Origin: an uncultured Kordiimonas sp.
GTDB lineage: Bacteria; Pseudomonadota; Alphaproteobacteria; Sphingomonadales; Kordiimonadaceae
Direction of reading: 5' to 3'
Assembly (NCBI GenBank): GCA_947503575.1
Contig: CANNDZ010000001.1
Coordinates: 62,001-126,000 of the forward strand
DNA: 64,000 nt
The translations under genes and the position numbers were made by a program. Within the stretch, counting starts at the first letter, position 1; the number at the start of each line of letters is the position of its first letter. Below the pieces are notes generated by a model. That model was given only the letters and a program-made list of their open reading frames with translations. It was not told where the DNA came from and did not search any database. Shown one piece after another: positions 1 to 64,000 of the stretch.

Positions 1-356
1 TCCGCTACAAGGTGCTGCGCGGATTTCAGACCCATGATATGCATCATGTGTTAACAGGGTATGATGCCACACCCTTTGGCGAACTGGCGTTGCAGGCGTT
101 TGGTTTGGCGCAAATGAACTATCCCTATGCAGGCATGTGGATGGCAGTTGTTACCAGCCATATGACCTACATAAACCCAGACCTGATGACGCCAGCCATG
201 GACGCCATCAGCGAAGGATGGCAGCGCGGTCGCAACAGCCGCAGCATCCAGTTTACACATTTTGAAAAACGCCTGGGTGAACCGCTGGAAGCCCTGCAGC
301 GTGAATACGGCCTGTCGCAGGATGACGTGGCCCCAACCGCTCGCGCAGCACAATAG
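1..356 (+). CDS. Coq4-family protein, C-terminal fragment
   Basis: The open frame runs in from the left edge (codons begin at base 3) and stops at 354-356, so only the last ~118 residues are present. HDMHHVLTGYD is the conserved signature of the Coq4 family, whose members support assembly or function of ubiquinone-biosynthesis enzymes. The residues after it (GELALQAFGLAQ) also fit the family. The C-terminal QREYGLSQDDVAPTARAAQ looks like a free tail. The GTG at 12 is an internal codon, not a start. Whether this is the housekeeping Coq4 or one of the alphaproteobacterial paralogues cannot be judged from the fragment. A hairpin follows at 397-424. Confidence 0.8.
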   Translation, partial: RYKVLRGFQTHDMHHVLTGYDATPFGELALQAFGLAQMNYPYAGMWMAVVTSHMTYINPDLMTPAMDAISEGWQRGRNSRSIQFTHFEKRLGEPLEALQREYGLSQDDVAPTARAAQ

Positions 357-396
357 ACCGGCCCAGAACAGAAGAACCCATTCTCATTAAACACCC

Positions 397-428
397 AAAG
401 GCGGTACCATACGATGCCGCCTTTGCTG
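397..428 (+). terminator. Possible terminator after the coq4-like gene
   Basis: AAAGGCGG (397-404) pairs with CCGCCTTT (417-424) across a 12-nt loop, 40 bases after the coq4-like stop. The T tract is short, so this is a weaker intrinsic terminator than the others in the window. It could also serve the convergent receptor gene that ends at 475. Confidence 0.45.
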
Positions 429-474
429 TTTGGTATTACAATACGGGACTACACGGCGCCGGTTAATCCATACC

Positions 475-2889
475 CTAAAAGTCGAATTGAACAGCGACGC
501 CGTAGGTGCGTGGTTCGAGAATACGCACGTTGCGGTAACTCCCGACCTGTGCATCTTCGATGATAGAGTTGGTGATGTTATCGTTGTTTTCCAGATTTTT
601 AACGAACATCAGGAACCGCAAGCCTTGATCATTGTTATCAAAAACCAACTGTACGTCCGTGACATTCCAACCTTCGATTTGATCATTGGGTGTATTAAAC
701 TCGCGAGAGAAATAGGTATCCTGCCAATAATAATCGATACGGGCAATCGCCTCCCAACCAGAAGCGGCAATGGGTAACGCATATTGCGCCCCCAGCTTCA
801 CTGACCAGTCCGGCGAGTGCGGCAAGCGGTTACCGTTCAGGTTCACTGCGACCTCTGGTGTATTGACCAACAGGGACTGAGCCGGGTTGGCGGCATCGAC
901 GGTTAGAAAATCCCCGATATCGGTATTCAGGTGCGACGCGTTACCATCAACACGAATACGGTCTGTAGGGGCCCAGACAAATTCGGCTTCAACACCCCAG
1001 ATTTGGGCATCTGCATTTGTCGTGACAGCATTACCGCCGATGCGCTGCGCCAACTGCAGGTCATTATAGTCATAATAAAAGGCGGCTAGGTTTGCCTGCA
1101 ACCGACCGCCCGAAAAGGTATTTTTCATACCAACTTCAAAAGCGTTCACTGTTTCCGGCGCAAAATCCGGATCTGTCGCGTTACCGGGGTTCAGGCCGCC
1201 GCCTTTGAAGCCATGGGCAAATGACGCATAGAGAAGGGTGTCATCACTCCATGACCAATCGGGCCGGTGATCAATGGCAAGCTTACCGGTCAGGCGGCCC
1301 CAGTCGCGCGAGGCTTCGGTGAAGTCAGAGGGCGGCGACAACAGGATAGAGCGGGTGCGGATAGACTTTTCCTCGTCAGACCAGCGCAGACCAACGGTTA
1401 TGTTGGTGCGCTCAATGACTTCAAAATAGCCTTCACCGAAAACCGCCCAGGCTTCTGTGCGGGCCTCTGGGGTTTCATTGATAAAGAAAAAGCTCTCGGG
1501 ACCAAGGCCAAAGGCCTGCGCTGCAAGTTCCAGCGCTGGGTGGTATATTTCAAAGGAGGCACTGTTTTTGCTGTTCAGGTAAAATGCCCCAATGGTGAAG
1601 TCAAAACCGGTACCCCGATCTGATGTCAGGCGAATTTCTTCTGTCCAGGTGCGCCCGCTTGAAGCAAAACGGTCCGTTGTGATCAACCGATCTGTGGTGG
1701 TGGTTTCACCGCCAGGGCCAATTAAATAGGTGATCGGGCTGCTAAAGCGGAAGTCTGATACCGCATTGTCATAGTCGGTAGACGCTGAACTATCACCATC
1801 CACAAACCCGGTGGTTGAGGTGAAGGTATAATCGCCAAACCGGTGGTTAAATTCCAGCGTGGCGTAAAACTGTTCGGCAACAAACCGGGGGTCTGTATCC
1901 ACCGCGACCTGGCGCAAGTTTTCAGGGTTGATCGCGCCGTCGTAAATCAAAGACCCTGGTTCAAACAGGGTAAAGCCTGATATCGCGTTGCTGAGGTTCA
2001 AGAGCGACTGGAACACTGTTGCGTTCGAATCAGGCGAGTCGAATCCAAGTTCATTGGGTGAACACCCCAACACCGGGTCCGCGACACAAAGACGTTTGTT
2101 TTCCCGCGCCCTGGTGCTGTCTTCTTCATAATAGCCGAGCACAAGGGTCGCGTCAGTGTCTTCGTTCAGCTTCAACTGTGTTGTGCTGCGCAGAGCATAA
2201 TTGCCCGTGTCATCAATGTTGCGCCCGGTAAACACATTGTCGGTCCAGCCGTCGCGGTCCAGGTAAAAGAAGGCAAAGCGCTGGGACAGCACATCATTAA
2301 CCGGCACATTCAGCGCACCGCGTACCTTCAACGCGTCAAAATTGCCATATTGCGCATAAAGAAACCCGCCGAAATCTTCTTCCGGCTTGTGGGTAATCAG
2401 GTTGAGCGCGCCGCCCGTTGTGTTGCGACCATAGAGCGTACCTTGCGGCCCACGCAGCACTTCGATGCGCTCCAGGTCAAAATATTCCCCTGCCGGATTA
2501 CCGATAAACGCCCCATTGATGTGCAAGCCCACACCGTTATCCGCCGTGGATGAAATGGCGTTATTGCCAATACCCCGCAGCGTAAAGCGGTCATTACCTG
2601 TCAGGATGGCATTTGGAATAGAATACTGGATATCCAGCGCATCATCGATGGCCTGACGTTCCAGTGTATTAATGTCAAAAGCGCTGACAGCAATGGCGAC
2701 GTCCTGCAAGGACTGCGACCGCTTTTGCGCGGTGACGATAATTTCTTCCAGCTCGAAGGTGTCAGATGCGGCCTGCGCGCTGTCTTGCGCAGAAGCCGAA
2801 ATGCCAACGCCCGATGCGCTCACGGCGCCGGTGAGTGCGATAGCTGACACCCCCCACAAGCGCGCAGCGCCACTAATCCCTGAAGTCAT
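475..2889 (-). CDS. TonB-dependent outer-membrane receptor
   Basis: An 804-residue exported protein: an N-terminal signal segment, a TonB-box-like EEIIVTAQKR (48-57), a plug domain to about residue 170 with the typical VLRGPQGTLYGRNTTGGALN region, then a 22-strand-type barrel ending in aromatic VQFDF. Family members import siderophores, glycans or other scarce solutes using TonB energy. The start follows a strong GGGGGAGAG ribosome site. It is divergent from a TetR gene, with candidate TetR operators in the 290-bp spacer, and lies close to a catabolic operon carrying the same motif, so it probably imports that operon's substrate rather than iron. The substrate is unknown. Confidence 0.93.
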   Translation of the reverse strand: MTSGISGAARLWGVSAIALTGAVSASGVGISASAQDSAQAASDTFELEEIIVTAQKRSQSLQDVAIAVSAFDINTLERQAIDDALDIQYSIPNAILTGNDRFTLRGIGNNAISSTADNGVGLHINGAFIGNPAGEYFDLERIEVLRGPQGTLYGRNTTGGALNLITHKPEEDFGGFLYAQYGNFDALKVRGALNVPVNDVLSQRFAFFYLDRDGWTDNVFTGRNIDDTGNYALRSTTQLKLNEDTDATLVLGYYEEDSTRARENKRLCVADPVLGCSPNELGFDSPDSNATVFQSLLNLSNAISGFTLFEPGSLIYDGAINPENLRQVAVDTDPRFVAEQFYATLEFNHRFGDYTFTSTTGFVDGDSSASTDYDNAVSDFRFSSPITYLIGPGGETTTTDRLITTDRFASSGRTWTEEIRLTSDRGTGFDFTIGAFYLNSKNSASFEIYHPALELAAQAFGLGPESFFFINETPEARTEAWAVFGEGYFEVIERTNITVGLRWSDEEKSIRTRSILLSPPSDFTEASRDWGRLTGKLAIDHRPDWSWSDDTLLYASFAHGFKGGGLNPGNATDPDFAPETVNAFEVGMKNTFSGGRLQANLAAFYYDYNDLQLAQRIGGNAVTTNADAQIWGVEAEFVWAPTDRIRVDGNASHLNTDIGDFLTVDAANPAQSLLVNTPEVAVNLNGNRLPHSPDWSVKLGAQYALPIAASGWEAIARIDYYWQDTYFSREFNTPNDQIEGWNVTDVQLVFDNNDQGLRFLMFVKNLENNDNITNSIIEDAQVGSYRNVRILEPRTYGVAVQFDF

Positions 2890-2941
2890 GGTTTCTCTCC
2901 CCCTCGTTCATTCAAGCCCTATGCCCCACTGCATGCGACTC

Positions 2942-2963
2942 TTATTGAACAAAACGTCTATAA
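2942..2963. promoter_or_regulatory. Candidate TetR operator, copy 1
   Basis: TTATTG-N10-CTATAA, a one-mismatch version of the palindrome at 2993-3014 and 4742-4763. It lies 53 bases upstream of the receptor start, where a repressor could block its promoter. Assignment to the neighbouring TetR is inference. Confidence 0.4.
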
Positions 2964-2992
2964 GATTCTCAATTATCATATAAATGTCAAGT

Positions 2993-3014
2993 TTATTGTA
3001 ATTATGTTCAATAG
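2993..3014. promoter_or_regulatory. Candidate TetR operator, copy 2
   Basis: TTATTG-N10-CAATAG in the divergent receptor/TetR spacer. Both half-sites and the 10-base spacing match the site at 4742-4763. The TATTGAACA/TGTTCAATA inverted pair (2943-2951, 3005-3013) links it to copy 1. Confidence 0.5.
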
Positions 3015-3179
3015 TGGCGAGGCCAACAACATAGCTGGAACCCGGCATGGCAGCGTATTTAAAGGGCGCACAATTGACTGAGGAGGGATTGGCGTTACAA
3101 AGGATACGCTGGGTGCAAATAGGCGAGGCACCGATTACCGCAGCGCAGGCAAAAATAGCATAGGCAACGAAAGACCCTC

Positions 3180-3812
3180 ATGGCAGACGACATGCCAAAA
3201 AGAACCCGGCTCAAGCCGGAAGACCGCAAGGAAAGCATCCTTGATCATGCCGCGCGTATCGTTGCGGCAGAGGGTGTTGCTGCGCTAACGATGGACAGTG
3301 TGGGTAAGCAGGCGGGTGTGAGCAAATCACTGGTGTATGCCTACTACCCCAATGTAACCGAACTTTTGAAAGCCCTGCTAAAGCGCGAAATGCGACGCCT
3401 GCGACGCCTGCAGGCAAAAGCGGTGGAAAACGCTGAAACCTTTGAAGACCTGGTGCGTCAGGTAACCCGCGAATACCTGAAATACATTGAAGACCGCGGC
3501 TTGCTGATCCAGCGCCTGCAGTCAGAACCAACCGTATCCGAAGGCTTGGGTGGCCCCACCAGCTATGACCGTGAAGTGGCGGTGGAAACGCTGGCTGACA
3601 TTGTGGTGGAAAATTTTGGCCTGCCCAAGGACCTGGCACGCGCCACCATTGATATTTCCTTCGGCCTGCCGGAAGCGGCGGGCAATTACCTGCACCACTC
3701 GGGCGAAGACCGCAAAAAGGTTGAAGACCTGACGGTTACCATGATCATCGGCACGCTCAAGGAAGTGCAGGCCAGCTACACCACCAAACTCATGCCCCTC
3801 AAGCGCAGCTAG
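3180..3812 (+). CDS. TetR/AcrR-family transcriptional regulator
   Basis: A 210-residue protein of normal TetR length. A basic N-terminus (KRTRLKPEDRKESILDHAAR) leads into the helix-turn-helix VAALTMDSVGKQAGVSKSLVYAYYPN (about residues 32-58), followed by an all-helical ligand/dimer domain of no recognisable specificity. It is divergent from a TonB receptor and lies before a divergent SDR/VOC-operon pair; the shared palindrome in both spacers suggests it represses both. No strong ribosome site precedes the ATG at 3180, and ATG 3192 is an alternative. The 3' end carries a short duplication around the stop codon (TAGTCTGGAGCT repeated). Confidence 0.92.
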   Translation: MADDMPKRTRLKPEDRKESILDHAARIVAAEGVAALTMDSVGKQAGVSKSLVYAYYPNVTELLKALLKREMRRLRRLQAKAVENAETFEDLVRQVTREYLKYIEDRGLLIQRLQSEPTVSEGLGGPTSYDREVAVETLADIVVENFGLPKDLARATIDISFGLPEAAGNYLHHSGEDRKKVEDLTVTMIIGTLKEVQASYTTKLMPLKRS

Positions 3813-3905
3813 TCTGGAGCTAGTTAGTCTGGAGCTTAGCCAACCCAAATCGGGCCTGGCCTTATCGCCATCTGGCCCTTCCTGGGCCGCCGCCCCACCG
3901 CCCGT

Positions 3906-4682
3906 TTACATCGGATAGATAGACTGACCACCATCAATCACGATTGACTGGCCGGTAATATAGTTGCTGGCAGGCGACGCCAGAAACACGGCGATCCCTT
4001 CCATGTCCTCAAGCGTGCCAATTTCCCCCGACACTGTGCGCCGCTTGCAGGCATCGCGGAACTGCTGCGGTGTATTCATCGACATTTCAGTTTCAATAAA
4101 GCCCGGCAAAATCGCATTAACCTGGATATGGGCACGCCCCAGTTCAACGGCCAGCGCTTTTGTCAGGCCAACAACCGCTGCCTTTGTTGTGCTGTAGGCG
4201 GCACGCATCCCCGTACCCAGCATCGCCGCAACCGAAGATGTCACCACCAGTTTACCCGGTGCCTTGCGCGCCATCAGGTGACGGATAACCGGTTGGTAGG
4301 TGTGCACCACACTGTTCAGGTTCAGGTTAACAACAGCGTTCCAGTCTTCGTCTGATGTGTCATGCAACATCTGGCTCTCCCCAGACCCACCAGCATTAGC
4401 GAAACAACTGTCAACTTTTTCAAACCGCGCAAGGGTATCTTCAAACGCCGCTTCAATGCTGGCTTTGCTGGTCACATCACAGGCAAACGCCGCCACACCA
4501 CCCGGCAAGGACTGCTCGTCGACCAGAGCCTGCAATGCAGCAAGGGCTATCGCATTCTTGCTCGAGTTGCGGCCCCAAATCGCCACGCTCGCCCCTGATT
4601 TCAACAACCCTTTGGCAAACGCCAGGCCGATGCCGCTGTTGCCACCTGTTACCAAGGCCACATGGCCTGTCAGATCAAACAT
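3906..4682 (-). CDS. Short-chain dehydrogenase/reductase (SDR)
   Basis: A 258-residue classical SDR: NAD(P)-binding TGGNSGIG (12-19), NAGG (96-99), catalytic Ser near 149-150 and YSTTK (Y163, K167), then the LPGFIETEM loop and a C-terminal GQSIVIDGG. It oxidises an alcohol or reduces a ketone; the substrate is unknown. It is divergent from the VOC-led operon, with a TTATTG-N10-CAATAA palindrome in the spacer, and so probably serves the same pathway as the second SDR at 8244. It ends convergent to the TetR gene. Confidence 0.92.
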   Translation of the reverse strand: MFDLTGHVALVTGGNSGIGLAFAKGLLKSGASVAIWGRNSSKNAIALAALQALVDEQSLPGGVAAFACDVTSKASIEAAFEDTLARFEKVDSCFANAGGSGESQMLHDTSDEDWNAVVNLNLNSVVHTYQPVIRHLMARKAPGKLVVTSSVAAMLGTGMRAAYSTTKAAVVGLTKALAVELGRAHIQVNAILPGFIETEMSMNTPQQFRDACKRRTVSGEIGTLEDMEGIAVFLASPASNYITGQSIVIDGGQSIYPM

Positions 4683-4741
4683 CGCTGTTCGCTCCCATAG
4701 TTTTATGTTTTCACACGCCTAATTCCGTGCTACCTAGCTAT

Positions 4742-4763
4742 TTATTGTATAAATAGTCAATAA
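4742..4763. promoter_or_regulatory. Candidate TetR operator, copy 3
   Basis: TTATTG-N10-CAATAA with perfect 6-bp arms, 60 bases upstream of the SDR start and 136 bases before the VOC gene. Same arms and spacing as the site at 2993-3014, which supports a shared regulator. Confidence 0.5.
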
Positions 4764-4898
4764 GAATTTGTATCGGGTTCAGAATACCATCGCGGTGCCA
4801 GAAATATCTAACCGCAACTCGCAAATACTGATGAGACCGGGAAAAGCTGGTATCGTGGCACGGTGTTCCACGGCAACCGGCGGGAGAGAGCAAACACA

Positions 4899-5876
4899 AT
4901 GATTGGCCTGCATCATACCGGCCTGACGGTGCCTGATCTGGACACGGCGGTTGCTTTTTACACTGCCGTTGGCGGCTTTGAAGACTGCTTGCGGTTTTCC
5001 CTGGATGATACGCCAGCCCACCGGCAGGCAATGGCCACACCGAGCGCCAGCGCAAACGTCGCCTGGTTAAAAGGGCCAACCGGGTATCTGGAATTGATGC
5101 AATTTGAAAACCCCACCAACACAGGCACCGTGCAGGTTGAAATCCATGACAGTGGCATCCGCCATATCTGTTTACAAGAAGTCGATGCCAACCCGTTTTA
5201 TGACGACTTCATCGCGGCAGGCGGCAGCGGCCATGCCCGTCCTGTCGGCCTCGGGACCGGCAACTTGTACGCTTACGTGCAAGACCCGTTTGGCAACTGG
5301 CTGGAACTTGAAGGCCTTCCCTACGCACCGGATACAACGGCCAAACCCTGGTATGCGCACACAGCCTTTGTTACCCACAATTTCGACCAGCTGCTGGAGT
5401 TTTACGAAAAACTGCTAGCAACCAAACGCTCCAGCGACGGCACATTTGGCCCGGCAGAACCGTTCGACATTGTCTCTGGGCTTGATGGCACGCACTTGCG
5501 CGGCGGTTGGGTGCCGGTCACGAACGGCGCGGTTGAAATATGGCAGTATCTGGCACCAGAACGGGCACCAAAAACGCCAGCCCTGGTGTCTGATCCCGGC
5601 TTCAGCCATGTGTGTTTTGAAGTCGAAGATATCGCCGCAGAAACAGCACGGCTAACAGACCTCGGTGTCAGGTTTCTCAGCGATCCTATCAACAACGGCA
5701 CCGTCACCACCATCTATGGCCGCGACCCGGACGATAACCTGTTTGAACTCCTGGCATTCGCTGACCCGGACCATAGGTTTTCGCTGCGCGCCCTGGACGG
5801 CAACAATTTTCTGTCGGCGCTTAAAACCGCGACAGCAGACCACTATAAAAAACAGGCTGCAGCGGCGAAGGCCTGA
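4899..5876 (+). CDS. Double-domain VOC (glyoxalase/extradiol dioxygenase-fold) protein
   Basis: A 325-residue protein with two vicinal-oxygen-chelate domains (about 1-140 and 150-290). Metal-ligand positions can be followed in both: His of IGLHHTGL, Glu of YLELMQF, His of IRHICLQ and Glu of NWLELEGL in the first; His of YAHTAFV, Glu of VEIWQYL, His of FSHVCFE and Glu of LFELLAF in the second. The family includes glyoxalases, isomerases and ring-cleaving dioxygenases, and the reaction cannot be fixed from sequence. The ATG at 4899 follows GGGAGAG; an upstream in-frame start at 4863 lacks such a site. First gene of a five-gene catabolic operon. Confidence 0.87.
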   Translation: MIGLHHTGLTVPDLDTAVAFYTAVGGFEDCLRFSLDDTPAHRQAMATPSASANVAWLKGPTGYLELMQFENPTNTGTVQVEIHDSGIRHICLQEVDANPFYDDFIAAGGSGHARPVGLGTGNLYAYVQDPFGNWLELEGLPYAPDTTAKPWYAHTAFVTHNFDQLLEFYEKLLATKRSSDGTFGPAEPFDIVSGLDGTHLRGGWVPVTNGAVEIWQYLAPERAPKTPALVSDPGFSHVCFEVEDIAAETARLTDLGVRFLSDPINNGTVTTIYGRDPDDNLFELLAFADPDHRFSLRALDGNNFLSALKTATADHYKKQAAAAKA

Positions 5877-5935
5877 ACTTGGGATGGTGAAAGCATCAAC
5901 CTGAGGACAAAGAAAGCAAACGGCAGGGGAGAGCC

Positions 5936-7315
5936 ATGAGCACAAACAAACTCGGATTCGGGACCGTTACGGCCTATGGGTCCGTCTCGCTCGCTATCGG
6001 CTTACTGGGGTTTCCCATGGCGGTATTTTTGCCGCCCTTCTATTCCACAGAACTGGGGTTATCGCTGGCGGCGGTCGGCACCATGATGATCCTGTCTCGG
6101 GTCACGGATTTCATCACAGACCCTGCCATCGGCATTTTGTCAGACCGCTGGCGACCCGCCATTGGACGCCGCAAAGTCTGGTTACCCATCGGTACGCTAA
6201 TTATGATGGTAGGCGTTTTTCTGCTGTTCCGCCCCATCGTCAAACCCAATGAGTTTTATTTCTTTGCGTCTGTTTCGCTGGTGTATCTGGGCTACACCAC
6301 GCTTCAATTGCCCTACACGGCATGGGGCGCGGAACTGTCGGACGATTATCATGTGCGAACCCGTATCACCGGAACCGCCAAGTTTTTTGACACCACGGGC
6401 ATTTTGATATCCACACTGATCCCGACAGCGGTCTATTCGCTGGGAGGGGCAACAACCGGCGATGTGATGGCAGGCCTGAGCCTGTTTTTCCTGATCACGC
6501 TGCCGGTGTGCGCAACACTTGCCTTCTTCATTGTCCCCGAGCCGGCGCATCACATCGAAGGGCCCCAACAAAAGTTCAACATCAAACAGGCCGCGCTTTT
6601 GATGGTGCGCAACAAACCATTTACCATCATCACAGTGGCGGTTCTTATTGCGACCATCGCGGAAACTTTCCGTCAGACCACCACCTTCTTTTTTGCAACC
6701 AAAATCATTGGCTTTGAAGATTTCAGCATCGCCTACACCCTGTATTTTATCAGCGCAATTCTGGTTATTCCGGCCTGGGGAGTCATTGCCAGGCGTTTTG
6801 AAAAACACCGGGCCCTGATGGGCGCATTGATCGCGGTGCTGGTGACCAATGTGGGTATGTTTTTTCTGGACCAGGGTGACACCATCCTTTTCATGACCTT
6901 TTTTGTGATCAAAGGAGCCTGTTTTGGGGCGCTGTTGATGCTGCCCGGTGCCATGATCGCCGACACCGTTGACATAGACACCGCGCAATCAGGTGAACGC
7001 CGTCAAGGCCAGTTTTTTGCCATCAGCGCCATGGTGCAAAAGGCTGGGTTTGCCCTGGGTGCAGGCGTGCCACTGATTTTGCTGGACTGGGTCGGATTTA
7101 ATGCTGCGGGCGATAACGGCGCAGATGAAATTTTTGCCCTGCGCGCGCTTTATGGCATTGTGCCGGCCGTGATTGTTTTAGCCGCGATCTGGCTGCTGCG
7201 TCATTATTCGCTAACCGCCGCACGGCACAAGGAATTGCAAACCTACCTGGAAGCCCGCGACACTGGCAAGGAAGCTACTTTGCCTGCCTTTGTCACATCG
7301 GCACGCGGGGGCTAG
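5936..7315 (+). CDS. MFS transporter, GPH (glycoside/cation symporter)-like
   Basis: A 459-residue polytopic protein with about 12 membrane segments. ILSDRWRPAIGRRKVWLPIG after the second/third segment is the characteristic loop of the MFS_2/GPH branch, which imports sugars, glucuronides and, in alphaproteobacteria, various lipophilic compounds. A strong AGGGGAGAG site precedes the ATG. It sits between the VOC gene (59 nt upstream) and an alpha/beta hydrolase (3 nt downstream), so it is probably the inner-membrane importer for the operon's substrate, with the receptor at 475-2889 as outer-membrane partner. Confidence 0.9.
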   Translation: MSTNKLGFGTVTAYGSVSLAIGLLGFPMAVFLPPFYSTELGLSLAAVGTMMILSRVTDFITDPAIGILSDRWRPAIGRRKVWLPIGTLIMMVGVFLLFRPIVKPNEFYFFASVSLVYLGYTTLQLPYTAWGAELSDDYHVRTRITGTAKFFDTTGILISTLIPTAVYSLGGATTGDVMAGLSLFFLITLPVCATLAFFIVPEPAHHIEGPQQKFNIKQAALLMVRNKPFTIITVAVLIATIAETFRQTTTFFFATKIIGFEDFSIAYTLYFISAILVIPAWGVIARRFEKHRALMGALIAVLVTNVGMFFLDQGDTILFMTFFVIKGACFGALLMLPGAMIADTVDIDTAQSGERRQGQFFAISAMVQKAGFALGAGVPLILLDWVGFNAAGDNGADEIFALRALYGIVPAVIVLAAIWLLRHYSLTAARHKELQTYLEARDTGKEATLPAFVTSARGG

Positions 7316-7318
7316 GCC

Positions 7319-8200
7319 ATGATTGCGCCTGCAAGCAATCTGCCCCGGCACAGCCTGATCGCGCATAGGGCTGTCAAAACCGGCACGTCGACCGACGCTG
7401 TAACAGTGCGCGTGTCCCATGCTGGTGACCCCAGCAATCCCATGGTCCTTTTCCTGCACGGGTTTCCGGATCTGTCGGATGTATGGCATGCGCCCATGCA
7501 CGCGCTCATGGACCGGTATTTTACGGTTGCGCCTGATGGACGAGGGGTCGGTGGTTCAACGGCGCCCAATGACACAACAGCCTATACCGCAAAGCATTTT
7601 GCCAGCGACATCGCCGCCATTGTGCACCATTTCGGGCACAAGAAAGCTATCCTGGTAGGGCATGATTGGGGCGGCATGATCGCCTGGTGGACTGCTATCT
7701 TAAACCCTGATCTTGTTGATCGGCTGATTATCATGAACAGCCCTCATCCTGGTGCGCTGCAGGATGCCCTGAACACAGACCCTAAGCAGCGACAGGCGTC
7801 CGCCTACATTGATTCCCTGCGTGCCAAAGGGGCCAACGACATAGACGTCGCCGCCATGCTGGAGCCGCATCTGGCGCATCCGGCATTTGACGAGAAAGCC
7901 CGCGCCCGATACCGCGCTGTGTTCAACGACGGCAAAACACTAGAGGCTTTTTTGGGCTGGTACCGGGCAGCCCCATTTGTGGTGGGCAGCAGCCCGTGGC
8001 ACCAACGCCAAAGCCTTCAGGTGCAGGCCGCCACACATTTGTTGTGGGGCATGGAGGACCCGGTTTTCCCGCCTGCGCTGCTCGCCCGTATCAAACCCTA
8101 TGTGCCGAACCTGACGGTTACCAAACTGAGCGGGGTTGGGCACAACAGCCATCTGGACACCGACAAAGAAATGATCACGGCAATTGCCGCCCCTGAGTAA
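7319..8200 (+). CDS. Alpha/beta hydrolase, epoxide hydrolase/dehalogenase-like
   Basis: A 293-residue alpha/beta-fold enzyme. HGFP (47-50) supplies the oxyanion region, GHDWGG (114-119) is a nucleophile elbow with Asp116, the acid is probably Asp247 (GMEDPVFP) and the base His275 (GVGHNSH). An aspartate nucleophile points to epoxide hydrolase or haloalkane dehalogenase chemistry rather than an esterase, which would have serine. The start is 3 nt after the MFS stop, implying translational coupling. The last codons and stop form a short repeat (CCTGAGTAA at 8192-8200, again at 8209-8217). Confidence 0.9.
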   Translation: MIAPASNLPRHSLIAHRAVKTGTSTDAVTVRVSHAGDPSNPMVLFLHGFPDLSDVWHAPMHALMDRYFTVAPDGRGVGGSTAPNDTTAYTAKHFASDIAAIVHHFGHKKAILVGHDWGGMIAWWTAILNPDLVDRLIIMNSPHPGALQDALNTDPKQRQASAYIDSLRAKGANDIDVAAMLEPHLAHPAFDEKARARYRAVFNDGKTLEAFLGWYRAAPFVVGSSPWHQRQSLQVQAATHLLWGMEDPVFPPALLARIKPYVPNLTVTKLSGVGHNSHLDTDKEMITAIAAPE

Positions 8201-8243
8201 GTATCGAGCCTGAGTAATTGCTGCAGCTGAATAGGAGAGACCC

Positions 8244-9032
8244 ATGACAGATACTGCCCCAACAGGCCTTGAAGGCAAAGCCGCTATTGTGACCGGTGCA
8301 GCGCGCGGCATTGGCGCCGCTATCGCCGCAAAACTTGCAGGCCTGGGCGCTGACATTATGGCCTTTGACATTGAAAGCACGGACCTGAGCGAGACAGTTT
8401 CTGCCGTTACAGCAACTGGCAGGCGGTGCATCGAATTCAAGGGCGATGTGGCAGACGGTATGGCATGGCAAGCGGCTGTCAGCAAAGCGGAGGCTGCCTT
8501 TGGCGGGCTGCATATTGTTGTGAATAATGCCGGTATCGCCGGGGACCTTGGTGTTTCACTGATGGACCTGGATGAAGACATGTACGACCGGGTGATGGCG
8601 GTAAACGCCAAAGGCGTGTTGCTGGGCACCAAATACGGCGCACGCGCCATGAAGGACAGCGGCGGTGCAATTGTGAACATCTCGTCTGTGTCGGGCTTCA
8701 GCGGTGTTGGCCGGGTGATTGCCTACACCGCCAGCAAACATGCCGTGAACGGCATTACCAAATCCGCCGCCGGTGAATTGGCGGCGTTTGGCATCCGGGT
8801 CAATGCCGTGTGCCCCTCGCCCACCTTTACCAAAATGGTGACAGATGCAGAAAAACTGATTTCACCTGATAACCCGGAAGCGGCACGCAAAGCATTTAAC
8901 GACAGCAATCCCATGGGACGCTATGCCAAACCAGAGGAGATTGCGGATGCGGTTGCCTATCTGGTCAGTGATCAGGCGTCCTACATTAACGGTGCCTTGT
9001 TGCCGGTGGATGGTGGTTCGCTCGCGACATAA
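8244..9032 (+). CDS. Short-chain dehydrogenase/reductase (SDR)
   Basis: A 262-residue classical SDR: TGAARGIG (17-24), NNAG (94-97), catalytic Ser near 148, YTASK (Y161, K165), and the C-terminal NGALLPVDGG typical of FabG-like and hydroxysteroid-dehydrogenase-like enzymes. TAGGAGAG lies a few bases upstream of the ATG. It follows the alpha/beta hydrolase by 43 nt and precedes a GST by 49 nt in the same direction. It may oxidise the alcohol released by the hydrolase; that order is inference. Confidence 0.92.
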   Translation: MTDTAPTGLEGKAAIVTGAARGIGAAIAAKLAGLGADIMAFDIESTDLSETVSAVTATGRRCIEFKGDVADGMAWQAAVSKAEAAFGGLHIVVNNAGIAGDLGVSLMDLDEDMYDRVMAVNAKGVLLGTKYGARAMKDSGGAIVNISSVSGFSGVGRVIAYTASKHAVNGITKSAAGELAAFGIRVNAVCPSPTFTKMVTDAEKLISPDNPEAARKAFNDSNPMGRYAKPEEIADAVAYLVSDQASYINGALLPVDGGSLAT

Positions 9033-9081
9033 ATCGCCCTACTTCATGGCCTGAAAGCAAGAACGACCCGTAGGGACTGCC

Positions 9082-9693
9082 ATGAAACTGTATGATTACA
9101 CCCTTGCGCCCAACCCCCGGCGCGTGCGGATTTATCTGGCCGAGAAAGGCATCGATATCCCGCTGGTGCCGGTTGATGTGCGTACGGGCGAAGCGCGGTC
9201 GCCTGAAATGATGGCCAAAAACCCGATCGGTGGAATCCCGGTTTTGGAGCTGGACGACGGCACATGCTTGTCAGAGTCTGTGACGATTTGCAGGTATCTG
9301 GAAGAATTACACCCCGAACCGCCCTTGTTTGGCACCACAGCCATTGAGCGCGCGACCATAGACATGTGGCTGCGCAGAATTGAATTCCAACTGATGGTCC
9401 CCACCGGGCTGGTATGGTTGCATGGGCACCCTTTGACGGCACACTTGGTGGAACAAATTTCAGCAGTTGCGGACCAGAACCGCGTGCGCGTTCACAAAAC
9501 CTATCAGCTTCTGGATGACCAGTTGGCGCAGCACACGTTTTTTGCTGGTGATAGCTACAGTGCGGTTGATGCCGTCGCACTGGCAACGCTTGATTTCGCG
9601 GTCAATCTGGTGGGCATACCGTACGACGACACCATCGGGAACCTGAAACGCTGGCATGATCTGGTATCCTCCAGGCCAAGCGCAAACGCCTAA
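9082..9693 (+). CDS. Glutathione S-transferase family protein
   Basis: A 203-residue GST. The N-terminal thioredoxin fold contains NPIGGIPVLEL (cis-proline loop) and LSESVTICRYLEE, the glutathione gamma-glutamyl-binding Glu-Ser pair; the C-terminal helical domain carries the AGDSYSAVDAVAL N-capping motif. It probably conjugates or isomerises an electrophilic intermediate of the upstream operon, for example an epoxide, enone or maleyl-type compound. Last gene of the VOC-MFS-hydrolase-SDR-GST set. AGGGACTGCC precedes the ATG. Confidence 0.92.
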   Translation: MKLYDYTLAPNPRRVRIYLAEKGIDIPLVPVDVRTGEARSPEMMAKNPIGGIPVLELDDGTCLSESVTICRYLEELHPEPPLFGTTAIERATIDMWLRRIEFQLMVPTGLVWLHGHPLTAHLVEQISAVADQNRVRVHKTYQLLDDQLAQHTFFAGDSYSAVDAVALATLDFAVNLVGIPYDDTIGNLKRWHDLVSSRPSANA

Positions 9694-9738
9694 GGTAAGG
9701 CGTGCAAAAGCAAGCTACTGGCAGCATCCTGCCGCCTG

Positions 9739-10356
9739 CTAGTCGATCCGATTATGGATGGGCGTCTGCGTGCATTTGCCCAGATTGTGCAGGCGGCCAT
9801 ACAGGGTATGGCCGACAAAATACACGGCACCGTCGGGGACCTTTGTGCCCATGGGGATTTCCCATTTAAGCATATCTGGCGCCCCGTCTGCGAAGGCTGA
9901 AACCACATGGCCTGTGTCACGGAAGCCCATACAGTCACCGCCCAGGTCACCCGCGCCTGCATCGTCCTGCGTGCCGGGCGCGCCCACTTCCAGACCCCAA
10001 TGAATCATATACATGGTGATACCGGCCTCTGCCTCATTGAGGCGGTTGCCCTGATCATCGACGGCTGGCTTCATGGTGATTGTGCCACCAATTGTAGGGC
10101 CGGGGTCCAGGTCCGTAAACTGGATTGACCCTTTTTCAGGGCCATAGTGCGGTGATGGCGGCGACGGGTACCGGTCGGACGTGATGGGCGTTGTGTTCAA
10201 CACGCGGCGCTGTTCTTCAGTCATAGTGGTTAACTGCTGTGCGGCTTTTTCTGCCGCTGCTTTAGCATCCGCTTTCTCTTGATCTGCACCCGATGGTGCG
10301 CCCATACCAACCGATACAAGGACTGCCGCCAAAATTAAAAAAAGTGATTTCACCAT
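9739..10356 (-). CDS. Secreted protein of unknown function
   Basis: A 205-residue protein with a clear signal peptide (MVKSLFLILAAVLVSVGMGA). The mature part begins with an Ala/Lys/Glu-rich, probably helical stretch (30-60) and continues into a beta-rich domain with HWGLEVGAPG, GGDCMGF, DTGHVVSAF and VYFVGHTLYG. The two cysteines in the mature part (in GGDCMGF and near the C-terminus, KCTQTP) could form a disulfide. I do not recognise the family. It ends convergent with the GST gene and stands alone. No catalytic motif is evident. Confidence 0.75.
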   Translation of the reverse strand: MVKSLFLILAAVLVSVGMGAPSGADQEKADAKAAAEKAAQQLTTMTEEQRRVLNTTPITSDRYPSPPSPHYGPEKGSIQFTDLDPGPTIGGTITMKPAVDDQGNRLNEAEAGITMYMIHWGLEVGAPGTQDDAGAGDLGGDCMGFRDTGHVVSAFADGAPDMLKWEIPMGTKVPDGAVYFVGHTLYGRLHNLGKCTQTPIHNRID

Positions 10357-10530
10357 ACTGTCTCTCCCATACCCAAAACCCTAACGGCGATTAAGCGAGG
10401 AGGGAAGACTGTTTGCCTAAGCCTTCGCGTTTTTCGGTGATGGCGGCTCCCTGCTTAAGGATGCTGGCTCCCTAACCCGGTATGTCAGCTACCTGCTATG
10501 CAATGCTGGCTTCATACTCTCAGGCGGATT

Positions 10531-10580
10531 GTTACTCTGGGGCGGATGTTACTCTGGGGCTGATGTTACTCTAGGGTGGT
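10531..10580. repeat. 17-bp tandem repeat across a stop codon
   Basis: GTTACTCTGGGGCGGAT (10531-10547) is followed by a copy with one change (10548-10564) and a more degenerate copy (10565-10580); a weaker match precedes at about 10513-10529. The third copy carries the TAA of the SRPBCC gene on the minus strand, so the stop codon itself is repeated downstream. Confidence 0.75.
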
Positions 10581-11099
10581 CAGGCGTTTGATGGCTTCGG
10601 TTTTTACAAAATCGACCGCAGGCGCAAGCGCATCCAGTTTGCTGGCTGCGGCAGCATAGGCAATTTCGTCAAACGTAACTTTGGAGCCATCCCCGTCAGG
10701 CGCGATGGTGATGGTCCAGGTTGTTTTTGCCCCGATAGCTTGCAGCGGCCCGAAGGGTGCGTCCAGCCGCAGTTGAGCACCCCGGTTCACCAATACAACA
10801 GTACCGTGGACGACCGAGCCCCCTTCCCAGTCCTCGCGCCACAGCCCACCGGCTTCAGCCGATAACGACAGATTTTCGGCAGAGCCGGAATAGGTGTGAT
10901 CGGGATGCCACCAACTCGCTGGGTCAATCAGCCGCGCCCAAATGTCTTTGGGGGATAGCGGCGATGTTGCCTCTTGCTTCAGCACATAATGGTCAGCTTC
11001 GGCTTCAATGACATCTGCATTCGCTGCCGGAGCCGCAAACGCAAAACAGACAAGTGCCCAGCCAAGCTTGATGCTTCTTTTACCTGTGGCTTTTTTCAT
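10566..11099 (-). CDS. Exported SRPBCC (START-like) domain protein
   Basis: A 177-residue protein with a signal peptide (KLGWALVCFAFAAPAANA, about 11-28). The rest is a SRPBCC/polyketide-cyclase-like fold: SPKDIWARLIDPASWWHPDHTYSG near its start is the usual ligand-cavity entry, and KTTWTITIAPDGDGSKVTFD forms late strands. Such proteins bind hydrophobic ligands; an exported one is less usual. The ATG at 11099 follows GGGGAGG. A longer open frame reaching 11408 has no support and crosses an A-rich repetitive leader. The stop codon lies inside a 17-bp tandem repeat. Confidence 0.8.
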   Translation of the reverse strand: MKKATGKRSIKLGWALVCFAFAAPAANADVIEAEADHYVLKQEATSPLSPKDIWARLIDPASWWHPDHTYSGSAENLSLSAEAGGLWREDWEGGSVVHGTVVLVNRGAQLRLDAPFGPLQAIGAKTTWTITIAPDGDGSKVTFDEIAYAAAASKLDALAPAVDFVKTEAIKRLTTLE

Positions 11100-11264
11100 G
11101 TTTGCCTCCCCGGCTGTTTCAGATTTTCGTCCTGGCGTCTCCGACCAGAGTGTCCGCGGATTTATCTCGCGGATGCAAGAAACAAATATCCGCAGATTGT
11201 CTGTTCGCTCAAAGACGTTTAATGCACCCCTTTTTTGACAGGTTTTTTGACTTTTATTGCGACT

Positions 11265-11300
11265 TTTCGTCATTTTTTGATGAAATTTCGTCATTTTTTG
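11265..11300. repeat. Direct repeat upstream of the SRPBCC gene
   Basis: TTTCGTCATTTTTTG occurs at 11265-11279 and again at 11286-11300, next to two TTTTTTGAC copies (11231-11239, 11243-11251). On the transcribed minus strand this gives a run of TCAAAAAA-type elements between the LysR stop and the SRPBCC start. Possible leader or promoter element; function unknown. Confidence 0.5.
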
Positions 11301-11325
11301 GCGGCCTATCCCCGCCAATTGCGCC

Positions 11326-12237
11326 TCATTCGACCAAATCCCACGGTGGCCGGTCTCCAAACCGGTCATACAGGAAAGCGAGCAGGTGCCTGATTTTTGG
11401 CGAAACATGCCGCGACGGTGGATACAAAAGCATTAGATGCAAAAGCGGCGGGCTATAGTCCGGCAAGACCCGCACCAACGCCCCGGACTGCAACGCCGGA
11501 CCCACAATGAAGGTTGGCAACATGGCAATACCAAGCCCACAAACCGCCGCTTCCAGAAGGGTTTCACCGTTATTGGCGCACATCACACCATTGACCTGCA
11601 CTGTGACTTCATCCGCGCCATTTTGTAGCCGCCAGCTGTGCCCCTCACCGATTGAGCCATAATGAAGGCACGGTAGGGTTTTGAGTTGCTCCGGCGCAGT
11701 CACCGGACCAAGCCGGGACAGAAACTCGGGCGATACCACCAGAAAACGCCGCACCTCCGTAATTGGATGATCAACCAGTGACGGCGCTGCGTTCAGCGCC
11801 CCAATGCGGATCGTGGCATCAAAACCGTCTTCCAGCGGATCAACAAACCGGTCGCTCAGGGACAGCTCCAGCCTAAGGTCTTGAAATTCAGTCAAAAAGT
11901 CTGACAGAGCTTTACCCAGATGCAGCGTACCGAAAGACAGCGGTGCATTAAGCCGCAGCGTACCACGCGGCACCTCATCACTGTCGGCGACCATACGGTC
12001 GGCGTCCGCCAGTTCCTGCAAAATAGCTTTTGCGCGTTTGTAATAGGCGTCGCCACTTGGCGTGACACTGACTTTGCGGGTGGTCCGATTCAGGAGCTGA
12101 ACGCCAAGCTGGTCTTCAAGCGCAATCACCGCCTTGTTGATGCTCGACCGTGTACTGCCCAGTCGGCGCGCCGCAGCAGCAAAACCAGCGGCCTCTACAA
12201 CATGAACAAAAGCCTGCAGGCTGCGAAATCGGTCCAT
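11326..12237 (-). CDS. LysR-family transcriptional regulator
   Basis: A 303-residue LTTR. The winged helix-turn-helix covers residues 1-60 (GFAAAARRLGSTRSSINKAV, then LEDQLGVQLLNRTTRKVSVT); the C-terminal two-lobed effector domain has the expected length. GSTRSSINKAV and DSDEVPRGTLRLNAP resemble the branch that regulates oxidoreductases and electrophile responses. It is divergent from a pirin gene, with an LTTR-type palindrome immediately upstream, so autoregulation and control of the pirin are likely. The effector is unknown. Confidence 0.93.
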   Translation of the reverse strand: MDRFRSLQAFVHVVEAAGFAAAARRLGSTRSSINKAVIALEDQLGVQLLNRTTRKVSVTPSGDAYYKRAKAILQELADADRMVADSDEVPRGTLRLNAPLSFGTLHLGKALSDFLTEFQDLRLELSLSDRFVDPLEDGFDATIRIGALNAAPSLVDHPITEVRRFLVVSPEFLSRLGPVTAPEQLKTLPCLHYGSIGEGHSWRLQNGADEVTVQVNGVMCANNGETLLEAAVCGLGIAMLPTFIVGPALQSGALVRVLPDYSPPLLHLMLLYPPSRHVSPKIRHLLAFLYDRFGDRPPWDLVE

Positions 12238-12252
12238 ATGGTCACTCCTTAT

Positions 12253-12271
12253 TGTATCCTATTTAGATACA
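12253..12271. promoter_or_regulatory. LTTR-type palindrome between lysR and pirin
   Basis: TGTATC-N7-GATACA, a perfect 6-bp dyad containing the T-N11-A core typical of LysR-family sites. It lies 15 bases before the lysR start and 85 bases before the pirin start. Confidence 0.55.
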
Positions 12272-12355
12272 GTATGTAGAATATTGCCATAATTGTGGTT
12301 TTATAAGGCGCATATTACATATCGTTCAAGCAAATTTTCCATCAGGAGAACGATC

Positions 12356-13057
12356 ATGATGACAATCAGAAGAAGTTTTGAACGCGGCATTGCCAACCAT
12401 GGCTGGCTCAACAGTCACCATACATTTTCATTTGGTGGGTATTACGACGCCCAATTTATGGGCTTTGGCCCGCTACGGGTGATTAATGAAGACCGCGTGC
12501 AACCAGGCGAGGGGTTCCCAACCCATGGCCACAGCGACATGGAAATCATCTCCTACGTTGTAGAGGGCGGGCTTGAGCACAAAGATACATTGGGGACAGG
12601 GTCAATTATCCGTCCTGGCGACGTACAGCGCATGTCTGCCGGGTCCGGTATCCGCCATAGCGAATACAACGCCTCAACGGATGACCCCGTACATTTTCTG
12701 CAAATCTGGATCATGCCGGAAAAAAACGGTATTGCGCCAAGCTATGAGCAAAAAGCCTACCCTGACGCCGAAAAAACCGGCCAATGGCGACTGGTGGGAT
12801 CAAACGACGGCCGTGACGGCTCGGTTATCATTCACCAGGACGTCGCGCTCTATTCAACGCTGTTGCCAGCTGGCAAAACCGTTGATCACGCCACAACAAA
12901 AGACCGGCTTATCTGGATTCAGGCTGTGAAGGGTGAGTTTGAACTTGGTGGTGAAACACTTGCGGCGGGTGACGGTGCTGCCATTAGCGACAAAGAACTG
13001 ATCAGCATCACCGCAGCTAAAGACAGCGAAATCCTGCTGTTTGATATGACCCGCTAA
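12356..13057 (+). CDS. Pirin family protein
   Basis: A bicupin pirin of 233 residues. The metal-site residues of the N-terminal cupin are visible: GFPTHGHSDMEIISYV (His-x-His) and GIRHSEYN (His and Glu). Bacterial pirins such as YhhW act as quercetinase-like dioxygenases or redox sensors; which applies is unknown. The ATG at 12356 follows CAGGAGAACGATC; ATG 12359 is equally possible, and an upstream in-frame codon at 12293 is unsupported. It is divergent from the LysR gene and followed by a strong hairpin. Confidence 0.92.
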   Translation: MMTIRRSFERGIANHGWLNSHHTFSFGGYYDAQFMGFGPLRVINEDRVQPGEGFPTHGHSDMEIISYVVEGGLEHKDTLGTGSIIRPGDVQRMSAGSGIRHSEYNASTDDPVHFLQIWIMPEKNGIAPSYEQKAYPDAEKTGQWRLVGSNDGRDGSVIIHQDVALYSTLLPAGKTVDHATTKDRLIWIQAVKGEFELGGETLAAGDGAAISDKELISITAAKDSEILLFDMTR

Positions 13058-13067
13058 CGGTCCATCC

Positions 13068-13102
13068 AACCCCTGTACCGGGCTCGTTCCGGTACAGGGG
13101 TT
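13068..13102 (+). terminator. Hairpin terminator after pirin
   Basis: A perfect 14-bp stem (AACCCCTGTACCGG at 13068-13081 with CCGGTACAGGGGTT at 13089-13102) and a 7-nt loop, 11 bases after the pirin stop. There is no long T tract. Confidence 0.65.
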
Positions 13103-13200
13103 CACATATTTACCAATAAAACTGGCGGGCACATCTCGCCGTAGTATAAGAAACAGGTCGCATCATGCGGCCTGTGTCACACCAGCCCCAGGGGACCCCC

Positions 13201-15027
13201 ATGGAACACGGCGACTTCCTCTCTACCGCCTTTATTTATCTTTTGGCTGCGGTGGCCTCTGTGCCGATTGCCAAACGGCTGGGCCTTGGCTCCATCCTGG
13301 GGTACCTGATTGCCGGTGTCATGATCGGGCCGTTTGGCCTTGGTGCCGTTGGCGACCAAACCGAAATCCTGCATTTCGCCGAATTTGGCGTGGTGATGAT
13401 GCTGTTTCTTATTGGGCTGGAGTTGCGGCCCAGCCTACTGTGGAGCATGCGATCCCTGATCCTTGGTGCAGGGCTAACGCAAGTGGTCCTAACGGCAGCT
13501 GTCCTCACAGGCATCAGCCTGGTGCTGGTGGACAGCGTCAATCAGGCCGTCGCCCTCGGGCTTATCTTCGCGCTTTCATCAACCGCGATTGTATTACAAA
13601 GCCTAACGGAAAAAGGCCTGATGAAAACACCTGCGGGACAAACCAGTTTTGGTATTTTGCTGCTGCAGGATCTGGCGGTTATTCCTATTATCAGTTTGCT
13701 GCCACTGCTGGCCAGCGCATCCATATCCACGCCCGCAGAGTCGTCCGGCGACAGCACGCTTTATAAAGTATTACTTCCCCTGATCGCAGTAGGAGGCCTG
13801 GTTGTTGTCGGCCGGTATGTCGCAAAACCTGTGTTTCGCTTTATCGCACAATCCCGCCTGCGCGAAGCCTTTACCGCTGCCGCCCTGTTGATGGTGGTCG
13901 CCATTGCCCTGTTGATGAAACTGGTGGGCCTGTCCCCGGCACTTGGCGCTTTTGTTGCGGGCGTGGTGCTGGCAGAAAGCGAGTATCGGCACGAGATAGA
14001 AAGCGACTTGCAACCTTTCAAAAGCCTGCTGATGGGCCTCTTTTTCATTGGTGTTGGCGCAAGTGTGGATTTTGCCCTGTTTGCTGCAGAACTAAAACTG
14101 ATCCTGATGGCCGTTGGCCTTCTAATCGTTGCCAAATTTGTTGTGCTACTGATTGTGGGCAAGGTCTGCAAACTGGACAAACGGTCTGCTTTGATGGCGG
14201 CATTTTTTCTGGCGCAGGGCGGCGAGTTCGGTTTCGTTCTGTTTGAATACGCCCGCCAAAGTGCAGTTTTTGATGGCCGCACCGTCGCCATTGGCATTCT
14301 TGTTGTCGCCATTTCGATGATCACGGCGCCGTTGATGATGATTATTTTTGAAAAACTGGTTGCACCCAGGGTTACAGCAAAGCCCACCGATCAGCCCGAC
14401 ACCATAGAACCCGATGGCCCCATCATCGTGGCGGGCTTTGGTCGGTTTGGTCAAATCGTCAGTCGCCTGTTGATTGCTGCAGGGCACCAACTCACGATCC
14501 TGGACCATGACAGCGAACAAATCGAATTGGTGCGCCGCTTTGGCAACAAAGTATTTTTTGGCGATGCCTCACGCCCGGATCTGTTGCATGCCGCTGGCGC
14601 GGATGAAGCACAATTGATGGTGATTGCTGTCGATAGCATCGAAAAATCCTTGGAAATGGTGCGTGTTGCACAAAAACATTTCCCGAACCTGCCGCTGGCG
14701 GTGCGTGCCCGCAACAGGCAACACGCCTACGAGCTTATCCAGCGCGGCGTAAAAGTGTTTGAGCGGGATACCTTCCGGTCAGCAATTTCCCTTGGGGTGG
14801 AAGCTTTGCAACAATTGGGCATGACAGCGGAACAGGCCAAAAAAGCTGGCGAACACTTCACTGCGCATGACAGAAAAGCACTGGATGAACTGGCCGCGTT
14901 GTGGGGTGATGAAAAAGCCTACGGCACCGCCGTTCGCAAAAACATGGAAGAACTGAAGCTCATTCTGGAATCCGACAGCGACTATATGGCGGAACAGGAA
15001 GAGGAGCCAGCAAAGACTGCTGGCTAA
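13201..15027 (+). CDS. KefB/KefC-type (CPA2) cation:proton antiporter
   Basis: A 608-residue protein: about 12 membrane helices (Na/H-exchanger domain, 1-390), then a cytosolic TrkA-N/RCK domain (about 405-530) with the dinucleotide-binding IIVAGFGRFGQIVSRLL and DHDSEQIELVRRFGNKVFFGD. Such proteins export K+ in exchange for H+, often gated by glutathione adducts or nucleotides. The ATG at 13201 follows AGGGGA; an in-frame ATG at 13165 would add 12 non-conserved residues. The C-terminus ends in an acidic tail. No KefG/KefF ancillary gene is adjacent, although two GST genes and a pirin lie within 11 kb. Confidence 0.92.
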   Translation: MEHGDFLSTAFIYLLAAVASVPIAKRLGLGSILGYLIAGVMIGPFGLGAVGDQTEILHFAEFGVVMMLFLIGLELRPSLLWSMRSLILGAGLTQVVLTAAVLTGISLVLVDSVNQAVALGLIFALSSTAIVLQSLTEKGLMKTPAGQTSFGILLLQDLAVIPIISLLPLLASASISTPAESSGDSTLYKVLLPLIAVGGLVVVGRYVAKPVFRFIAQSRLREAFTAAALLMVVAIALLMKLVGLSPALGAFVAGVVLAESEYRHEIESDLQPFKSLLMGLFFIGVGASVDFALFAAELKLILMAVGLLIVAKFVVLLIVGKVCKLDKRSALMAAFFLAQGGEFGFVLFEYARQSAVFDGRTVAIGILVVAISMITAPLMMIIFEKLVAPRVTAKPTDQPDTIEPDGPIIVAGFGRFGQIVSRLLIAAGHQLTILDHDSEQIELVRRFGNKVFFGDASRPDLLHAAGADEAQLMVIAVDSIEKSLEMVRVAQKHFPNLPLAVRARNRQHAYELIQRGVKVFERDTFRSAISLGVEALQQLGMTAEQAKKAGEHFTAHDRKALDELAALWGDEKAYGTAVRKNMEELKLILESDSDYMAEQEEEPAKTAG

Positions 15028-15045
15028 CCCCTTCCTGCAAAACGG

Positions 15046-18000
15046 TTAGTTTACCGCGCGATCATCACCGCGGTAAATGTCGGGGGTGTCCCAGGGGCGC
15101 GGGCCAAAGGCCTTGGCGGTTGGCCACACCTCGTCCAATGTGTCGGCGTCATATAAAACCCCGCCCTGCATTACATGGTCAATATCCAGCGTATTGCGAA
15201 TATCATCCAATGGGTTGGACCTAAGCACAACAATGTCTGCCAGCTTGCCTACTTCCAATGTGCCGATGTCATCAAGCGCGCCCAGGAAGTATGCGCCGTG
15301 ACGGGTCGCTACCTCAAGGGCCGCATGCGCGCCCATCGCACTTGCAACCATCCAGGTTTCCCAGTGGGACCCAATGCCGTGCTGCTGCCCGTGTGATCCG
15401 ATGGCCCCAAAGCCACCTTCGGCGATGACGTCGGCCATGCCCTGAGCGATAAGCGGAAAGCTGTAATCAGTGTCAGGGCGCTTAATAGGCCTACGGGTGT
15501 TTGGCACCAACTGCCGCCATGGCAACCATTTACGCTGCTTTGCATCTTGCCAGACATTGGTTTCCCCCCAGAAATATTCTTCGTTCCAGGAAGCGGGGCC
15601 ACCCACCACAAACGTGGGGGAATATACGGCTTTTGCCTGGCCAAAGAATTTCGCTGCGTCGCTATACAGCGGCATATAACTCATGGGATGCTCGAACCCG
15701 GTTTGACCATCCATGATCATACCAAGATTGTAGTACAGGTCAGACCCTTCGGACGTCACCATCATGCCTTCCCTGCGGGCGACATCGCTGACCCATTGCC
15801 GCTGATCGCGGCGAGGTTGCAGATATTGCTTTGCAGAAACGGCACCCCAGGACTTGAGCCGCTTGATGTTGTCATCAGCAACCTGATAGCTGGTGAGCAG
15901 GTTTTCGCGCGCGCCGTCCCGGTTATAAAGCGGGCCACCCGACGAATAGGTGCGTGGACCAATAACTTTTCCGGCTTCAATCAACTCCGCCGTTGGAAAC
16001 ACATTTTGTGCCGCTACAGCGTTATCAAGCGCAGTGGTAACCCCATAGGCCGTATAGATGGCTGTTTCATACCCGCGTGCGGGGATGATGCCGCGATAGT
16101 CACGGAAATGATGCGCATGCATATCCACCATGCCGGGCATGATAGTTTTGCCATCTGCATCAATAACCCTATCAGCGTCTGATGTGTCACAAGTGCCGAT
16201 GCAGGTAATGCGTTTACCGGAAACAACGATTGTTGCACCTTCCAGAATTTCCTTGCCGCGCATGGTTAAAATGCGCGCATTGGTAAAAGCAATGGACCCT
16301 TCTGGAATGCGCTTTTCAACCACCAAAGAGATAGTGGCTTCTGCCGTTTCATCGCTTGCAACGTCATAGGCGTAATAGGTCGCTGCCGAGCCATACTCCA
16401 GAGTGCCGCCATCGCGCCAGTTGGGGAACAATCCGCCGGTTGTCGAAAGTTGTTTCACCGGCAACACCCCCTGATCGGGGTATTTGCTCAAGCGGATCGG
16501 TTTTGCCCGGGCCTGTTCATAGGGGAACGGTGATACATAAACATTGTCCCCCTCCAGAAAGGCAATATGGCGACCGTCTGGCGCAATCACGGCCTCATCG
16601 GCAAAGTTCAAACGTGCATGCAAACGCGGCGGATCAAGGGACGGCGTCGCAGAAACGGATACCAGTTCCGAATAGGCTGGAGGGCCATCACCACCAGCCT
16701 GTCCGCTTTTAAACTCGCCTGTGCTATGCAGGTCATCTTCCACGGCGGCAAGCCCGGTTCCTGAACCAGGGGCACCCCGCAAGAAGAATACACGTCCATC
16801 CGGTCCCCAAATAGGCCGGGGCAGTTGTGTGCGCCCGCGACCAAAGTTGCCGCTATAATCCACCCGAGCAATGGTTGCTTTATTGCTGCCGTCCGCAGAC
16901 AGGCGAACAATGTCCCAGTAGGAATTATGGGTCATTTCACGTCCGCGCGCTGTTGCATTAGACCCTTTGGCAACGACCAGCGATTTGCCGTCAGCGCTCC
17001 AGTCAGGATGGATGTATTCACCTGCATCACTGGTGATCTGCGTTGGCCTGCCACCGGTAGCGCGGACAGTCCAAACCTGACCGCGTTCCAGGTCATCCCA
17101 TGTGGTGAAAGCAATGGTGCGACCATCCGGCGACCACGCAGGGGCGTACTCAAACGGAGCAAAACTGTCGCGTGTCAGTCGCTTGGGTGTACCGTTTGGC
17201 AAGTCTTGCACCCAGATTTTGCCAACCGACTGAAACGCCAGTTTGCTGCCATCTGGCGAGGCAGCGGTCCAACGCAGAAAGCGACTTGTAAACGGGTCAT
17301 CCGTAATCCTGAAACCCTTGTAGGCTTGTTCGGAAATAGTGCGTTCTACTTTTGCAGAAAAAGGAATGGTGGATACCTCGCCGGTGGCCACATCAACTCG
17401 CCGGATTTTGCCTCCTTGGGTCAGAATGACGGATTTGCCATCTGGGGCAAAACTATAGCCCGGCAGAACACGCATGGTTTTCATGCCTTCGACCATGTCC
17501 TGCGTCACCGGGTCCATCAGCATGCGTTCTGTACCGGTTTCCAGGTCGCGCAGCCAAAGCGCGGTGCGCGGACCAAACTTCAAGCCCTTGTAGGAAATGG
17601 TGCCATCCGGCACGCGGCGAATGAACGTCATCAACTTGCCGTCTGGCGAGATTTCGGGCGCACCAGCACCGCCACTGGAAAACCGGGATTGTTGCCGGTT
17701 CACGCCGTGGCTGACAGCATCAATATCGCCGGTTTTCAGGTTCAGGCGGCTGACCTGAATTTCACCTGCAAGCGAATTCCATTGCCCCCACGTGGTTCCC
17801 TGTGATGTGCGTTTGTGGAAATACAGCCACTGCCCATCCTGTGTTGCAGTGGGCCACGCAGCGCTGCGTTCCTCACGGCCAATAAGCTTAACGCCGTTTC
17901 CGCCATCTTTATGGAACATCCAGATGCCTGCATCGGGCTGTGCGCCGCGTTTCGGCAAACCGCGTTTGCGGGTAAAGATGTAATCGCCGTCTGCGCTCCA

Positions 18001-18447
18001 GACCGGAGTTAAAAACCGCGCGTTCAGGTCCTTAACCACTTGGCGGGGGTTGCTGCCGTCGGCGTCCATAATCCACAAATTATCCTGGCCGCCTCGGTCA
18101 GAAATAAAGGCGATGCGCTGCCCGTCCGGCGATATGCTGGGGTGGTAATTTGTGGCAACGCCACTGTTTTGCGTCAGGCTAACGGCTTCGCCGCCCGTAA
18201 TCGGCATACGATATACGTGCGCCAGCAAATCAAACACAATCCATTGGCCGTCGGGTGCCACATCCACCGACATGAAGGTGCCTTCTTCCGTGGTAAAGGA
18301 AATCTGGCGGGTGTCACCGCGCGCCTGTGTTGTGTCCCACTCCTCGGTGCTGGAACCATCGTTTGCATCCTGTGCCAATGCTGGCGCTGTTGTCAGAAGG
18401 CCCAGCGCCGCAGCGACGGACACTAGGGTTTTATAGTGTTTTCTCAT
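15046..18447 (-). CDS. Exported PD40 beta-propeller/amidohydrolase fusion (paralogue 2)
   Basis: A 1133-residue protein with a signal peptide (LVSVAAALGLLTTAPALAQ). Residues ~50-700 are TolB/PD40 propeller repeats (SISPDGQRIAFISDRGGQDN, AWSPDGRTIAFTTWDDLERG and others); ~760-1120 are an amidohydrolase barrel of the imidazolonepropionase-like group, with GMVDMHAHHF (HxH metal ligands), TGFEHPM and IGSHGQQHGIGSHWE. Probably a periplasmic hydrolase of peptides or amides, with the propeller as substrate gate; the substrate is unknown. The ATG at 18447 overlaps the upstream paralogue's TGA (ATGA). The in-frame extension to 18549 lies inside that gene and is rejected. Confidence 0.9.
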   Translation of the reverse strand: MRKHYKTLVSVAAALGLLTTAPALAQDANDGSSTEEWDTTQARGDTRQISFTTEEGTFMSVDVAPDGQWIVFDLLAHVYRMPITGGEAVSLTQNSGVATNYHPSISPDGQRIAFISDRGGQDNLWIMDADGSNPRQVVKDLNARFLTPVWSADGDYIFTRKRGLPKRGAQPDAGIWMFHKDGGNGVKLIGREERSAAWPTATQDGQWLYFHKRTSQGTTWGQWNSLAGEIQVSRLNLKTGDIDAVSHGVNRQQSRFSSGGAGAPEISPDGKLMTFIRRVPDGTISYKGLKFGPRTALWLRDLETGTERMLMDPVTQDMVEGMKTMRVLPGYSFAPDGKSVILTQGGKIRRVDVATGEVSTIPFSAKVERTISEQAYKGFRITDDPFTSRFLRWTAASPDGSKLAFQSVGKIWVQDLPNGTPKRLTRDSFAPFEYAPAWSPDGRTIAFTTWDDLERGQVWTVRATGGRPTQITSDAGEYIHPDWSADGKSLVVAKGSNATARGREMTHNSYWDIVRLSADGSNKATIARVDYSGNFGRGRTQLPRPIWGPDGRVFFLRGAPGSGTGLAAVEDDLHSTGEFKSGQAGGDGPPAYSELVSVSATPSLDPPRLHARLNFADEAVIAPDGRHIAFLEGDNVYVSPFPYEQARAKPIRLSKYPDQGVLPVKQLSTTGGLFPNWRDGGTLEYGSAATYYAYDVASDETAEATISLVVEKRIPEGSIAFTNARILTMRGKEILEGATIVVSGKRITCIGTCDTSDADRVIDADGKTIMPGMVDMHAHHFRDYRGIIPARGYETAIYTAYGVTTALDNAVAAQNVFPTAELIEAGKVIGPRTYSSGGPLYNRDGARENLLTSYQVADDNIKRLKSWGAVSAKQYLQPRRDQRQWVSDVARREGMMVTSEGSDLYYNLGMIMDGQTGFEHPMSYMPLYSDAAKFFGQAKAVYSPTFVVGGPASWNEEYFWGETNVWQDAKQRKWLPWRQLVPNTRRPIKRPDTDYSFPLIAQGMADVIAEGGFGAIGSHGQQHGIGSHWETWMVASAMGAHAALEVATRHGAYFLGALDDIGTLEVGKLADIVVLRSNPLDDIRNTLDIDHVMQGGVLYDADTLDEVWPTAKAFGPRPWDTPDIYRGDDRAVN

Positions 18448-21400
18448 TGCCCTGCTCCTTGGAAATACATGGCTGGTGTTGGTGTCGGGTTCGGGAATAC
18501 ACGCGCGGCGTCTGCACCGCTGTAGAGCACCCCGTTTTGCATCACCCAAGTGATGGCGCGGACATTGCGGATATCTTCAAGCGGGTTTTTAGATAGCACC
18601 ACCAGGTCGGCATACTTGCCAACCTCCAATGATCCGATCTCATCGCCAAAGCCATGGTATGCGGCGCCGTTGATGGTGGAAATTTCGATGATTTGCTCAG
18701 GCGTGAATCCGCCTTGCTGGAACAATTCCATTTCCCAGTGTGCGTCAAGGCCACTCATTTGACCGTGTGCACCAAGCTGTAGCGAAATACCCGCTTCATA
18801 CAGCGGCTTCAGCGCTGCCGCCATTTTGGGGGCGTAGTGCTCGTCATCCCAATAAAAGGTTGGTCTTCGTACACGCAATAACTCATCACGGGTTTGGAAC
18901 TTCAGTAGTTTTTCATTTTCCCACACACGTTCATTATGATGGAAATACTGCTCCCCGGCGGGGCCGTTATAGACCACGATCAAGGTCGGGGTGATGGACA
19001 CATCGGTCGCCGCCATAAACCGCACGACATCGCTGTACAAGGGCGTCATCCCCATGGAATGCTCAAGCCCTGTGATGCCATCAATCACCTGCGTCAGGTT
19101 CATTTGCAGGTTGGCCGCCGTTTCCGCGACATCGTGCAAGCCAAGTTCCCGCGAGGCGGCGACCGTTGCATGCCGGGCCCGGCGCGTAAACTGGGTATAG
19201 TCTTTCACCGCTTCTGCACCAAAAGCCTTGTTGTAGCTCAGCGCCTGGCGTGCCTCTTCAAGGCTGTCGATGGGGCGCATCAGTCCTTTTCGGTACTTGG
19301 CCCCAAAAATGGGTGTGCCCGTCGTAAACAGGCGCGGACCATAGGTAAGTCCGGCCTCAAGCCGATCCCTGATCCAGGCATCTTTTTCCGCTGTGCCGTA
19401 CACTTCATACAAGGTGGTTACACCATGTGCGAGCGGGGACAGAAGACCAGAAACGCTTTCTTCGATGGTATGCAGATACGACTGAATATTGCCGCCATAG
19501 TGCCCGTGCGCGTCCACAATACCCGGCATGATGGTTTGGCCTGACACATCAAACACCTGCGCGCCGCGCGGGATGTCTATGTTTGTGCCAATCGCTGCAA
19601 TACGGTTGTTTTCAATTAAAATACTGGCGTTTTCGAGCACACGGCGTTCACCATTCACGGTGATGATACGCGCACCCGTTAGGGCAATGGTGCTGTTTGG
19701 TGCCGCCACGTCGTAGGTTACCGCAATGTTGGTAATGGCGGCATCACTGCCATCGTCTGCCAGCACATCATCCAGCGACTTTTGGTAAAAGTCTGTGCCC
19801 CGCGTCCAATAAAGGCCCTTGCTGTCCGCCGCCCACCCCATATAGACGCCTTCTGCTGTGTCGATACGTTTGGTAAAGCCCATTTTGTATTCGCCGCTGA
19901 TCTTTATCGGCTTGCCAACAAATTCAAACGGCGTGACGAATGCCCGCTGATATTCGCGGAACGCAATCCAGTTGCGGTCAGGTGAAATCACCGCCCGCGT
20001 TGAGGTGGCGAAGTGATACAGGTCTCGCTCGCCTTCGCCGTCCAGGCCAATGCTTTTCAGCTTCAAACCTTCAGGCGTAAACTCAGAGAAAAAAATCTTT
20101 TTATTATCGGCAGAAAACATCATCGGAGACGCGCGCCTGATTTCAGGCGTATTGCCATTTGACCACTGAGCGCCGACATCGGTCACCTTCCAGGTTTCAC
20201 CGTTTTCCGCGCGGACCATCAACTCGAAGTTGGTCTGATTTTCGAGCCGCTCGCCGTTTTTCAGGCTACCTGGGCCCCGCAGGTAAGCAAGCATGCTGCC
20301 ATCATCCGATAACGCAAGCGCACCATATTGGGTCGGCAGGTCCGTGAGCGTCTCAATGGGACCACCATTCAACGGCTTGCGGTGAATGGCACCAAATTGT
20401 GTGTCGCTCCATGTCGCGTAATAAAGCATGCCAGAGGCCGCGTGATACAGTGGGTTGGTTTCCAACTCAGGGCTGTTTGTCAGGTTGCGCACGTTGCCGT
20501 CCGCATGCAGGTATAAATCCCCTAACGCCTCGGATACAATGCCGCCAGCTGCCGGGTGGGCGAACCGCTGGATACGGGTTTGAGACTGCCCGGATTTAAT
20601 AGGATTGGTGGTGCGCACTGTGGCGTTTACTTCGCGCGATACCTGCGCCGTAAACGGTATGACGGTGGCATTGCCCGTATTCACATTAACACGCATGATC
20701 TGGCCCTTGTCGCTGAAGACAAGGTCGCTGTTGCTGGCCCAGCTCATGCCTGCGCTGGCACCATATTGGCTGAGGTTTTCCATTTGGTCGCGGTCAAGGC
20801 CCGTCATCACCAAGCGATCCTGATTGGTCGCTAAATCACGCACATAAAGCGACCTCACAAGGTCTTCACGGCCCATAAAGGCTAGCAGTTTTCCGTCCGG
20901 CGACAATTGCGGGTTAAAGGCCCCGCCCGCACGTTGGATCAGAATTTCTGTATCGCCCGTTGTTTTATTGTAACGGTAGATGCGCGTCCCATCGCTCGGC
21001 AAACGGCCATTTGTGTGTTCATAGTAAATGAACCCGCGCGCTGCATCGTCGATGTAATGATTGGCAAACCGGAAAACTGCACTTTCCAGCAGTTCCTGTT
21101 TGTTGCCGAACCGGTTGTAAATTTCGCCGTGCAGCGTCAACTCTTTAGGGAACCGCACCGCCATAATATGCCGCCCGTCTGCGGACCAATTGCCGCGCAA
21201 AACCGGGTCAGATGATTGAGTGAGGTTTTCAAGGGAGCCGGTTTCCCGGTTTATGATCCAGATGTTGTCCACGCCGTCACGGTCAGACGTGAACGCTACT
21301 TCGCTGCCATCGGGGCTATAGCGCGGCATATGATTCCATGACCGCCCTTCAGTCAGTTGCGTTGCGGCGCCACCGCCAATGGGCATTTCATATATGTGGC

Positions 21401-21635
21401 CCAAAAGGTCAAAGGCGATATGCTGCCCATCGGGCGACACATCCACACTTATCCACGTCCCTTCGCTGGTTTGAAAGTCAATCTGCTGGGTTGGCGTTCC
21501 CTCTGGGTTTGCCGTATCGATCGACCAGTCTGGCTTATCGTCCGCCAAATTGTCTTGTGCAAAACTTTGCCGCACCCCGGCGCTGCCTGCTGCAACCAAA
21601 ACCATCAGCACCAGGCTGACCCAACTGCGTGCCAT
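18444..21635 (-). CDS. Exported PD40 beta-propeller/amidohydrolase fusion (paralogue 1)
   Basis: A 1063-residue protein of the same architecture as the gene it overlaps: a signal peptide (SLVLMVLVAAGSAGVRQSFAQ), PD40 propeller repeats (for example VSPDGQHIAFDLLGHIYEMP and YSPDGSEVAFTSDRDGVDN) to about residue 640, then an amidohydrolase domain with GIVDAHGHYGG, TGLEHSM and LGAHGQMSGLDAHWE. In both paralogues the position where other amidohydrolases have the last metal-site Asp reads A/S-H-G. AAGGGAGGG precedes the ATG. First gene of a two-gene operon; the ATGA overlap implies matched synthesis of the pair. Confidence 0.9.
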   Translation of the reverse strand: MARSWVSLVLMVLVAAGSAGVRQSFAQDNLADDKPDWSIDTANPEGTPTQQIDFQTSEGTWISVDVSPDGQHIAFDLLGHIYEMPIGGGAATQLTEGRSWNHMPRYSPDGSEVAFTSDRDGVDNIWIINRETGSLENLTQSSDPVLRGNWSADGRHIMAVRFPKELTLHGEIYNRFGNKQELLESAVFRFANHYIDDAARGFIYYEHTNGRLPSDGTRIYRYNKTTGDTEILIQRAGGAFNPQLSPDGKLLAFMGREDLVRSLYVRDLATNQDRLVMTGLDRDQMENLSQYGASAGMSWASNSDLVFSDKGQIMRVNVNTGNATVIPFTAQVSREVNATVRTTNPIKSGQSQTRIQRFAHPAAGGIVSEALGDLYLHADGNVRNLTNSPELETNPLYHAASGMLYYATWSDTQFGAIHRKPLNGGPIETLTDLPTQYGALALSDDGSMLAYLRGPGSLKNGERLENQTNFELMVRAENGETWKVTDVGAQWSNGNTPEIRRASPMMFSADNKKIFFSEFTPEGLKLKSIGLDGEGERDLYHFATSTRAVISPDRNWIAFREYQRAFVTPFEFVGKPIKISGEYKMGFTKRIDTAEGVYMGWAADSKGLYWTRGTDFYQKSLDDVLADDGSDAAITNIAVTYDVAAPNSTIALTGARIITVNGERRVLENASILIENNRIAAIGTNIDIPRGAQVFDVSGQTIMPGIVDAHGHYGGNIQSYLHTIEESVSGLLSPLAHGVTTLYEVYGTAEKDAWIRDRLEAGLTYGPRLFTTGTPIFGAKYRKGLMRPIDSLEEARQALSYNKAFGAEAVKDYTQFTRRARHATVAASRELGLHDVAETAANLQMNLTQVIDGITGLEHSMGMTPLYSDVVRFMAATDVSITPTLIVVYNGPAGEQYFHHNERVWENEKLLKFQTRDELLRVRRPTFYWDDEHYAPKMAAALKPLYEAGISLQLGAHGQMSGLDAHWEMELFQQGGFTPEQIIEISTINGAAYHGFGDEIGSLEVGKYADLVVLSKNPLEDIRNVRAITWVMQNGVLYSGADAARVFPNPTPTPAMYFQGAGQ

Positions 21636-21744
21636 GATAACCCTCCCTTAAATTTCCCTAAGGCAGGGTAACCCGTTCCGGCGTCAGACTGGAGTCTATT
21701 TTTGGATTAGGCTTAATTTGCAATGTGTCGGCATGTAAGACGGG

Positions 21745-23361
21745 CTAAGAATTGGCCAAATATTGGTGCACGTTTGAAACCACAACAGACCCTTCACCGA
21801 CCGCAGATGCAACCCGTTTAACTGACCCGGACCGCACGTCTCCCACAGCAAAAACACCCGGACAGGACGTTGCAAACGGCCCCTGACTGGGGCATTCAGA
21901 CGTACCTGTTATTACAAAACCTTTTTCATCAAGGGCGACAAAATCCTTGAGCCAGGCAGTGTTAGGTACAGCACCCACCATGACAAACATGGCCGTGCAC
22001 TCAAGGTCGATGGCCTGATCCGTGGCCGCGTTGTGAGCCGTAACATGCTGCAACCTGGTATCGCCTGAAAGCTCCGTTACCTGAGTAGAGGTATGAATGG
22101 TCACCTTCGGGTCCTGCTCCAAACGGCTGAGCAGATAATGGGACATGCTGGCAGCCATAGATGTACCGCGCACCATGATATGTACATGGCGCGCATACCG
22201 CGACAGGAACATGGCTGCCTGCCCCGCAGAATTACCACCCCCTATGACAACAACCTCGGAGTTTTTGCAAAAACGGGCTTCTAACTCTGTCGCAGCATAA
22301 TAGACGCCTGCGCCTTCCAGTTCCTCAAGCCGGGCAAGAGGTAACCGCCGGTATTGCACACCCGTTGCGACCACAAGGCTTCGGGCATTAATTATGCTGC
22401 CATCATTGCAGGTGATTTCCAGATAATCAGATGTTCGTCGCAAGCCAACAGCCCGCAGTGGCATGGTGAATTTCGCACCAAATTTGATGGCCTGCACTTC
22501 GCCGCGCCAGATCAAATCAGCGCCGGAAATCCCGGTCGGAAAACCCATATAGTTTTCAATACGCGACGAAGTTCCTGCCTGCCCGCCAATGGCGGTGTCT
22601 TCCACAACGATGGTGGACAGGCCTTCGGATGCACCATAAACGGCAGCGGCGACGCCGCCTGGTCCAGCGCCAACAACAACCAAATCCGCCACACAGGTTT
22701 CTTCAACCTTCAGGCTGATACCCAGTGTTTTGGCAAGACTGGCTGGCGATGGGTTTTCCAGAACCTGACTATCGCCAAAAACAACACTAAACTCTGAAAC
22801 ATCAATATTACATTTGGCGCCCAATTCCTGTGCACGATCGCTTTTAGGGTCAAGTAGCCGGTAAGGGATTTTGTTGCGACTGGCAAATTCCAACATGCGC
22901 AAAGCTCGGGCGTCCTGGTCAGAAGCAATAATATTCAAGCCGCCAAGGCTTGATTTCACCAAGTTACGGCGACGCGCCGAAAACACTGTAATGATATAAT
23001 CGCTGAGTTCCGGAACCGCGCTCATCAGGGCTTTTAATTTTACCAACGGCAGTGCGACAAGGTGACCTGCTGTCTTCGCCTGACCAGCAAGAACGGCAGC
23101 CTGATACTGAAGAAAACCCAATTCCCCCAAAATCTGATTGGACCCAACCGTAAAACTAACATCGTCGCCGTCAGAACGATCGAGGATTTCCACCTCACCA
23201 TCCAGAATCAGGTAAAACTCCAGCATATATTCGCCGACATCAAAAAGGCAGTCACCTGCTTCCATCTCCCGCACGCTGCCGTGGTCTAGCAAAAGCTGTT
23301 TCAGGTCGTCTGGAACAGGTTTGGCAATAAGGTGTTCCAGCTGGTCGTCTGCGCCTTCCAT
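21745..23361 (-). CDS. cNMP-binding domain/thioredoxin reductase-like flavoprotein without CxxC
   Basis: A 538-residue protein. Residues ~10-130 form a cyclic-nucleotide-binding-type beta barrel (GDCLFDVGEYMLEFYLILDGEV), ~140-220 a thioredoxin-like spacer, and ~225-535 a TrxR-like two-dinucleotide fold: VVVGAGPGGVAAAVYGASEG (FAD), GQAGTSSRIENYMGFP, VVIGGGNSAGQAAMFLSRYA (NADPH) and GVFAVGDVRSGSVKRVASAV. The redox-active CxxC expected after GVYY is replaced by AATELEARFC, so it cannot act as a conventional thioredoxin reductase. Probably a regulated NAD(P)H flavoenzyme. Monocistronic. Confidence 0.88.
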   Translation of the reverse strand: MEGADDQLEHLIAKPVPDDLKQLLLDHGSVREMEAGDCLFDVGEYMLEFYLILDGEVEILDRSDGDDVSFTVGSNQILGELGFLQYQAAVLAGQAKTAGHLVALPLVKLKALMSAVPELSDYIITVFSARRRNLVKSSLGGLNIIASDQDARALRMLEFASRNKIPYRLLDPKSDRAQELGAKCNIDVSEFSVVFGDSQVLENPSPASLAKTLGISLKVEETCVADLVVVGAGPGGVAAAVYGASEGLSTIVVEDTAIGGQAGTSSRIENYMGFPTGISGADLIWRGEVQAIKFGAKFTMPLRAVGLRRTSDYLEITCNDGSIINARSLVVATGVQYRRLPLARLEELEGAGVYYAATELEARFCKNSEVVVIGGGNSAGQAAMFLSRYARHVHIMVRGTSMAASMSHYLLSRLEQDPKVTIHTSTQVTELSGDTRLQHVTAHNAATDQAIDLECTAMFVMVGAVPNTAWLKDFVALDEKGFVITGTSECPSQGPFATSCPGVFAVGDVRSGSVKRVASAVGEGSVVVSNVHQYLANS

Positions 23362-23461
23362 ACGTCTACCTTTGCATATGCTGTCGTAAATTCAGAGTTC
23401 CATTGGCAACAGTATAGACCTATGCGGTCAATCGCTATGTTTAACATGCAACGCTGTCGTA

Positions 23462-23507
23462 TTTGATGGCCAAGACACGGCGAGTTTGATGGCCAAGACA
23501 CGGCGAG
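23462..23507. repeat. Perfect 23-bp tandem duplication
   Basis: Two identical 23-bp copies, 23462-23484 and 23485-23507, starting TTTGATGGCC and ending CACGGCGAG. They lie between the flavoprotein start and the YghU terminator. No coding role is apparent. Confidence 0.85.
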
Positions 23508-23529
23508 ACGCTACCCACGGAGACATCAA

Positions 23530-23560
23530 AAAACCCGTCCAGTGTATCTGGACGGGTTTT
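23530..23560 (-). terminator. Intrinsic terminator of yghU
   Basis: Stem AAAACCCGTCCAG (23530-23542) with CTGGACGGGTTTT (23548-23560), loop TGTAT. Read on the minus strand it ends in a run of six T, 30 bases after the yghU stop. Confidence 0.88.
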
Positions 23561-23591
23561 GCAACATCTTGAACGGGTTTCTGTGATGAAG

Positions 23592-24473
23592 TTACTCGGC
23601 AGCCTCTTCGCCGATTTTGTCCCAGGTTCTGGTTTCAAAATCACTGGCGTCATGGCGTTCACGCAACTGCCCGGCTGGGTCGCCCCACGCCCTGTTCACC
23701 ATTTTGCCGCGCTGCACAGCGGCACGTGCGTCAATTTCTTCTGCCCAGCGAACGGCATTTTTATAAGACGCTACATCAAGAAATTCCGCTGCGTCATACA
23801 AACGACCAAGCACCATCGCGCCGTACCAGGCCCAAACAGCCATGTCTGCGATTGTGTAGTCGTCGCCGGCAAGGTAACGGTTTTCGCCCAACCGCTTGTC
23901 GAGTACATCAAGCTGACGCTTCACTTCCATAGAAAAACGATCAATTGGATACTGCCATTTTTCCGGTGCGTAGGCGTAAAAATGGCCAAACCCGCCGCCC
24001 AAGTACGGTGCGCTGCCCATTTGCCAAAACAGCCATGATAGCGTCTCAGCCCGGGCCGCACCTTCGGTGGGCAGAAACTCGCCAAATTTTTCAGCCAGAT
24101 GCACCAGGATAGCGCCGGACTCAAAAATACGTATTGGTTTTTCGCCGCTGCGGTCCATCAGGGCCGGGATTTTAGAGTTGGGGTTAACATCAACAAAGCC
24201 TGAGCTGAACTGATTGCCTTCGCTGATGTCGATGATGAAAGCATCATACTCTGCGCCCTTGTGGCCCAGCGCCAAAAGTTCTTCAAACATGACAGTCACT
24301 TTGACGCCGTTGGGTGTAGCGAGTGAATAAAGCTGGAACGGATGTTTGCCTACGGGCAAGTCCTTTTCGTGGGTTGGGCCCGCAATAGGGCGGTTTATCT
24401 TTGCAAAACGGCCACCACTTTCGGCCTCCCATTTCCAGACTTTTGGCGGTGTATAGGTGTTCTGTTCCGACAT
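23592..24473 (-). CDS. yghU: YghU-type glutathione S-transferase (disulfide-bond reductase)
   Basis: A 293-residue protein very like E. coli YghU: the N-terminal YTPPKVWKWE, INRPIAGPTHEKDLPVGKHP and LYSLATPNGVKVTVMFEELL, and the glutathione-site QFSSGFVDVNPNSKIPALMD and RIFESGAILVHLAEKFG. YghU/YfcG enzymes bind two glutathiones and have disulfide reductase and peroxidase activity. The start was set at ATG 24473 because the family begins here (MSEQNTYTPPK); the longer frame to 24557 adds non-conserved residues. Single gene with its own terminator. Confidence 0.93.
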   Translation of the reverse strand: MSEQNTYTPPKVWKWEAESGGRFAKINRPIAGPTHEKDLPVGKHPFQLYSLATPNGVKVTVMFEELLALGHKGAEYDAFIIDISEGNQFSSGFVDVNPNSKIPALMDRSGEKPIRIFESGAILVHLAEKFGEFLPTEGAARAETLSWLFWQMGSAPYLGGGFGHFYAYAPEKWQYPIDRFSMEVKRQLDVLDKRLGENRYLAGDDYTIADMAVWAWYGAMVLGRLYDAAEFLDVASYKNAVRWAEEIDARAAVQRGKMVNRAWGDPAGQLRERHDASDFETRTWDKIGEEAAE

Positions 24474-24676
24474 GATGGCAATTCCCTTTTCTGCAAACCA
24501 CCGCAGTGGCCCGACCTTGCGAACCAACAGGTTTGCAGAGCCGCGGGCGCAGGTCAACGATGATGACTGTCACATTATTGCTAGTACTGCAGTCACATTT
24601 GGGCAGCGGCGACCAAAATCAAGTCACGAAGATGTGTGGTGGCATTGCAATAATATGGCCGTCACGGCAACACCCG

Positions 24677-25867
24677 TTAGAGGGCTAAGAGCTGTTTCAC
24701 ATCGGCAAACGCAGCAATCGCTTTGTCCAGGTCCGCGCGCGTCAGGGCAGCAGACATCTGTGTACGAATGCGGGCCTTGCCTTTTGGCACCACCGGGTAA
24801 GAGAAGGCGACAACATACACCCCCCGTGCCAGCATTTCGTCGGCAAAGCGGGATGCTATTGCCGCATCATACAGCATCACGGGAACAATCGGGTGTTCCC
24901 CTGGCAGCAGGTCAAAACCAAGCTGTTCCATGTTTTTGCGGAAATACGCTGTGTTATCTGCAAGTTGCTGGCGCAAGTCACCAGACTGGGTGACCAGTTC
25001 AATCGCCTTGATTGCGCCAGCCACCACAGGTGGGGCAACCGTATTGGAGAACAGATAAGGACGGGACCGTTGACGCAACAGTTCAACGATTTCCTTGCGC
25101 CCGCTCGTGTAGCCCCCGCTGGCGCCCCCAAGGGCTTTACCAAGCGTGCCAGTAATAATGTCAACACGGTCAATCACGCCGCAATGTTCGTGCGTACCCT
25201 TGCCCCCCGCGCCAATAAAGCCCGTGGCATGACAATCATCAAAATGCACCAGCGCATTATATTGGTCAGCCAAATCACACACTTTATCAAGCTGCGCGAT
25301 ATAGCCATCCATTGAGAAAACACCATCGGTGGTGATCAGTTTATAGCGCGCGCCTGCAGCGTCTGCTTCTTTCAACTTTACTTCAAGGTCGTCCATATTG
25401 TTGTTTTTGTACCGGTAGCGCATTGCTTTCGACAGCCGCACACCGTCAATAATACTGGCGTGGTTCAGTTCATCGGAAATCACCGCATCCTCTGGCCCCA
25501 GGATGGTTTCAAACAAGCCGCCATTGGCGTCAAAACAACTGGGGTAAAGGATGGTATCTTCTGCACCGAGAAACTCACTTAATACGTCTTCAAGCTGTTT
25601 GTGCAGCGTTTGTGTGCCGCAGATAAACCGCACCGACGCCATGCCGTAACCCCAATCCTTCAGGCCCTGCATGGCGGCGGCGTTTACGTCTGGGTGTTGG
25701 GCCAGACCAAGGTAATTATTTGCGCACAGGTTAATCACGTCCTGCCCGCCTGTGATACCGACGGATGACCCCTGTGGAGTGGTGATTTCGCGCTCGTTTT
25801 TATACAGCCCTGCATCCCGGATACCGGACAGTTCTGTGCTGAGGTGGTCTTTGAAATTTCCGTACAT
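24677..25867 (-). CDS. kbl: Glycine C-acetyltransferase (2-amino-3-ketobutyrate CoA ligase)
   Basis: A 396-residue PLP enzyme of the alpha-oxoamine synthase family, close in length to E. coli Kbl (398). [31 protein letters not shown] and the PLP-lysine motif [16 protein letters not shown] are diagnostic. It cleaves 2-amino-3-ketobutyrate with CoA to glycine and acetyl-CoA. It lies 9 nt after tdh in the same operon, with AAGGACC as ribosome site, giving the complete Tdh-Kbl threonine degradation route. In E. coli the order is kbl-tdh; here it is tdh-kbl. Confidence 0.97.
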
Positions 25868-25876
25868 GGCTGGTCC

Positions 25877-26905
25877 TTATATTTCCCAGTTCAATACAAC
25901 TTTGCTGGCATCACCGGCATTCATCAGATCAAACCCTTGCTGAAAGTCCGTGAAGGGCAGGCGGTGCGTTATCACCGGCGATATATCGAGCCCGTTGTCG
26001 ATCATGACCGACATTTTATACCAGGTTTCGTACATTTCGCGGCCATAAATGCCCTTTAGCGTTAGCATATTAAAGATAACTGTTTCCCAGTTAATGGCCG
26101 CCCCTTGGGCCGGAATGCCCAGTATCGAGACCTTGCCACCGTGGCACATGTTTTCGATCAAATCCCGGAAGGCAGCGTCATTGCCTGACATCTCGAGCCC
26201 GACATCAAACCCCTCGCTCATGCCCAGCTCTCGCTGCACATCTTCCAGGCGCTCATGGCGGACATCGACGGTGCGGGTCGCCCCCAGCGTTTTCGCCAGT
26301 TCGAGCCGTTCAGGCAGCACGTCCGTTATCACAACATGTCGCGCGCCGGCATGACGGCAGACAGCCGCAGCCATGGCGCCGATGGGCCCCGCACCGGTGA
26401 TCAGAACATCTTCACCCAGCAAGTCCCACTGAAGTGCGGTGTGAACGGCATTGCCAAGCGGATCAAACAGTGAGGCCACATCAAGGTCAATGCCGTCGCT
26501 GTGTTCCCATACGTTTGACATGGGCAACGCAACATATTCTGCGAAGGCGCCTGGTCGGTTTACGCCGATGCCACTGGTGTGGGCACACAAATGACGCCGC
26601 CCGGCCATACAGTTGCGGCAACGACCACAGACCACATGGCCTTCACCGGAAACAATCTGCCCGGCGCGAAAATCAATTACGTTTGATCCGACTTCGACAA
26701 TTTCACCAACAAACTCATGGCCAACCACCATGGGCACTGGAATGGTTTTTTGTGCCCATTCATCCCAGTTATAGATATGCATGTCCGTGCCACAGATTGC
26801 TGTGCGCTTCACCTTTATCAACACGTCATTGATGCCAACCTCTGGCTCGGGCACATCTTGCAACCACAAACCGACCTCAGCTTTTTCCTTAACAAGTGCT
26901 TTCAT
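25877..26905 (-). CDS. tdh: L-threonine 3-dehydrogenase
   Basis: A 342-residue zinc-dependent medium-chain dehydrogenase (E. coli Tdh is 341). Catalytic-zinc region [16 protein letters not shown] and [14 protein letters not shown]; structural zinc [21 protein letters not shown] fold [16 protein letters not shown]. It oxidises L-threonine to 2-amino-3-ketobutyrate, passed to Kbl next door. First gene of tdh-kbl, divergent from an XRE-cupin regulator, with two repeated palindromes in the spacer. Confidence 0.97.
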
Positions 26906-26964
26906 AAACTAAGCTCCGTTGACGTTGATGACGTGCCCAAGCGGGATGCGTTAGCGCTGGACAC

Positions 26965-26999
26965 TTCTATCATATTAGAAGATATTCCATCATATTGAA
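26965..26999. promoter_or_regulatory. Two candidate operators in the tdh/XRE-cupin spacer
   Basis: TTCTATCATATTAGAA (26965-26980, perfect 5-bp arms TTCTA/TAGAA) and TTCCATCATATTGAA (26985-26999) are near-identical palindromes spaced 20 bp start to start, two helical turns. The most likely ligand is the adjacent XRE-cupin regulator, controlling itself and tdh-kbl. Confidence 0.55.
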
Positions 27000-27050
27000 G
27001 TCATGCATTCCATAATACAAGATTTTTTCCACTATAGCGGAGAATATACG

Positions 27051-27641
27051 GTGTCAGACGCTCAAAACCCGCACAATGACCCGATTGGTGCCACCAACCA
27101 GATATTGTGTGACCGCATGTCGCGCCTGCGCAAAAGCAACAAACTGACCCTTGATCAGTTGGCATCCATATCGGGGGTTAGTCGGTCGATGCTGAGCCAG
27201 ATTGAGCGGGGCTCCGCGAACCCGACCCTTGCGGTAACGGCCCGAATTGCACAAGCCTTTGGCATAAGTGTCGGCGAACTGGTCGACCCTGATTGGGCAG
27301 GATCACAAATTGATGTGGTGCGCGGCGATGACCCAAATGCGCTGTTCCGGGAAGACGGCGAATGTCGTATTCGAACCCTGTCGCCGCTGCATATGGAAAA
27401 AAACATCGAGTTTTATGAAATACGCCTGCAGCCCGGTGCAAATATTGCCAGCGCCCCACATTTTGCCGGCACCAAAGAATTGCTGACCGTCTCAAGCGGC
27501 GCGGCGATGGTCCAGTCTGGGGCAAATGAACATCTTTTGAACGCTCAGGACAGCGCTTTGTATCGGGCAGATGTGTCGCACACCATTACCTGCGTCGGTG
27601 ATGCGCCGCTGACATGTTATTTGGTCGTTACCTACGAATAG
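27051..27641 (+). CDS. XRE-family regulator with C-terminal cupin domain
   Basis: A 196-residue regulator: helix-turn-helix (LTLDQLASISGVSRSMLSQIERGSANPTL, about residues 32-60), then a cupin sensor domain (about 110-190). This architecture commonly controls amino-acid or amine catabolism. GTG 27051 is preferred because CGGAGA lies 7 nt upstream; ATG 27003 would add 16 residues, has no ribosome site and almost abuts the operator repeats. It is divergent from tdh-kbl, which it probably regulates, and convergent with the M19 dipeptidase gene. Confidence 0.9.
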   Translation: MSDAQNPHNDPIGATNQILCDRMSRLRKSNKLTLDQLASISGVSRSMLSQIERGSANPTLAVTARIAQAFGISVGELVDPDWAGSQIDVVRGDDPNALFREDGECRIRTLSPLHMEKNIEFYEIRLQPGANIASAPHFAGTKELLTVSSGAAMVQSGANEHLLNAQDSALYRADVSHTITCVGDAPLTCYLVVTYE

Positions 27642-27657
27642 TAACGGCGGCAACACA

Positions 27658-28818
27658 TCACGCCACCCATATGTCCGCTAGCGCCCGTTTGAAATTACCA
27701 CCAAGGATTTTGCCGATATCGTCGTCCGAGTAGCCCCGGCGCAGCAAGCCTTCTGTCAGATCATACATGCGTTTGGGGTGATCAAATCCATCGGTGTCGA
27801 GCTTATCACGGAATCCATAAGAACTTTTATAGCCAGACTTTAACGCACTATAGGCGGGTTCAGGAATATCATCATATCCATCCGGGTCCATGTCAGACCC
27901 AACACCCAAATGATCCACCCCGACCAAACGCGCCACATGATCGTAGTGATCCAACATATGCTCAATGGTGGTCGGTTCCTTGTCGCGCACAAAATTGCGC
28001 ACACCGGTGATGCCAACCACACCGCCTGATTTTGCCGCCGCAACAATGGCCTCGTCAGTTTTGCAGCGCGGGTGACCCGGCACCAAGGCCCGGCAATTTG
28101 TGTGGGTAATCAAAACCGGTTTTTTCGACATCTCAAAGGCATCCAGGGTGGTCCGGTCCCCGCAATGCGAAACGTCAACCGCCATGCCGACTTCGTTCAT
28201 GCGCTCAACCACTTGCACACCATAGTTGCTTAGTCCCCCGTCGGAGCGGTCTGTCGCGCCTGTCCCAATTAAATTGCGACTGTTGTAGGTGAGTTGGCAT
28301 ACCCGCTGACCAAGATTGTAAAAAAGGTCGATGTCGTTCAGTTCTTCAAAGTGATTGGCTGTTTGCAGGCCAAGGATGAATCCCATCGTATCCTTTGCCT
28401 GCACACGTTCAAAGTCTTCGACACTATCAACCCGGACAAGGGCACCGGGATGATCGCTGGCATAGCCATTGTAGCGGGACATAATCATGTAGGCTTCTTC
28501 TTTGGAGCCGACACCTATCGCGGGATGGAAAACATCGATGCCCATCGAAAACAGTTTCTTCAGATGATCTTCGTCAACTGCTGGACCGTCTACCCTTTTT
28601 GGTTCGTCCCCGAAGGCCGCCAGAAACATTGGCCCCATGGGGGCAACAACAGACAACATATCGATAACCAAGCTGCTGTTGACCAGGTCGATTGCTTTCG
28701 CGCTGTAGGTTTTCTCGGATTGCGCAAACAATCGGTAACTGCCCATATTAAGCATGGGAAAAGCAATGGCGGCTGTTGCTGTTTTCTTTAAAAATCGCCT
28801 GCGTGTTTCTGTTGTCAT
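27658..28818 (-). CDS. Exported M19 (membrane/renal dipeptidase) family protein with altered metal site
   Basis: A 386-residue protein with a Tat-like leader (TRRRFLKKTATAAIAFPML). The barrel retains VDVSHCGDRTTLDAF (His218), PVLITHTNCRALVPGHPR (His239) and GVGSDMDP, matching the human enzyme's His198, His219 and Asp288 region. The usual N-terminal His-x-Asp is absent (VIDMLSV at 51-57) and the bridging Glu reads Gln (Q152 in GLQTAN). M19 enzymes cleave dipeptides, including those with C-terminal D-residues. The second ATG (28818) is used because GAGG directly abuts the first (28824). Last gene of the left arm of the D-amino-acid locus. Confidence 0.88.
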   Translation of the reverse strand: MTTETRRRFLKKTATAAIAFPMLNMGSYRLFAQSEKTYSAKAIDLVNSSLVIDMLSVVAPMGPMFLAAFGDEPKRVDGPAVDEDHLKKLFSMGIDVFHPAIGVGSKEEAYMIMSRYNGYASDHPGALVRVDSVEDFERVQAKDTMGFILGLQTANHFEELNDIDLFYNLGQRVCQLTYNSRNLIGTGATDRSDGGLSNYGVQVVERMNEVGMAVDVSHCGDRTTLDAFEMSKKPVLITHTNCRALVPGHPRCKTDEAIVAAAKSGGVVGITGVRNFVRDKEPTTIEHMLDHYDHVARLVGVDHLGVGSDMDPDGYDDIPEPAYSALKSGYKSSYGFRDKLDTDGFDHPKRMYDLTEGLLRRGYSDDDIGKILGGNFKRALADIWVA

Positions 28819-28937
28819 GATCATCCTCTGTCACAAGATTGGTTGGGGTGGTGCCCCAACGCTGTTTTCCTAATTTTCAGATAGTGTCAGAAGAGCCCGC
28901 GCAGGCACTTCTGAGATGGTTAGAGTAGCCAATGTGC

Positions 28938-30884
28938 TTACAGGTACTGCCAGCCGAAGAAATTCCAGTAACTATAAAAGAACAGCATGAACAGGCCTGC
29001 TGCTGCTACCAGCGTGTAATGAACGCGCCGGCCAACACGCCAGAAGTCCTCTCGCCATGCTTTGACCGCAAAATAGGCCATGCCAAGCGTGATTGGAATG
29101 ATCATGAGCGGCAGGACAAGGCTGACCTTGAGTATCGTTGGGATACCGAGAAAGAGGTCGATCTGGTAAGTCGCAATGATGCCTATGGTCAGACAAACAA
29201 ACACAATGTTCAGTGCGCTTGTAGCCATAGAAAGCCTGATCGCCGTGCGCTCGCCAGCCGGCATGCTTTTATAGTCCTTGCGGCGGTACAACCAGCCGGT
29301 CCAAACCGTCAGGAACAGCAGCAGGGACGCTAGCGGTAACAACATTTTAAACGTGGGCGACTCAAGTGCAGGGGCACGGCTTAAATCCATAAATGGCAAG
29401 CCATCGATATGCAGATCATAAATGTTGCCGTTTGTGTCTTCCCCAAAGGCTATTTTTAGTTTGCCGTCCACTTGGCGAAACAGATTGGTGTCAATTTCAA
29501 CAAACTGCCTTGGGGCTTCGAAACCTGATAAAATCAGGGTGTTATCACCGGATGGAGCCACCGAAAAACCAGTATTTGCAAGGCCCATCGCCTTTTCCAG
29601 TGTGCTGAAGTTTCGGCGCCAGAAAAAGTAGGTTCCGGCATATTTGTCTGCCCGTTCGTTAAAACCACTTGGCGGCGTGATGGCCTCTAGCGGCTCGGGG
29701 TAATAATGATCATAGAAGGTGTTGATAAACTCCGAGCGCCCTTTGGTGCCTGTCATTGTCTGATAGGACACAAAAATGCCCAGGCCTTCGTCCTTATCAA
29801 TCAACATATCTGTGTGAAACTGAAAGGTGTCGCCACCGTGCCCGATAAGGCGGTGCCCATTTATGTATGTCTCATAAAATCCATGCGCCATGGCGCTCAG
29901 GCGGTCATCTCCCTGATAGAGAACCGAGTGCATTAATGCTGTTGTTTCAGGCTTCAGGATTTGAGCACCGCCCAATGTGCCATCGTTCAGGTGTGCCATC
30001 ATGAACTTTGCCATATCGGCAGCCGTTGACGCCACAGAGCCCGCAGGCCTGAAGCCACCCAAAACCTCAAAAGGCATCGGCGAAAAAACACCAGCCTCCC
30101 GCTCATAACCAACCGTCATGTCATCAATGATGTTGTCCGGCAGCGGCTCGCGGAATGTGGTGTTATTCATGCCAAGTGGCTTGAAGATATTGTCTTCCAC
30201 ATAGTCATTAAACGGTACGCCAGTAACATTCTCCACGATCAAGCCGGCAAGAGCTGTCGCGTAATTGGAATAGGAACCATAAGCACCCGGTTTGTTGACC
30301 CGCGCGGGAATATATTTGGACAAGAAATCCCTGATGCTGGAGGACTTTTTGGGGTCGTAATTGATCAGATAGCCAAGCCCGCCATCTTCAAAACCCGGGG
30401 TATGCGTCAGGACATGCTTTAGCGTAATGGGTTCTTCAAATGTGTCAGGGATCTGAAAGGTTTTCAGATACTCATTAACATTGGTATCAAGATCCAGGTT
30501 ACCGCGTTCATACTGTTGCATAATGGCTGTCCATGTGAACAGCTTTGATGTGGACCCGATGCGAAACAAGGACTTGTCCGCAGTAACAGGAATATCCTTT
30601 TCCCGGTTCTGCATGCCATAGCCTTTGGCCAGAATAACCTCTCCGTCTTTAACGATAGATACGGTCATCGCTGAAATATCCAACAACTTGAATTGGGTTT
30701 CCATCATGCCGTCAACGAACGTGTCCAGATGTGGATATGGCTCAACGCTTGTATCCTGACTGGTGTCCTGACTTTGTTCGCCTTGGTCCTGCGCAGAGAC
30801 GGGAATTGTCATCAATAATGTAGTGCTGGCTAGTAACGCCAAACACCACTGCCTCATACCATCAAGTATATGTAAATTTTTCAT
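28938..30884 (-). CDS. Exported SxxK serine hydrolase (beta-lactamase/D-aminopeptidase fold) with membrane tail
   Basis: A 648-residue protein. Signal peptide to about residue 32; a penicillin-binding-fold domain with SxxK (S111-T-S-K114), YSN (205-207) and an HxG-type third motif (IGHGGDTF); then a beta domain and about four C-terminal membrane segments (from FKMLLPLASLLLFLTVWTGW). Relatives include D-aminopeptidases, esterases and class C-like carboxypeptidases, all acting through acyl-serine. ATG 30884 fits the signal peptide; ATG 30899, 3 nt after the epimerase stop, is an in-frame alternative. Fourth gene of the TBDR-deacylase-epimerase operon. Confidence 0.88.
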   Translation of the reverse strand: MKNLHILDGMRQWCLALLASTTLLMTIPVSAQDQGEQSQDTSQDTSVEPYPHLDTFVDGMMETQFKLLDISAMTVSIVKDGEVILAKGYGMQNREKDIPVTADKSLFRIGSTSKLFTWTAIMQQYERGNLDLDTNVNEYLKTFQIPDTFEEPITLKHVLTHTPGFEDGGLGYLINYDPKKSSSIRDFLSKYIPARVNKPGAYGSYSNYATALAGLIVENVTGVPFNDYVEDNIFKPLGMNNTTFREPLPDNIIDDMTVGYEREAGVFSPMPFEVLGGFRPAGSVASTAADMAKFMMAHLNDGTLGGAQILKPETTALMHSVLYQGDDRLSAMAHGFYETYINGHRLIGHGGDTFQFHTDMLIDKDEGLGIFVSYQTMTGTKGRSEFINTFYDHYYPEPLEAITPPSGFNERADKYAGTYFFWRRNFSTLEKAMGLANTGFSVAPSGDNTLILSGFEAPRQFVEIDTNLFRQVDGKLKIAFGEDTNGNIYDLHIDGLPFMDLSRAPALESPTFKMLLPLASLLLFLTVWTGWLYRRKDYKSMPAGERTAIRLSMATSALNIVFVCLTIGIIATYQIDLFLGIPTILKVSLVLPLMIIPITLGMAYFAVKAWREDFWRVGRRVHYTLVAAAGLFMLFFYSYWNFFGWQYL

Positions 30885-30902
30885 CGGTTTATCCCCCATT
30901 TT

Positions 30903-31913
30903 TTATCCCCATAGTGCGGCTGTAGGCAGACCAACAATGCCGCCCTCCGCATAGTCGAGACCATTTTCAATATCCTGCTGCATTAACAAAGGGCCATCGA
31001 TGTCAACAAATCGGCAAAACTGCCCAATGACATAAGACGGCGCCATAGAAAGCGACGTGCCCATCATGTTTCCAACCATCAGGCCTTTTTCATCTATTTG
31101 CGCCTGCTTGACGATTTGCAGGCCTTCGGTCAGCCCGCCGCATTTATCGAGTTTGATATTGATGACGTCATAGCGTTTTGCCGCCACTGCATATTCTGAC
31201 AAATCAAGGCAGGACTCGTCCGCACCGAGCGGTATAGGCGATGTGTACCCTTCCAGTTCCTCATCGCCGCCGCGCGGCAACGGTTGCTCAATCATTGCAA
31301 CCCCCAGCTTTGCAGCCTGCGGCAAATATTCCTGCAACTCTTTGAAGTCCCACCCTTGATTAACATCCACCACAAGGCTGGCATCCGGGCGCGCCAGGTG
31401 GATAGCCTCCAACCGTTCAATGGGCCGGTCACCGTCCAGTTTTATTTTCAGGTTCGGGTATTTGCCATAGTTTACGGCTTGTTTTGCCATGGCCTGTGGC
31501 TCAGCGATACCAACTGTTGCAACGGTCGTTAACAGTTTCGGGTCAACGCCAACTTCCTGCCAAATACTGGTGTTCTTCATCTTGCATCGCAGATCCCACA
31601 AAGCGCAATCCAGCGCATTGCGGGCACCGCCAGGTGGCAAAATTTCCAGCAGAGCGTTTGTGGTCAAGTCTGCTGCCACCTGATCTTTTATGGCTTCCAA
31701 CTGACCGATCATGGACGGGATGGTCTCATCGCAGTAATAAACGCCGATGGCTTCCCCCCGGCCTGAAACACCATCTTGCGTTAATGTGATTAGAAGCGTT
31801 TCGGATTCAGTGAAAGTGTACCCCGTAATAGAAAAAGGTGTGGTATAAGGGTAAGAAACAACGTCTATTTTCATGGTAAGCGGCATACGGTCATCCGTTC
31901 TCAAATATTGCAT
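30903..31913 (-). CDS. Dipeptide epimerase / N-acetyl-D-glutamate racemase-like (enolase superfamily)
   Basis: A 336-residue enolase-superfamily enzyme of the L-Ala-D/L-Glu epimerase type. The whole active site is visible: KIK (K156, K158), metal ligands D183 (VVDVNQGW), E209 (IEQPLP) and D232 (GADESC), and the second catalytic Lys at 254 in INIKLDKCGG. No signal peptide, so cytoplasmic. It may epimerise muropeptide-derived L-Ala-D-Glu or, given the DUF1611/DgcN-like gene in the same locus, act as the DgcA-type N-acetyl-D-Glu racemase. The ATG at 31913 overlaps the upstream stop (TAATG), implying translational coupling. Confidence 0.9.
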   Translation of the reverse strand: MQYLRTDDRMPLTMKIDVVSYPYTTPFSITGYTFTESETLLITLTQDGVSGRGEAIGVYYCDETIPSMIGQLEAIKDQVAADLTTNALLEILPPGGARNALDCALWDLRCKMKNTSIWQEVGVDPKLLTTVATVGIAEPQAMAKQAVNYGKYPNLKIKLDGDRPIERLEAIHLARPDASLVVDVNQGWDFKELQEYLPQAAKLGVAMIEQPLPRGGDEELEGYTSPIPLGADESCLDLSEYAVAAKRYDVINIKLDKCGGLTEGLQIVKQAQIDEKGLMVGNMMGTSLSMAPSYVIGQFCRFVDIDGPLLMQQDIENGLDYAEGGIVGLPTAALWG

Positions 31914-33589
31914 TAGTGTTGGCGTTCGTAGCCCGGCCCGCGCAAAACATGGCCCGGCGTTGTGCCAGTGTGGCGTCCCTCATCAAGCACCAGTTCGCCG
32001 TTAACGATAACATACTCAATGCCCTTTGGTTTGGCGGTAGGGTCCGCCCATGTGGCCGTATCTTCGATTGTATCCAGATCAAAGATAACAATATCAGCAG
32101 CCAATCCTTCCCGCAGGACACCTCTGTCCGTCAAACCCATCCGCGTTGCAGGCCAGGATGTCATCTTGCGGATTGCTTCCGGCAGGGACAATACTTCTTT
32201 ATCCCGAACATAGGTGGCAATTATCTTGGGAAAGGTGCCATAGCTGCGCGGGTGTGGAAGACCCAGTGCATCCAGATCGCCTTCTTTCAAAGCGGAAGCT
32301 GCATCGCTACCGATACTGACGAACGGGCTTTTCAAGGCTTGCTGCACATCGTCTTCGTTCATCATGAAAAAGAGCGCAAGGGGTCGATTAGGCTGAGCCT
32401 CCAACAGTATATCCCAAGCAATATCGGCTGGATCGCGTTTGAGGATATCTGCGATTTCGGCAAAGTTTTTGCCATGAAAACGAGCATAATCATCCAGGTA
32501 AGAGTTGGCCAAGACAACATTTTTCCACCCCCCTGAGGAATACACAAGATTGGTCCAACCTGCTGTCGGGCCAGCGGCCAGTTCTTTTTTCATGCGTTCT
32601 CGCATTTGCGGGTCTTTAAGCCATTCAAGTGCTTGTTCCACCCCTTTAGCGTACACCCAGTTCGGGGCGGTTATTTCAAGGCCCGTACCACCAGCAACAT
32701 AAGGATACAGATCGGCCGCCACGTTGACACCGCGATCCCGGGCGAACTGTATCAAGGCCAGGGCTTTGGGCATGTCTTTGCCCCAATTGGGGAAATAGGC
32801 CGCTTTCAGATGAAAAATCTCAACGCCAGCACCGCTTTCTTCACCGATGCGAATGGCTTCTGCGACAGCCTCCACAAACTTTGCGCTTTCATCCCTGATA
32901 TGGCTGGCATAGATGCCATCGTAACTTGCAGCAACTTTAGCCAGCTCAATCAGGTTTTCGGTTTTATGGTATGCGGACGGCGGATAAATCAGAGCTGTTG
33001 TGATGCCCATGGCACCAGATTGCATAGCTGTGGCGACAAGCGCTTTCATCTGGATCAACTGATCCGGCGTTGGGTCCGCAGCTGAGTCACCCAATACCGC
33101 AACGCGAGCTTGTGTCGCGCTATAGTAAGTGCCGAAGTTGACAGAGATGCCTTTATCTTCTAGCTCCTTGAAATATGCTGTAATCTCTGCCGCTGGAACC
33201 ACTGTGCCGCCTTCTCCGCCAATAAGAGTGGTCACCCCCATATTGATCTTGTTCGGCGCAAGGCCAACCTCCAGCAGGGCCCCGCCAGACTGATCCATCA
33301 TGTCAATCCATCCGGGCGAGACATACTTTCCTGCCACATTGATTTCGCGAACGCCCGCACCCTCGATGCGGCCGATTTTTGCAATTTTGCCGTTCTGGAT
33401 TGCGATGTCCGCGGACACCCACGGGTTGCCCGCACCGTCAAGGACACGACCACCCCGAATGACCAGATCATAATCACTTGCCAGCAACCGAGGCGCTGGC
33501 ACCAAAAGCATGCAAAAGGCTAAGAAAGCAAAAAACACCCTGGTCGCTCGCTTTACCTCTGCATCCCGCGTCATGAAAAATACCTGCAT
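31913..33589 (-). CDS. Exported N-acyl-D-amino-acid deacylase-like amidohydrolase lacking the HxH motif
   Basis: A 558-residue amidohydrolase of the D-aminoacylase family. N-terminal signal/anchor (VFFAFLAFCMLLVPAPRLLA). Family frame DYDLVIRGGRVLDGAGNPW and C-terminal ADIVIFDLDTIEDTATW are clear. Retained ligands: H230 (YASHIRDES), H260 (EIFHLKAAY) and the Asp of SIGSDAAS. The HxH after strand 1 is replaced by DMMDQ (96-100), and the bridging Cys position reads Glu126 (IGGEGG). It may remove acyl groups from N-acyl-D-amino acids with one metal, or have a new specificity. ATG 33574 is an alternative start. Second gene of the left-arm operon. Confidence 0.88.
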   Translation of the reverse strand: MQVFFMTRDAEVKRATRVFFAFLAFCMLLVPAPRLLASDYDLVIRGGRVLDGAGNPWVSADIAIQNGKIAKIGRIEGAGVREINVAGKYVSPGWIDMMDQSGGALLEVGLAPNKINMGVTTLIGGEGGTVVPAAEITAYFKELEDKGISVNFGTYYSATQARVAVLGDSAADPTPDQLIQMKALVATAMQSGAMGITTALIYPPSAYHKTENLIELAKVAASYDGIYASHIRDESAKFVEAVAEAIRIGEESGAGVEIFHLKAAYFPNWGKDMPKALALIQFARDRGVNVAADLYPYVAGGTGLEITAPNWVYAKGVEQALEWLKDPQMRERMKKELAAGPTAGWTNLVYSSGGWKNVVLANSYLDDYARFHGKNFAEIADILKRDPADIAWDILLEAQPNRPLALFFMMNEDDVQQALKSPFVSIGSDAASALKEGDLDALGLPHPRSYGTFPKIIATYVRDKEVLSLPEAIRKMTSWPATRMGLTDRGVLREGLAADIVIFDLDTIEDTATWADPTAKPKGIEYVIVNGELVLDEGRHTGTTPGHVLRGPGYERQH

Positions 33590-33700
33590 TTCACTATGAA
33601 CCTTTTTGCCTTCAAAACAGAAGACCCTGTCTAAGCCGAGAGCCCCAGAAGTGAAGACAAAGCCTCACCCTAAGGGGCATCCCGGGAGGGTAGTTAATGG

Positions 33701-35926
33701 TTAAAAGTCTACCCGGATATTGGCACCAATCGTCCGGGGCCTCTCAAACACGCCTGTTGGGGCGGGTACTGCACCACCAAGTATTTCATCAAACCGGCTA
33801 AGGAGCGCTCGGTTATCAAACAGATTTGTTGCATACAGACCCAAATGAACATTGCCGTTTGAAATGCCGATATTCACATCAGCAAACGTTCTGCCATCGA
33901 CGGGCACGCTCAACTGCGTGACAGACTGCCTGAAAGCAGAATTGAACCCCCCGATATAGCGGATGCCGCCCCCAAAAGACCCGGACCAGTTCCCTGAAAC
34001 ATCAAATGTATAGTTCCATTGCAGCGACCCCTTCCAATTAGGCAGGTTGGGAACGTTTTCGCCCTCCTCGCCCTGAATGCCGGGTTCATCCTCATCCAGG
34101 GTACTGGACGTATAGCCAAGATTACCTGTGATGCTGAAATTATCAATTGGCCGCATGGTCACTATACTCTCAAAGCCATAAGCCGTTATCCCGCCTACAG
34201 CGTTGCCGCCCGTGGTGACGCCGTTTGCACTAACCTCTGACTGGAAATTGTCCCAGCTGATGCGCCACAGCGCGACATCAAAATCAACTCTTCCGTCAGC
34301 CGCCGTGCCTTTTGCGCCCACCTCATAACTCCAGGCCTGATCCGCCTCCACAACGGGAGGGGCCAGGTCTTCTCCAGTGAACGGATCAATGATGGGGATA
34401 TTCGCCTGCGCCGGGCGGTAACCGCTGGCGGCACGGGCATAAAGCGACAGGTCCTCATGAACCCGGTAACGAGCGGCAAAAAGATACGTATCCACTGTGT
34501 CTTCCAGCACATTACCCAGAATTTCAGACTCACCAGCAAGCGGCCCCGATGTTGTAAGGTCCAGTGATATCTCGTTCTTGCTGATTCTGATGCCGCCAGA
34601 AACATCAAAGTTTTCAGTGAAGTAATAGGTGGCGTTCGCGAACCCAGCATATTCCGTGTATTCAGATGGGAAATCAGCAAAAAGCAAATCGAACGTTGGT
34701 ATGGCATTAACGTCCTGAACATTAAATGTTTCTTCGTTGGTATAGAAGAAACCCGCGAGCCATTCGAACTTGTCACTTTCTGCGGACGTAAGACGGATTT
34801 CCTGAACAATTTTCTCTGAGCCGCTTGATGCCACAAAACTCACGTTGGTGGTGGTGCCAGGTGGGTTGTCGGCAATAATGTCCGTCAGGCCAGCAAAAGC
34901 GGCTGTGAAGTCCGTTACGGACTCATTGGCATACTCAGCGTGGCTTGTTGTGGATGTGAGAGAAAAGGCACCGAAATCATAATTGATCGTGCCTGAGTAT
35001 ATCTCAAAATCCAGATCAATTGGCCCCGGGGCATCAACGCTTGCATAGTCACCGAACAAACCTTCATCCGTGTCGGCACCCGCAAGATTAACGTTAGATA
35101 AGAAGTCCGCTTCGTTTTCCTGTTTGACGTATTTCAGCCGCACTTCAAGTGCTTCGGTGGGCGTGAATAGTACGTCGGCAGAATAGCCAATTGCTTCACC
35201 GCCGTTGATATCTTCAAACAAGACATTGCCTGTGGCGGGGTCAACAGAATCCACAAACCCAGCTTGATGCTGGTAATAAGCCGCGACCGTAACACCCAGT
35301 TTGTTTTCAATGACCGGCACGCTGACACGGCCGCTGAATGTTTCTCCCCATTCACCACCTTTCACGCTGGATACATCCGCACTGAACGATGCCCTAAATT
35401 CTTCGAGGGCCGGGTCACGGGAAATGTAGCGCAATAGCCCACCAACAGATGTTGCGCCAAATAGGGTTCCTTGAGGCCCTTTGATAACCTCTACCCGCTC
35501 TACGTCCAGAAGCAGGCCATCCAGCAGGGTGTTTGCACCGTTACCAAAATTCGTATTAGACGTGAGCGGCGTATCGTCAATATAAATGCCAAATACAGGG
35601 GTTGCAGATGACTGTGGCACACCGCGGGCGGCAATGGTCCCCCGACCAGGGGTCCCGACCTCTGTGTATTCAATACCCGGAACGTAGTTCAGCACGTCTT
35701 CCAGTTGCTGAAGGCCCTTGAACTTATAATTATCCGGGGAAATGGCTACCACTGCAGCTGGGACATCTTGCAATGATTGGCTTCTGCGGCCTGCTGTTAC
35801 AATAATTTCTTCAAGTTCAAGCTCTTCGTTGTTGCTGTCTTGGTCCTGCGCCACAGCACCCGTAGAAAACGCAAGCGCTGAAATACATGTAGATGCAAAG
35901 CATCTCCCCCGAATGGTCTGTCTCAT
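33701..35926 (-). CDS. TonB-dependent outer-membrane receptor
   Basis: A 741-residue receptor: signal peptide (CISALAFSTGAVAQ), TonB-box-like ELEEIIVTAGRRSQSLQDVP, plug with VIKGPQGTLFGATSVGGLLR, and a barrel ending GANIRVDF. GGGAGGAATTT precedes the ATG. First gene of an operon that continues into N-acyl-D-amino-acid deacylase, dipeptide epimerase, SxxK hydrolase and dipeptidase. Its likely cargo is therefore a peptide or acylated amino acid with D-residues rather than a siderophore. It is divergent from a GntR regulator. Confidence 0.93.
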   Translation of the reverse strand: MRQTIRGRCFASTCISALAFSTGAVAQDQDSNNEELELEEIIVTAGRRSQSLQDVPAAVVAISPDNYKFKGLQQLEDVLNYVPGIEYTEVGTPGRGTIAARGVPQSSATPVFGIYIDDTPLTSNTNFGNGANTLLDGLLLDVERVEVIKGPQGTLFGATSVGGLLRYISRDPALEEFRASFSADVSSVKGGEWGETFSGRVSVPVIENKLGVTVAAYYQHQAGFVDSVDPATGNVLFEDINGGEAIGYSADVLFTPTEALEVRLKYVKQENEADFLSNVNLAGADTDEGLFGDYASVDAPGPIDLDFEIYSGTINYDFGAFSLTSTTSHAEYANESVTDFTAAFAGLTDIIADNPPGTTTNVSFVASSGSEKIVQEIRLTSAESDKFEWLAGFFYTNEETFNVQDVNAIPTFDLLFADFPSEYTEYAGFANATYYFTENFDVSGGIRISKNEISLDLTTSGPLAGESEILGNVLEDTVDTYLFAARYRVHEDLSLYARAASGYRPAQANIPIIDPFTGEDLAPPVVEADQAWSYEVGAKGTAADGRVDFDVALWRISWDNFQSEVSANGVTTGGNAVGGITAYGFESIVTMRPIDNFSITGNLGYTSSTLDEDEPGIQGEEGENVPNLPNWKGSLQWNYTFDVSGNWSGSFGGGIRYIGGFNSAFRQSVTQLSVPVDGRTFADVNIGISNGNVHLGLYATNLFDNRALLSRFDEILGGAVPAPTGVFERPRTIGANIRVDF

Positions 35927-36175
35927 AAATTCCTCCCGAATTTGTATGACGTCAAGAAGCTTGTCCGCTGCGCGAGTATTTTAGTCGCATTTTTAATCTT
36001 TATTCTGCTCTATTATTACTTATTTGTATTTTTGTACAGCCTTATTTTATATTTAGAATGATTAATTGATATAATTCCAGCCCATTTGAGACCTCTTGAA
36101 TGGCTGAGTCTTGATTAGCCAAGCCAATCTGTATTAGATGGTGCGCAACAAACAGGGCGTGGTGAGGATGTCGCG

Positions 36176-36856
36176 ATGAAAGAAAAACCAACCGACGACA
36201 CGGGAGATGCGTACCGTGTGGTGATAGACGCTATCGTCACGCAGAAACTGGCACCCAGCCAGAAAGTTTCAGAAAATATTATCAGTGATATGTTTGGCTT
36301 TAGCCGCGCCATTTCCAGAAACTTAATCGAGCGGCTGATAGCCAAGCAGTTTCTGGTGTCTATTTCACCACGCGTCACACAAGTCGCGCCGCTAACTCTG
36401 CTCGAGATAAAACAAAACTTTATGTTACGAAAAATGTTGCTGCCGGAAATCATGTCTTTGGCGGCAGCAAAAACAGATTTTGAAGCGGTGCAGGAAGTGA
36501 ATAAAAATATTCAGAAACTTTTGCCGGTTATTGATGACGACTCAGCACTCCGGTTCCTGCAACATAACAAGCGTTTGAACATGCTTTTGTGTGAAAAGGC
36601 AGGATATCCGCTGATGATGGACTGGGTAAACCAGCTAGAGGACACAGCCATGCGCATATACTGGCTGTACGTAAAGACCAACAAAAGCTTTCCTTATTCA
36701 GCAGACCAGCAAACCGCGACATACGATGTGATAAAAACCGAAGAACCTACGCGCATCAGGGCCATGATTCACGACATGATTTCCCAAACCGAAGAACGGA
36801 TAATGACAACTGTTTTTTCCCACCCTCAGTTTTACACGCAGGACCTCAAGATATAG
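36176..36856 (+). CDS. GntR-family (FCD-type) transcriptional regulator
   Basis: A 226-residue regulator. The N-terminal winged helix-turn-helix (VIDAIVTQKLAPSQKVSENI, then FGFSRAISRNLIERLIAKQFLVS) is GntR-like, and the C-terminal helical domain (about 85-220) has FadR-C/FCD size, though its usual Asp/His metal ligands are not all evident. GAGGATGTCGCG precedes the ATG. It sits at the centre of the D-amino-acid locus between its two divergent arms and is the obvious candidate local regulator. I could not define its operator; the AT-rich spacers at 35927-36175 and 37983-38118 are where to look. Confidence 0.87.
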   Translation: MKEKPTDDTGDAYRVVIDAIVTQKLAPSQKVSENIISDMFGFSRAISRNLIERLIAKQFLVSISPRVTQVAPLTLLEIKQNFMLRKMLLPEIMSLAAAKTDFEAVQEVNKNIQKLLPVIDDDSALRFLQHNKRLNMLLCEKAGYPLMMDWVNQLEDTAMRIYWLYVKTNKSFPYSADQQTATYDVIKTEEPTRIRAMIHDMISQTEERIMTTVFSHPQFYTQDLKI

Positions 36857-36884
36857 CGACCGGCTGGATCAGGCGAAACTCGAG

Positions 36885-37871
36885 CTAAATGGCAACGGTC
36901 TCACCAATGCCCGCATCCTGCGCTTGCTGCAAAACGGCCCATGCGGCGTACAAGTCCTGAGTGAAAAGCCCCAGCGATTTATACAAAGTAATATCATCGT
37001 TAGTGCGCCGCCCCTCGATTTGGCCAAGCACCAGGGTACCAATCTCTCCGACAATATCGCTTTTGTTAAAATGGCCTTCACGCATTGGGATCAATAAATC
37101 ACCCGCTTCCCTCAGGGCCCCTTCAATATGATCAACATAAACCTTGCTTAGGCACACCGCCTTGGTATCTGCTTCCCGGCGTGTTGGTTCATGTGAGCCA
37201 ACCAGATTAACGTGAGCGCCGGAACGCAGCCACTTCCCCTCGAGCACTGATGCGGACGCGCCTGTTACAGTCGAGACAATATCACAAGACGCGGCTTCCT
37301 CTATTTCATCTGTGGCAACAACCGTGCACGCAAGAGAAGCAGAAAGTTCCCCAGCAAGCTGTTTTGCTTTTTCTAAATCTCGTCCCCAAATAACTGTGTT
37401 TTTGATTGAAGGTCTGGCACTGGCAATAGCCTGTGCATGATACCGTGCCTGGACGCCCGTACCGATAATACCGTGACTGAGTGCATCTTTTCTGGCCAAT
37501 AGCTGTGTTGCCAAACCCAATGAAGCCGCCGTTCTGAGCGCCGTAACAGAGGTGCCATCAATTAACGCGACTGGCGCACCGGTCTGCTGGTCAAAAAGCA
37601 CTATTGCACCTTGAATTGAAGGGTAGCCTGTCTGTTCGTTGTCAGGATGCAGGCTCAAAATTTTTGTGCCATAAACTGGCACCCCGGACGCCGCACCGGG
37701 CATGAAGCCAAGTTGTCCGCCGCTATCGATGGCTGGCATAAACGTTCTGGCAGGAGTGAAAGTTGCTCCGCTTGAAATTGCGATCATGGCTTCGCGCATT
37801 GTGCCAATGCATGATGCCATTGGCAAAAGCGTATGGACCATATCGCCGCTAATTACTTTTATCATTGTCAT
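36885..37871 (-). CDS. Ornithine cyclodeaminase / mu-crystallin family dehydrogenase
   Basis: A 328-residue protein. N-terminal substrate domain (FTPARTFMPAIDSGGQLGFMPG), then a Rossmann domain with IGTGVQARYHAQAI (NAD(P) site) and VIWGRDLEKAKQLAGELS. Family members include ornithine cyclodeaminase, ketimine and delta1-pyrroline-2-carboxylate reductases, and alanine dehydrogenases; imine reductases of this group appear in D-amino-acid and hydroxyproline catabolism, which would suit the locus. ATG 37871 follows GGGGAAA; the longer frame to 37982 adds a Cys/Trp-rich non-conserved leader. It is convergent with the GntR gene, 28 bases between stops. Confidence 0.9.
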   Translation of the reverse strand: MTMIKVISGDMVHTLLPMASCIGTMREAMIAISSGATFTPARTFMPAIDSGGQLGFMPGAASGVPVYGTKILSLHPDNEQTGYPSIQGAIVLFDQQTGAPVALIDGTSVTALRTAASLGLATQLLARKDALSHGIIGTGVQARYHAQAIASARPSIKNTVIWGRDLEKAKQLAGELSASLACTVVATDEIEEAASCDIVSTVTGASASVLEGKWLRSGAHVNLVGSHEPTRREADTKAVCLSKVYVDHIEGALREAGDLLIPMREGHFNKSDIVGEIGTLVLGQIEGRRTNDDITLYKSLGLFTQDLYAAWAVLQQAQDAGIGETVAI

Positions 37872-38118
37872 GCTCTGGTTTCCCCAATTTTGGCACCACC
37901 CGCCATAGTTCGACCATACGATTGTTTCTAAGCAGCGGTCACAGCTCATAAGACCACACATGCCGTCAACGTCAAAACTCACTTAAACAATATTTATTTT
38001 GATTTGGGGTATATTATAGCTTACTTATTCAGTTTATTAGCTTGATTATATTAGAGACAAATCACCTGACCAGATATATCAATATTTGGTCTTTCAGCGA
38101 CGCCAGGGGAGGAAACCT

Positions 38119-40053
38119 ATGACTATCCAACGGAGCACACGAAGCATTGCTGCGGTGATCGTTTCGCTATTTTTAGGTCAAGCACTCGCCCACGCCCAAA
38201 CGCACAGTAACGCACAGGCAATTGAGCAGAATCAGGAGTTGGAAGCCTTTATTGACGGGATGGTGACCGCCAATAGAGAGCAACACAACATGGCCGGTGT
38301 AGCTATCTCCGTCGTTCAGGGTGACAAGCTGTTAGTCTTAAAGGGGTACGGGTACGCTGACATTGAAAAGCGGGAGCGTGTTGACCCAGCCCACCATATG
38401 TTCCGTGTCGGGTCCATCACGAAAACATTCACTTTTACTTTGTTGATGCAATTGGTGGAAGAAGGGCGTGTTGCCCTTGATGCCGACGTTAATGACTATC
38501 TGACCAAGTTTAAAATTCCACCGGCATTTGGAAAACCAATTTTGATACGTGATTTGCTGACCCACCGCCCCGGTTTCGAGGAAAGCTACCGCGATCTGTT
38601 TGTGAACGCTCCTGAAAAATTCATGCCGCTTGAGCAGTGGCTGATGAATAACATGCCTGCACGGGTATTCCCGCCGGGTGAAAAAACCAGTTACTCCAAC
38701 TACGGCGCTGCGCTTGCCGGATACATCGTGCAGGAAATTTCAGGCACGTTGTATGAAGACTATCTGGAAGAGAAAATTCTCGTACCTCTGGGGATGAAGC
38801 TAACAACTGCAAAACAGATTTTACCGCCTGAGAGCGAGCAAAGCATGTCGCAAGAGCAAGTTGAAAATGTCGCCACTGTGTACGGTGCCAACCCAGGATA
38901 CCTGAGCCCTGAAGACTTTGAACTGATTGTGGGTGCGCCCGCGGGGTCTATTTCCTCAACCGCACTTGATATAGCGCGCTACATGAGCGCCCATCTTGGC
39001 AACGGAGCGTTTGAAGAGGCTCGTATCATACAGCCCGAAACCGCAGCTCTTATGCAATCAAGGCCTTATCCCGGTCGCCCAGCAGCCGATTATGCGCACG
39101 GTTTTCGGACTGTGAACATGGAAGGGTACGACACCTTCGAGCATGGTGGCGCAACTGCGACGTCCTATTCTTCGATGGTTATGGTTCCCGACTTGGGCAT
39201 CGGTGTTTTTGTAACGACCAACGGCGCAGATTACGGGCTGGCCCCGCAAGTTATGGCTCGCCAGCTGGCAAGAAAACTGATTGGGGATCGTAGCAAAGGT
39301 GAACCCGACTATATTGATTTTTCTGCGAAAGATGCCGCACCGTTTATCGGGCGTTACATGACAACGCGGCGCATCTACGAAGGGCGCCTTAAGATCCTGA
39401 GTGCTTTTTCGGGCGCAGACACAGTTTCCCTGTCCCCCAACAATGGCCTGCTCATCGGCGGAGCCGCGCCTAATGAATATTTCCCCATTGGCGACCAGGC
39501 ATTCCGTTCACCCAAAACCGGCGAAGTTGTTGCCTTTGTGCTTGGGGAAGACGGCAACGCGATTCGCTATACGGTTGGCTATGGTCATACCACGATGGAC
39601 CGTATGCCAGCCGACACAAACCCTCAGGCTTTGTATTTGGCAATTGCTCTGGCTGCTGTTTTATCCTTAACCCAGTTTGCGGCGGCTTGGCGAAGGCGCT
39701 CCGAACCTAAACCGGCAGAGATTTGGACTGTCCGACTATATCGCTTACAGCTTTTTTCTGCCACCTCCATGACGCTTCTTCTTCTGACAATGGTGTTTTT
39801 TGTCGCCGAATTAAGCGCATATGGAAACAGCGTCATTTTCGCGTGGCCTATCACAAGTGTCAGCCTGCTGATCGCGTTTGTCATTTTGCAGCTGTTTTTC
39901 ACAATCGCTTTGTTGACAGGGCTATGGCCATCACTATCCAAAAGCCGTTTCCCTGTGTGGGGCAAAATCCATTATGGGGTGCTTACCGCCGTCTTTGCAA
40001 ACCTGATGCTACAGTTTCATAACTGGAACATGATTGGTTTCAATTACTGGTAA
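38119..40053 (+). CDS. Exported SxxK serine hydrolase with membrane tail (paralogue of the gene at 28938-30884)
   Basis: A 644-residue protein with the same layout as the left-arm hydrolase: signal peptide (IAAVIVSLFLGQALAHAQ), SxxK (S99-I-T-K102), YSN (192-194), HGG (EHGGATATSYSS), then a beta domain and a C-terminal membrane region (YLAIALAAVLSLTQFAAAW and three more segments). It probably acts on D-amino-acid amides or peptides in the periplasm while anchored to the inner membrane. AGGGGAGG precedes ATG 38119, so the extension to 38086 is rejected. First gene of the right arm. Confidence 0.9.
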   Translation: MTIQRSTRSIAAVIVSLFLGQALAHAQTHSNAQAIEQNQELEAFIDGMVTANREQHNMAGVAISVVQGDKLLVLKGYGYADIEKRERVDPAHHMFRVGSITKTFTFTLLMQLVEEGRVALDADVNDYLTKFKIPPAFGKPILIRDLLTHRPGFEESYRDLFVNAPEKFMPLEQWLMNNMPARVFPPGEKTSYSNYGAALAGYIVQEISGTLYEDYLEEKILVPLGMKLTTAKQILPPESEQSMSQEQVENVATVYGANPGYLSPEDFELIVGAPAGSISSTALDIARYMSAHLGNGAFEEARIIQPETAALMQSRPYPGRPAADYAHGFRTVNMEGYDTFEHGGATATSYSSMVMVPDLGIGVFVTTNGADYGLAPQVMARQLARKLIGDRSKGEPDYIDFSAKDAAPFIGRYMTTRRIYEGRLKILSAFSGADTVSLSPNNGLLIGGAAPNEYFPIGDQAFRSPKTGEVVAFVLGEDGNAIRYTVGYGHTTMDRMPADTNPQALYLAIALAAVLSLTQFAAAWRRRSEPKPAEIWTVRLYRLQLFSATSMTLLLLTMVFFVAELSAYGNSVIFAWPITSVSLLIAFVILQLFFTIALLTGLWPSLSKSRFPVWGKIHYGVLTAVFANLMLQFHNWNMIGFNYW

Positions 40054-40240
40054 TGCACTATCACCCTCTTCGCCGCAGCGACGATCAACAATACTAATTA
40101 TTCCGCTTTATTTTTTATTTTGGCTGAATTAATATTGTTTTCAGTCCAAATCTGCGGTATCTAATGCGCTCTATCCGTTCAATGGTGAGCGCTCACAAAG
40201 TAGCAGCACCGCAAAGACAAATGACATCAGGGAACCGATT

Positions 40241-41794
40241 ATGAAGCCATTGGGGCAGTATTTCGCGAAACTAATACTTCTAATAGGGGTTTTGTCCTGG
40301 CCAGTGTCAGCCGATGACTATGATCTTGTTGTTATCGCAGGCCGCGTCCTTGATCCGGAAACGGGGCTAGATGCTCAGCGAAACATTGGCATCAAAAACG
40401 GCAAGATCGTTATTGTTACCACCAGCACCATTTCGGGCACACAAACAATTGATGCTACAGGCCTTGTTGTAAGCCCTGGCTTCATTGATATGCACGCCCA
40501 TGGGCAAACTATTCCAGCAGCGCGGATGCAGGCGATGGACGGCGTTACCACTGGCCTTGAACTTGAGGCCGGTGTGTTACCTGTATCAGCATACTATGAT
40601 GATATGGCCCAAGAAGGCCGGCCTATTAATTACGGCGCTTCTGTGAACTGGGCTCACGCGCGAATAGCCGCCCATCTGGATATCGAGCCAAGCCATACAT
40701 TAGAGTGGTTCTTGAGCAATTTTGGCAACCCCAAATGGCAATCCACCATTTCGAGCACAGACCAGCTCAATAAAATTAGAGCCATGGTATCTGAAGGCTT
40801 GGACCAGGGCGGTTTAGGGGTTGGTTTTTTGCTTGGATATGCCCCGGGCACCGGGCGCAAAGAATACTATCAAATCTCAAAACTGGCGGCGGAACGCAAG
40901 GTACCAACATTCACTCACGCGCGGTTCCTGTCGATGCTGGAGCCTGAAAGTTCTTTTGAAGGCATGGCAGAAATCATTTCCGTTGCGGCTGGCACGGGCG
41001 TTGCCGCCCATATCGTCCATCTTAATTCAATAAGCCTGCATGACATAGACATCATAAAACCACTGATCATCACAGCGCAAAAGAGCGGAGTCAGGATCAC
41101 GACAGAAGCCTACCCCTACGGTGCTGGATCAACAGGGATCGGAGCCGCCATGTTTCGCGGCCCAAACTGGAGAGAGCGCACCGGAGGCATGACCGCCAAT
41201 AATTTTGACGTCGGCGGCAAGCGACTGACTGAAGAAGAGTTCGCTTACCTTCAAAAAGAAAAACCTGAAACAGAAACCATCATTCACTTTCTTGATGTGA
41301 CCAAAAACGAAGACAAAGCCAAACTTGATATGTCTCTCTTGTTCCCCGGGGGGGTTATTGCGTCTGACGGTGTGCCGTGGACTATTGATGGACACCCCGT
41401 AGAGAAAGAAACATGGCCTTTACCACAAAACGCATGGTCTCACCCTCGCGGTGCAGGAACCTATGCCCGCTTCTTGCGCCAATATGTTCGCGAAACTGGT
41501 GCCGTAACACTTTTAGAAGCAATTGGGCGCATAAGCTATGGGCCTGCAAAAATACTGCAAAATTCTGTTCCGCAAATGAAACAGAAGGGGCGCATACAAA
41601 CAGGTGCAGACGCCGATATCGTCATTTTTGATTTAGCGACCATTACAGACCGCGCAACATTTGCCAAACCAGCGCAACCCTCGGCAGGCATCTCCCATGT
41701 AATCGTGAATGGCCAACTGTTAGTGGAAGACGGCATTCTAAACACAACCATAATGCCGGGTAGGCCAATCAGAAACGCGCAGCAGAGTAAATAA
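40241..41794 (+). CDS. Exported D-aminoacylase / N-acyl-D-amino-acid deacylase family amidohydrolase
   Basis: A 517-residue protein with a signal peptide (LILLIGVLSWPVSA). Amidohydrolase frame DYDLVVIAGRVLDPETG and the C-terminal ADIVIFDLATITDRATF. Unlike the left-arm relative it keeps HxH (H85, H87 in FIDMHAHGQT); Glu107 or Glu109 sits at the bridging position (GLELEAGV), with His ligands in TFTHARFL and HIVHLNS and Asp in IASDGVPW. It should therefore have a complete metal site and hydrolyse N-acyl-D-amino acids or a related amide in the periplasm. AGGGAACCGATT precedes the ATG. A YkvI-type transporter gene follows after 19 bases. Confidence 0.9.
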   Translation: MKPLGQYFAKLILLIGVLSWPVSADDYDLVVIAGRVLDPETGLDAQRNIGIKNGKIVIVTTSTISGTQTIDATGLVVSPGFIDMHAHGQTIPAARMQAMDGVTTGLELEAGVLPVSAYYDDMAQEGRPINYGASVNWAHARIAAHLDIEPSHTLEWFLSNFGNPKWQSTISSTDQLNKIRAMVSEGLDQGGLGVGFLLGYAPGTGRKEYYQISKLAAERKVPTFTHARFLSMLEPESSFEGMAEIISVAAGTGVAAHIVHLNSISLHDIDIIKPLIITAQKSGVRITTEAYPYGAGSTGIGAAMFRGPNWRERTGGMTANNFDVGGKRLTEEEFAYLQKEKPETETIIHFLDVTKNEDKAKLDMSLLFPGGVIASDGVPWTIDGHPVEKETWPLPQNAWSHPRGAGTYARFLRQYVRETGAVTLLEAIGRISYGPAKILQNSVPQMKQKGRIQTGADADIVIFDLATITDRATFAKPAQPSAGISHVIVNGQLLVEDGILNTTIMPGRPIRNAQQSK

Positions 41795-41813
41795 AGAATT
41801 TCCACCAAGCCTG

Positions 41814-42918
41814 ATGCACAAGGATACGGATCATACGCTTTTTCAAAATATATATTCTGCCGGGATTTATTTTTCAGTCTGTCGTTATAGGTGGTGGCTA
41901 TGCGACAGGCCGTGAGTTGATTGAATTTTTCTTTAGCGCAGGGCCAAAAGGCGGCGTTTTGGGTCTGTTGGTTGCCGGTGCCGTTTTTGGAATTGTGCTG
42001 GCACTCAGTTTTGAATTGGCCCGTATCAGCAAAATGTACGACTATCGCAGTTTTTGCCGCACCCTTTTGGGGCGCGGTTGGTTCCTGTTTGAGATCTGTT
42101 ATCTTATCCAACTGCTTCTCATTCTCGCCGTCATCGGCTCTGCAGCTGGTGAATTGACGGCCTCAAATTTTAATATGCCCCCGATTGCCGGCACGCTAGC
42201 CTTAATGGCACTGGTCGGCATTCTTACCTTCAATGGATCACACGTTATAAAACGTGTTTTGGCGAGCTGGTCCATATTGCTGTACGGGGTCTACCTGCTT
42301 TTGTTTATTCTCGCATTCAAAGCATTTGGCGCTGATATAAAAAGCACTTATAGCCAAGCAACCGTTGGTGCAGGCTGGCTTTCGGGCGGCATACTTTATT
42401 CAGGCTACAATGTTGCTGTTGTGCCTGCGGTTTTATTCGCAGTAACCAGCCATAAAAAACGCCGCGAGACTATAGGGGCCGGGCTGCTTGCTGGGGCGAT
42501 TGCTGTTATTCCAGCGATCTTGTTTTTTGTCGCCATGATGGGACAGTACCCGAAAATTGGTGATCAACCGGTGCCTGCAAACTTCCTGATGTCAACACTG
42601 GATATAGGTTGGTTGGCGCTGATCTTCCAAATCGTGGTATTCGGCACCTTTGTAGAAACAGGGGCCGCCCTGCTGCATGCATTGAACCAACGCCTGGAAA
42701 TTTCATTCAGTGAAGGCGGCAAAAGATTGCCACGGGCGGCTAGACCAATCGTTGCGATCTCTTTCCTGATGATAGCGATTTTTGCGGGCCACCAGTTTGG
42801 GATTGTTGGCCTGATAGCCAGTGGATATGGCCTGCTGACACTGGCATTTATCGCTGTACTGATCCTACCGCTATTAACCGTAGGCGTTTGGAAAATAGCC
42901 AAAAACGATGATATTTGA
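41814..42918 (+). CDS. YkvI-family (APC-like) membrane transporter, apparent frame disruption near the start
   Basis: A polytopic protein of about 367 residues with ~10 membrane segments, COG3949/YkvI type, a little-studied relative of amino-acid permeases. The conserved N-terminus (ILPGFIFQSVVIGGGYATGR) is readable from 41854 in the frame that ends at 42918, but that frame has no ATG, GTG or TTG between its upstream stop (41812) and a TTG at 41917, inside the first membrane helix. ATG 41814 lies in another frame (MHKDTDHT); removing one base near the T5 run at 41839-41843 would join it to FFKIYILPG. Otherwise an ATC (41830) or ATA (41833) start after AAGGA is needed. Confidence 0.75.
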
Positions 42919-42934
42919 AGAATTAGGACTGGTT

Positions 42935-43969
42935 ATGAGAACAATAGAGATTAAAGCCCCCTACATCATATTTACTGGCGAGGCGACAGACAGCACATAT
43001 GCCAAAACCGGCCTTGGTTTGGTCGAATGGCGACCGGAACTGTGTAAAGGGCAAATCAGACTAAGCAGCGGCTCCATTGATTTGGGCCTACCCTTCATGA
43101 GCCTGGAGCAAGCTGTCGATCAGGGCATCAAGTCGCTTATTATTGGTACAGCGTCTGTCGGCGGCGCCATTCCAGCCGACTGGCTGAATACGCTGGAGCA
43201 TGCAGCGAGCCTGGGCCTGGATGTTGTAGGCGGCGTACACACACGCCTTAACGACGTCGCACGACTTAAAAATGCCGCTCAGGCATCAGGGGCAGACCTG
43301 ATTGACGTGCGTGTCGCCCCTAACGATTTGCCGGTTGGAACTGGCAAAAAACGAAGTGGAAAAAGGCTGCTGATGGTGGGCACCGATTGTGCCGTCGGTA
43401 AAAAATACAGTGCGCTTGCACTGGAACGAGATATGAAAGCTGCAGGCTTGAACACGGACTTCCGCGCAAGCGGTCAAACCGGCATCATGATAGCAGGCAA
43501 AGGTATCCCAATTGATGCGGTAGTTTCAGATTTTGTGTCCGGCGCGGCAGAGCTTTTATCGCCAGACAATAGCGAAGATCATTGGGATGTGATTGAAGGA
43601 CAGGGTGGTATATTTCACCCCGGTTACGCAGCCGTTAGTCATGGTCTTTTGATTGGTTCTCAGCCAGACGCTTTCGTTGTTTGCCACGAAGCCAATCGCA
43701 CTCACATATCGGGTTGGCCGGATTTCAAGCTGCCCACAATTCAGGATGTAATTGACCGCACAATTGAAATTGGGCGCTTAACAAACCCCGACATCAGGTG
43801 CGTTGGCATTAGTATCAACACGTCTCATCTGCACGAAAGCGATGCGGTTCAATACCTGGAAACTATTGCAGGCAAAACAGACCTGCCCTGCGTGGACCCG
43901 GTACGGTTTGACGCTGGCCCGGTTGTAGCAGAATTGATTTCCAGCTTTCAACTGGAGGCTGTCGCCTAG
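42935..43969 (+). CDS. dgcN: DUF1611 protein, DgcN-like D-glutamate N-acetyltransferase candidate
   Basis: A 344-residue DUF1611 protein: N-terminal Rossmann-like domain (1-140) and a P-loop-like domain starting GTDCAVGKKYSALAL (149-163) with DVIEGQGGIFHPGYAAVSHG. DUF1611 includes DgcN, described in marine bacteria as acetylating D-glutamate so that an enolase-superfamily racemase (DgcA) can convert it to N-acetyl-L-Glu. A dipeptide-epimerase-type gene is in the opposite arm of this locus. ATG 42935 follows AGGA; ATG 42908, overlapping the transporter stop, is the alternative. Cytoplasmic. The symbol rests on family and context. Confidence 0.82.
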   Translation: MRTIEIKAPYIIFTGEATDSTYAKTGLGLVEWRPELCKGQIRLSSGSIDLGLPFMSLEQAVDQGIKSLIIGTASVGGAIPADWLNTLEHAASLGLDVVGGVHTRLNDVARLKNAAQASGADLIDVRVAPNDLPVGTGKKRSGKRLLMVGTDCAVGKKYSALALERDMKAAGLNTDFRASGQTGIMIAGKGIPIDAVVSDFVSGAAELLSPDNSEDHWDVIEGQGGIFHPGYAAVSHGLLIGSQPDAFVVCHEANRTHISGWPDFKLPTIQDVIDRTIEIGRLTNPDIRCVGISINTSHLHESDAVQYLETIAGKTDLPCVDPVRFDAGPVVAELISSFQLEAVA

Positions 43970-44064
43970 CAGACAGCAGTATGACGCCAATAAAGAGGCA
44001 CACAAAGTAGACTGCCTGAATGTAACACCTTGATGTAAAGCCCGAATATCACGGGAGGAATTTT

Positions 44065-45093
44065 GTGAAAAAGGCCCTGAAAATTATCAGTATTATCCTG
44101 TTGGTGCTTATCACGGGACCGTTGGTCATTGGCCAATTTTTACGCCTTATAGCAACAGAGGTTCCCCCACCTGGCGATCTTTTCGATGTTGGCGGATATA
44201 AGCTGCATATTCATTGCACCGGACCAGACAACCCAAACCTACCCCTGCCAACGGTTGTTATAGAAGCAGGCGCTGGCGCACCGTCACCCACCTATTACTG
44301 GTTACAAAAGGGTATCGCGGAAACCACCAAAGCGTGCGTGTATGATAGGGCAGGCCTCGCCTGGAGCGAAGAAAGCGGGTTGCCCCGCGACTCTGAGACC
44401 GTAGCAACCAAACTGCATACCCTACTAGATGCTGCAGGCATTGATCGCCCCTTTGTATTTGCAGGCCATTCGATTGCCGGGCTATACATGCGCTACTATG
44501 TCGAAAAATACCCGCAAGACTTAGCCGGTTTAATATTTCTGGACCCCAGCCACCCGGATCAAATTGAAGCGTTTGGGTTGAGCCCTGAAGTGGATGCCAC
44601 CCAGACAGAAACGCTTGAACAGCAAATGGCTGCTGTGAGGCTGATGATACAATTGGGTTTGACAGAAATATACAACCCTATGGTCGCCTTGGCACCGGAC
44701 GTAGCCAGCATGCCGCACAATATTCAAGACCAAACGCATTATGTGACAACGCGCCTGCGCTATATTGATGCGGTACCCTTGGAGAGTGGCGGTTTTGCCA
44801 TGGCCGCCGAACAAGCAGCAGAAAATGCGTCCCTCGGTGATCGGCCGGTAATTGTGATCTCTGCAACGGAGCCAATACCGGCAGAGACGTTACCTAACGG
44901 CTTTCCAGCAAACCTGACCGAAATCTTCACTGGTCTCCACAAAGAAATCGCCGCTTTATCCAGCAGCGGCAGACATATAGAAATAGACACAGCCAATCAC
45001 ATGAGCTTAGTCACAAATAAAGAACAAGTCGCAAAAACGCTCCCTTATATACGGGACGTCATAATTGAAGCTGCCCAGCAGAAAAACCCTTAG
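44065..45093 (+). CDS. Membrane-anchored alpha/beta hydrolase
   Basis: A 342-residue protein with one N-terminal membrane segment (IISIILLVLITGPLVIGQFL) that probably anchors it in the inner membrane facing the periplasm. Alpha/beta-hydrolase fold: VVIEAGAGAPS near the oxyanion hole, nucleophile elbow GHSIAG (Ser136), LIFLDPSHPDQ, and a C-terminal His in TANHMSL. Probably an esterase, amidase or peptidase. The GTG start at 44065 is supported by GGGAGGA. It follows the DgcN-like gene by 95 bases; the spacer contains a small hairpin around that gene's stop. Last gene of the right arm, substrate unknown. Confidence 0.88.
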   Translation: MKKALKIISIILLVLITGPLVIGQFLRLIATEVPPPGDLFDVGGYKLHIHCTGPDNPNLPLPTVVIEAGAGAPSPTYYWLQKGIAETTKACVYDRAGLAWSEESGLPRDSETVATKLHTLLDAAGIDRPFVFAGHSIAGLYMRYYVEKYPQDLAGLIFLDPSHPDQIEAFGLSPEVDATQTETLEQQMAAVRLMIQLGLTEIYNPMVALAPDVASMPHNIQDQTHYVTTRLRYIDAVPLESGGFAMAAEQAAENASLGDRPVIVISATEPIPAETLPNGFPANLTEIFTGLHKEIAALSSSGRHIEIDTANHMSLVTNKEQVAKTLPYIRDVIIEAAQQKNP

Positions 45094-45493
45094 CTTTATA
45101 GGCCCATCTTCCGTGGCACCTTGACAAGGTCTGGCATGCGTTGCTGCTCGTGCGTTTACGGGTGCATTACAAAATGCGGGGCCACTCGGTGATCAATTTC
45201 CGGTGAACTGTGTCACAGGGCTGGAAATGGTATTCGATAGCCCCTATATGACCGGTTACAAACCGTTAAAGAAAGACTTTACCCTCGCCATTGTAAGCAG
45301 GCTTAGCGCGCCCAAGAGATGCAGTACTGAAACCTTTATTAGCCACCAAACCAGCGGTTTCTAATGATTAGATGCTGGTTTAGGTTTGACCAAAGTCAGT
45401 ACCGATTGTGTCTCAATGATTATTGTGTGGCTGCAAAATACGGCACTTTACTGTATAGCCTTTTTACATCCCTTATGACCCAGGACACCTACT
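45094..45493. other. 400-base gap with a start-less 79-codon open frame
   Basis: No normal gene. A plus-strand frame is open from 45125 to the TAA at 45362-45364, with a protein-like sequence (for example NCVTGLEMVFDSPYMTGYKP), but has no credible start or ribosome site. It may be a degenerate gene remnant; I do not recognise the family. The remaining bases upstream of 45494 presumably hold the fpr promoter. Confidence 0.35.
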
Positions 45494-46303
45494 ATGAATG
45501 AAAACGTCACTCTGAAGACAAAAAAGGCAGCCGGCAATGGCCCAACAGAAGAGCAAGTCCTTTCGGTGCACCATTGGACGAAGGATCTGTTTTCTTTCAA
45601 GACAACCCGGCCCGATGGTTTTCGCTTCCGGTCGGGCGAATTCATTATGCTAGGGTTGCAGGTAGACGGAAAACCCCTGATGCGCGCTTATTCGGTGGCC
45701 AGTCCAAACTGGGATGAAGAACTGGAGTTTTTCTCCATTAAAGTACCAGATGGCCCACTGACATCGCGGCTTCAAAACATAGTCCCTGGCGACACCATCA
45801 TGCTGGGCCGCAAGCCGGTTGGCACTTTGGTTCTGGATGCGTTGAAGCCGGGCAAAAACTTATATCTACTCTCAACCGGAACCGGCTTTGCGCCATTTGC
45901 CAGCATTGTGCGAGACCCCGAAACATATGAAAAGTTCGAGCGGGTTATCGTGACCCACACCTGCCGCGAAATCGCTGAGCTAGGATACAGCAAGCAAACG
46001 ATAGAGGAACTCAGAAACAATGAGTTTTTGGGCGAAATGGTGGACGGCAAACTGTTCTATTTCGATAGCGTTACCCGCGAAGCTCATGATCGTGTCGGCA
46101 GAATAACAACGCTGATCGAAAATGGCGGCCTTTTCGAAGCCGTGGGCCTAGAACCCTTTAATCCGGAAGTAGACCGTGGAATGATCTGCGGCTCTACTGC
46201 GATGCTTCAGGACACCAAAGCTTTGTTGGAAAAAGCTGGCCTGACTGAAGGGTCAAATGCCTCCCCGGCAGAGTTTGTTATTGAAAAAGCCTTTGTCACC
46301 TGA
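45494..46303 (+). CDS. fpr: Ferredoxin--NADP(+) reductase
   Basis: A 269-residue flavoprotein of the bacterial FPR type. FAD site RAYSVASPNWDEELEFFSIK, NADP site LLSTGTGFAPFASIVRDPETYEKF and VIVTHTCREIAELGY, later GMICGSTAMLQDTKALLEKAG, and the C-terminal EFVIEKAFVT typical of the alphaproteobacterial form. It moves electrons between NADPH and ferredoxin or flavodoxin, supporting Fe-S and oxidative-stress functions. AGGACACCTACT precedes the ATG. Monocistronic, followed by tRNA-Arg on the opposite strand. Confidence 0.95.
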   Translation: MNENVTLKTKKAAGNGPTEEQVLSVHHWTKDLFSFKTTRPDGFRFRSGEFIMLGLQVDGKPLMRAYSVASPNWDEELEFFSIKVPDGPLTSRLQNIVPGDTIMLGRKPVGTLVLDALKPGKNLYLLSTGTGFAPFASIVRDPETYEKFERVIVTHTCREIAELGYSKQTIEELRNNEFLGEMVDGKLFYFDSVTREAHDRVGRITTLIENGGLFEAVGLEPFNPEVDRGMICGSTAMLQDTKALLEKAGLTEGSNASPAEFVIEKAFVT

Positions 46304-46376
46304 CGCCATCGGCGCAGGAAAGATTTCATCCGATACCGCAGTTTTACTATTACCTTGATGATACTGACCGAAGAAA

Positions 46377-46453
<77 letters not shown>

Positions 46454-46797
46454 TAATCGGTTTGTGGACGGCGCGGAACCTACACGCCGGAATCGATTCT
46501 GGCAAGCCTTAAAACATTAACGAGCTGACGCCGAAATGTTAATTTTTTTGCCAAAATACCCACCTCCTAATCACTCAAGTCCTGATATTTAAAAATTTCT
46601 GAAACTTTATTTCTTTATTCATTTCAAAGTCTTGAGTAAAAAAGTGGGCAATTTGATAAAATTTTATCCTTTTGATTACCAGAGATTAACAGCCAGGGCC
46701 TTAAAACCTGCTCAACGACGCCGAGTTAAGGATTGCGTGAGAGGTTACCATCTGATCGGCACGTTAAAACACACATTACACACGATTGGATAGAAAC
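46454..46797. other. AT-rich intergenic stretch before the first TonB-CTD gene
   Basis: About 340 bases with no open frame that looks coding. It must contain the tRNA-Arg promoter (minus strand) and the promoter of the gene at 46798. Long A/T runs at 46590-46670. Nothing else recognisable. Confidence 0.5.
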
Positions 46798-47166
46798 ATG
46801 TTGAAGAAATTTAATACAGTATTTGCCGCCGTTATTGCCCTGACCTTTGCCTTTGGCGCCGCTAGCACATCTGCAAGCGCAAGCGACATGAACAGCTGGA
46901 AACAAGCTGTGGCAAAGAAAGTCGCTAAGAAACAAAAATACCCTCGTGCAGCTCTGGCCCGCGAAATCGAAGGTCGTGCAAAAGTTCGCCTGGTCGTCGC
47001 TGCAGACGGTTCCATCGCAAGCCATGAAATTGTTGAAGAAACTGGCGAAGCAATTCTGGACAAGGAAATTTCAAAACTCGTTGGACGCTTGAATCCACTT
47101 CCAGCACTGCCAGAAGACCGCACTGAACTGTCGTTCGTGCTGCCGCTCAGCTGGACACTCAACTAA
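46798..47166 (+). CDS. Small exported TonB C-terminal-domain protein (copy 1)
   Basis: A 122-residue protein: cleavable signal peptide (FAAVIALTFAFGAASTSASA) followed directly by a TonB_C-like domain (KKQKYPRAALAREIEGRAKV, VVAADGSIASHEIVEETGEA, LSFVLPLSWTLN). There is no membrane-spanning anchor after the cleavage site and no proline-rich periplasm-spanning segment, so it cannot work as a normal TonB. It may bind receptors or peptidoglycan as a soluble periplasmic protein. The in-frame TTG at 46786 is a worse start. It has its own UUCG-loop terminator and a close paralogue 200 bp downstream. Confidence 0.87.
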   Translation: MLKKFNTVFAAVIALTFAFGAASTSASASDMNSWKQAVAKKVAKKQKYPRAALAREIEGRAKVRLVVAADGSIASHEIVEETGEAILDKEISKLVGRLNPLPALPEDRTELSFVLPLSWTLN

Positions 47167-47222
47167 GAAATTCTGTACGGGACCCGGTTTAAGTTCTGAG
47201 TAAATCCACCGTACAATGTGTG

Positions 47223-47257
47223 ACGGCATCTTCTTCGGAAGATGCCGTTTTTCTTTT
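47223..47257 (+). terminator. Intrinsic terminator, UUCG tetraloop
   Basis: Stem ACGGCATCTTC (47223-47233) with GAAGATGCCGT (47238-47248), loop TTCG closed by C-G, then TTTTTCTTTT. It ends the first TonB-CTD transcript. Confidence 0.93.
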
Positions 47258-47383
47258 AAATACAATTGTTTATGTTTTTTCTAGTTGTCAAAAATTGATA
47301 ACGTTTTGTTAATCAACATACGCCATAAAGTCGCCAGTCAACACTATTGGTGACTATATCCCCTCTGTTAGTGAGTATCACAC

Positions 47384-47743
47384 ATGCGTATTATCGTTTC
47401 TTTTCTCCTGGCCGCAGCTATGGCCGCCAGCGTTCTTTCATCGCCAAGCCGCGCTGCAGACACTATGGATGCCTGGAAAACACAAGTTGTTAAGGCTGTT
47501 GCCAAAAAACAGCGGTATCCCCGTTCAGCCCTCGCTCGTGAAGTAGAAGGTAAAGCAAAGATTCGCCTGACCGTTCTGTCGGACGGCACCATAAGCGGTC
47601 ATGAAATTGTTGAACCAACAGGCCAAAACGTTTTGGACAAAGAAATCCCTCGCCTTGTCAAACGCCTGAGCCCTCTACCTTCGCTGCCCGCTGGTCGTGA
47701 TGAAGTGTCTTTTGTTCTGCCACTCGACTGGTCGTTGAACTAA
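47384..47743 (+). CDS. Small exported TonB C-terminal-domain protein (copy 2)
   Basis: A 119-residue paralogue of the gene at 46798: signal peptide (IIVSFLLAAAMAASVLSSPSRAA), then KKQRYPRSALAREVEGKAKI, VLSDGTISGHEIVEPTGQNV and VSFVLPLDWSLN. The mature parts align without gaps and are mostly identical. It again lacks a retained anchor and proline-rich linker. The copies are separated by a terminator and a 130-bp spacer, so each probably has its own promoter. Convergent with nadB, with a strong terminator between. Confidence 0.87.
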   Translation: MRIIVSFLLAAAMAASVLSSPSRAADTMDAWKTQVVKAVAKKQRYPRSALAREVEGKAKIRLTVLSDGTISGHEIVEPTGQNVLDKEIPRLVKRLSPLPSLPAGRDEVSFVLPLDWSLN

Positions 47744-47771
47744 AAGCTGACACTCAGTAATTCTATTTTTT

Positions 47772-47807
47772 GCCGTGCACTGGACAATCCAGTGCACGGC
47801 TTTTTTT
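47772..47807 (+). terminator. Intrinsic terminator after TonB-CTD copy 2
   Basis: A 12-bp perfect stem GCCGTGCACTGG (47772-47783) with CCAGTGCACGGC (47789-47800), loop ACAAT, followed by seven T. It lies just beyond the nadB stop on the opposite strand. Confidence 0.93.
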
Positions 47808-49437
47808 ATTCCACACGGTCAGACACCGCACGCGAAAATGGCACTAGCGTTGTATCGTTTGCCTCTGGCAACATATCTGGATAATCGGCAGTAAAGTGCA
47901 ACCCCCTGGACTCCTTGCGCTTCTGCGCGGAACGAACAATCAGGTCGGCAACAGTTACCAAGTTTCGCAGTTCCAGCAAATCAGGTGTCACCCGAAAATT
48001 CCCGTAATATTCCTGAATTTCACCTGCCAGAAGATCAACACGCCTTTTGGCGCGCGCCAAACGCTTGTCTGTGCGAACAATGCCAACATAGTCCCACATA
48101 AAGCGTCGCAATTCTTTCCAGTTGTGGCTTACCACAACCTCTTCATCTGAGTCGGTAACTTTACTTTCATCCCAATCACGCGCAATGGCCGCAGGCGGAC
48201 AATTATCCTGACGGGCCAGAATATCTTCTGCGGCAGAGTCTCCTGTGACCAGGCATTCAAGCAGACTATTGGATGCCATACGGTTTGCCCCGTGTAACCC
48301 CGTATGGGAACACTCGCCAATTGCATAGAGCTGATCCAAGTCCGTGCGGGCGTGCGCATCCACATGAATACCGCCGCATGTATAATGGGCGGCTGGCACC
48401 ACCGGAATTTTGTCAGACGTAATATCAATACCCAATTTCAGGCAGTGCCGATAAATATTGGGGAAATGAGAGACAATAAAATCCGCATCTTTGTGGGTAA
48501 TATCCAGCCAGACATTATCAGCCCCGGTTCGCTTCATTTCATTATCAATGGCGCGCGCGACAATATCACGGGGCGCAAGCTCAGCTCGCTTGTCATACCG
48601 GAGCATAAAGCGCTCACCGTCAATGCCCTTCAAATAGGCGCCTTCGCCGCGCATCGCTTCAGTGATCAAAAAGGTTTTGGCGTCCGGGTGATACAGGCAC
48701 GTTGGATGAAACTGGTTAAATTCCAGGTTGGTTACCCGGCACCCGGCGCGCCATGCCATCGCAATGCCATCCCCGGTGGATGCGTCGGGATTAGAGCTGT
48801 ACAAATATACCCGGCTTGCGCCACCAGACGCAATAATTGTCGACCGTGCGGAGAAGGTCTCGACCCTGCCCTTTTTCATGTTCAACACATAAACACCGTG
48901 GGCTTGGTCGCTGTAGGAAGCCTTATGCTTCAGATGACGGTTGGTGATAACATCAATCGCGACATGCTGTTCGTAGACATCAATGTTTGGTTCTTCAAGC
49001 ACCCGTTCATTCAAGGTTTTTTGCACTGCCTTACCGGTGGCATCCGCCGCATGAATGATTCGCCTGTGGCTGTGACCACCCTCGCGCGTTAAATGGTAGT
49101 CATAACCATCTTCCTTAGGTTCATGGCCTGTGCGATCAAACTCCACCCCCAGGTCGATCAACGATTGAATAGCGGTCTTACCGCGTTCCACAACAAAGCG
49201 GACAGACTGCTCATCACAAAGTCCCGCACCCGCCACTAACGTATCGTCGATATGAGACTGTATCGAGTCTGTGGCCTCTAGCACTGCCGCTATCCCGCCT
49301 TGCGCCCACCGCGTGGACCCCCCCGAAATGCCCCCTTTCGACAACACAGCAACACGAAGATGCGGCGCAAGCTTTAGAGCCGCGGTTAAGCCCGCAGCGC
49401 CTGAGCCAATAATAACAACATCATAGGTACGGCGCAT
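47806..49437 (-). CDS. nadB: L-aspartate oxidase
   Basis: A 543-residue flavoprotein of the succinate dehydrogenase/fumarate reductase flavoprotein family. FAD site [39 protein letters not shown], active-site region [20 protein letters not shown], and the C-terminal helical domain expected for NadB. It oxidises aspartate to iminoaspartate, the first step of de novo NAD synthesis. The nadA and nadC genes are not adjacent. The ATG is one base after the TGA of an ABC ATPase gene (TGATATG), so the two are co-translated. Confidence 0.95.
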
Positions 49438-49438
49438 A

Positions 49439-50419
49439 TCAGGCAGCCTCTGTGCCTGATGACGGGCCTGGCGAGGGGCCAGATGAGCCGCTTGATGATG
49501 TCAACTGCAGGAAAATATCCTCCAGGTCGGTTTCATCTGTCGCAATATCCGTGATCGTAAGGCCAGCGGCTTGCACAGCGGCCAGAACCTCGCCAACGTT
49601 TGCACTGGCCTGGCTGATCTGAACTGCCAGATGGTTGGGGTCCCGCAAAGTTGACTTGAATACAGTCAGTGGTTCAGGTACCGCTTCCAGGGCTTCCGCC
49701 AGGGTGATGACCACCTCTTTTTCGTCGATACGCTTCAACAATTGGGTTGTGGGTTCGCAGCAAACAACTTCGCCGTGGTTTATAATAGCAATCGTATCGC
49801 ACAGCTCTTCCGCTTCTTCGAGATAATGCGTAGTCAACACAACGGTGGTGCCCCGCGCATGAAGGTCGCGTACATAATCCCAAAGTTGCTGACGCAGTTC
49901 AATATCAACCCCCGCGGTTGGTTCGTCCAAAACCAGTACTGGCGGCGTGTGGACCAACGCTTTTGCAACAAGCAGACGTCTTTTCATGCCGCCGGACAAG
50001 GACCGTGAGTACGCATCTGCTTTGTCAAGTAGACGTACTGCTTTCAGAAGTTCCTCGGTCCGTCTTTCTGATTTGGGAACACCGTACATCCCAGCTTGAA
50101 CTTCCAGCATTTCCCGCGGTGTGAAAAAGGCATCAAACATCAGCTCTTGTGGCACTATACCGATGTTAGCGCGTGCATTTCTGGGATTTTGGTCGATATC
50201 AAAACCCCAAATTGAGGCGTGTCCTTCGGTTTTGTTCACCAAACCTGCCAGAATATTGATTGTTGTTGATTTCCCCGCACCGTTGGGGCCCAAAAGCCCG
50301 AACATCGAACCGCGCGGAATCTCCAGGTCAATTCCTTTAAGGGCAACTTTGTCATCTGCGCCGCCACGGCCTCGGTAAACCTTCTTCAGGCCTTTGATAT
50401 CAATTGCGTTTTTGGTCAC
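49439..50419 (-). CDS. ABC transporter ATP-binding protein (CcmA/DrrA-like)
   Basis: A 326-residue ATPase: Walker [10 protein letters not shown], signature LSGGMKRRL, Walker [13 protein letters not shown], switch His in [14 protein letters not shown], and a C-terminal extension (about 235-326) ending in a Ser/Gly/Pro-rich tail. It resembles multidrug or ABC-2-type exporters. No permease gene is next to it: downstream is nadB and upstream, divergent, a zf-CHCC gene. The GTG at 50419 is chosen because AAGGAAC lies 6-7 nt upstream and family members begin near [12 protein letters not shown]; the longer frame to 50461 is unsupported. Confidence 0.9.
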
Positions 50420-50580
50420 ACATAGTTCCTTGAGAGTTCTCTTCGCCCACTTCGAAGGCACGTTACGTCAATATCCGTAGTTTAGCAGCTTGTCGCTGAT
50501 ACAGAGCATAGTATATAGATCAACAGTCTGCTTAATAGCGCTGTACACCTCGCATTAGAATTCCCGAACGAGAGTATCCG

Positions 50581-50769
50581 ATGACACTTGAAGCTCCAGA
50601 AAAAATGATCGTCACCACAAAAACCGTTGCCTGTGATGGGGACGAAGGGCCGCTTGGTCATCCCCGTGTTTTCCTCACTATGGACGAAAACGGACAAGTT
50701 GAATGCCCATATTGTGATCGCCAGTATATTTTGCAAGGCGGGCCAACAGATCTGGCCAACAGCAAATAA
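50581..50769 (+). CDS. Small zf-CHCC zinc-finger protein
   Basis: A 62-residue zf-CHCC protein. Ligands are visible in ACDGDEGPLGHPRVFL (Cys, His) and VECPYCDRQYIL (two Cys). The family is related to the zinc-binding NDUFS6 subunit of mitochondrial complex I and is common as a free protein in alphaproteobacteria, probably in respiratory-complex assembly; its exact role is not established. A GAGAG ribosome site precedes the ATG. It is divergent from the ABC ATPase and 30 bases before polA, possibly co-transcribed with it. Confidence 0.92.
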   Translation: MTLEAPEKMIVTTKTVACDGDEGPLGHPRVFLTMDENGQVECPYCDRQYILQGGPTDLANSK

Positions 50770-50799
50770 TCATAGTCTGCAACACCCTGGAGAAAACGC

Positions 50800-53580
50800 A
50801 TGGCGAACGAGCGCACGCCGCACCTGTATTTGATTGACGGCTCGGGCTACATTTTCCGTGCATACCATGCGATGGCACATAGCCGCAAACCGTTAAGCCG
50901 CAGCGATGGGACGCCCGTTGGTGCTGTTTTCGGTTTCTCCAATATGCTGATGAAGCTTCTGCAAGACCTGGAAGCAGATGAAAAGCCAACGCATCTAGCC
51001 GTGATATTCGACACCAAAGGCAAGACGTTCCGCAACGATATATACGGTGATTATAAAGCCAATCGCCCGCCCGCACCAGAAGACCTGGTACCACAGTTCC
51101 CTCTTATTCGGGATGCCGTCAGGGCCTTTGGCCTGCCGTCTATTGAAATGGAAGGCTTTGAGGCAGACGACCTTATTGCAACATACGCGCGGCATGCCCG
51201 TGAAGCCGACTGGGACGTCACAATCGTCAGTTCTGACAAAGACCTGATGCAATTGCTGGATGCTGGCACCGACATGTTCGATACCATGAAGAACGTGCGC
51301 ACACCCGCCAGCAAAGTGGTCGAAAAATTTGGTGTTAACCCTGACAAAGTCATCGATGTGCAGGCACTCGCAGGCGATAGTGTTGATAATGTTCCTGGTG
51401 TGCCCGGCGTTGGTATAAAAACCGCAGCCCAGTTGATTACCGAATACGGTGACCTGGACAGCCTCCTTGAACGAGCACACGAAATCAAACAGCCAAAACG
51501 CCGTGAAACGCTGATAGAAAACGCCGAAATGGCGCGCATCAGCCGCCAGCTTGTAACGCTTGATCGGTTTGTCGACGTTACCGAAAAAATTGATGCCTTT
51601 GCCTTGTCCGCGCCCACCCCAGAACCTTTGCTTGCCTTTTTCGAGGAGCAGGAGTTTCGGTCACTTAAGGTGAAGGCACAGCATGCCTGGGGCGGTGACC
51701 TGCCACCTGACCTCGTGAGCGAGGAAGTCGAGGTTGTCGAAAAAAACTATGTTTGTATCACCGATGAAGCCACATTGACTGAGTGGATAGAACAGTCTAG
51801 GGCTGCTGGTGTCATTGCAGTTGATACCGAAACAACAGGCCTGGACGCAACATCCGCAGACCTTGTGGGTATTTCGATCGCAACCGCACCGGGCAAAGCC
51901 TGCTATATCCCGGTGGCGCATGGCGGCGCTGGTGGCGACCTGCTGTCAGAAAGGCCAGACCAGCTAGACAAAGCCGTCGTGCTAAATGCCCTAAAGCCAA
52001 TTTTTGAAGACCCTTCCATCATGAAGGTGGGGCAAAATCTGAAATACGATATGTCCATTCTTGCGCGCGAAGGCCTGACGCTTTCGCCAATAGATGACAC
52101 AATGCTGATTTCCTACGCCTTGGAAGCAGGGCTGCATGGACACGGCATGGATGAACTTGCAGGTATCCATCTGGACATCACACCTATTCCTTTCAAAGAA
52201 GTGGCAGGTACCGGTAAAAACCAGGTCACATTTGATCAAGTGCCCCTAGACCGGGCGACCGAATACGCCGCCGAGGACGCAGACATAACCCTAAGGCTAT
52301 ACAAGCTTTTGAAACCCAGACTGGCGTCAGAACGGGTCACGTCAGTTTATGAGACACTGGAGCGGCCCTTATCACCTGTACTGTCTTCTATGGAACGGGA
52401 AGGCATAAAAGTTGATGTCGGCACATTGACGAAGCTGTCTAATGAATTTGCGGAGGGCATCAGCCGTCTGGATGCAGAAATCCAGGCATTAGCCGGACGC
52501 CCCTTTAATGTGAATTCACCAAAACAGTTAGGGGAAGTTTTGTTTGATGACATGGCTCTGCCTGGGGGCAAAAAGTCATCCAAAACGGGGGCGTGGCAAA
52601 CCAACGTGGATGTACTGGAGAAGCTGGCAGCAGAGGGCCACACCATCCCGCAAAAAGTGATGGAATACCGGCAGTTTGCCAAACTGAAAAGCACTTATAC
52701 AGATTCACTCGTTACGCAGGTAAATATCAAAACTGGGCGCGTGCACACCAGTTTTCATATGGCATCCACAACAACAGGGCGCTTGTCTTCAAATGATCCC
52801 AATCTGCAAAACATTCCAATCCGCACCGCCGAAGGCCGCAAGATCAGACGGGCCTTTGTGCCGGAAACCGGCAATATCCTGATCGCCGCCGACTATAGCC
52901 AGATCGAGTTGCGCATATTGGCGCATATCGCCGAAATTGATGCCCTAAAGGAAGCCTTCGCAAACGGTACGGACATTCACGCGATGACAGCCAGCGAAGT
53001 GTTTGGTGTTCCCATCGAGGGCATGGACCCGATGGTCAGGCGACAGGCAAAAGCAATTAACTTCGGCATTATTTACGGCATATCGGCGTTCGGACTTGCC
53101 CGACAACTCGATATCGGGCGGAAGGAAGCACAAGGTTATATAGATGCCTATTTCGAACGTTTCCCAGGCATCCGGGCCTATATGGACAAAACCATAGAGT
53201 TCGGACGGGAGCATGGATATGTCGAAACCCTTTTTGGCCGCAAATGTCACATACGCGCCCTAACCGAAAAGAACCCGATGCACCGGGGCTTCGGTGAACG
53301 TGCAGCAATCAACGCACCCATACAGGGTACGGCGGCAGATGTTATCAGGCGGGCGATGATCCATATGCCACCCGCGCTGCAGGATGCTGGGTTAACCGAT
53401 ATTCGTATGCTTTTACAGGTGCATGATGAACTGGTGTTTGAATGCCCAGAAGGACGCGAAGAACTTGCAATTCCAGTTATCCGCAAAACCATGGCGGAAG
53501 CGTGCCAGCCCGTCATTGAATTGGACGTACCTTTGGTGGTGGATTGCGGAACGGGACAGAATTGGGAAGAAGCTCACTAA
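50800..53580 (+). CDS. polA: DNA polymerase I
   Basis: A 926-residue family A polymerase with all three domains: 5'-3' exonuclease (1-290; IFDTKGKTFRNDIY, GFEADDLIATYAR, GDSVDNVPGVPGVG), 3'-5' exonuclease (about 320-510; IAVDTETTGLDA keeps the catalytic Asp/Glu pair, with EYAAEDADITLRL) and polymerase (about 550-926; motif A AADYSQIELRILAHI, motif B RRQAKAINFGIIYGISAFGL, motif C LQVHDELVFE). It processes Okazaki fragments and fills repair gaps. GGAGAAAACGC precedes the ATG. A bidirectional terminator lies about 130 bases downstream. Confidence 0.98.
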   Translation: MANERTPHLYLIDGSGYIFRAYHAMAHSRKPLSRSDGTPVGAVFGFSNMLMKLLQDLEADEKPTHLAVIFDTKGKTFRNDIYGDYKANRPPAPEDLVPQFPLIRDAVRAFGLPSIEMEGFEADDLIATYARHAREADWDVTIVSSDKDLMQLLDAGTDMFDTMKNVRTPASKVVEKFGVNPDKVIDVQALAGDSVDNVPGVPGVGIKTAAQLITEYGDLDSLLERAHEIKQPKRRETLIENAEMARISRQLVTLDRFVDVTEKIDAFALSAPTPEPLLAFFEEQEFRSLKVKAQHAWGGDLPPDLVSEEVEVVEKNYVCITDEATLTEWIEQSRAAGVIAVDTETTGLDATSADLVGISIATAPGKACYIPVAHGGAGGDLLSERPDQLDKAVVLNALKPIFEDPSIMKVGQNLKYDMSILAREGLTLSPIDDTMLISYALEAGLHGHGMDELAGIHLDITPIPFKEVAGTGKNQVTFDQVPLDRATEYAAEDADITLRLYKLLKPRLASERVTSVYETLERPLSPVLSSMEREGIKVDVGTLTKLSNEFAEGISRLDAEIQALAGRPFNVNSPKQLGEVLFDDMALPGGKKSSKTGAWQTNVDVLEKLAAEGHTIPQKVMEYRQFAKLKSTYTDSLVTQVNIKTGRVHTSFHMASTTTGRLSSNDPNLQNIPIRTAEGRKIRRAFVPETGNILIAADYSQIELRILAHIAEIDALKEAFANGTDIHAMTASEVFGVPIEGMDPMVRRQAKAINFGIIYGISAFGLARQLDIGRKEAQGYIDAYFERFPGIRAYMDKTIEFGREHGYVETLFGRKCHIRALTEKNPMHRGFGERAAINAPIQGTAADVIRRAMIHMPPALQDAGLTDIRMLLQVHDELVFECPEGREELAIPVIRKTMAEACQPVIELDVPLVVDCGTGQNWEEAH

Positions 53581-53709
53581 CCAGCGCAATGTTTTAGTCT
53601 GTGTTCCCCGGCCTGCGCTGAAACACGGCGTCCAAAAGTGGCGCTATTGAATGGATAGAACGCTTTGCAGACGGGCCATAGCAACCCTCTCTTATATTGA
53701 CGCCCAACA

Positions 53710-53738
53710 AAAAAGGGTGGCCTTTGGCCACCCTTTTT
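53710..53738. terminator. Bidirectional terminator between polA and a TonB receptor
   Basis: AAAAAGGGTGGCC (53710-53722) pairs with GGCCACCCTTTTT (53726-53738), loop TTT. The A/T arms give a U tract on either strand, so it can end both convergent transcripts. Confidence 0.93.
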
Positions 53739-53761
53739 CAATTTCTTTGGATAAACTCGAC

Positions 53762-56302
53762 TTAGAAGTCGTAGGTAACCGCAACACCCCACAGGCGCGG
53801 CGTGCTGGCATACCCATTAACGGTTCCAGGCTGGATCACACCTGGGAACGCACTCAGGAAGAACTCATTGTTAAACAAGTTACGTCCAAATACCTGAACG
53901 CCAACACCGTTTTCAAACGTGATACCTGCGCTGGCATTAAACATGTTCACTTCACGAGTTACACCCGGAATATTATCCACGATCTGCACATCACTTTCAT
54001 ACAGGTAATCTGCCCTGATGAAACCGTAGGCGCCATTGTCAAAGTCATGGTTATAGGTTGCTGACGTCGCGATGCTAAACTCATGAATGCCAGCAGGGCG
54101 TGCGCCGGACAGATCAATTGTCGTGCCGCCAGGACCGGGTGCACCCTGGAAGTCATCATAGACAGGGTCAAGGTACGTACCCGCAAAGGTCAGGGTCAAT
54201 TCGTCAATCGGTGTCCAGGTGGCGTCAAATTCGACACCCTTGGTTGACTGCTGACCAGCATTACCAAGAACAAAGCCTGAGCCCTGGAAGATGTTGGACT
54301 GGAACCCATCAATGGTCTGATCAAAGATCGCCAAATTGAAGGCACCGCGGGTAAAGCGTGCTTTCAGACCCAGTTCGTAAACCATTGCATCCTCTGGGCC
54401 AGCAAACAGTGTACCAAACGACTGGTTAACCTGCGTCAGGCCCGCCGCTTGAAGCGCTGGGCCGTTGGCCGCAAATGGCCTTGCATCCCTTGAAAGGTTC
54501 CATGATGTCGCCTTGAAGCCTGTCGCGGCACTGAAGTAAACATTCACATTATCGTTCAAGTCATATGTCAGTCGGGCAGTCCAGGTTAGCTGGTCATCGT
54601 TGCTTCGGCCATCCTGAACAGCGTTCGGGAAAGCCAGGAACTGCGGCTGGAACTGCAGACCTTGCAAACCCTGGATTGAGCCATCTACGCCTGCTTGAAT
54701 TGCAGCAGATGTTCCCGGTTGGATCGACTCAATAAATGCGATGTTTTCTGGCGTGGCAGGCAGGCCGGTAGCACCCGTAAACCCTTGCGCAAAGAAAGCA
54801 GCAGGGATAGCACCGCCATTAACCGTAAACAGGTCAATAGAGGAGAAAACATCACCGTTTACGGTAGAGCCGGTCACAGTTTTCTTGTCTTTGGTGTAGT
54901 TCAATCCACCGGTTAATGTCAGACGATCACTGACGTGTACATCTACCGTCGCAAAGATAGACCAAGCGGTGTTATCCTGCGTGAATGTTTCCCGTGTTTG
55001 CGTATCAGCTGCGAAGAAAGACCCCGCAGGAGAACCGGACAACAACTCAAGAAGGCCAAGTGTGCCAGGAGCGCCGGTCAGGAAATCAATGTATGCGCGG
55101 GTATCAGCACCATAATCCAGACCCTGGACTTGGGTAATGTCTTCGCTGAAGTAAAAACCGCCAATCATCCAGTCGACATCATTGTCGCCGGTTGAGGTCA
55201 AGCGGATTTCTTGCGTGTAGGTGTCAATTTCAGCAAGGTTGTTCGCACTATTGATAATCTCTGCACCAGTATAATCCGCTTCACTGTCGTTGAAGCTGTC
55301 GTTAGCGCGGTAAGATGAAATTGTTGTCAGCGAGAAGCCATCAAAATCAAAGTCACCCTGCAGCGATATACCACCATCTTCGATTTTGTTCTGAGGGCGG
55401 AACGTAATGGGAGACTCGTATGCAAACGGGTCGCTGTCATCAAGCACAGCACCGCCGAGCGCACCAGATATGATCCCTGCTGTTGGACCGTTGATAACGT
55501 TGGTAACACCACAGCACAGCTCGTCAATTTCACTATAATCAGCGATCAGACGGAAAGTGATGTCTTCGCTTGGCTCCCACAAGGCCTGTGTGCGAATATT
55601 CCAGCGGTCCCGATCATTGATGTCCGGGATGCCGGTATCGACAGTATCAATATAACCGTCGCGTTTGTTGATACCGCCAGAGATGCTCACGGCAAGTGTG
55701 TCAGACAGACCACCAGTCAGGTAGCCACGCAGCAAGCGCTGGTCATAGTTGCCATACTGGACTTCAACTCGGCCTTCAGGTTCATAAGACGGCGCGGCTG
55801 TCACGACGCTGATCACGCCAGCGGATGCGTTCTTACCAAACAGCGTACTTTGCGGGCCACGAAGCACCTCAACGCGCTGTAAGCGCGGCAAGTCACCGAT
55901 GGCTGCAGCCGAACGAGACCGGTAAACACCATCAATAAACACACCAACCGATGGCTCGATACCAGCGTTGTTGGCACCGTTACCAAAACCACGGATCACG
56001 AAGTTTGTGCTGGCAGATGTTTGCAATGTTGTTACCCGAAGCGAGGGAACAACTGTTTGCAAATCAGAGATATCGAGAACACGAGCTTTCGCGATTGTGT
56101 CTGCGCCGGTAACAGAAACCGCGATAGGCGTTTCCTGCAAGGTCTGTTGACGCTTGGATGCAGTAACGATGATTTCTTCAAGCGCGAAACGGTCATCATC
56201 GGCGTTTTGAGCTGAAACAGCACCGGCACCCAGAACTGTTGCTGTCGCCGCAACTGATGTTAATAGTTGCTTACGCAACGAGCGTTGCAAAATGGATTTC
56301 AT
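53762..56302 (-). CDS. TonB-dependent outer-membrane receptor
   Basis: An 846-residue receptor: signal peptide (LLTSVAATATVLGAGAVSAQ), TonB-box-like ALEEIIVTASKRQQTLQETP, plug with VLRGPQSTLFGKNASAGVIS, and a barrel ending GVAVTYDF. This is the Proteobacterial FecA-like/CirA-like type often used for plant or algal compounds; the substrate is not predictable. GGGGAGGACTTT precedes the ATG. It is monocistronic, with terminators at both ends of its neighbourhood, and no adjacent regulator or catabolic gene. Confidence 0.94.
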   Translation of the reverse strand: MKSILQRSLRKQLLTSVAATATVLGAGAVSAQNADDDRFALEEIIVTASKRQQTLQETPIAVSVTGADTIAKARVLDISDLQTVVPSLRVTTLQTSASTNFVIRGFGNGANNAGIEPSVGVFIDGVYRSRSAAAIGDLPRLQRVEVLRGPQSTLFGKNASAGVISVVTAAPSYEPEGRVEVQYGNYDQRLLRGYLTGGLSDTLAVSISGGINKRDGYIDTVDTGIPDINDRDRWNIRTQALWEPSEDITFRLIADYSEIDELCCGVTNVINGPTAGIISGALGGAVLDDSDPFAYESPITFRPQNKIEDGGISLQGDFDFDGFSLTTISSYRANDSFNDSEADYTGAEIINSANNLAEIDTYTQEIRLTSTGDNDVDWMIGGFYFSEDITQVQGLDYGADTRAYIDFLTGAPGTLGLLELLSGSPAGSFFAADTQTRETFTQDNTAWSIFATVDVHVSDRLTLTGGLNYTKDKKTVTGSTVNGDVFSSIDLFTVNGGAIPAAFFAQGFTGATGLPATPENIAFIESIQPGTSAAIQAGVDGSIQGLQGLQFQPQFLAFPNAVQDGRSNDDQLTWTARLTYDLNDNVNVYFSAATGFKATSWNLSRDARPFAANGPALQAAGLTQVNQSFGTLFAGPEDAMVYELGLKARFTRGAFNLAIFDQTIDGFQSNIFQGSGFVLGNAGQQSTKGVEFDATWTPIDELTLTFAGTYLDPVYDDFQGAPGPGGTTIDLSGARPAGIHEFSIATSATYNHDFDNGAYGFIRADYLYESDVQIVDNIPGVTREVNMFNASAGITFENGVGVQVFGRNLFNNEFFLSAFPGVIQPGTVNGYASTPRLWGVAVTYDF

Positions 56303-56549
56303 AAAGTCCTCCCCAGACTTCTTTGTATGTAGACATGACTATCAAAAGTGTCCTGCGGAACAGTCCCAATCCCTTCTGGCACGAAGGGAATTGCGTCTGT
56401 TTACAGAACAAATCAAAAGTCAGTTTTAAGCACTTCCATTAATATCTTCCCTTGTGACGGGGAAAACGTCAAGTTCTTCATAAATTTGAGTGACATGAGT
56501 TTTGGGCAGGTGTCGCATGGAAACAACAGTCTCGGAAGCCTGATCACAA

Positions 56550-56577
56550 AAAAAGGGCGGCAAAAGCCGCCCTTTTT
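56550..56577 (-). terminator. Intrinsic terminator of the TBDR at 56598
   Basis: AAAAAGGGCGGC (56550-56561) pairs with GCCGCCCTTTTT (56566-56577), loop AAAA. On the minus strand it follows the receptor stop by 20 bases and ends in a U run. Confidence 0.93.
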
Positions 56578-56597
56578 CAGTATTGAATTTGCGTTGT

Positions 56598-59279
56598 TTA
56601 GAAACGCGCCTGAATGCGGGCATACACCATACGACCACGTGGATCGTGGGTGCGCGATTCAAAACCACCATTTGTCGCAACAAAAGGTGGGCGCTTATCA
56701 AACAGGTTAATGAAACCAACCTGCAGGTTTGTTCCATCCGCGCCATCAATCAAACCACCGAAGTTCAACGTGTATTGACCATCAACCGTTGTCATGCTGT
56801 CAATATCGCCGTTTTCAACGCCGCCAATCACTTGATCGTCATTCATGCCGCCAATGTGCCGCACATAGAAACGAGCATCATGGGTTTCATTGGTGAACGA
56901 GATACCTGCGTTGAACCGCAGCTTAGGTGTTGGGCTACCAAAGTTTGCAAAGTTACGGTTGCCCGCACCTTCAACTTCACCCGCAAACGGATCGTCGATA
57001 TCATAATTCAATACGCGCGTTCCTTCGAAGAAAGGCACGATTGCGCCCGCTTCTGTTTCAAAGGTGTAGCGTGCATTGAAGTCAAAACCATCCGTTTTGA
57101 CCGATGAAGCGTTCACGAAGTCAACAAGAACAATCAGAATGTTTCCAGTGTCGGTTCCGCCAGCGCGAATGACGCGGTCGCCTGTTGGGTCGGCATTAAC
57201 AATCGACTGGAAGTTTTCCTGAATGATCACGTCCGTGAACTTGTAACGCCAGTAATCGAAATCAAAGTCGAAGCCACCTTTCTGCCATGAGAAACCAGCA
57301 TTGATTGCCTGACCTTGCTCCGGGCTGATATCGCGTGCGTCTGCGGGCAATGACCGAACTGCAGCAAATGCATTACCACCAGTAACGGGGTCGCTCACTT
57401 GGTTCAAAGACGTGTTAACACCAGATTCCTGGAACACACTTGGTGCCCGGAAACTAGTTGAGAAACTACCCCGAATTGCCAGTTCATCTGTTGGGCGCCA
57501 AAGCAAAGAGAACTTTGGATCCAACGTGTCACCAATGTTTCCGCCATAGTCTTCGTACCGCAGAGCCGCGGAGAAATCGATGGTGTCAGCAAGCGGCACA
57601 AAGGCCTCAGCAAATATCGCTTTGGCTGTCCGGTCGTCTGCAAAGTCAGGCCCCCCGATCAGGAAGGCAAAGCCGTCAGCGTTTGATATATCATCCAGAT
57701 CCTGGCTGAAAGATTCGTCGCGCCACTGAACGCCAACAGCGAGGCCGATATCGCCAGCGCCGGTTGAACCAACAGTGCCGGAGACGACAGCATCGATAAC
57801 GCTCAACTCAGATTTCGCATCAAATACCTGCTCGCCAATGATGAAGTCCAGGACTTCCTGGCTGTTCGGCAAAACGTTAAAGCTGGTTGAAAACGGGTTA
57901 TAATACAAACAGCCGTTTTGACCCGGCTGGCCAGCAGCAATATCACAATTGTTGCCACCAAAGCCTTGAAGCGACTGAGCAAAGTTAGTGGTAACCGTGT
58001 CTTCAATGACGCGGATGTTTCTTGTTTCACCGCGAGTAAAGGCAACGTCATAGTCCCAGTTGTCCGACAGGCTGCCGTTCAGGCTGGCACTGATGCGCCA
58101 GGTTTCATGCTCTGACGTGGCGGGCGAGACATCGCCACCATTACCGATAGCACGACCAAAGAACAAAATTGGTCCCAATGATTCCGGGAAAACATTTGCA
58201 GGGTGGTCTGCTGGTACAACCGCACTACCCAATTGCAGGAATGGGAAAGTCGGGGAGTTACCTCGTGTTGCCGTTGTATCCGCGTAGGATCCTTCAAGGC
58301 GGAATTGATGATCGCCGCCCAGATCCTGTGTGATCACACCAAATGCCTGAACACGCTCTTCTTCTGGCACCAGGTTGAAGAAATCACCGAAATCAAACTG
58401 ACAGAAACCTGCCGTAAAGGGTACGCCGATGCCATCAATGATTGGCTGGAGGTCATTCCGCTGGAACGTATTACCACCTGCAGATTCACACCCTGTCGGA
58501 TCAACAACAGGCAACTGGCCAAGCAAGAAGAAGGCACCAGGGTTACCAAGGTTTGAGGTGTCATCCTGCGGGCGGCTCAAACGACGCTCTTCAGTGGTCA
58601 GCGCCGTTCTGTCATAGTAGCTAGCAGCAACCATAATGTTGGTGCTGTCGCCGGCCCAACCGAACTTACCTTCAATTAGAGTGTCTGCCTGACTGCCCTG
58701 ATCGGTCAGCGTTTGATATTTGGCAGCAACCTCAAATCCTTCAAAATCATCATCCGTGATGAAGTTCACCACGCCTGCAACAGCATCTGTACCATAGATA
58801 GCGGCAGCGCCGTCTTTCACAATCTCGATCCGGCGAACCGCGATTTGTGGCACCAATGAACTCGTATCAACAAACGCCAACCCATCATTTGTGGTAGATG
58901 CAGACACAACCTGACGGCGTCCATTCATCATAACCAATGTGGACGACACACCAAGACCGCGCAGGTTAAAGTTCGATGTACCTGTGGTTCCACCTTGCGT
59001 AAACGCATCCGGGTTGTTCTGCGCACCATTGTTAATGGTCAGCGTTTGAACCAGGTCCGCAACATTGCTGGCACCAATCTGATACAGATTGTCCGATCCA
59101 AACACCGCAATCGGTGATGGGCTGCTGGCCTGTGTTTTCCCTTTAATATAGGTGCCGGTTACGACAACCTCTTCGATCTCGACATCTGCATCATCTTGTG
59201 CAGTTGCGGCAGTGCCCGCTAACATTGCTAGGCAGCCGGCAGTAAGAGCCGTCGCCCGGTAGAAACGATTCTGGCGCAT
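56598..59279 (-). CDS. TonB-dependent outer-membrane receptor (large, oligopeptide/glycan type)
   Basis: An 893-residue receptor: signal peptide (ALTAGCLAMLAGTAATAQ), TonB-box-like VEIEEVVVTGTYIKGKTQ, and a plug with NFNLRGLGVSSTLVMMNGRR and VKDGAAAIYGTDAVAGVVNF, a wording typical of large receptors for peptides or polysaccharides in sphingomonad- and Caulobacter-like bacteria. Barrel ends VYARIQARF. The ATG at 59279 follows CAGGAGAG; the upstream in-frame ATG at 59300 is rejected. A four-cysteine cluster in an outer loop (DPTGCESAGG, AGFCQFDF, NNCDIAAG, NGCLYYN) may form disulfides. Monocistronic. Confidence 0.94.
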   Translation of the reverse strand: MRQNRFYRATALTAGCLAMLAGTAATAQDDADVEIEEVVVTGTYIKGKTQASSPSPIAVFGSDNLYQIGASNVADLVQTLTINNGAQNNPDAFTQGGTTGTSNFNLRGLGVSSTLVMMNGRRQVVSASTTNDGLAFVDTSSLVPQIAVRRIEIVKDGAAAIYGTDAVAGVVNFITDDDFEGFEVAAKYQTLTDQGSQADTLIEGKFGWAGDSTNIMVAASYYDRTALTTEERRLSRPQDDTSNLGNPGAFFLLGQLPVVDPTGCESAGGNTFQRNDLQPIIDGIGVPFTAGFCQFDFGDFFNLVPEEERVQAFGVITQDLGGDHQFRLEGSYADTTATRGNSPTFPFLQLGSAVVPADHPANVFPESLGPILFFGRAIGNGGDVSPATSEHETWRISASLNGSLSDNWDYDVAFTRGETRNIRVIEDTVTTNFAQSLQGFGGNNCDIAAGQPGQNGCLYYNPFSTSFNVLPNSQEVLDFIIGEQVFDAKSELSVIDAVVSGTVGSTGAGDIGLAVGVQWRDESFSQDLDDISNADGFAFLIGGPDFADDRTAKAIFAEAFVPLADTIDFSAALRYEDYGGNIGDTLDPKFSLLWRPTDELAIRGSFSTSFRAPSVFQESGVNTSLNQVSDPVTGGNAFAAVRSLPADARDISPEQGQAINAGFSWQKGGFDFDFDYWRYKFTDVIIQENFQSIVNADPTGDRVIRAGGTDTGNILIVLVDFVNASSVKTDGFDFNARYTFETEAGAIVPFFEGTRVLNYDIDDPFAGEVEGAGNRNFANFGSPTPKLRFNAGISFTNETHDARFYVRHIGGMNDDQVIGGVENGDIDSMTTVDGQYTLNFGGLIDGADGTNLQVGFINLFDKRPPFVATNGGFESRTHDPRGRMVYARIQARF

Positions 59280-59459
59280 GTTTCTCTCCTGAGTATGCAA
59301 AACTGAACGTGTTAGTCCTTCCCACTTCTAATGGATAAGACTAAACGCTTTAGCGTCAAGAGATTAGCAATCAGAGTTTACGCTACGGCATCCTACCTGT
59401 AGTATTTCTACAACAGTTTTAGATGGTAAATTCGACTACAAACCGGCTCTACATCGACG

Positions 59460-59945
59460 TCATGCTGGATTGATCAGCGCCTGCTTCACATAAACATCCG
59501 CTTTTCCCTCACCTAATCTGTAATTCAGATACTGGCTCAGGTAAACGCGCACAATGTCGGGGTCGATGGGCTTGTTTACATTAAACCGCTGTCTGGACAG
59601 TGTTGTCAAAGCGCCCAGGAAATCAGAGCGAATTTGCGGCAACCTCAAGCGCACAGCCTCAGCGTAACCAGATTCTCGTACAACCAGCGTTAACGTCATG
59701 GAAACCTTGGCAACCAATCGCCCGCGCTCGAACATGGGAAACGTGAAAGGCTCCATGTCGATCGCAAGCTTGCCTTCTTGGGGCATTGCGCCGTCTTGCG
59801 CAAAAAGAGGTGGTCCTACCAACACAGAAACCAGCAACAGCACCAAAGCAGTCAGCAATTGCGTCGGGCGCTGGCCATGGATGGCTGCCTTAGCTGCTGC
59901 AGGCCCTGACGGCTTTGAGAAATAGTTTTTTTCAACCAACTTCAT
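59460..59945 (-). CDS. FliL-like flagellar basal-body-associated protein
   Basis: A 161-residue protein with one hydrophobic segment (LLTALVLLLVSVLVGPPLFA, about 30-50) and a periplasmic domain resembling FliL: LAIDMEPFTFPMFERGRLVA, then VSMTLTLVVRESG and a C-terminal VRVYLSQYLNYRLGEGK. FliL sits around the stator and modulates motor torque. The start is uncertain: ATG 59945 gives a normal basic N-terminus, while in-frame GTG 60002 and several ATGs upstream lack ribosome sites too. It lies downstream of the giant flagellar-type gene, same strand, but behind that gene's terminator. Confidence 0.65.
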   Translation of the reverse strand: MKLVEKNYFSKPSGPAAAKAAIHGQRPTQLLTALVLLLVSVLVGPPLFAQDGAMPQEGKLAIDMEPFTFPMFERGRLVAKVSMTLTLVVRESGYAEAVRLRLPQIRSDFLGALTTLSRQRFNVNKPIDPDIVRVYLSQYLNYRLGEGKADVYVKQALINPA

Positions 59946-60295
59946 TGGGATAGACCCGTAAAACATGACATTAACTGCACAACAACCCATCATACGGACC
60001 ACTTATAAACAGGAGCTTAATGCTACTGTACTCAAAATTGTCGCAAATTGCATATTTTGTCGCATTATGCAAAATTTGTGTGTTGCTTTTTGCAATAATT
60101 TGAGTGTGGTTATGCAAAGTGAAACTCATGAATATTTATAAACCATTGAAATACATTGATTATCTTAAAATAGATAATTGTGGCACGGGGTTTGTAACAG
60201 TTTAAACACCTCTCGAGCAGGGGTGCGGGGATAGGTTTAAATTTACTCGACCCCCAATCGTGCACCTGTTCCCGCGAACCCTGCCGGGAGGTATT
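59946..60295. other. AT-rich intergenic region with repeated TTGCAT/ATGCAA motifs
   Basis: About 350 bases without a coding frame. At 60044-60120 TTGCA/TGCAA-type words recur (ATTGCATA, TTATGCAAAA, TTTTGCAATAA, TTATGCAAAG), partly as inverted pairs. Probably the regulatory region of the FliL-like gene. I see no TTAA-N7-TTAA CtrA-type site. Confidence 0.45.
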
Positions 60296-60324
60296 AAAAA
60301 AGCGGCTCCCTGAGCCGCTTTTTT
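60296..60324 (-). terminator. Intrinsic terminator of the 1006-residue protein gene
   Basis: AAAAAAGCGGCTC (60296-60308) pairs with GAGCCGCTTTTTT (60312-60324), loop CCT. On the minus strand it lies 36 bases after the stop at 60361 and ends in a U run. Confidence 0.93.
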
Positions 60325-60360
60325 ATTTCTGCTTAGAACGAACAGACACATCAGGTAAAA

Positions 60361-63300
60361 TCAGGCAAACAGACTGAGTGTTGGTGACGAAGCGCCGCTT
60401 TGCAGGCGGGACAACCCGGTTTGAAAATTGGCTATCTGCGCCAACGTACGAGGGGAAGGTGTGCCTTCCTGGGTGCGCGACTGGTTCAACAACTGTTGCC
60501 GGATGGGATCAAACCGAGTGGACCGGAACGCACGCTGCGTTGTGGAAATTGCGGTATCCAACAACCCCAATACGTATTTAGCCGTTGCCTTATCCTTTAA
60601 GTTCAGCGCGCCATCAAGATCAAGCGCGAATACGCCACCCAGATCTTCTTCCGGGGGGATATCCTCATCATTACCCAAGTCGAAAACCTCGTTCTTCGGC
60701 AGCAGCTTGCCAGGCTGCAAGCCTATACGGCCTAAAAGGTCACGGTCCCCAGTACCCGGTATCAGGTCAATCGACACCCCGTCATCCAGGGTACTCACTT
60801 TAAGCTTGTCACCTTCTGCCGTTGTAGATACATCGGCATCAATGCTGCCAACGCCTGCAACGCGCAACTTACGTTTGATGTCATCAAACGTGTCACCCTC
60901 GTCCAGTTCAATCCTCTGGCGCAACCCATCATTGATACGCAAATAGAAAAAGTCACCAACCCGCGCACTTGTCTGCGTTTCCACATCAAGTGTTTGATCA
61001 CCTTCAATTAACCCGGTTGGCAATCCCAGCGTTTCAAGAACGGAATCGCCCTGATTGGTAAACGCAATGCCACCAACCGCAGACCGCGCCAAACCTTCGC
61101 CAAACTGTTCGGTGTTCTCCAGCGATCCAGTGGCCCCGTCAATCCGGGCAACAAACCCATCTGTCGCGCCGCGGCCCGTTTCACCGTTCAAAACGCCAGT
61201 TGTGGAACCAGCAACATAAACTTTGCCGCCCTGTACGGTTACATCACTGACGCTGTCCGTTCCCTCGGTTGACAGGTAGGTGGTAAAATCAGCCGTCAAC
61301 GCGGACGTGCCTGAAAAACTCAATCCAGTGACAAAGCCCTCAAGCCCGCCATTAGCGGTTTCGTTGACTGTTGCGGCGCCAGACGCATTCAAGCCACCAT
61401 TCGTGGTAACGCCCGAGACATACACCTTGTTATTGTCCGTATCGATAGCCAAGCCACGAATTTGACCGCCGGAGCCAAGCCCACCAAGCGACACACTGGC
61501 CGTTTGCGTGGACAGGTCAGCCGCACCAATGCGAACCACCGTTGCGTCGCCAGCGGCCTCAACAGCGGCAATCAAATCATTGTTGCCGTCAACCGCAAGC
61601 CCACGAATAACATCGTCGCCCGAGGTACCAAAAACCGTAGAATCGGTAAGCGCCCCGCTGGTGCCATCCAGCTTCAATATCAAGGCATCATCGCCGCCCG
61701 CAAAGCCAGAACTGGCGCTGATGGCCGAACTGGTAGAGCCACCAACGTATATGTCGTCATTGCTATCCACAGCCAGTGCATAAGCGGCTGTTGTGCCAAA
61801 CGTATCCAGTTGATAACGGAATACTTCGTCGCCGCGTTTGCTGACTTTCAAAACAAAGGCATCACTACCACCGCCATCAACCACGTCGCCGGTCGACAGG
61901 GCACTGTCGGTAGCGCCGGCAATAATGACATTGTCCTGGCTGTCCACGGTAATGGCATAGGCATCCGCAGACTCCGCAACACCAAGCAGCCGGGAAAAGA
62001 CGACATTACCTTCGGTATCAAACTTGGTCAGGAACACATCCTGTTCTGACGCGGTGTTCAACTGGTGCCCAAAACTGCCCTCTGACGTGCCGACCACATA
62101 AATACCGCCATCACTATCAACGGCAACACGCGAACCAACCGTATTGGCGTTAACCCGATCGTCGCTGTTAACATTTGTGATGGACGACGTATTGTCTTCC
62201 TCTTCCGTTGTGCTGCTCGTATCACTGTCGCTGGTGACATCTGCCGCCGCATCAGACAAAAACTGATCGCGCAGCGAAGCAATCTCCGGGTCGATATCGT
62301 CTTCTTCCTGCTCCGAAACCACACCTTTTATCTCGGTCGCTTCATAGTCAATGGCGGCAAATGACGTGGTGTCGTCCAGCGCAATGGTTCCATCAATGCT
62401 ATTAAATTCGCTAATACGACTGGTAACCGCAAAGTCTTCATCAAGCTGGCTAACTGCCGACACTGCATAAAGAGTTGGCTCCGCAACGGCAGCAGACAGC
62501 GTGACTTCTTCCGTAATGGTACCTTCAATTTTTATCCCGTATCGTCCGGTATCGTTATTGCGCACAACATTGAACCGCGTCTGGTTTTTGACAAACTCTT
62601 CCCCCTCATCGTCAATATCCGTCAGGGCTTCGATTTGGGTGTTGATCTGCGCCACGATGTTATTGAGGGTCAAGTCGCCGCTGATAGCGCTCAAGTCGAC
62701 AACAATCTGATCAGTGCTACCGTTTTTCTCAATAGATACGGTAAAGGTTTCGGTGCCGGTCAAACCCGCCAAGGCTTCGTCCGGGCTTTCAGCAATAAAA
62801 GATCCGTCTGTTTCAGTCTCGTTTTTACCGGTGCGTGTTGCTGCCTCAACGTTGTACTCTTTTTCGCCGAGGAAAATATCCAACTTGTCCAGCTCGGTAG
62901 AAGAAAGATAGTCGCGCACTTCTGAAAGGCCCAACTGAAACTGTTCATCAAGCCGTTCCAGCGATGCGTCAAGGGTGCCATCTTCTGACGCATACTCCGC
63001 CAAAATCCGCAAGTTGGACAAAGCGTTGAACAAAACGAACGTGGCAGTTTGGTCAACGTCGTCAGACACTGATTCAAGCACAGGGTCATCCAGATCAATA
63101 AAGCTTGTCAGTTCACGGACTTCGCGTATCTGCTCGTTGATCGTTGATGTTTCTTCCGGGATTTGCCACGGCGGAATAACGGCAGGCCCATCATCGCGAC
63201 CAAAAGAGAACTGGGCTGAACGCTGGTCTGCTGAAAGACTGTTAAGGCTGATCCGGGTAAGCTGGGCCTGTGCATCGGCAGCAATCAGCGCACTGCTGAT

Positions 63301-63381
63301 ACCCACAATCTGCGGACGAAATGACTGCTCTTGAGCAACGCCAAACAATCCGCCAGAATTTTGTGGTCCAAAAAATGCCAT
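60361..63381 (-). CDS. Flagellar hook/filament-type protein with inserted SBBP beta-propeller (FlaEY-like)
   Basis: A 1006-residue protein with no signal peptide. Residues 1-160 are helical and FlgL/flagellin-like; ~200-300 resemble a flagellin-IN/hook-IN domain (FTVSIEKNGSTDQIVVDLSA); an acidic Ser/Thr/Glu/Asp linker (356-400) leads to a beta-propeller of SBBP-type repeats (about 410-775; YAITVDSQDNVIIAGATDSA, YALAVDSNDDIYVGGSTSSA); a second IN-like domain (about 797-890) and a helical C-terminus (935-1006) close it. The ends resemble axial flagellar proteins; the layout recalls Caulobacter FlaEY, but I cannot confirm it. The nearest flagellar relative is the FliL-like gene downstream. Confidence 0.7.
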   Translation of the reverse strand: MAFFGPQNSGGLFGVAQEQSFRPQIVGISSALIAADAQAQLTRISLNSLSADQRSAQFSFGRDDGPAVIPPWQIPEETSTINEQIREVRELTSFIDLDDPVLESVSDDVDQTATFVLFNALSNLRILAEYASEDGTLDASLERLDEQFQLGLSEVRDYLSSTELDKLDIFLGEKEYNVEAATRTGKNETETDGSFIAESPDEALAGLTGTETFTVSIEKNGSTDQIVVDLSAISGDLTLNNIVAQINTQIEALTDIDDEGEEFVKNQTRFNVVRNNDTGRYGIKIEGTITEEVTLSAAVAEPTLYAVSAVSQLDEDFAVTSRISEFNSIDGTIALDDTTSFAAIDYEATEIKGVVSEQEEDDIDPEIASLRDQFLSDAAADVTSDSDTSSTTEEEDNTSSITNVNSDDRVNANTVGSRVAVDSDGGIYVVGTSEGSFGHQLNTASEQDVFLTKFDTEGNVVFSRLLGVAESADAYAITVDSQDNVIIAGATDSALSTGDVVDGGGSDAFVLKVSKRGDEVFRYQLDTFGTTAAYALAVDSNDDIYVGGSTSSAISASSGFAGGDDALILKLDGTSGALTDSTVFGTSGDDVIRGLAVDGNNDLIAAVEAAGDATVVRIGAADLSTQTASVSLGGLGSGGQIRGLAIDTDNNKVYVSGVTTNGGLNASGAATVNETANGGLEGFVTGLSFSGTSALTADFTTYLSTEGTDSVSDVTVQGGKVYVAGSTTGVLNGETGRGATDGFVARIDGATGSLENTEQFGEGLARSAVGGIAFTNQGDSVLETLGLPTGLIEGDQTLDVETQTSARVGDFFYLRINDGLRQRIELDEGDTFDDIKRKLRVAGVGSIDADVSTTAEGDKLKVSTLDDGVSIDLIPGTGDRDLLGRIGLQPGKLLPKNEVFDLGNDEDIPPEEDLGGVFALDLDGALNLKDKATAKYVLGLLDTAISTTQRAFRSTRFDPIRQQLLNQSRTQEGTPSPRTLAQIANFQTGLSRLQSGASSPTLSLFA

Positions 63382-63572
63382 CCACTCAGCTTTCTCGCTC
63401 GTTTCACCCGATTGCTAAACGGCCACTGCCCGGCATATTTTGCCTACCCGGCAATAAATACCGCTATGAATTCTCAAATCGAAACAAACGACTCGAAAAA
63501 TCAGGCAATAAGTGCCGCCCAATTGCAAATCAGGCGATTTCTGCTTACATGTCTTGCAAAGATTGTGACAAA

Positions 63573-63590
63573 GCCGGGGTTAACCCCGGC
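63573..63590. repeat. Perfect 18-bp palindrome upstream of yggT
   Basis: GCCGGGGTTAACCCCGGC, 36 bases before the yggT start. It could form a GC-rich hairpin with a TTAA loop in the yggT leader or act as a protein site. No T tract follows. Confidence 0.6.
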
Positions 63591-63625
63591 GATGCTTGTA
63601 ATAGACGACAAAAGGGACGATCAAA

Positions 63626-63940
63626 ATGACTGCGCTTTTTTGGCTTATCGATGCTGTGCTTGGCTTCTATTATTTCTTACTGATTGTTACCATCATCATG
63701 AGTTGGCTCGTTACTTTTGGCATTATCAACAGCTATCAGCCGTTTGTACAAAGCATACAACGCTTCCTGTATGCAGTGACCGAACCCGCCCTTATGCCCA
63801 TTCGCAGAACATTGGGCCGGTTTTTACCCAATTTGGGTGGTATCGATATTTCACCAATTATCCTGATTTTTCTGATTTTTGCTCTCAGGGTTTTGCTGCG
63901 CAGTGATATTGCGCCTTTGTTTGGTATCTACGCCTATTAG
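63626..63940 (+). CDS. YggT family membrane protein
   Basis: A 104-residue protein with two membrane-spanning regions (FWLIDAVLGFYYFLLIVTII and IDISPIILIFLIFALRVLL), joined by the family signature FLYAVTEPALMPIRRTLGRF. YggT proteins are widespread and have been linked to cell shape, osmotic tolerance and FtsH or cytochrome assembly; the function is not settled. AGGGACGATCAAA precedes the ATG. Bases 63941-64000 contain no further recognisable gene. Confidence 0.93.
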   Translation: MTALFWLIDAVLGFYYFLLIVTIIMSWLVTFGIINSYQPFVQSIQRFLYAVTEPALMPIRRTLGRFLPNLGGIDISPIILIFLIFALRVLLRSDIAPLFGIYAY

Positions 63941-64000
63941 ACCCCGCGGTTATTGGCATGGCAGACAGATAGCTTTTCTGCAAAAACTGCAGTTGCTCCA

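Follow-up and report, generated by a model that had tools for sequence, protein, structure and literature searches.

In the DgcN-DgcA pathway, D-glutamate is N-acetylated, and the resulting N-acetyl-D-glutamate is then racemised. The stretch of Kordiimonas DNA analysed here (the window, 64,000 nucleotides) encodes a homologous pair of enzymes, with the catalytic residues of the racemase intact and the two genes adjacent in most of the loci compared. It differs from the described pathway in that its pair falls into a separate branch, has a phenylalanine in place of arginine or lysine and scores below both curated cut-offs, and in that the locus adds its own regulator, operator, receptor, transporter and putatively exported hydrolases. 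A second described system comes from marine Gammaproteobacteria, where a TonB receptor lies beside a D-aminoacylase and N-acyl-D-amino acids were proposed as substrate (PMC3400609). In the window the receptor gene likewise adjoins a D-aminoacylase-like gene, whereas DgcN, DgcA, YkvI, FCD and an operator are not named in the accessible part of that report. An open-access literature search found no published description of the combination as one system. We consider it rather probable that the locus forms one regulon used to feed on D-amino-acid compounds, either peptides or N-acyl-D-amino acids, with an amino acid that is probably not glutamate.

All genes named in the initial annotation were present as open reading frames, and their family labels agreed with profile searches (Pfam, NCBIfam) except for YkvI. 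An Rfam scan of positions 24000-48000 gave a tRNA as the sole match. The features of the locus are:

27658-28824, minus strand: M19-family protein (PF01244, 241 bits; Tat-like signal by eye)
28938-30899, minus strand: SxxK_L, a PF00144 serine hydrolase (STSK, YSN, HGG; C-terminal membrane helices)
30903-31913, minus strand: DgcA-like racemase (NCBIfam DgcA, 369.8 bits; G-type pocket with Gly31 and Phe34)
31913-33589, minus strand: DAA_L, D-aminoacylase-like (PDB matches 1m7j and 3gip; exported by eye)
33701-35926, minus strand: TonB-dependent receptor, TBDR (PF00593, PF07715)
36032-36065, TBDR/FCD divergent promoter region: operator site 1, an imperfect palindrome (32.5 bits; matrix-training site)
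36176-36856, plus strand: GntR/FCD regulator (PF07729)
36885-37982, minus strand: OCD-family protein (PF02423, 216.2 bits; imine reductase or amino-acid dehydrogenase type)
38086-40053, plus strand: SxxK_R, the second PF00144 serine hydrolase (SITK, YSN, HGG; C-terminal membrane helices)
40098-40131, upstream of DAA_R: operator site 2 (28.3 bits; outside the training set)
40241-41794, plus strand: DAA_R, D-aminoacylase-like amidohydrolase (PRK09061, 683.5 bits; HxH intact; exported by eye)
41815-42918, plus strand: YkvI-like APC/LeuT-fold transporter (fold matches of the predicted model)
42908-43969, plus strand: DgcN-like (DUF1611) N-acyltransferase (NCBIfam DgcN, 461.9 bits; PDB 7xrj, 342 bits)
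44065-45093, plus strand: membrane-anchored alpha/beta hydrolase, ABH (not core; 5 of 54 loci)

With the GntR/FCD regulator as bait, we collected 54 loci from Alpha- and Gammaproteobacteria. The gene neighbourhood that the initial annotation expected to be conserved recurred in these loci with varying completeness: DgcN was present in 43, YkvI in 41, DgcA in 40 (35 with an identity threshold of 35%), TBDR in 38 and SxxK_L-like proteins in 35, followed by the rarer DAA_R (32), M19 (22), SxxK_R-like (22) and DAA_L (11). Thus, genes for the acyltransferase, the transporter and the racemase were the most frequent parts after the bait. Four window genes that do not belong to the set, tdh, kbl, HTH-cupin and FNR, served as controls and occurred in none of the 54 loci, so that the recurrence of the set exceeds chance. 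DgcN was absent from 11 loci, 6 of which are at least 15 kb long. Three FCD loci in the order carry a different racemase. A search of the phylum sample (398 genomes) with the FCD alignment was positive in 3, including the genome of the window. From the DgcN matches we took 96 loci, leaving out the near-full matches at contig ends G106:C308 and G057:C396, shorter fragments, the divergent G008 and G032:C21, and the very weak G068; many DgcN- and regulator-baited loci share genomes and are therefore not independent.

The initial annotation described the locus as two mirror-symmetric arms. The genes are in place, but mirror symmetry as a design was rejected: of the 35 loci with DgcN plus a DgcA that reaches 35% identity, 31 have the two genes side by side on the same strand, a count that leaves out an epimerase of 25-31% identity. 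The exceptions were L080, L081 and L084, all kin of the window, and L086, in which both genes lie on the same strand 3.9 kb apart. The mirror layout is a feature of the window and of a few of its close relatives. Because an operator sits between SxxK_R and DAA_R, the right co-regulated operon most likely begins at DAA_R, not at SxxK_R.

New is a 34-bp palindrome, which precedes the regulator gene as well as further operons of the set. The regulator itself matched the FCD domain with 37.8 bits (Pfam cut-off 24.3); its N-terminus gave no Pfam GntR winged-helix match at 0.001 and looked like a winged helix-turn-helix by eye. The operator matrix was trained on up to 400 bp upstream of FCD, seeded with a hand-entered palindrome and symmetric by construction, yet an unsymmetrised model still matched both window sites on both strands. 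A site of at least 19 bits was found upstream of FCD in 42 of the 54 loci, these being the regions that trained the matrix, and was missing in 12. Beyond these regions, 23 more sites were detected in 21 loci, 20 of them immediately before one of the set's genes (TBDR 10, DAA_R 3, DgcN 2, DgcA 2, M19 2, SxxK 1). No sites were found in 4.85 Mb of simulated sequence, and none with the reversed matrix. In the order sample, the operator was present in 22 of 24 DgcN loci with FCD versus 0 of 73 without FCD at 19 bits, and in 24 of 24 versus 3 of 73 at 12 bits.

Within the 3.6-Mb genome of the window, the best two sites found were those at the two arms (36032 and 40098; 23.5 and 16.3 bits, both matched on both strands), in a ranking that covers 150 of 533 first-look candidates. 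The next-best site (C2:783460, 13.3 bits) had no open reading frame of the set close by. Since the two best genomic sites found sit at the arms, both arms probably form one regulon under shared control. On the co-expression of the arms, which the initial annotation had named as a check, this common operator is evidence at the level of sequence. No operator was found in the OCD/SxxK_R promoter region, where the best score was 1.7 bits at 38015. A promoter-like match beside operator 1 was no better than shuffled sequences yield, and a search beside operator 2 gave none. In Kordiimonas gwangyangensis (G046), a distant operator site precedes the gene of a second TonB receptor by about 50 bp; kin of this receptor adjoin FCD in L210 and L101.

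We then compared the enzyme pair with its relatives. The racemase matched the NCBIfam DgcA model best (369.8 bits, cut-off 400) and reached 235.1 bits against the model of the E. coli-type L-Ala-D/L-Glu epimerase (cut-off 343). The initial annotation had labelled this enolase-superfamily racemase a dipeptide epimerase. The DgcN-like protein likewise stayed under its cut-off (461.9 versus 480 bits). The predicted model of the racemase (pLDDT 90.4) had 4gfi and YcjG (1jpd) as nearest structures, which share its fold and catalytic pattern. This pattern, KKDEDKK, presumably represents the catalytic lysines and metal ligands of the enolase superfamily and is intact in the window. For the motif and pocket counts that follow, rows with coverage below 25-40% of the query or length below 70% were dropped, as were identical sequences. 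The pattern was complete in 46 of 47 distinct racemases of the window's type (G-type) and in 48 of 48 of the type that shares a branch with YcjG (R-type).

The two types differ at the position of YcjG Arg24, which we take to have a part in binding the glutamate side chain, a basic residue for an acidic substrate. Among the 47 distinct G-type enzymes this position was Phe in 46 (Phe34 in the window) and Trp in 1, whereas Arg or Lys occupied it in 36 of 48 R-type enzymes and neither in 12; YcjG and 4gfi, both among the R-type rows, have Arg. In a tree built with the type-defining columns left in, the window's racemase fell into a branch separate from that of YcjG and 4gfi. The assayed DgcA of the published D-glutamate pathway may be of either type. 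The pocket of the window's racemase, the key enzyme, seems changed away from D-glutamate, and the side chain of the amino acid handled is probably neutral, bulky or aromatic. L-glutamate, given as the end point in the initial annotation, is unsupported because the racemase has no Arg or Lys at this position, where most of the YcjG branch carry one.

Could the locus nevertheless be the known D-glutamate pathway, fed by peptidoglycan fragments through extra uptake and periplasmic genes, with a pocket change that has no effect on specificity? DgcN and DgcA are the best NCBIfam matches of both enzymes, and the pathway is known from marine bacteria, as far as the accessible parts of the reports go (PMC10845958, PMC11747546). 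Furthermore, some G-type enzymes exceed the DgcA cut-off of 400 (L115, 420.3; L058, 403.1; L187, 413.3), so that curated annotation would name them N-acetyl-D-glutamate racemases. However, in 7 of 7 genomes typed for both (G046, G070, G073, G011, G041, G104, G027), the best R-type enzyme outscored the G-type on the DgcA model, with two matches left untyped (G070:C7 and G073:C1:3923933); one additional R-type enzyme (L073, 389.4) scored under the G-type of its genome (413.3). K. gwangyangensis, moreover, holds both types of pair at separate loci. Together with the Phe in 46 of 47 G-type enzymes, these observations make this explanation unlikely.

Less likely still is that the DgcA-like protein is a dipeptide epimerase in the recycling of L,D-dipeptides from cell walls or peptides, with the DgcN-like protein acting at another step. 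The racemase retains the Asp-x-Asp motif, presumably that of dipeptide epimerases, which keeps a dipeptide substrate conceivable. Its solved neighbours include 1jpd, 3iji and 3deq with Ala-Leu, and a Thermotoga epimerase takes hydrophobic C-terminal residues according to the accessible part of its report (PMC13338154). Against this, the same-strand neighbourhood of dgcN and dgcA in 31 of the 35 loci with both suggests consecutive steps, and L086, L104 and L119 hold a second, different epimerase.

The hydrolases were assessed by motif comparisons with an identity floor of 50% in general, 36% for SxxK_L and 55% for SxxK_R. Both PF00144 proteins (205.5 and 202.3 bits) contain the SxxK, YxN and HxG motifs, as did all 40 SxxK_L-like rows that reached 36% identity. 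They reached only 98.7 and 72.7 bits with the class C beta-lactamase model (NCBIfam cut-off 415). With their C-terminal membrane helices they resemble ClbP, which we take to combine a PF00144 domain with such helices, and D-stereospecific S12 peptidases; the similarity is only moderate. DAA_R scored well over the PRK09061 cut-off of 340, and its HAH was present in 13 of 13 rows. The initial annotation counted the M19 and left deacylase-like proteins among the hydrolases, but both are without conserved metal-ligand motifs.

In DAA_L, which like DAA_R shares the fold family of D-aminoacylase 1m7j and N-acyl-D-glutamate deacylase 3gip, the HxH kept by DAA_R is replaced by IDMMDQSG in all 12 rows of at least 50% identity, whereas 7 of 7 rows at 31-35% identity retain HxH. 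In the HMMER alignment, the Cys of the NCG motif is aligned with a Gly that directly follows a Glu. Of the metal ligands that M19 dipeptidases presumably use (HxD, Glu, His, His), the M19-like protein keeps both His; HxD and Glu are replaced (DMLS and Q), an alteration found in 24 of 24 distinct orthologs including the window. The same Glu-to-Gln change occurs in the PF01244 protein 2i5g, in an alignment that excludes its HxD region. By eye, six hydrolases and not five, as initially counted, bear a signal or anchor (M19, Tat-like; SxxK_L; DAA_L; SxxK_R; DAA_R; ABH), and three enzymes look cytoplasmic (DgcA, DgcN and OCD) where two had been claimed.

That the locus serves mainly defence, with SxxK enzymes cleaving D-residue peptide antibiotics and the remaining genes salvaging the pieces, is very improbable: PF00144 enzymes with membrane helices, the match of SxxK_R to ClbP (3o3v, 50.4 bits among PDB chains) and D-stereospecific S12-family peptidases described against peptide antibiotics in the accessible parts of two reports (PMC9541196, PMC12516957) speak for it, but the acyltransferase, transporter and racemase genes are the most frequent after the bait, and a local regulon with import genes suits feeding better.

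The YkvI label was not confirmed by Pfam or NCBIfam, which gave no match for the transporter; a medium-confidence model (pLDDT 69.8) built without the first helix matched APC/LeuT-fold transporters. The first listed start of the transporter gene is TTG at 41917, but its open frame extends back to 41815 and includes the conserved first helix. The OCD-family enzyme, initially placed at the centre of the locus, was rejected as a core part: it occurred in 0 of 54 loci and is lineage-specific. In the siblings L080 and L081 its slot is filled by a DadA-like (D-amino-acid-dehydrogenase-like) and a Rid gene. The DadA-like protein of L080 scored 341.8 bits (cut-off 383), and L089 also has such a gene; a search for a close DadA in the window's own genome found none (best 33.6 bits). 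The DadA-like and Rid genes of L080 and L081, DgcN/DgcA, the D-aminoacylase and the PF00144 relatives support the dedicated D-amino-acid theme proposed at the outset. Its complete route from import to L-glutamate is unsupported because no deacylase for N-acyl-L-amino acids was seen, either in the locus itself or in the families that occur in at least 5 of the 54 loci (assigned by their match to the window, by the Pfam domains of their members or by eye).

Our favoured reading, a feeding regulon for D-amino-acid compounds, draws its evidence from the gene set, its conservation, the operator, the sub-branch and the pocket change as read in sequence; from these we infer regulator-operator binding and whether it represses or activates, as well as export, transport, each of the reactions and the identity of the substrate. 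The GntR/FCD protein would repress both arms through the 34-bp palindrome at the TBDR/FCD and DAA_R promoters and leave it once a substrate-derived product is present. The TonB receptor would carry the compound over the outer membrane, and the exported SxxK hydrolases together with DAA_R would free D-amino acids in the periplasm, where the altered DAA_L and M19 proteins may contribute in roles not yet clear. Imported by the YkvI-like transporter, the D-amino acids would be N-acylated by the DgcN-like enzyme and converted by the DgcA-like racemase from N-acyl-D to N-acyl-L forms, from which a chromosomal M20-type deacylase would then release the amino acid.

More tentatively, and at somewhat less than even confidence, we propose an unreported, separate system of marine Alpha- and Gammaproteobacteria with its own FCD regulator and operator, which would import compounds with a high content of neutral, bulky or aromatic D-amino acids, then acylate and racemise these to L-forms, the M19-like and D-aminoacylase-like metal sites being rebuilt for a new role. 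The comparison brings to light two enzyme branches (M19-like and DAA_L-like) with conserved, altered metal sites, and the locus offers a ready test set of one operator, one racemase residue and one receptor. D-amino acids are part of slowly used marine dissolved organic matter, as stated in the accessible part of one report (PMC10845958). The described DgcN-DgcA route that we found in the literature is for D-glutamate; a second branch that differs in its pocket and brings a receptor, transporter and regulator of its own would extend the range of D-residues predicted to be usable by bacteria.

The genes named in the initial annotation are present at 27658–45093 of the window. Pfam and NCBIfam searches gave the family matches below.

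Family matches of proteins encoded at the locus
M19-like protein, left arm: PF01244, 241 bits
Two SxxK serine hydrolases, one per arm (SxxK_L, SxxK_R): PF00144, 205.5 and 202.3 bits
MR/MLE racemase (DgcA), left arm: best NCBIfam match DgcA, 369.8 bits versus a cut-off of 400
D-aminoacylase-like proteins, one per arm (DAA_L, DAA_R): amidohydrolases, DAA_R above the NCBIfam PRK09061 cut-off (683.5 versus 340)
DUF1611 protein (DgcN), right arm: best NCBIfam match DgcN, 461.9 bits versus a cut-off of 480
Other matched families: TonB-dependent receptor (TBDR), GntR/FCD regulator (FCD), OCD family, alpha/beta hydrolase (ABH)

The source genome comprises 3.6 Mb, and the window lies on its contig 1. 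Both SxxK proteins carry C-terminal membrane helices. The reading frame of the YkvI-like gene is already open at 41815 and encodes the conserved first helix (ILPGFIFQSVVIGGGYATGRE), but contains no ATG, GTG or TTG between 41815 and 41917. A tRNA-Arg (CCG) gene lies just past the right arm (46377–46453, minus strand).

Is this gene set conserved? A DgcN match was found in 70 of the 147 genomes of the window's order (above the cut-off in 30), and among the 40 loci first fetched around DgcN matches the set was seen at many from the same genus. When named genomes were scanned with an alignment of the regulator, 54 loci were recovered, belonging to Alphaproteobacteria (Kordiimonas, Emcibacter, Maricaulis and relatives, Parvularculaceae, Henriciella and others) and Gammaproteobacteria (Idiomarina, Pseudidiomarina, Parahaliea, Neptunicella, Thalassotalea). 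As the bait, FCD is present in 54/54 by construction, and short contigs depress the counts of the other genes: DgcN 43 (36 of the 42 loci of at least 15 kb), YkvI 41, DgcA 40, TBDR 38, SxxK_L-like 35, DAA_R 32, SxxK_R-like 22, M19 22, DAA_L 11 and ABH 5. The 40 DgcA matches include some of a different epimerase; at least 35% identity was reached in 35 loci. In 28 loci, FCD, DgcN and YkvI all occurred alongside at least one SxxK and one D-aminoacylase-like gene, and a DUF819 membrane protein family (named from Pfam on one member) was present in 20. Four control genes occurred in none of the 54, which bears out the conserved neighbourhood. The OCD gene, counted as a member in the initial annotation, was likewise absent from all 54 and drops out of the conserved set.

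Nor is the mirror symmetry general. dgcN and dgcA were adjacent on one strand in 31 of the 35 loci with both (DgcA at least 35% identical), most of the set forms a single row at several Kordiimonas loci, and the two-arm split was found only in the window and in loci L080, L081 and L084. In L080 and L081 the OCD slot instead contains, on the same strand, genes for a DadA-like oxidoreductase (341.8 bits in L080 versus a cut-off of 383) and for a Rid protein. The OCD family comprises imine reductases and amino-acid dehydrogenases, so the slot would represent a swap of imine-handling enzymes. No close DadA was found in the window's own genome (best 33.6 bits).

Individual loci varied further. In L086 (Emcibacter), an AMP-binding acyl-CoA synthetase gene (10679–12559) lies between FCD and a dgcA gene of the G type described below. 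The gammaproteobacterial loci L098, L107, L108, L119 and L104 carry a different enolase-superfamily epimerase (25–31% identity) and a DUF819 gene; in L119 and L104 this epimerase coexists with the DgcA-like enzyme.

The regions upstream of the regulator genes shared 8- to 10-mers far above shuffles, and their alignment yielded a 34-bp palindrome (TAnTACAGCCTTATTTTAAAATAAGGCTGTAnTA). A matrix trained on these regions, seeded with the hand-typed palindrome and symmetric by construction, scored 32.5 bits at 36032 (inside the training set) and 28.3 bits at 40098 (outside it), versus 2.0 bits for the next best position in the 64-kb window. Sites of at least 19 bits preceded FCD in 42 of the 54 loci, and 23 further such sites were located elsewhere in 21 loci, versus none in 4.85 Mb of simulated sequence and none with the reversed matrix on the 54 real loci. 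Twenty of the 23 immediately precede one of the set's genes: TBDR (10; for the second TBDR group, a single receptor was checked with Pfam), DAA_R (3), DgcN (2), DgcA (2), M19 (2) and SxxK (1). The remaining three precede unlabelled ORFs, and one of the 23 lies within a called, unlabelled ORF. Among the order's 97 DgcN loci, window included, sites of at least 19 bits were found in 22 of 24 with FCD versus 0 of 73 without (24/24 versus 3/73 at 12 bits). A second, sequence-only model (34 sites, not symmetrised) was applied to the window's own genome. Among the 150 of 533 first-look candidates scored, it placed the two arms first, at 23.5 and 16.3 bits and with both strands matched in each case, followed by another position at 13.3 bits. 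Matches at E 0.1 were obtained in five of six related genomes searched. In K. gwangyangensis one site lies roughly 50 bp upstream of a gene for a TonB receptor, far from the main locus, and kin of this receptor adjoin FCD in L210 and L101. The shared palindrome, a putative operator, is sequence evidence for co-regulation of these genes. No site was found at SxxK_R or OCD, so both may lie outside the regulon. In another family of the order, six loci (L192, L194, L198, L200, L201, L203) hold G-like DgcA (SG/AG ... VYY ... VGNM), YkvI and TBDR genes, with neither FCD nor the operator found; these loci may therefore represent the same system controlled by a different regulator.

The DgcA-like enzymes of the set (G type) carry the motifs ITG[YH]xF, VYY and VGNM, versus I[SA]RG, PYxRYG and VGCM, or near forms, in most other racemases, including YcjG (1jpd) and 4gfi (R type, or Arg/His type). 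Of the order's 24 FCD loci, 19 had the ITG type, three a different racemase and two no DgcA in reach, versus 4 ITG, 47 Arg/His type, 9 with neither motif (6 of them VYY/VGNM relatives) and 13 without DgcA among the 73 loci lacking FCD. In a 115-row tree, the 55 G-typed rows grouped together with one untyped row, at a support short of the 95 threshold (SH-aLRT 91), and YcjG and 4gfi fell within the R rows; the G type required 2 changes versus a shuffled mean of 38.8. DgcN rows also clustered by FCD linkage (absence of FCD, 5 changes versus 39.7). The predicted racemase structure (pLDDT 90.4) was nearest to 4gfi and 1jpd.

Pocket residues were counted in 108 distinct racemase sequences (47 G-type, 48 R-type, 13 fitting neither). 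At the position of YcjG Arg24, which we take to hold the Glu side chain, G-type enzymes have Phe (46/47) or Trp (1/47), versus Arg or Lys in 36/48 of the R type. The catalytic pattern was complete in 46/47 and 48/48, respectively. In all seven genomes in which both types were identified, the best R-type enzyme outscored the G-type with the DgcA model, two DgcA matches being left untyped; a further R-type enzyme, L073, scored below the G-type of its genome (389.4 versus 413.3). kbl, tdh and an HTH-cupin regulator gene are grouped beside the locus (24677–27641), and L049 has this trio (7326–9678) in the vicinity of a DgcN/DgcA pair of the R type.

The M19-like protein and DAA_L show altered metal sites. 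All 24 distinct M19-like sequences, window included, have DMLS (DMLA in one) at the canonical HxD and Gln for Glu, and retain both His; we presume these positions to be metal ligands. The solved relative 2i5g also has Gln for Glu. Because the change is constant across alpha- and gammaproteobacterial sequences, it speaks for retained function rather than decay. DAA_L has IDMMDQSG in place of HxH in 12/12 rows of at least 50% identity, with two His and the Asp kept; HxH is kept in 7/7 more distant relatives (31–35% identity), as is HAH in 13/13 DAA_R sequences. SxxK and YSN were present in 40/40 rows of SxxK_L-like proteins.

PMC10845958 and PMC11747546 already describe the DgcN–DgcA route, and PMC3400609 a TonB receptor beside a D-aminoacylase, with N-acyl-D-amino acids guessed as substrate. 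Searches of an open-access library turned up no account of this unit, of its regulator or of its operator. The complete route to L-Glu claimed in the initial annotation did not hold up within the locus, where no enzyme for the last deacylation was found; the genome has 14 M20 matches, and these proteins could perform that step. The gene set, its conservation, the operator sequence, the racemase branch and the residue changes are seen directly in the sequences. In the scheme we favour, whose biochemistry, localisation and sign of regulation we infer, a D-amino-acid compound would be imported and cut in the periplasm, and the released D-amino acid would be imported and turned into its L-form by N-acylation and racemisation. 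The locus would thereby constitute a regulon for converting a D-amino-acid compound to the L-form, with a substrate other than Glu.
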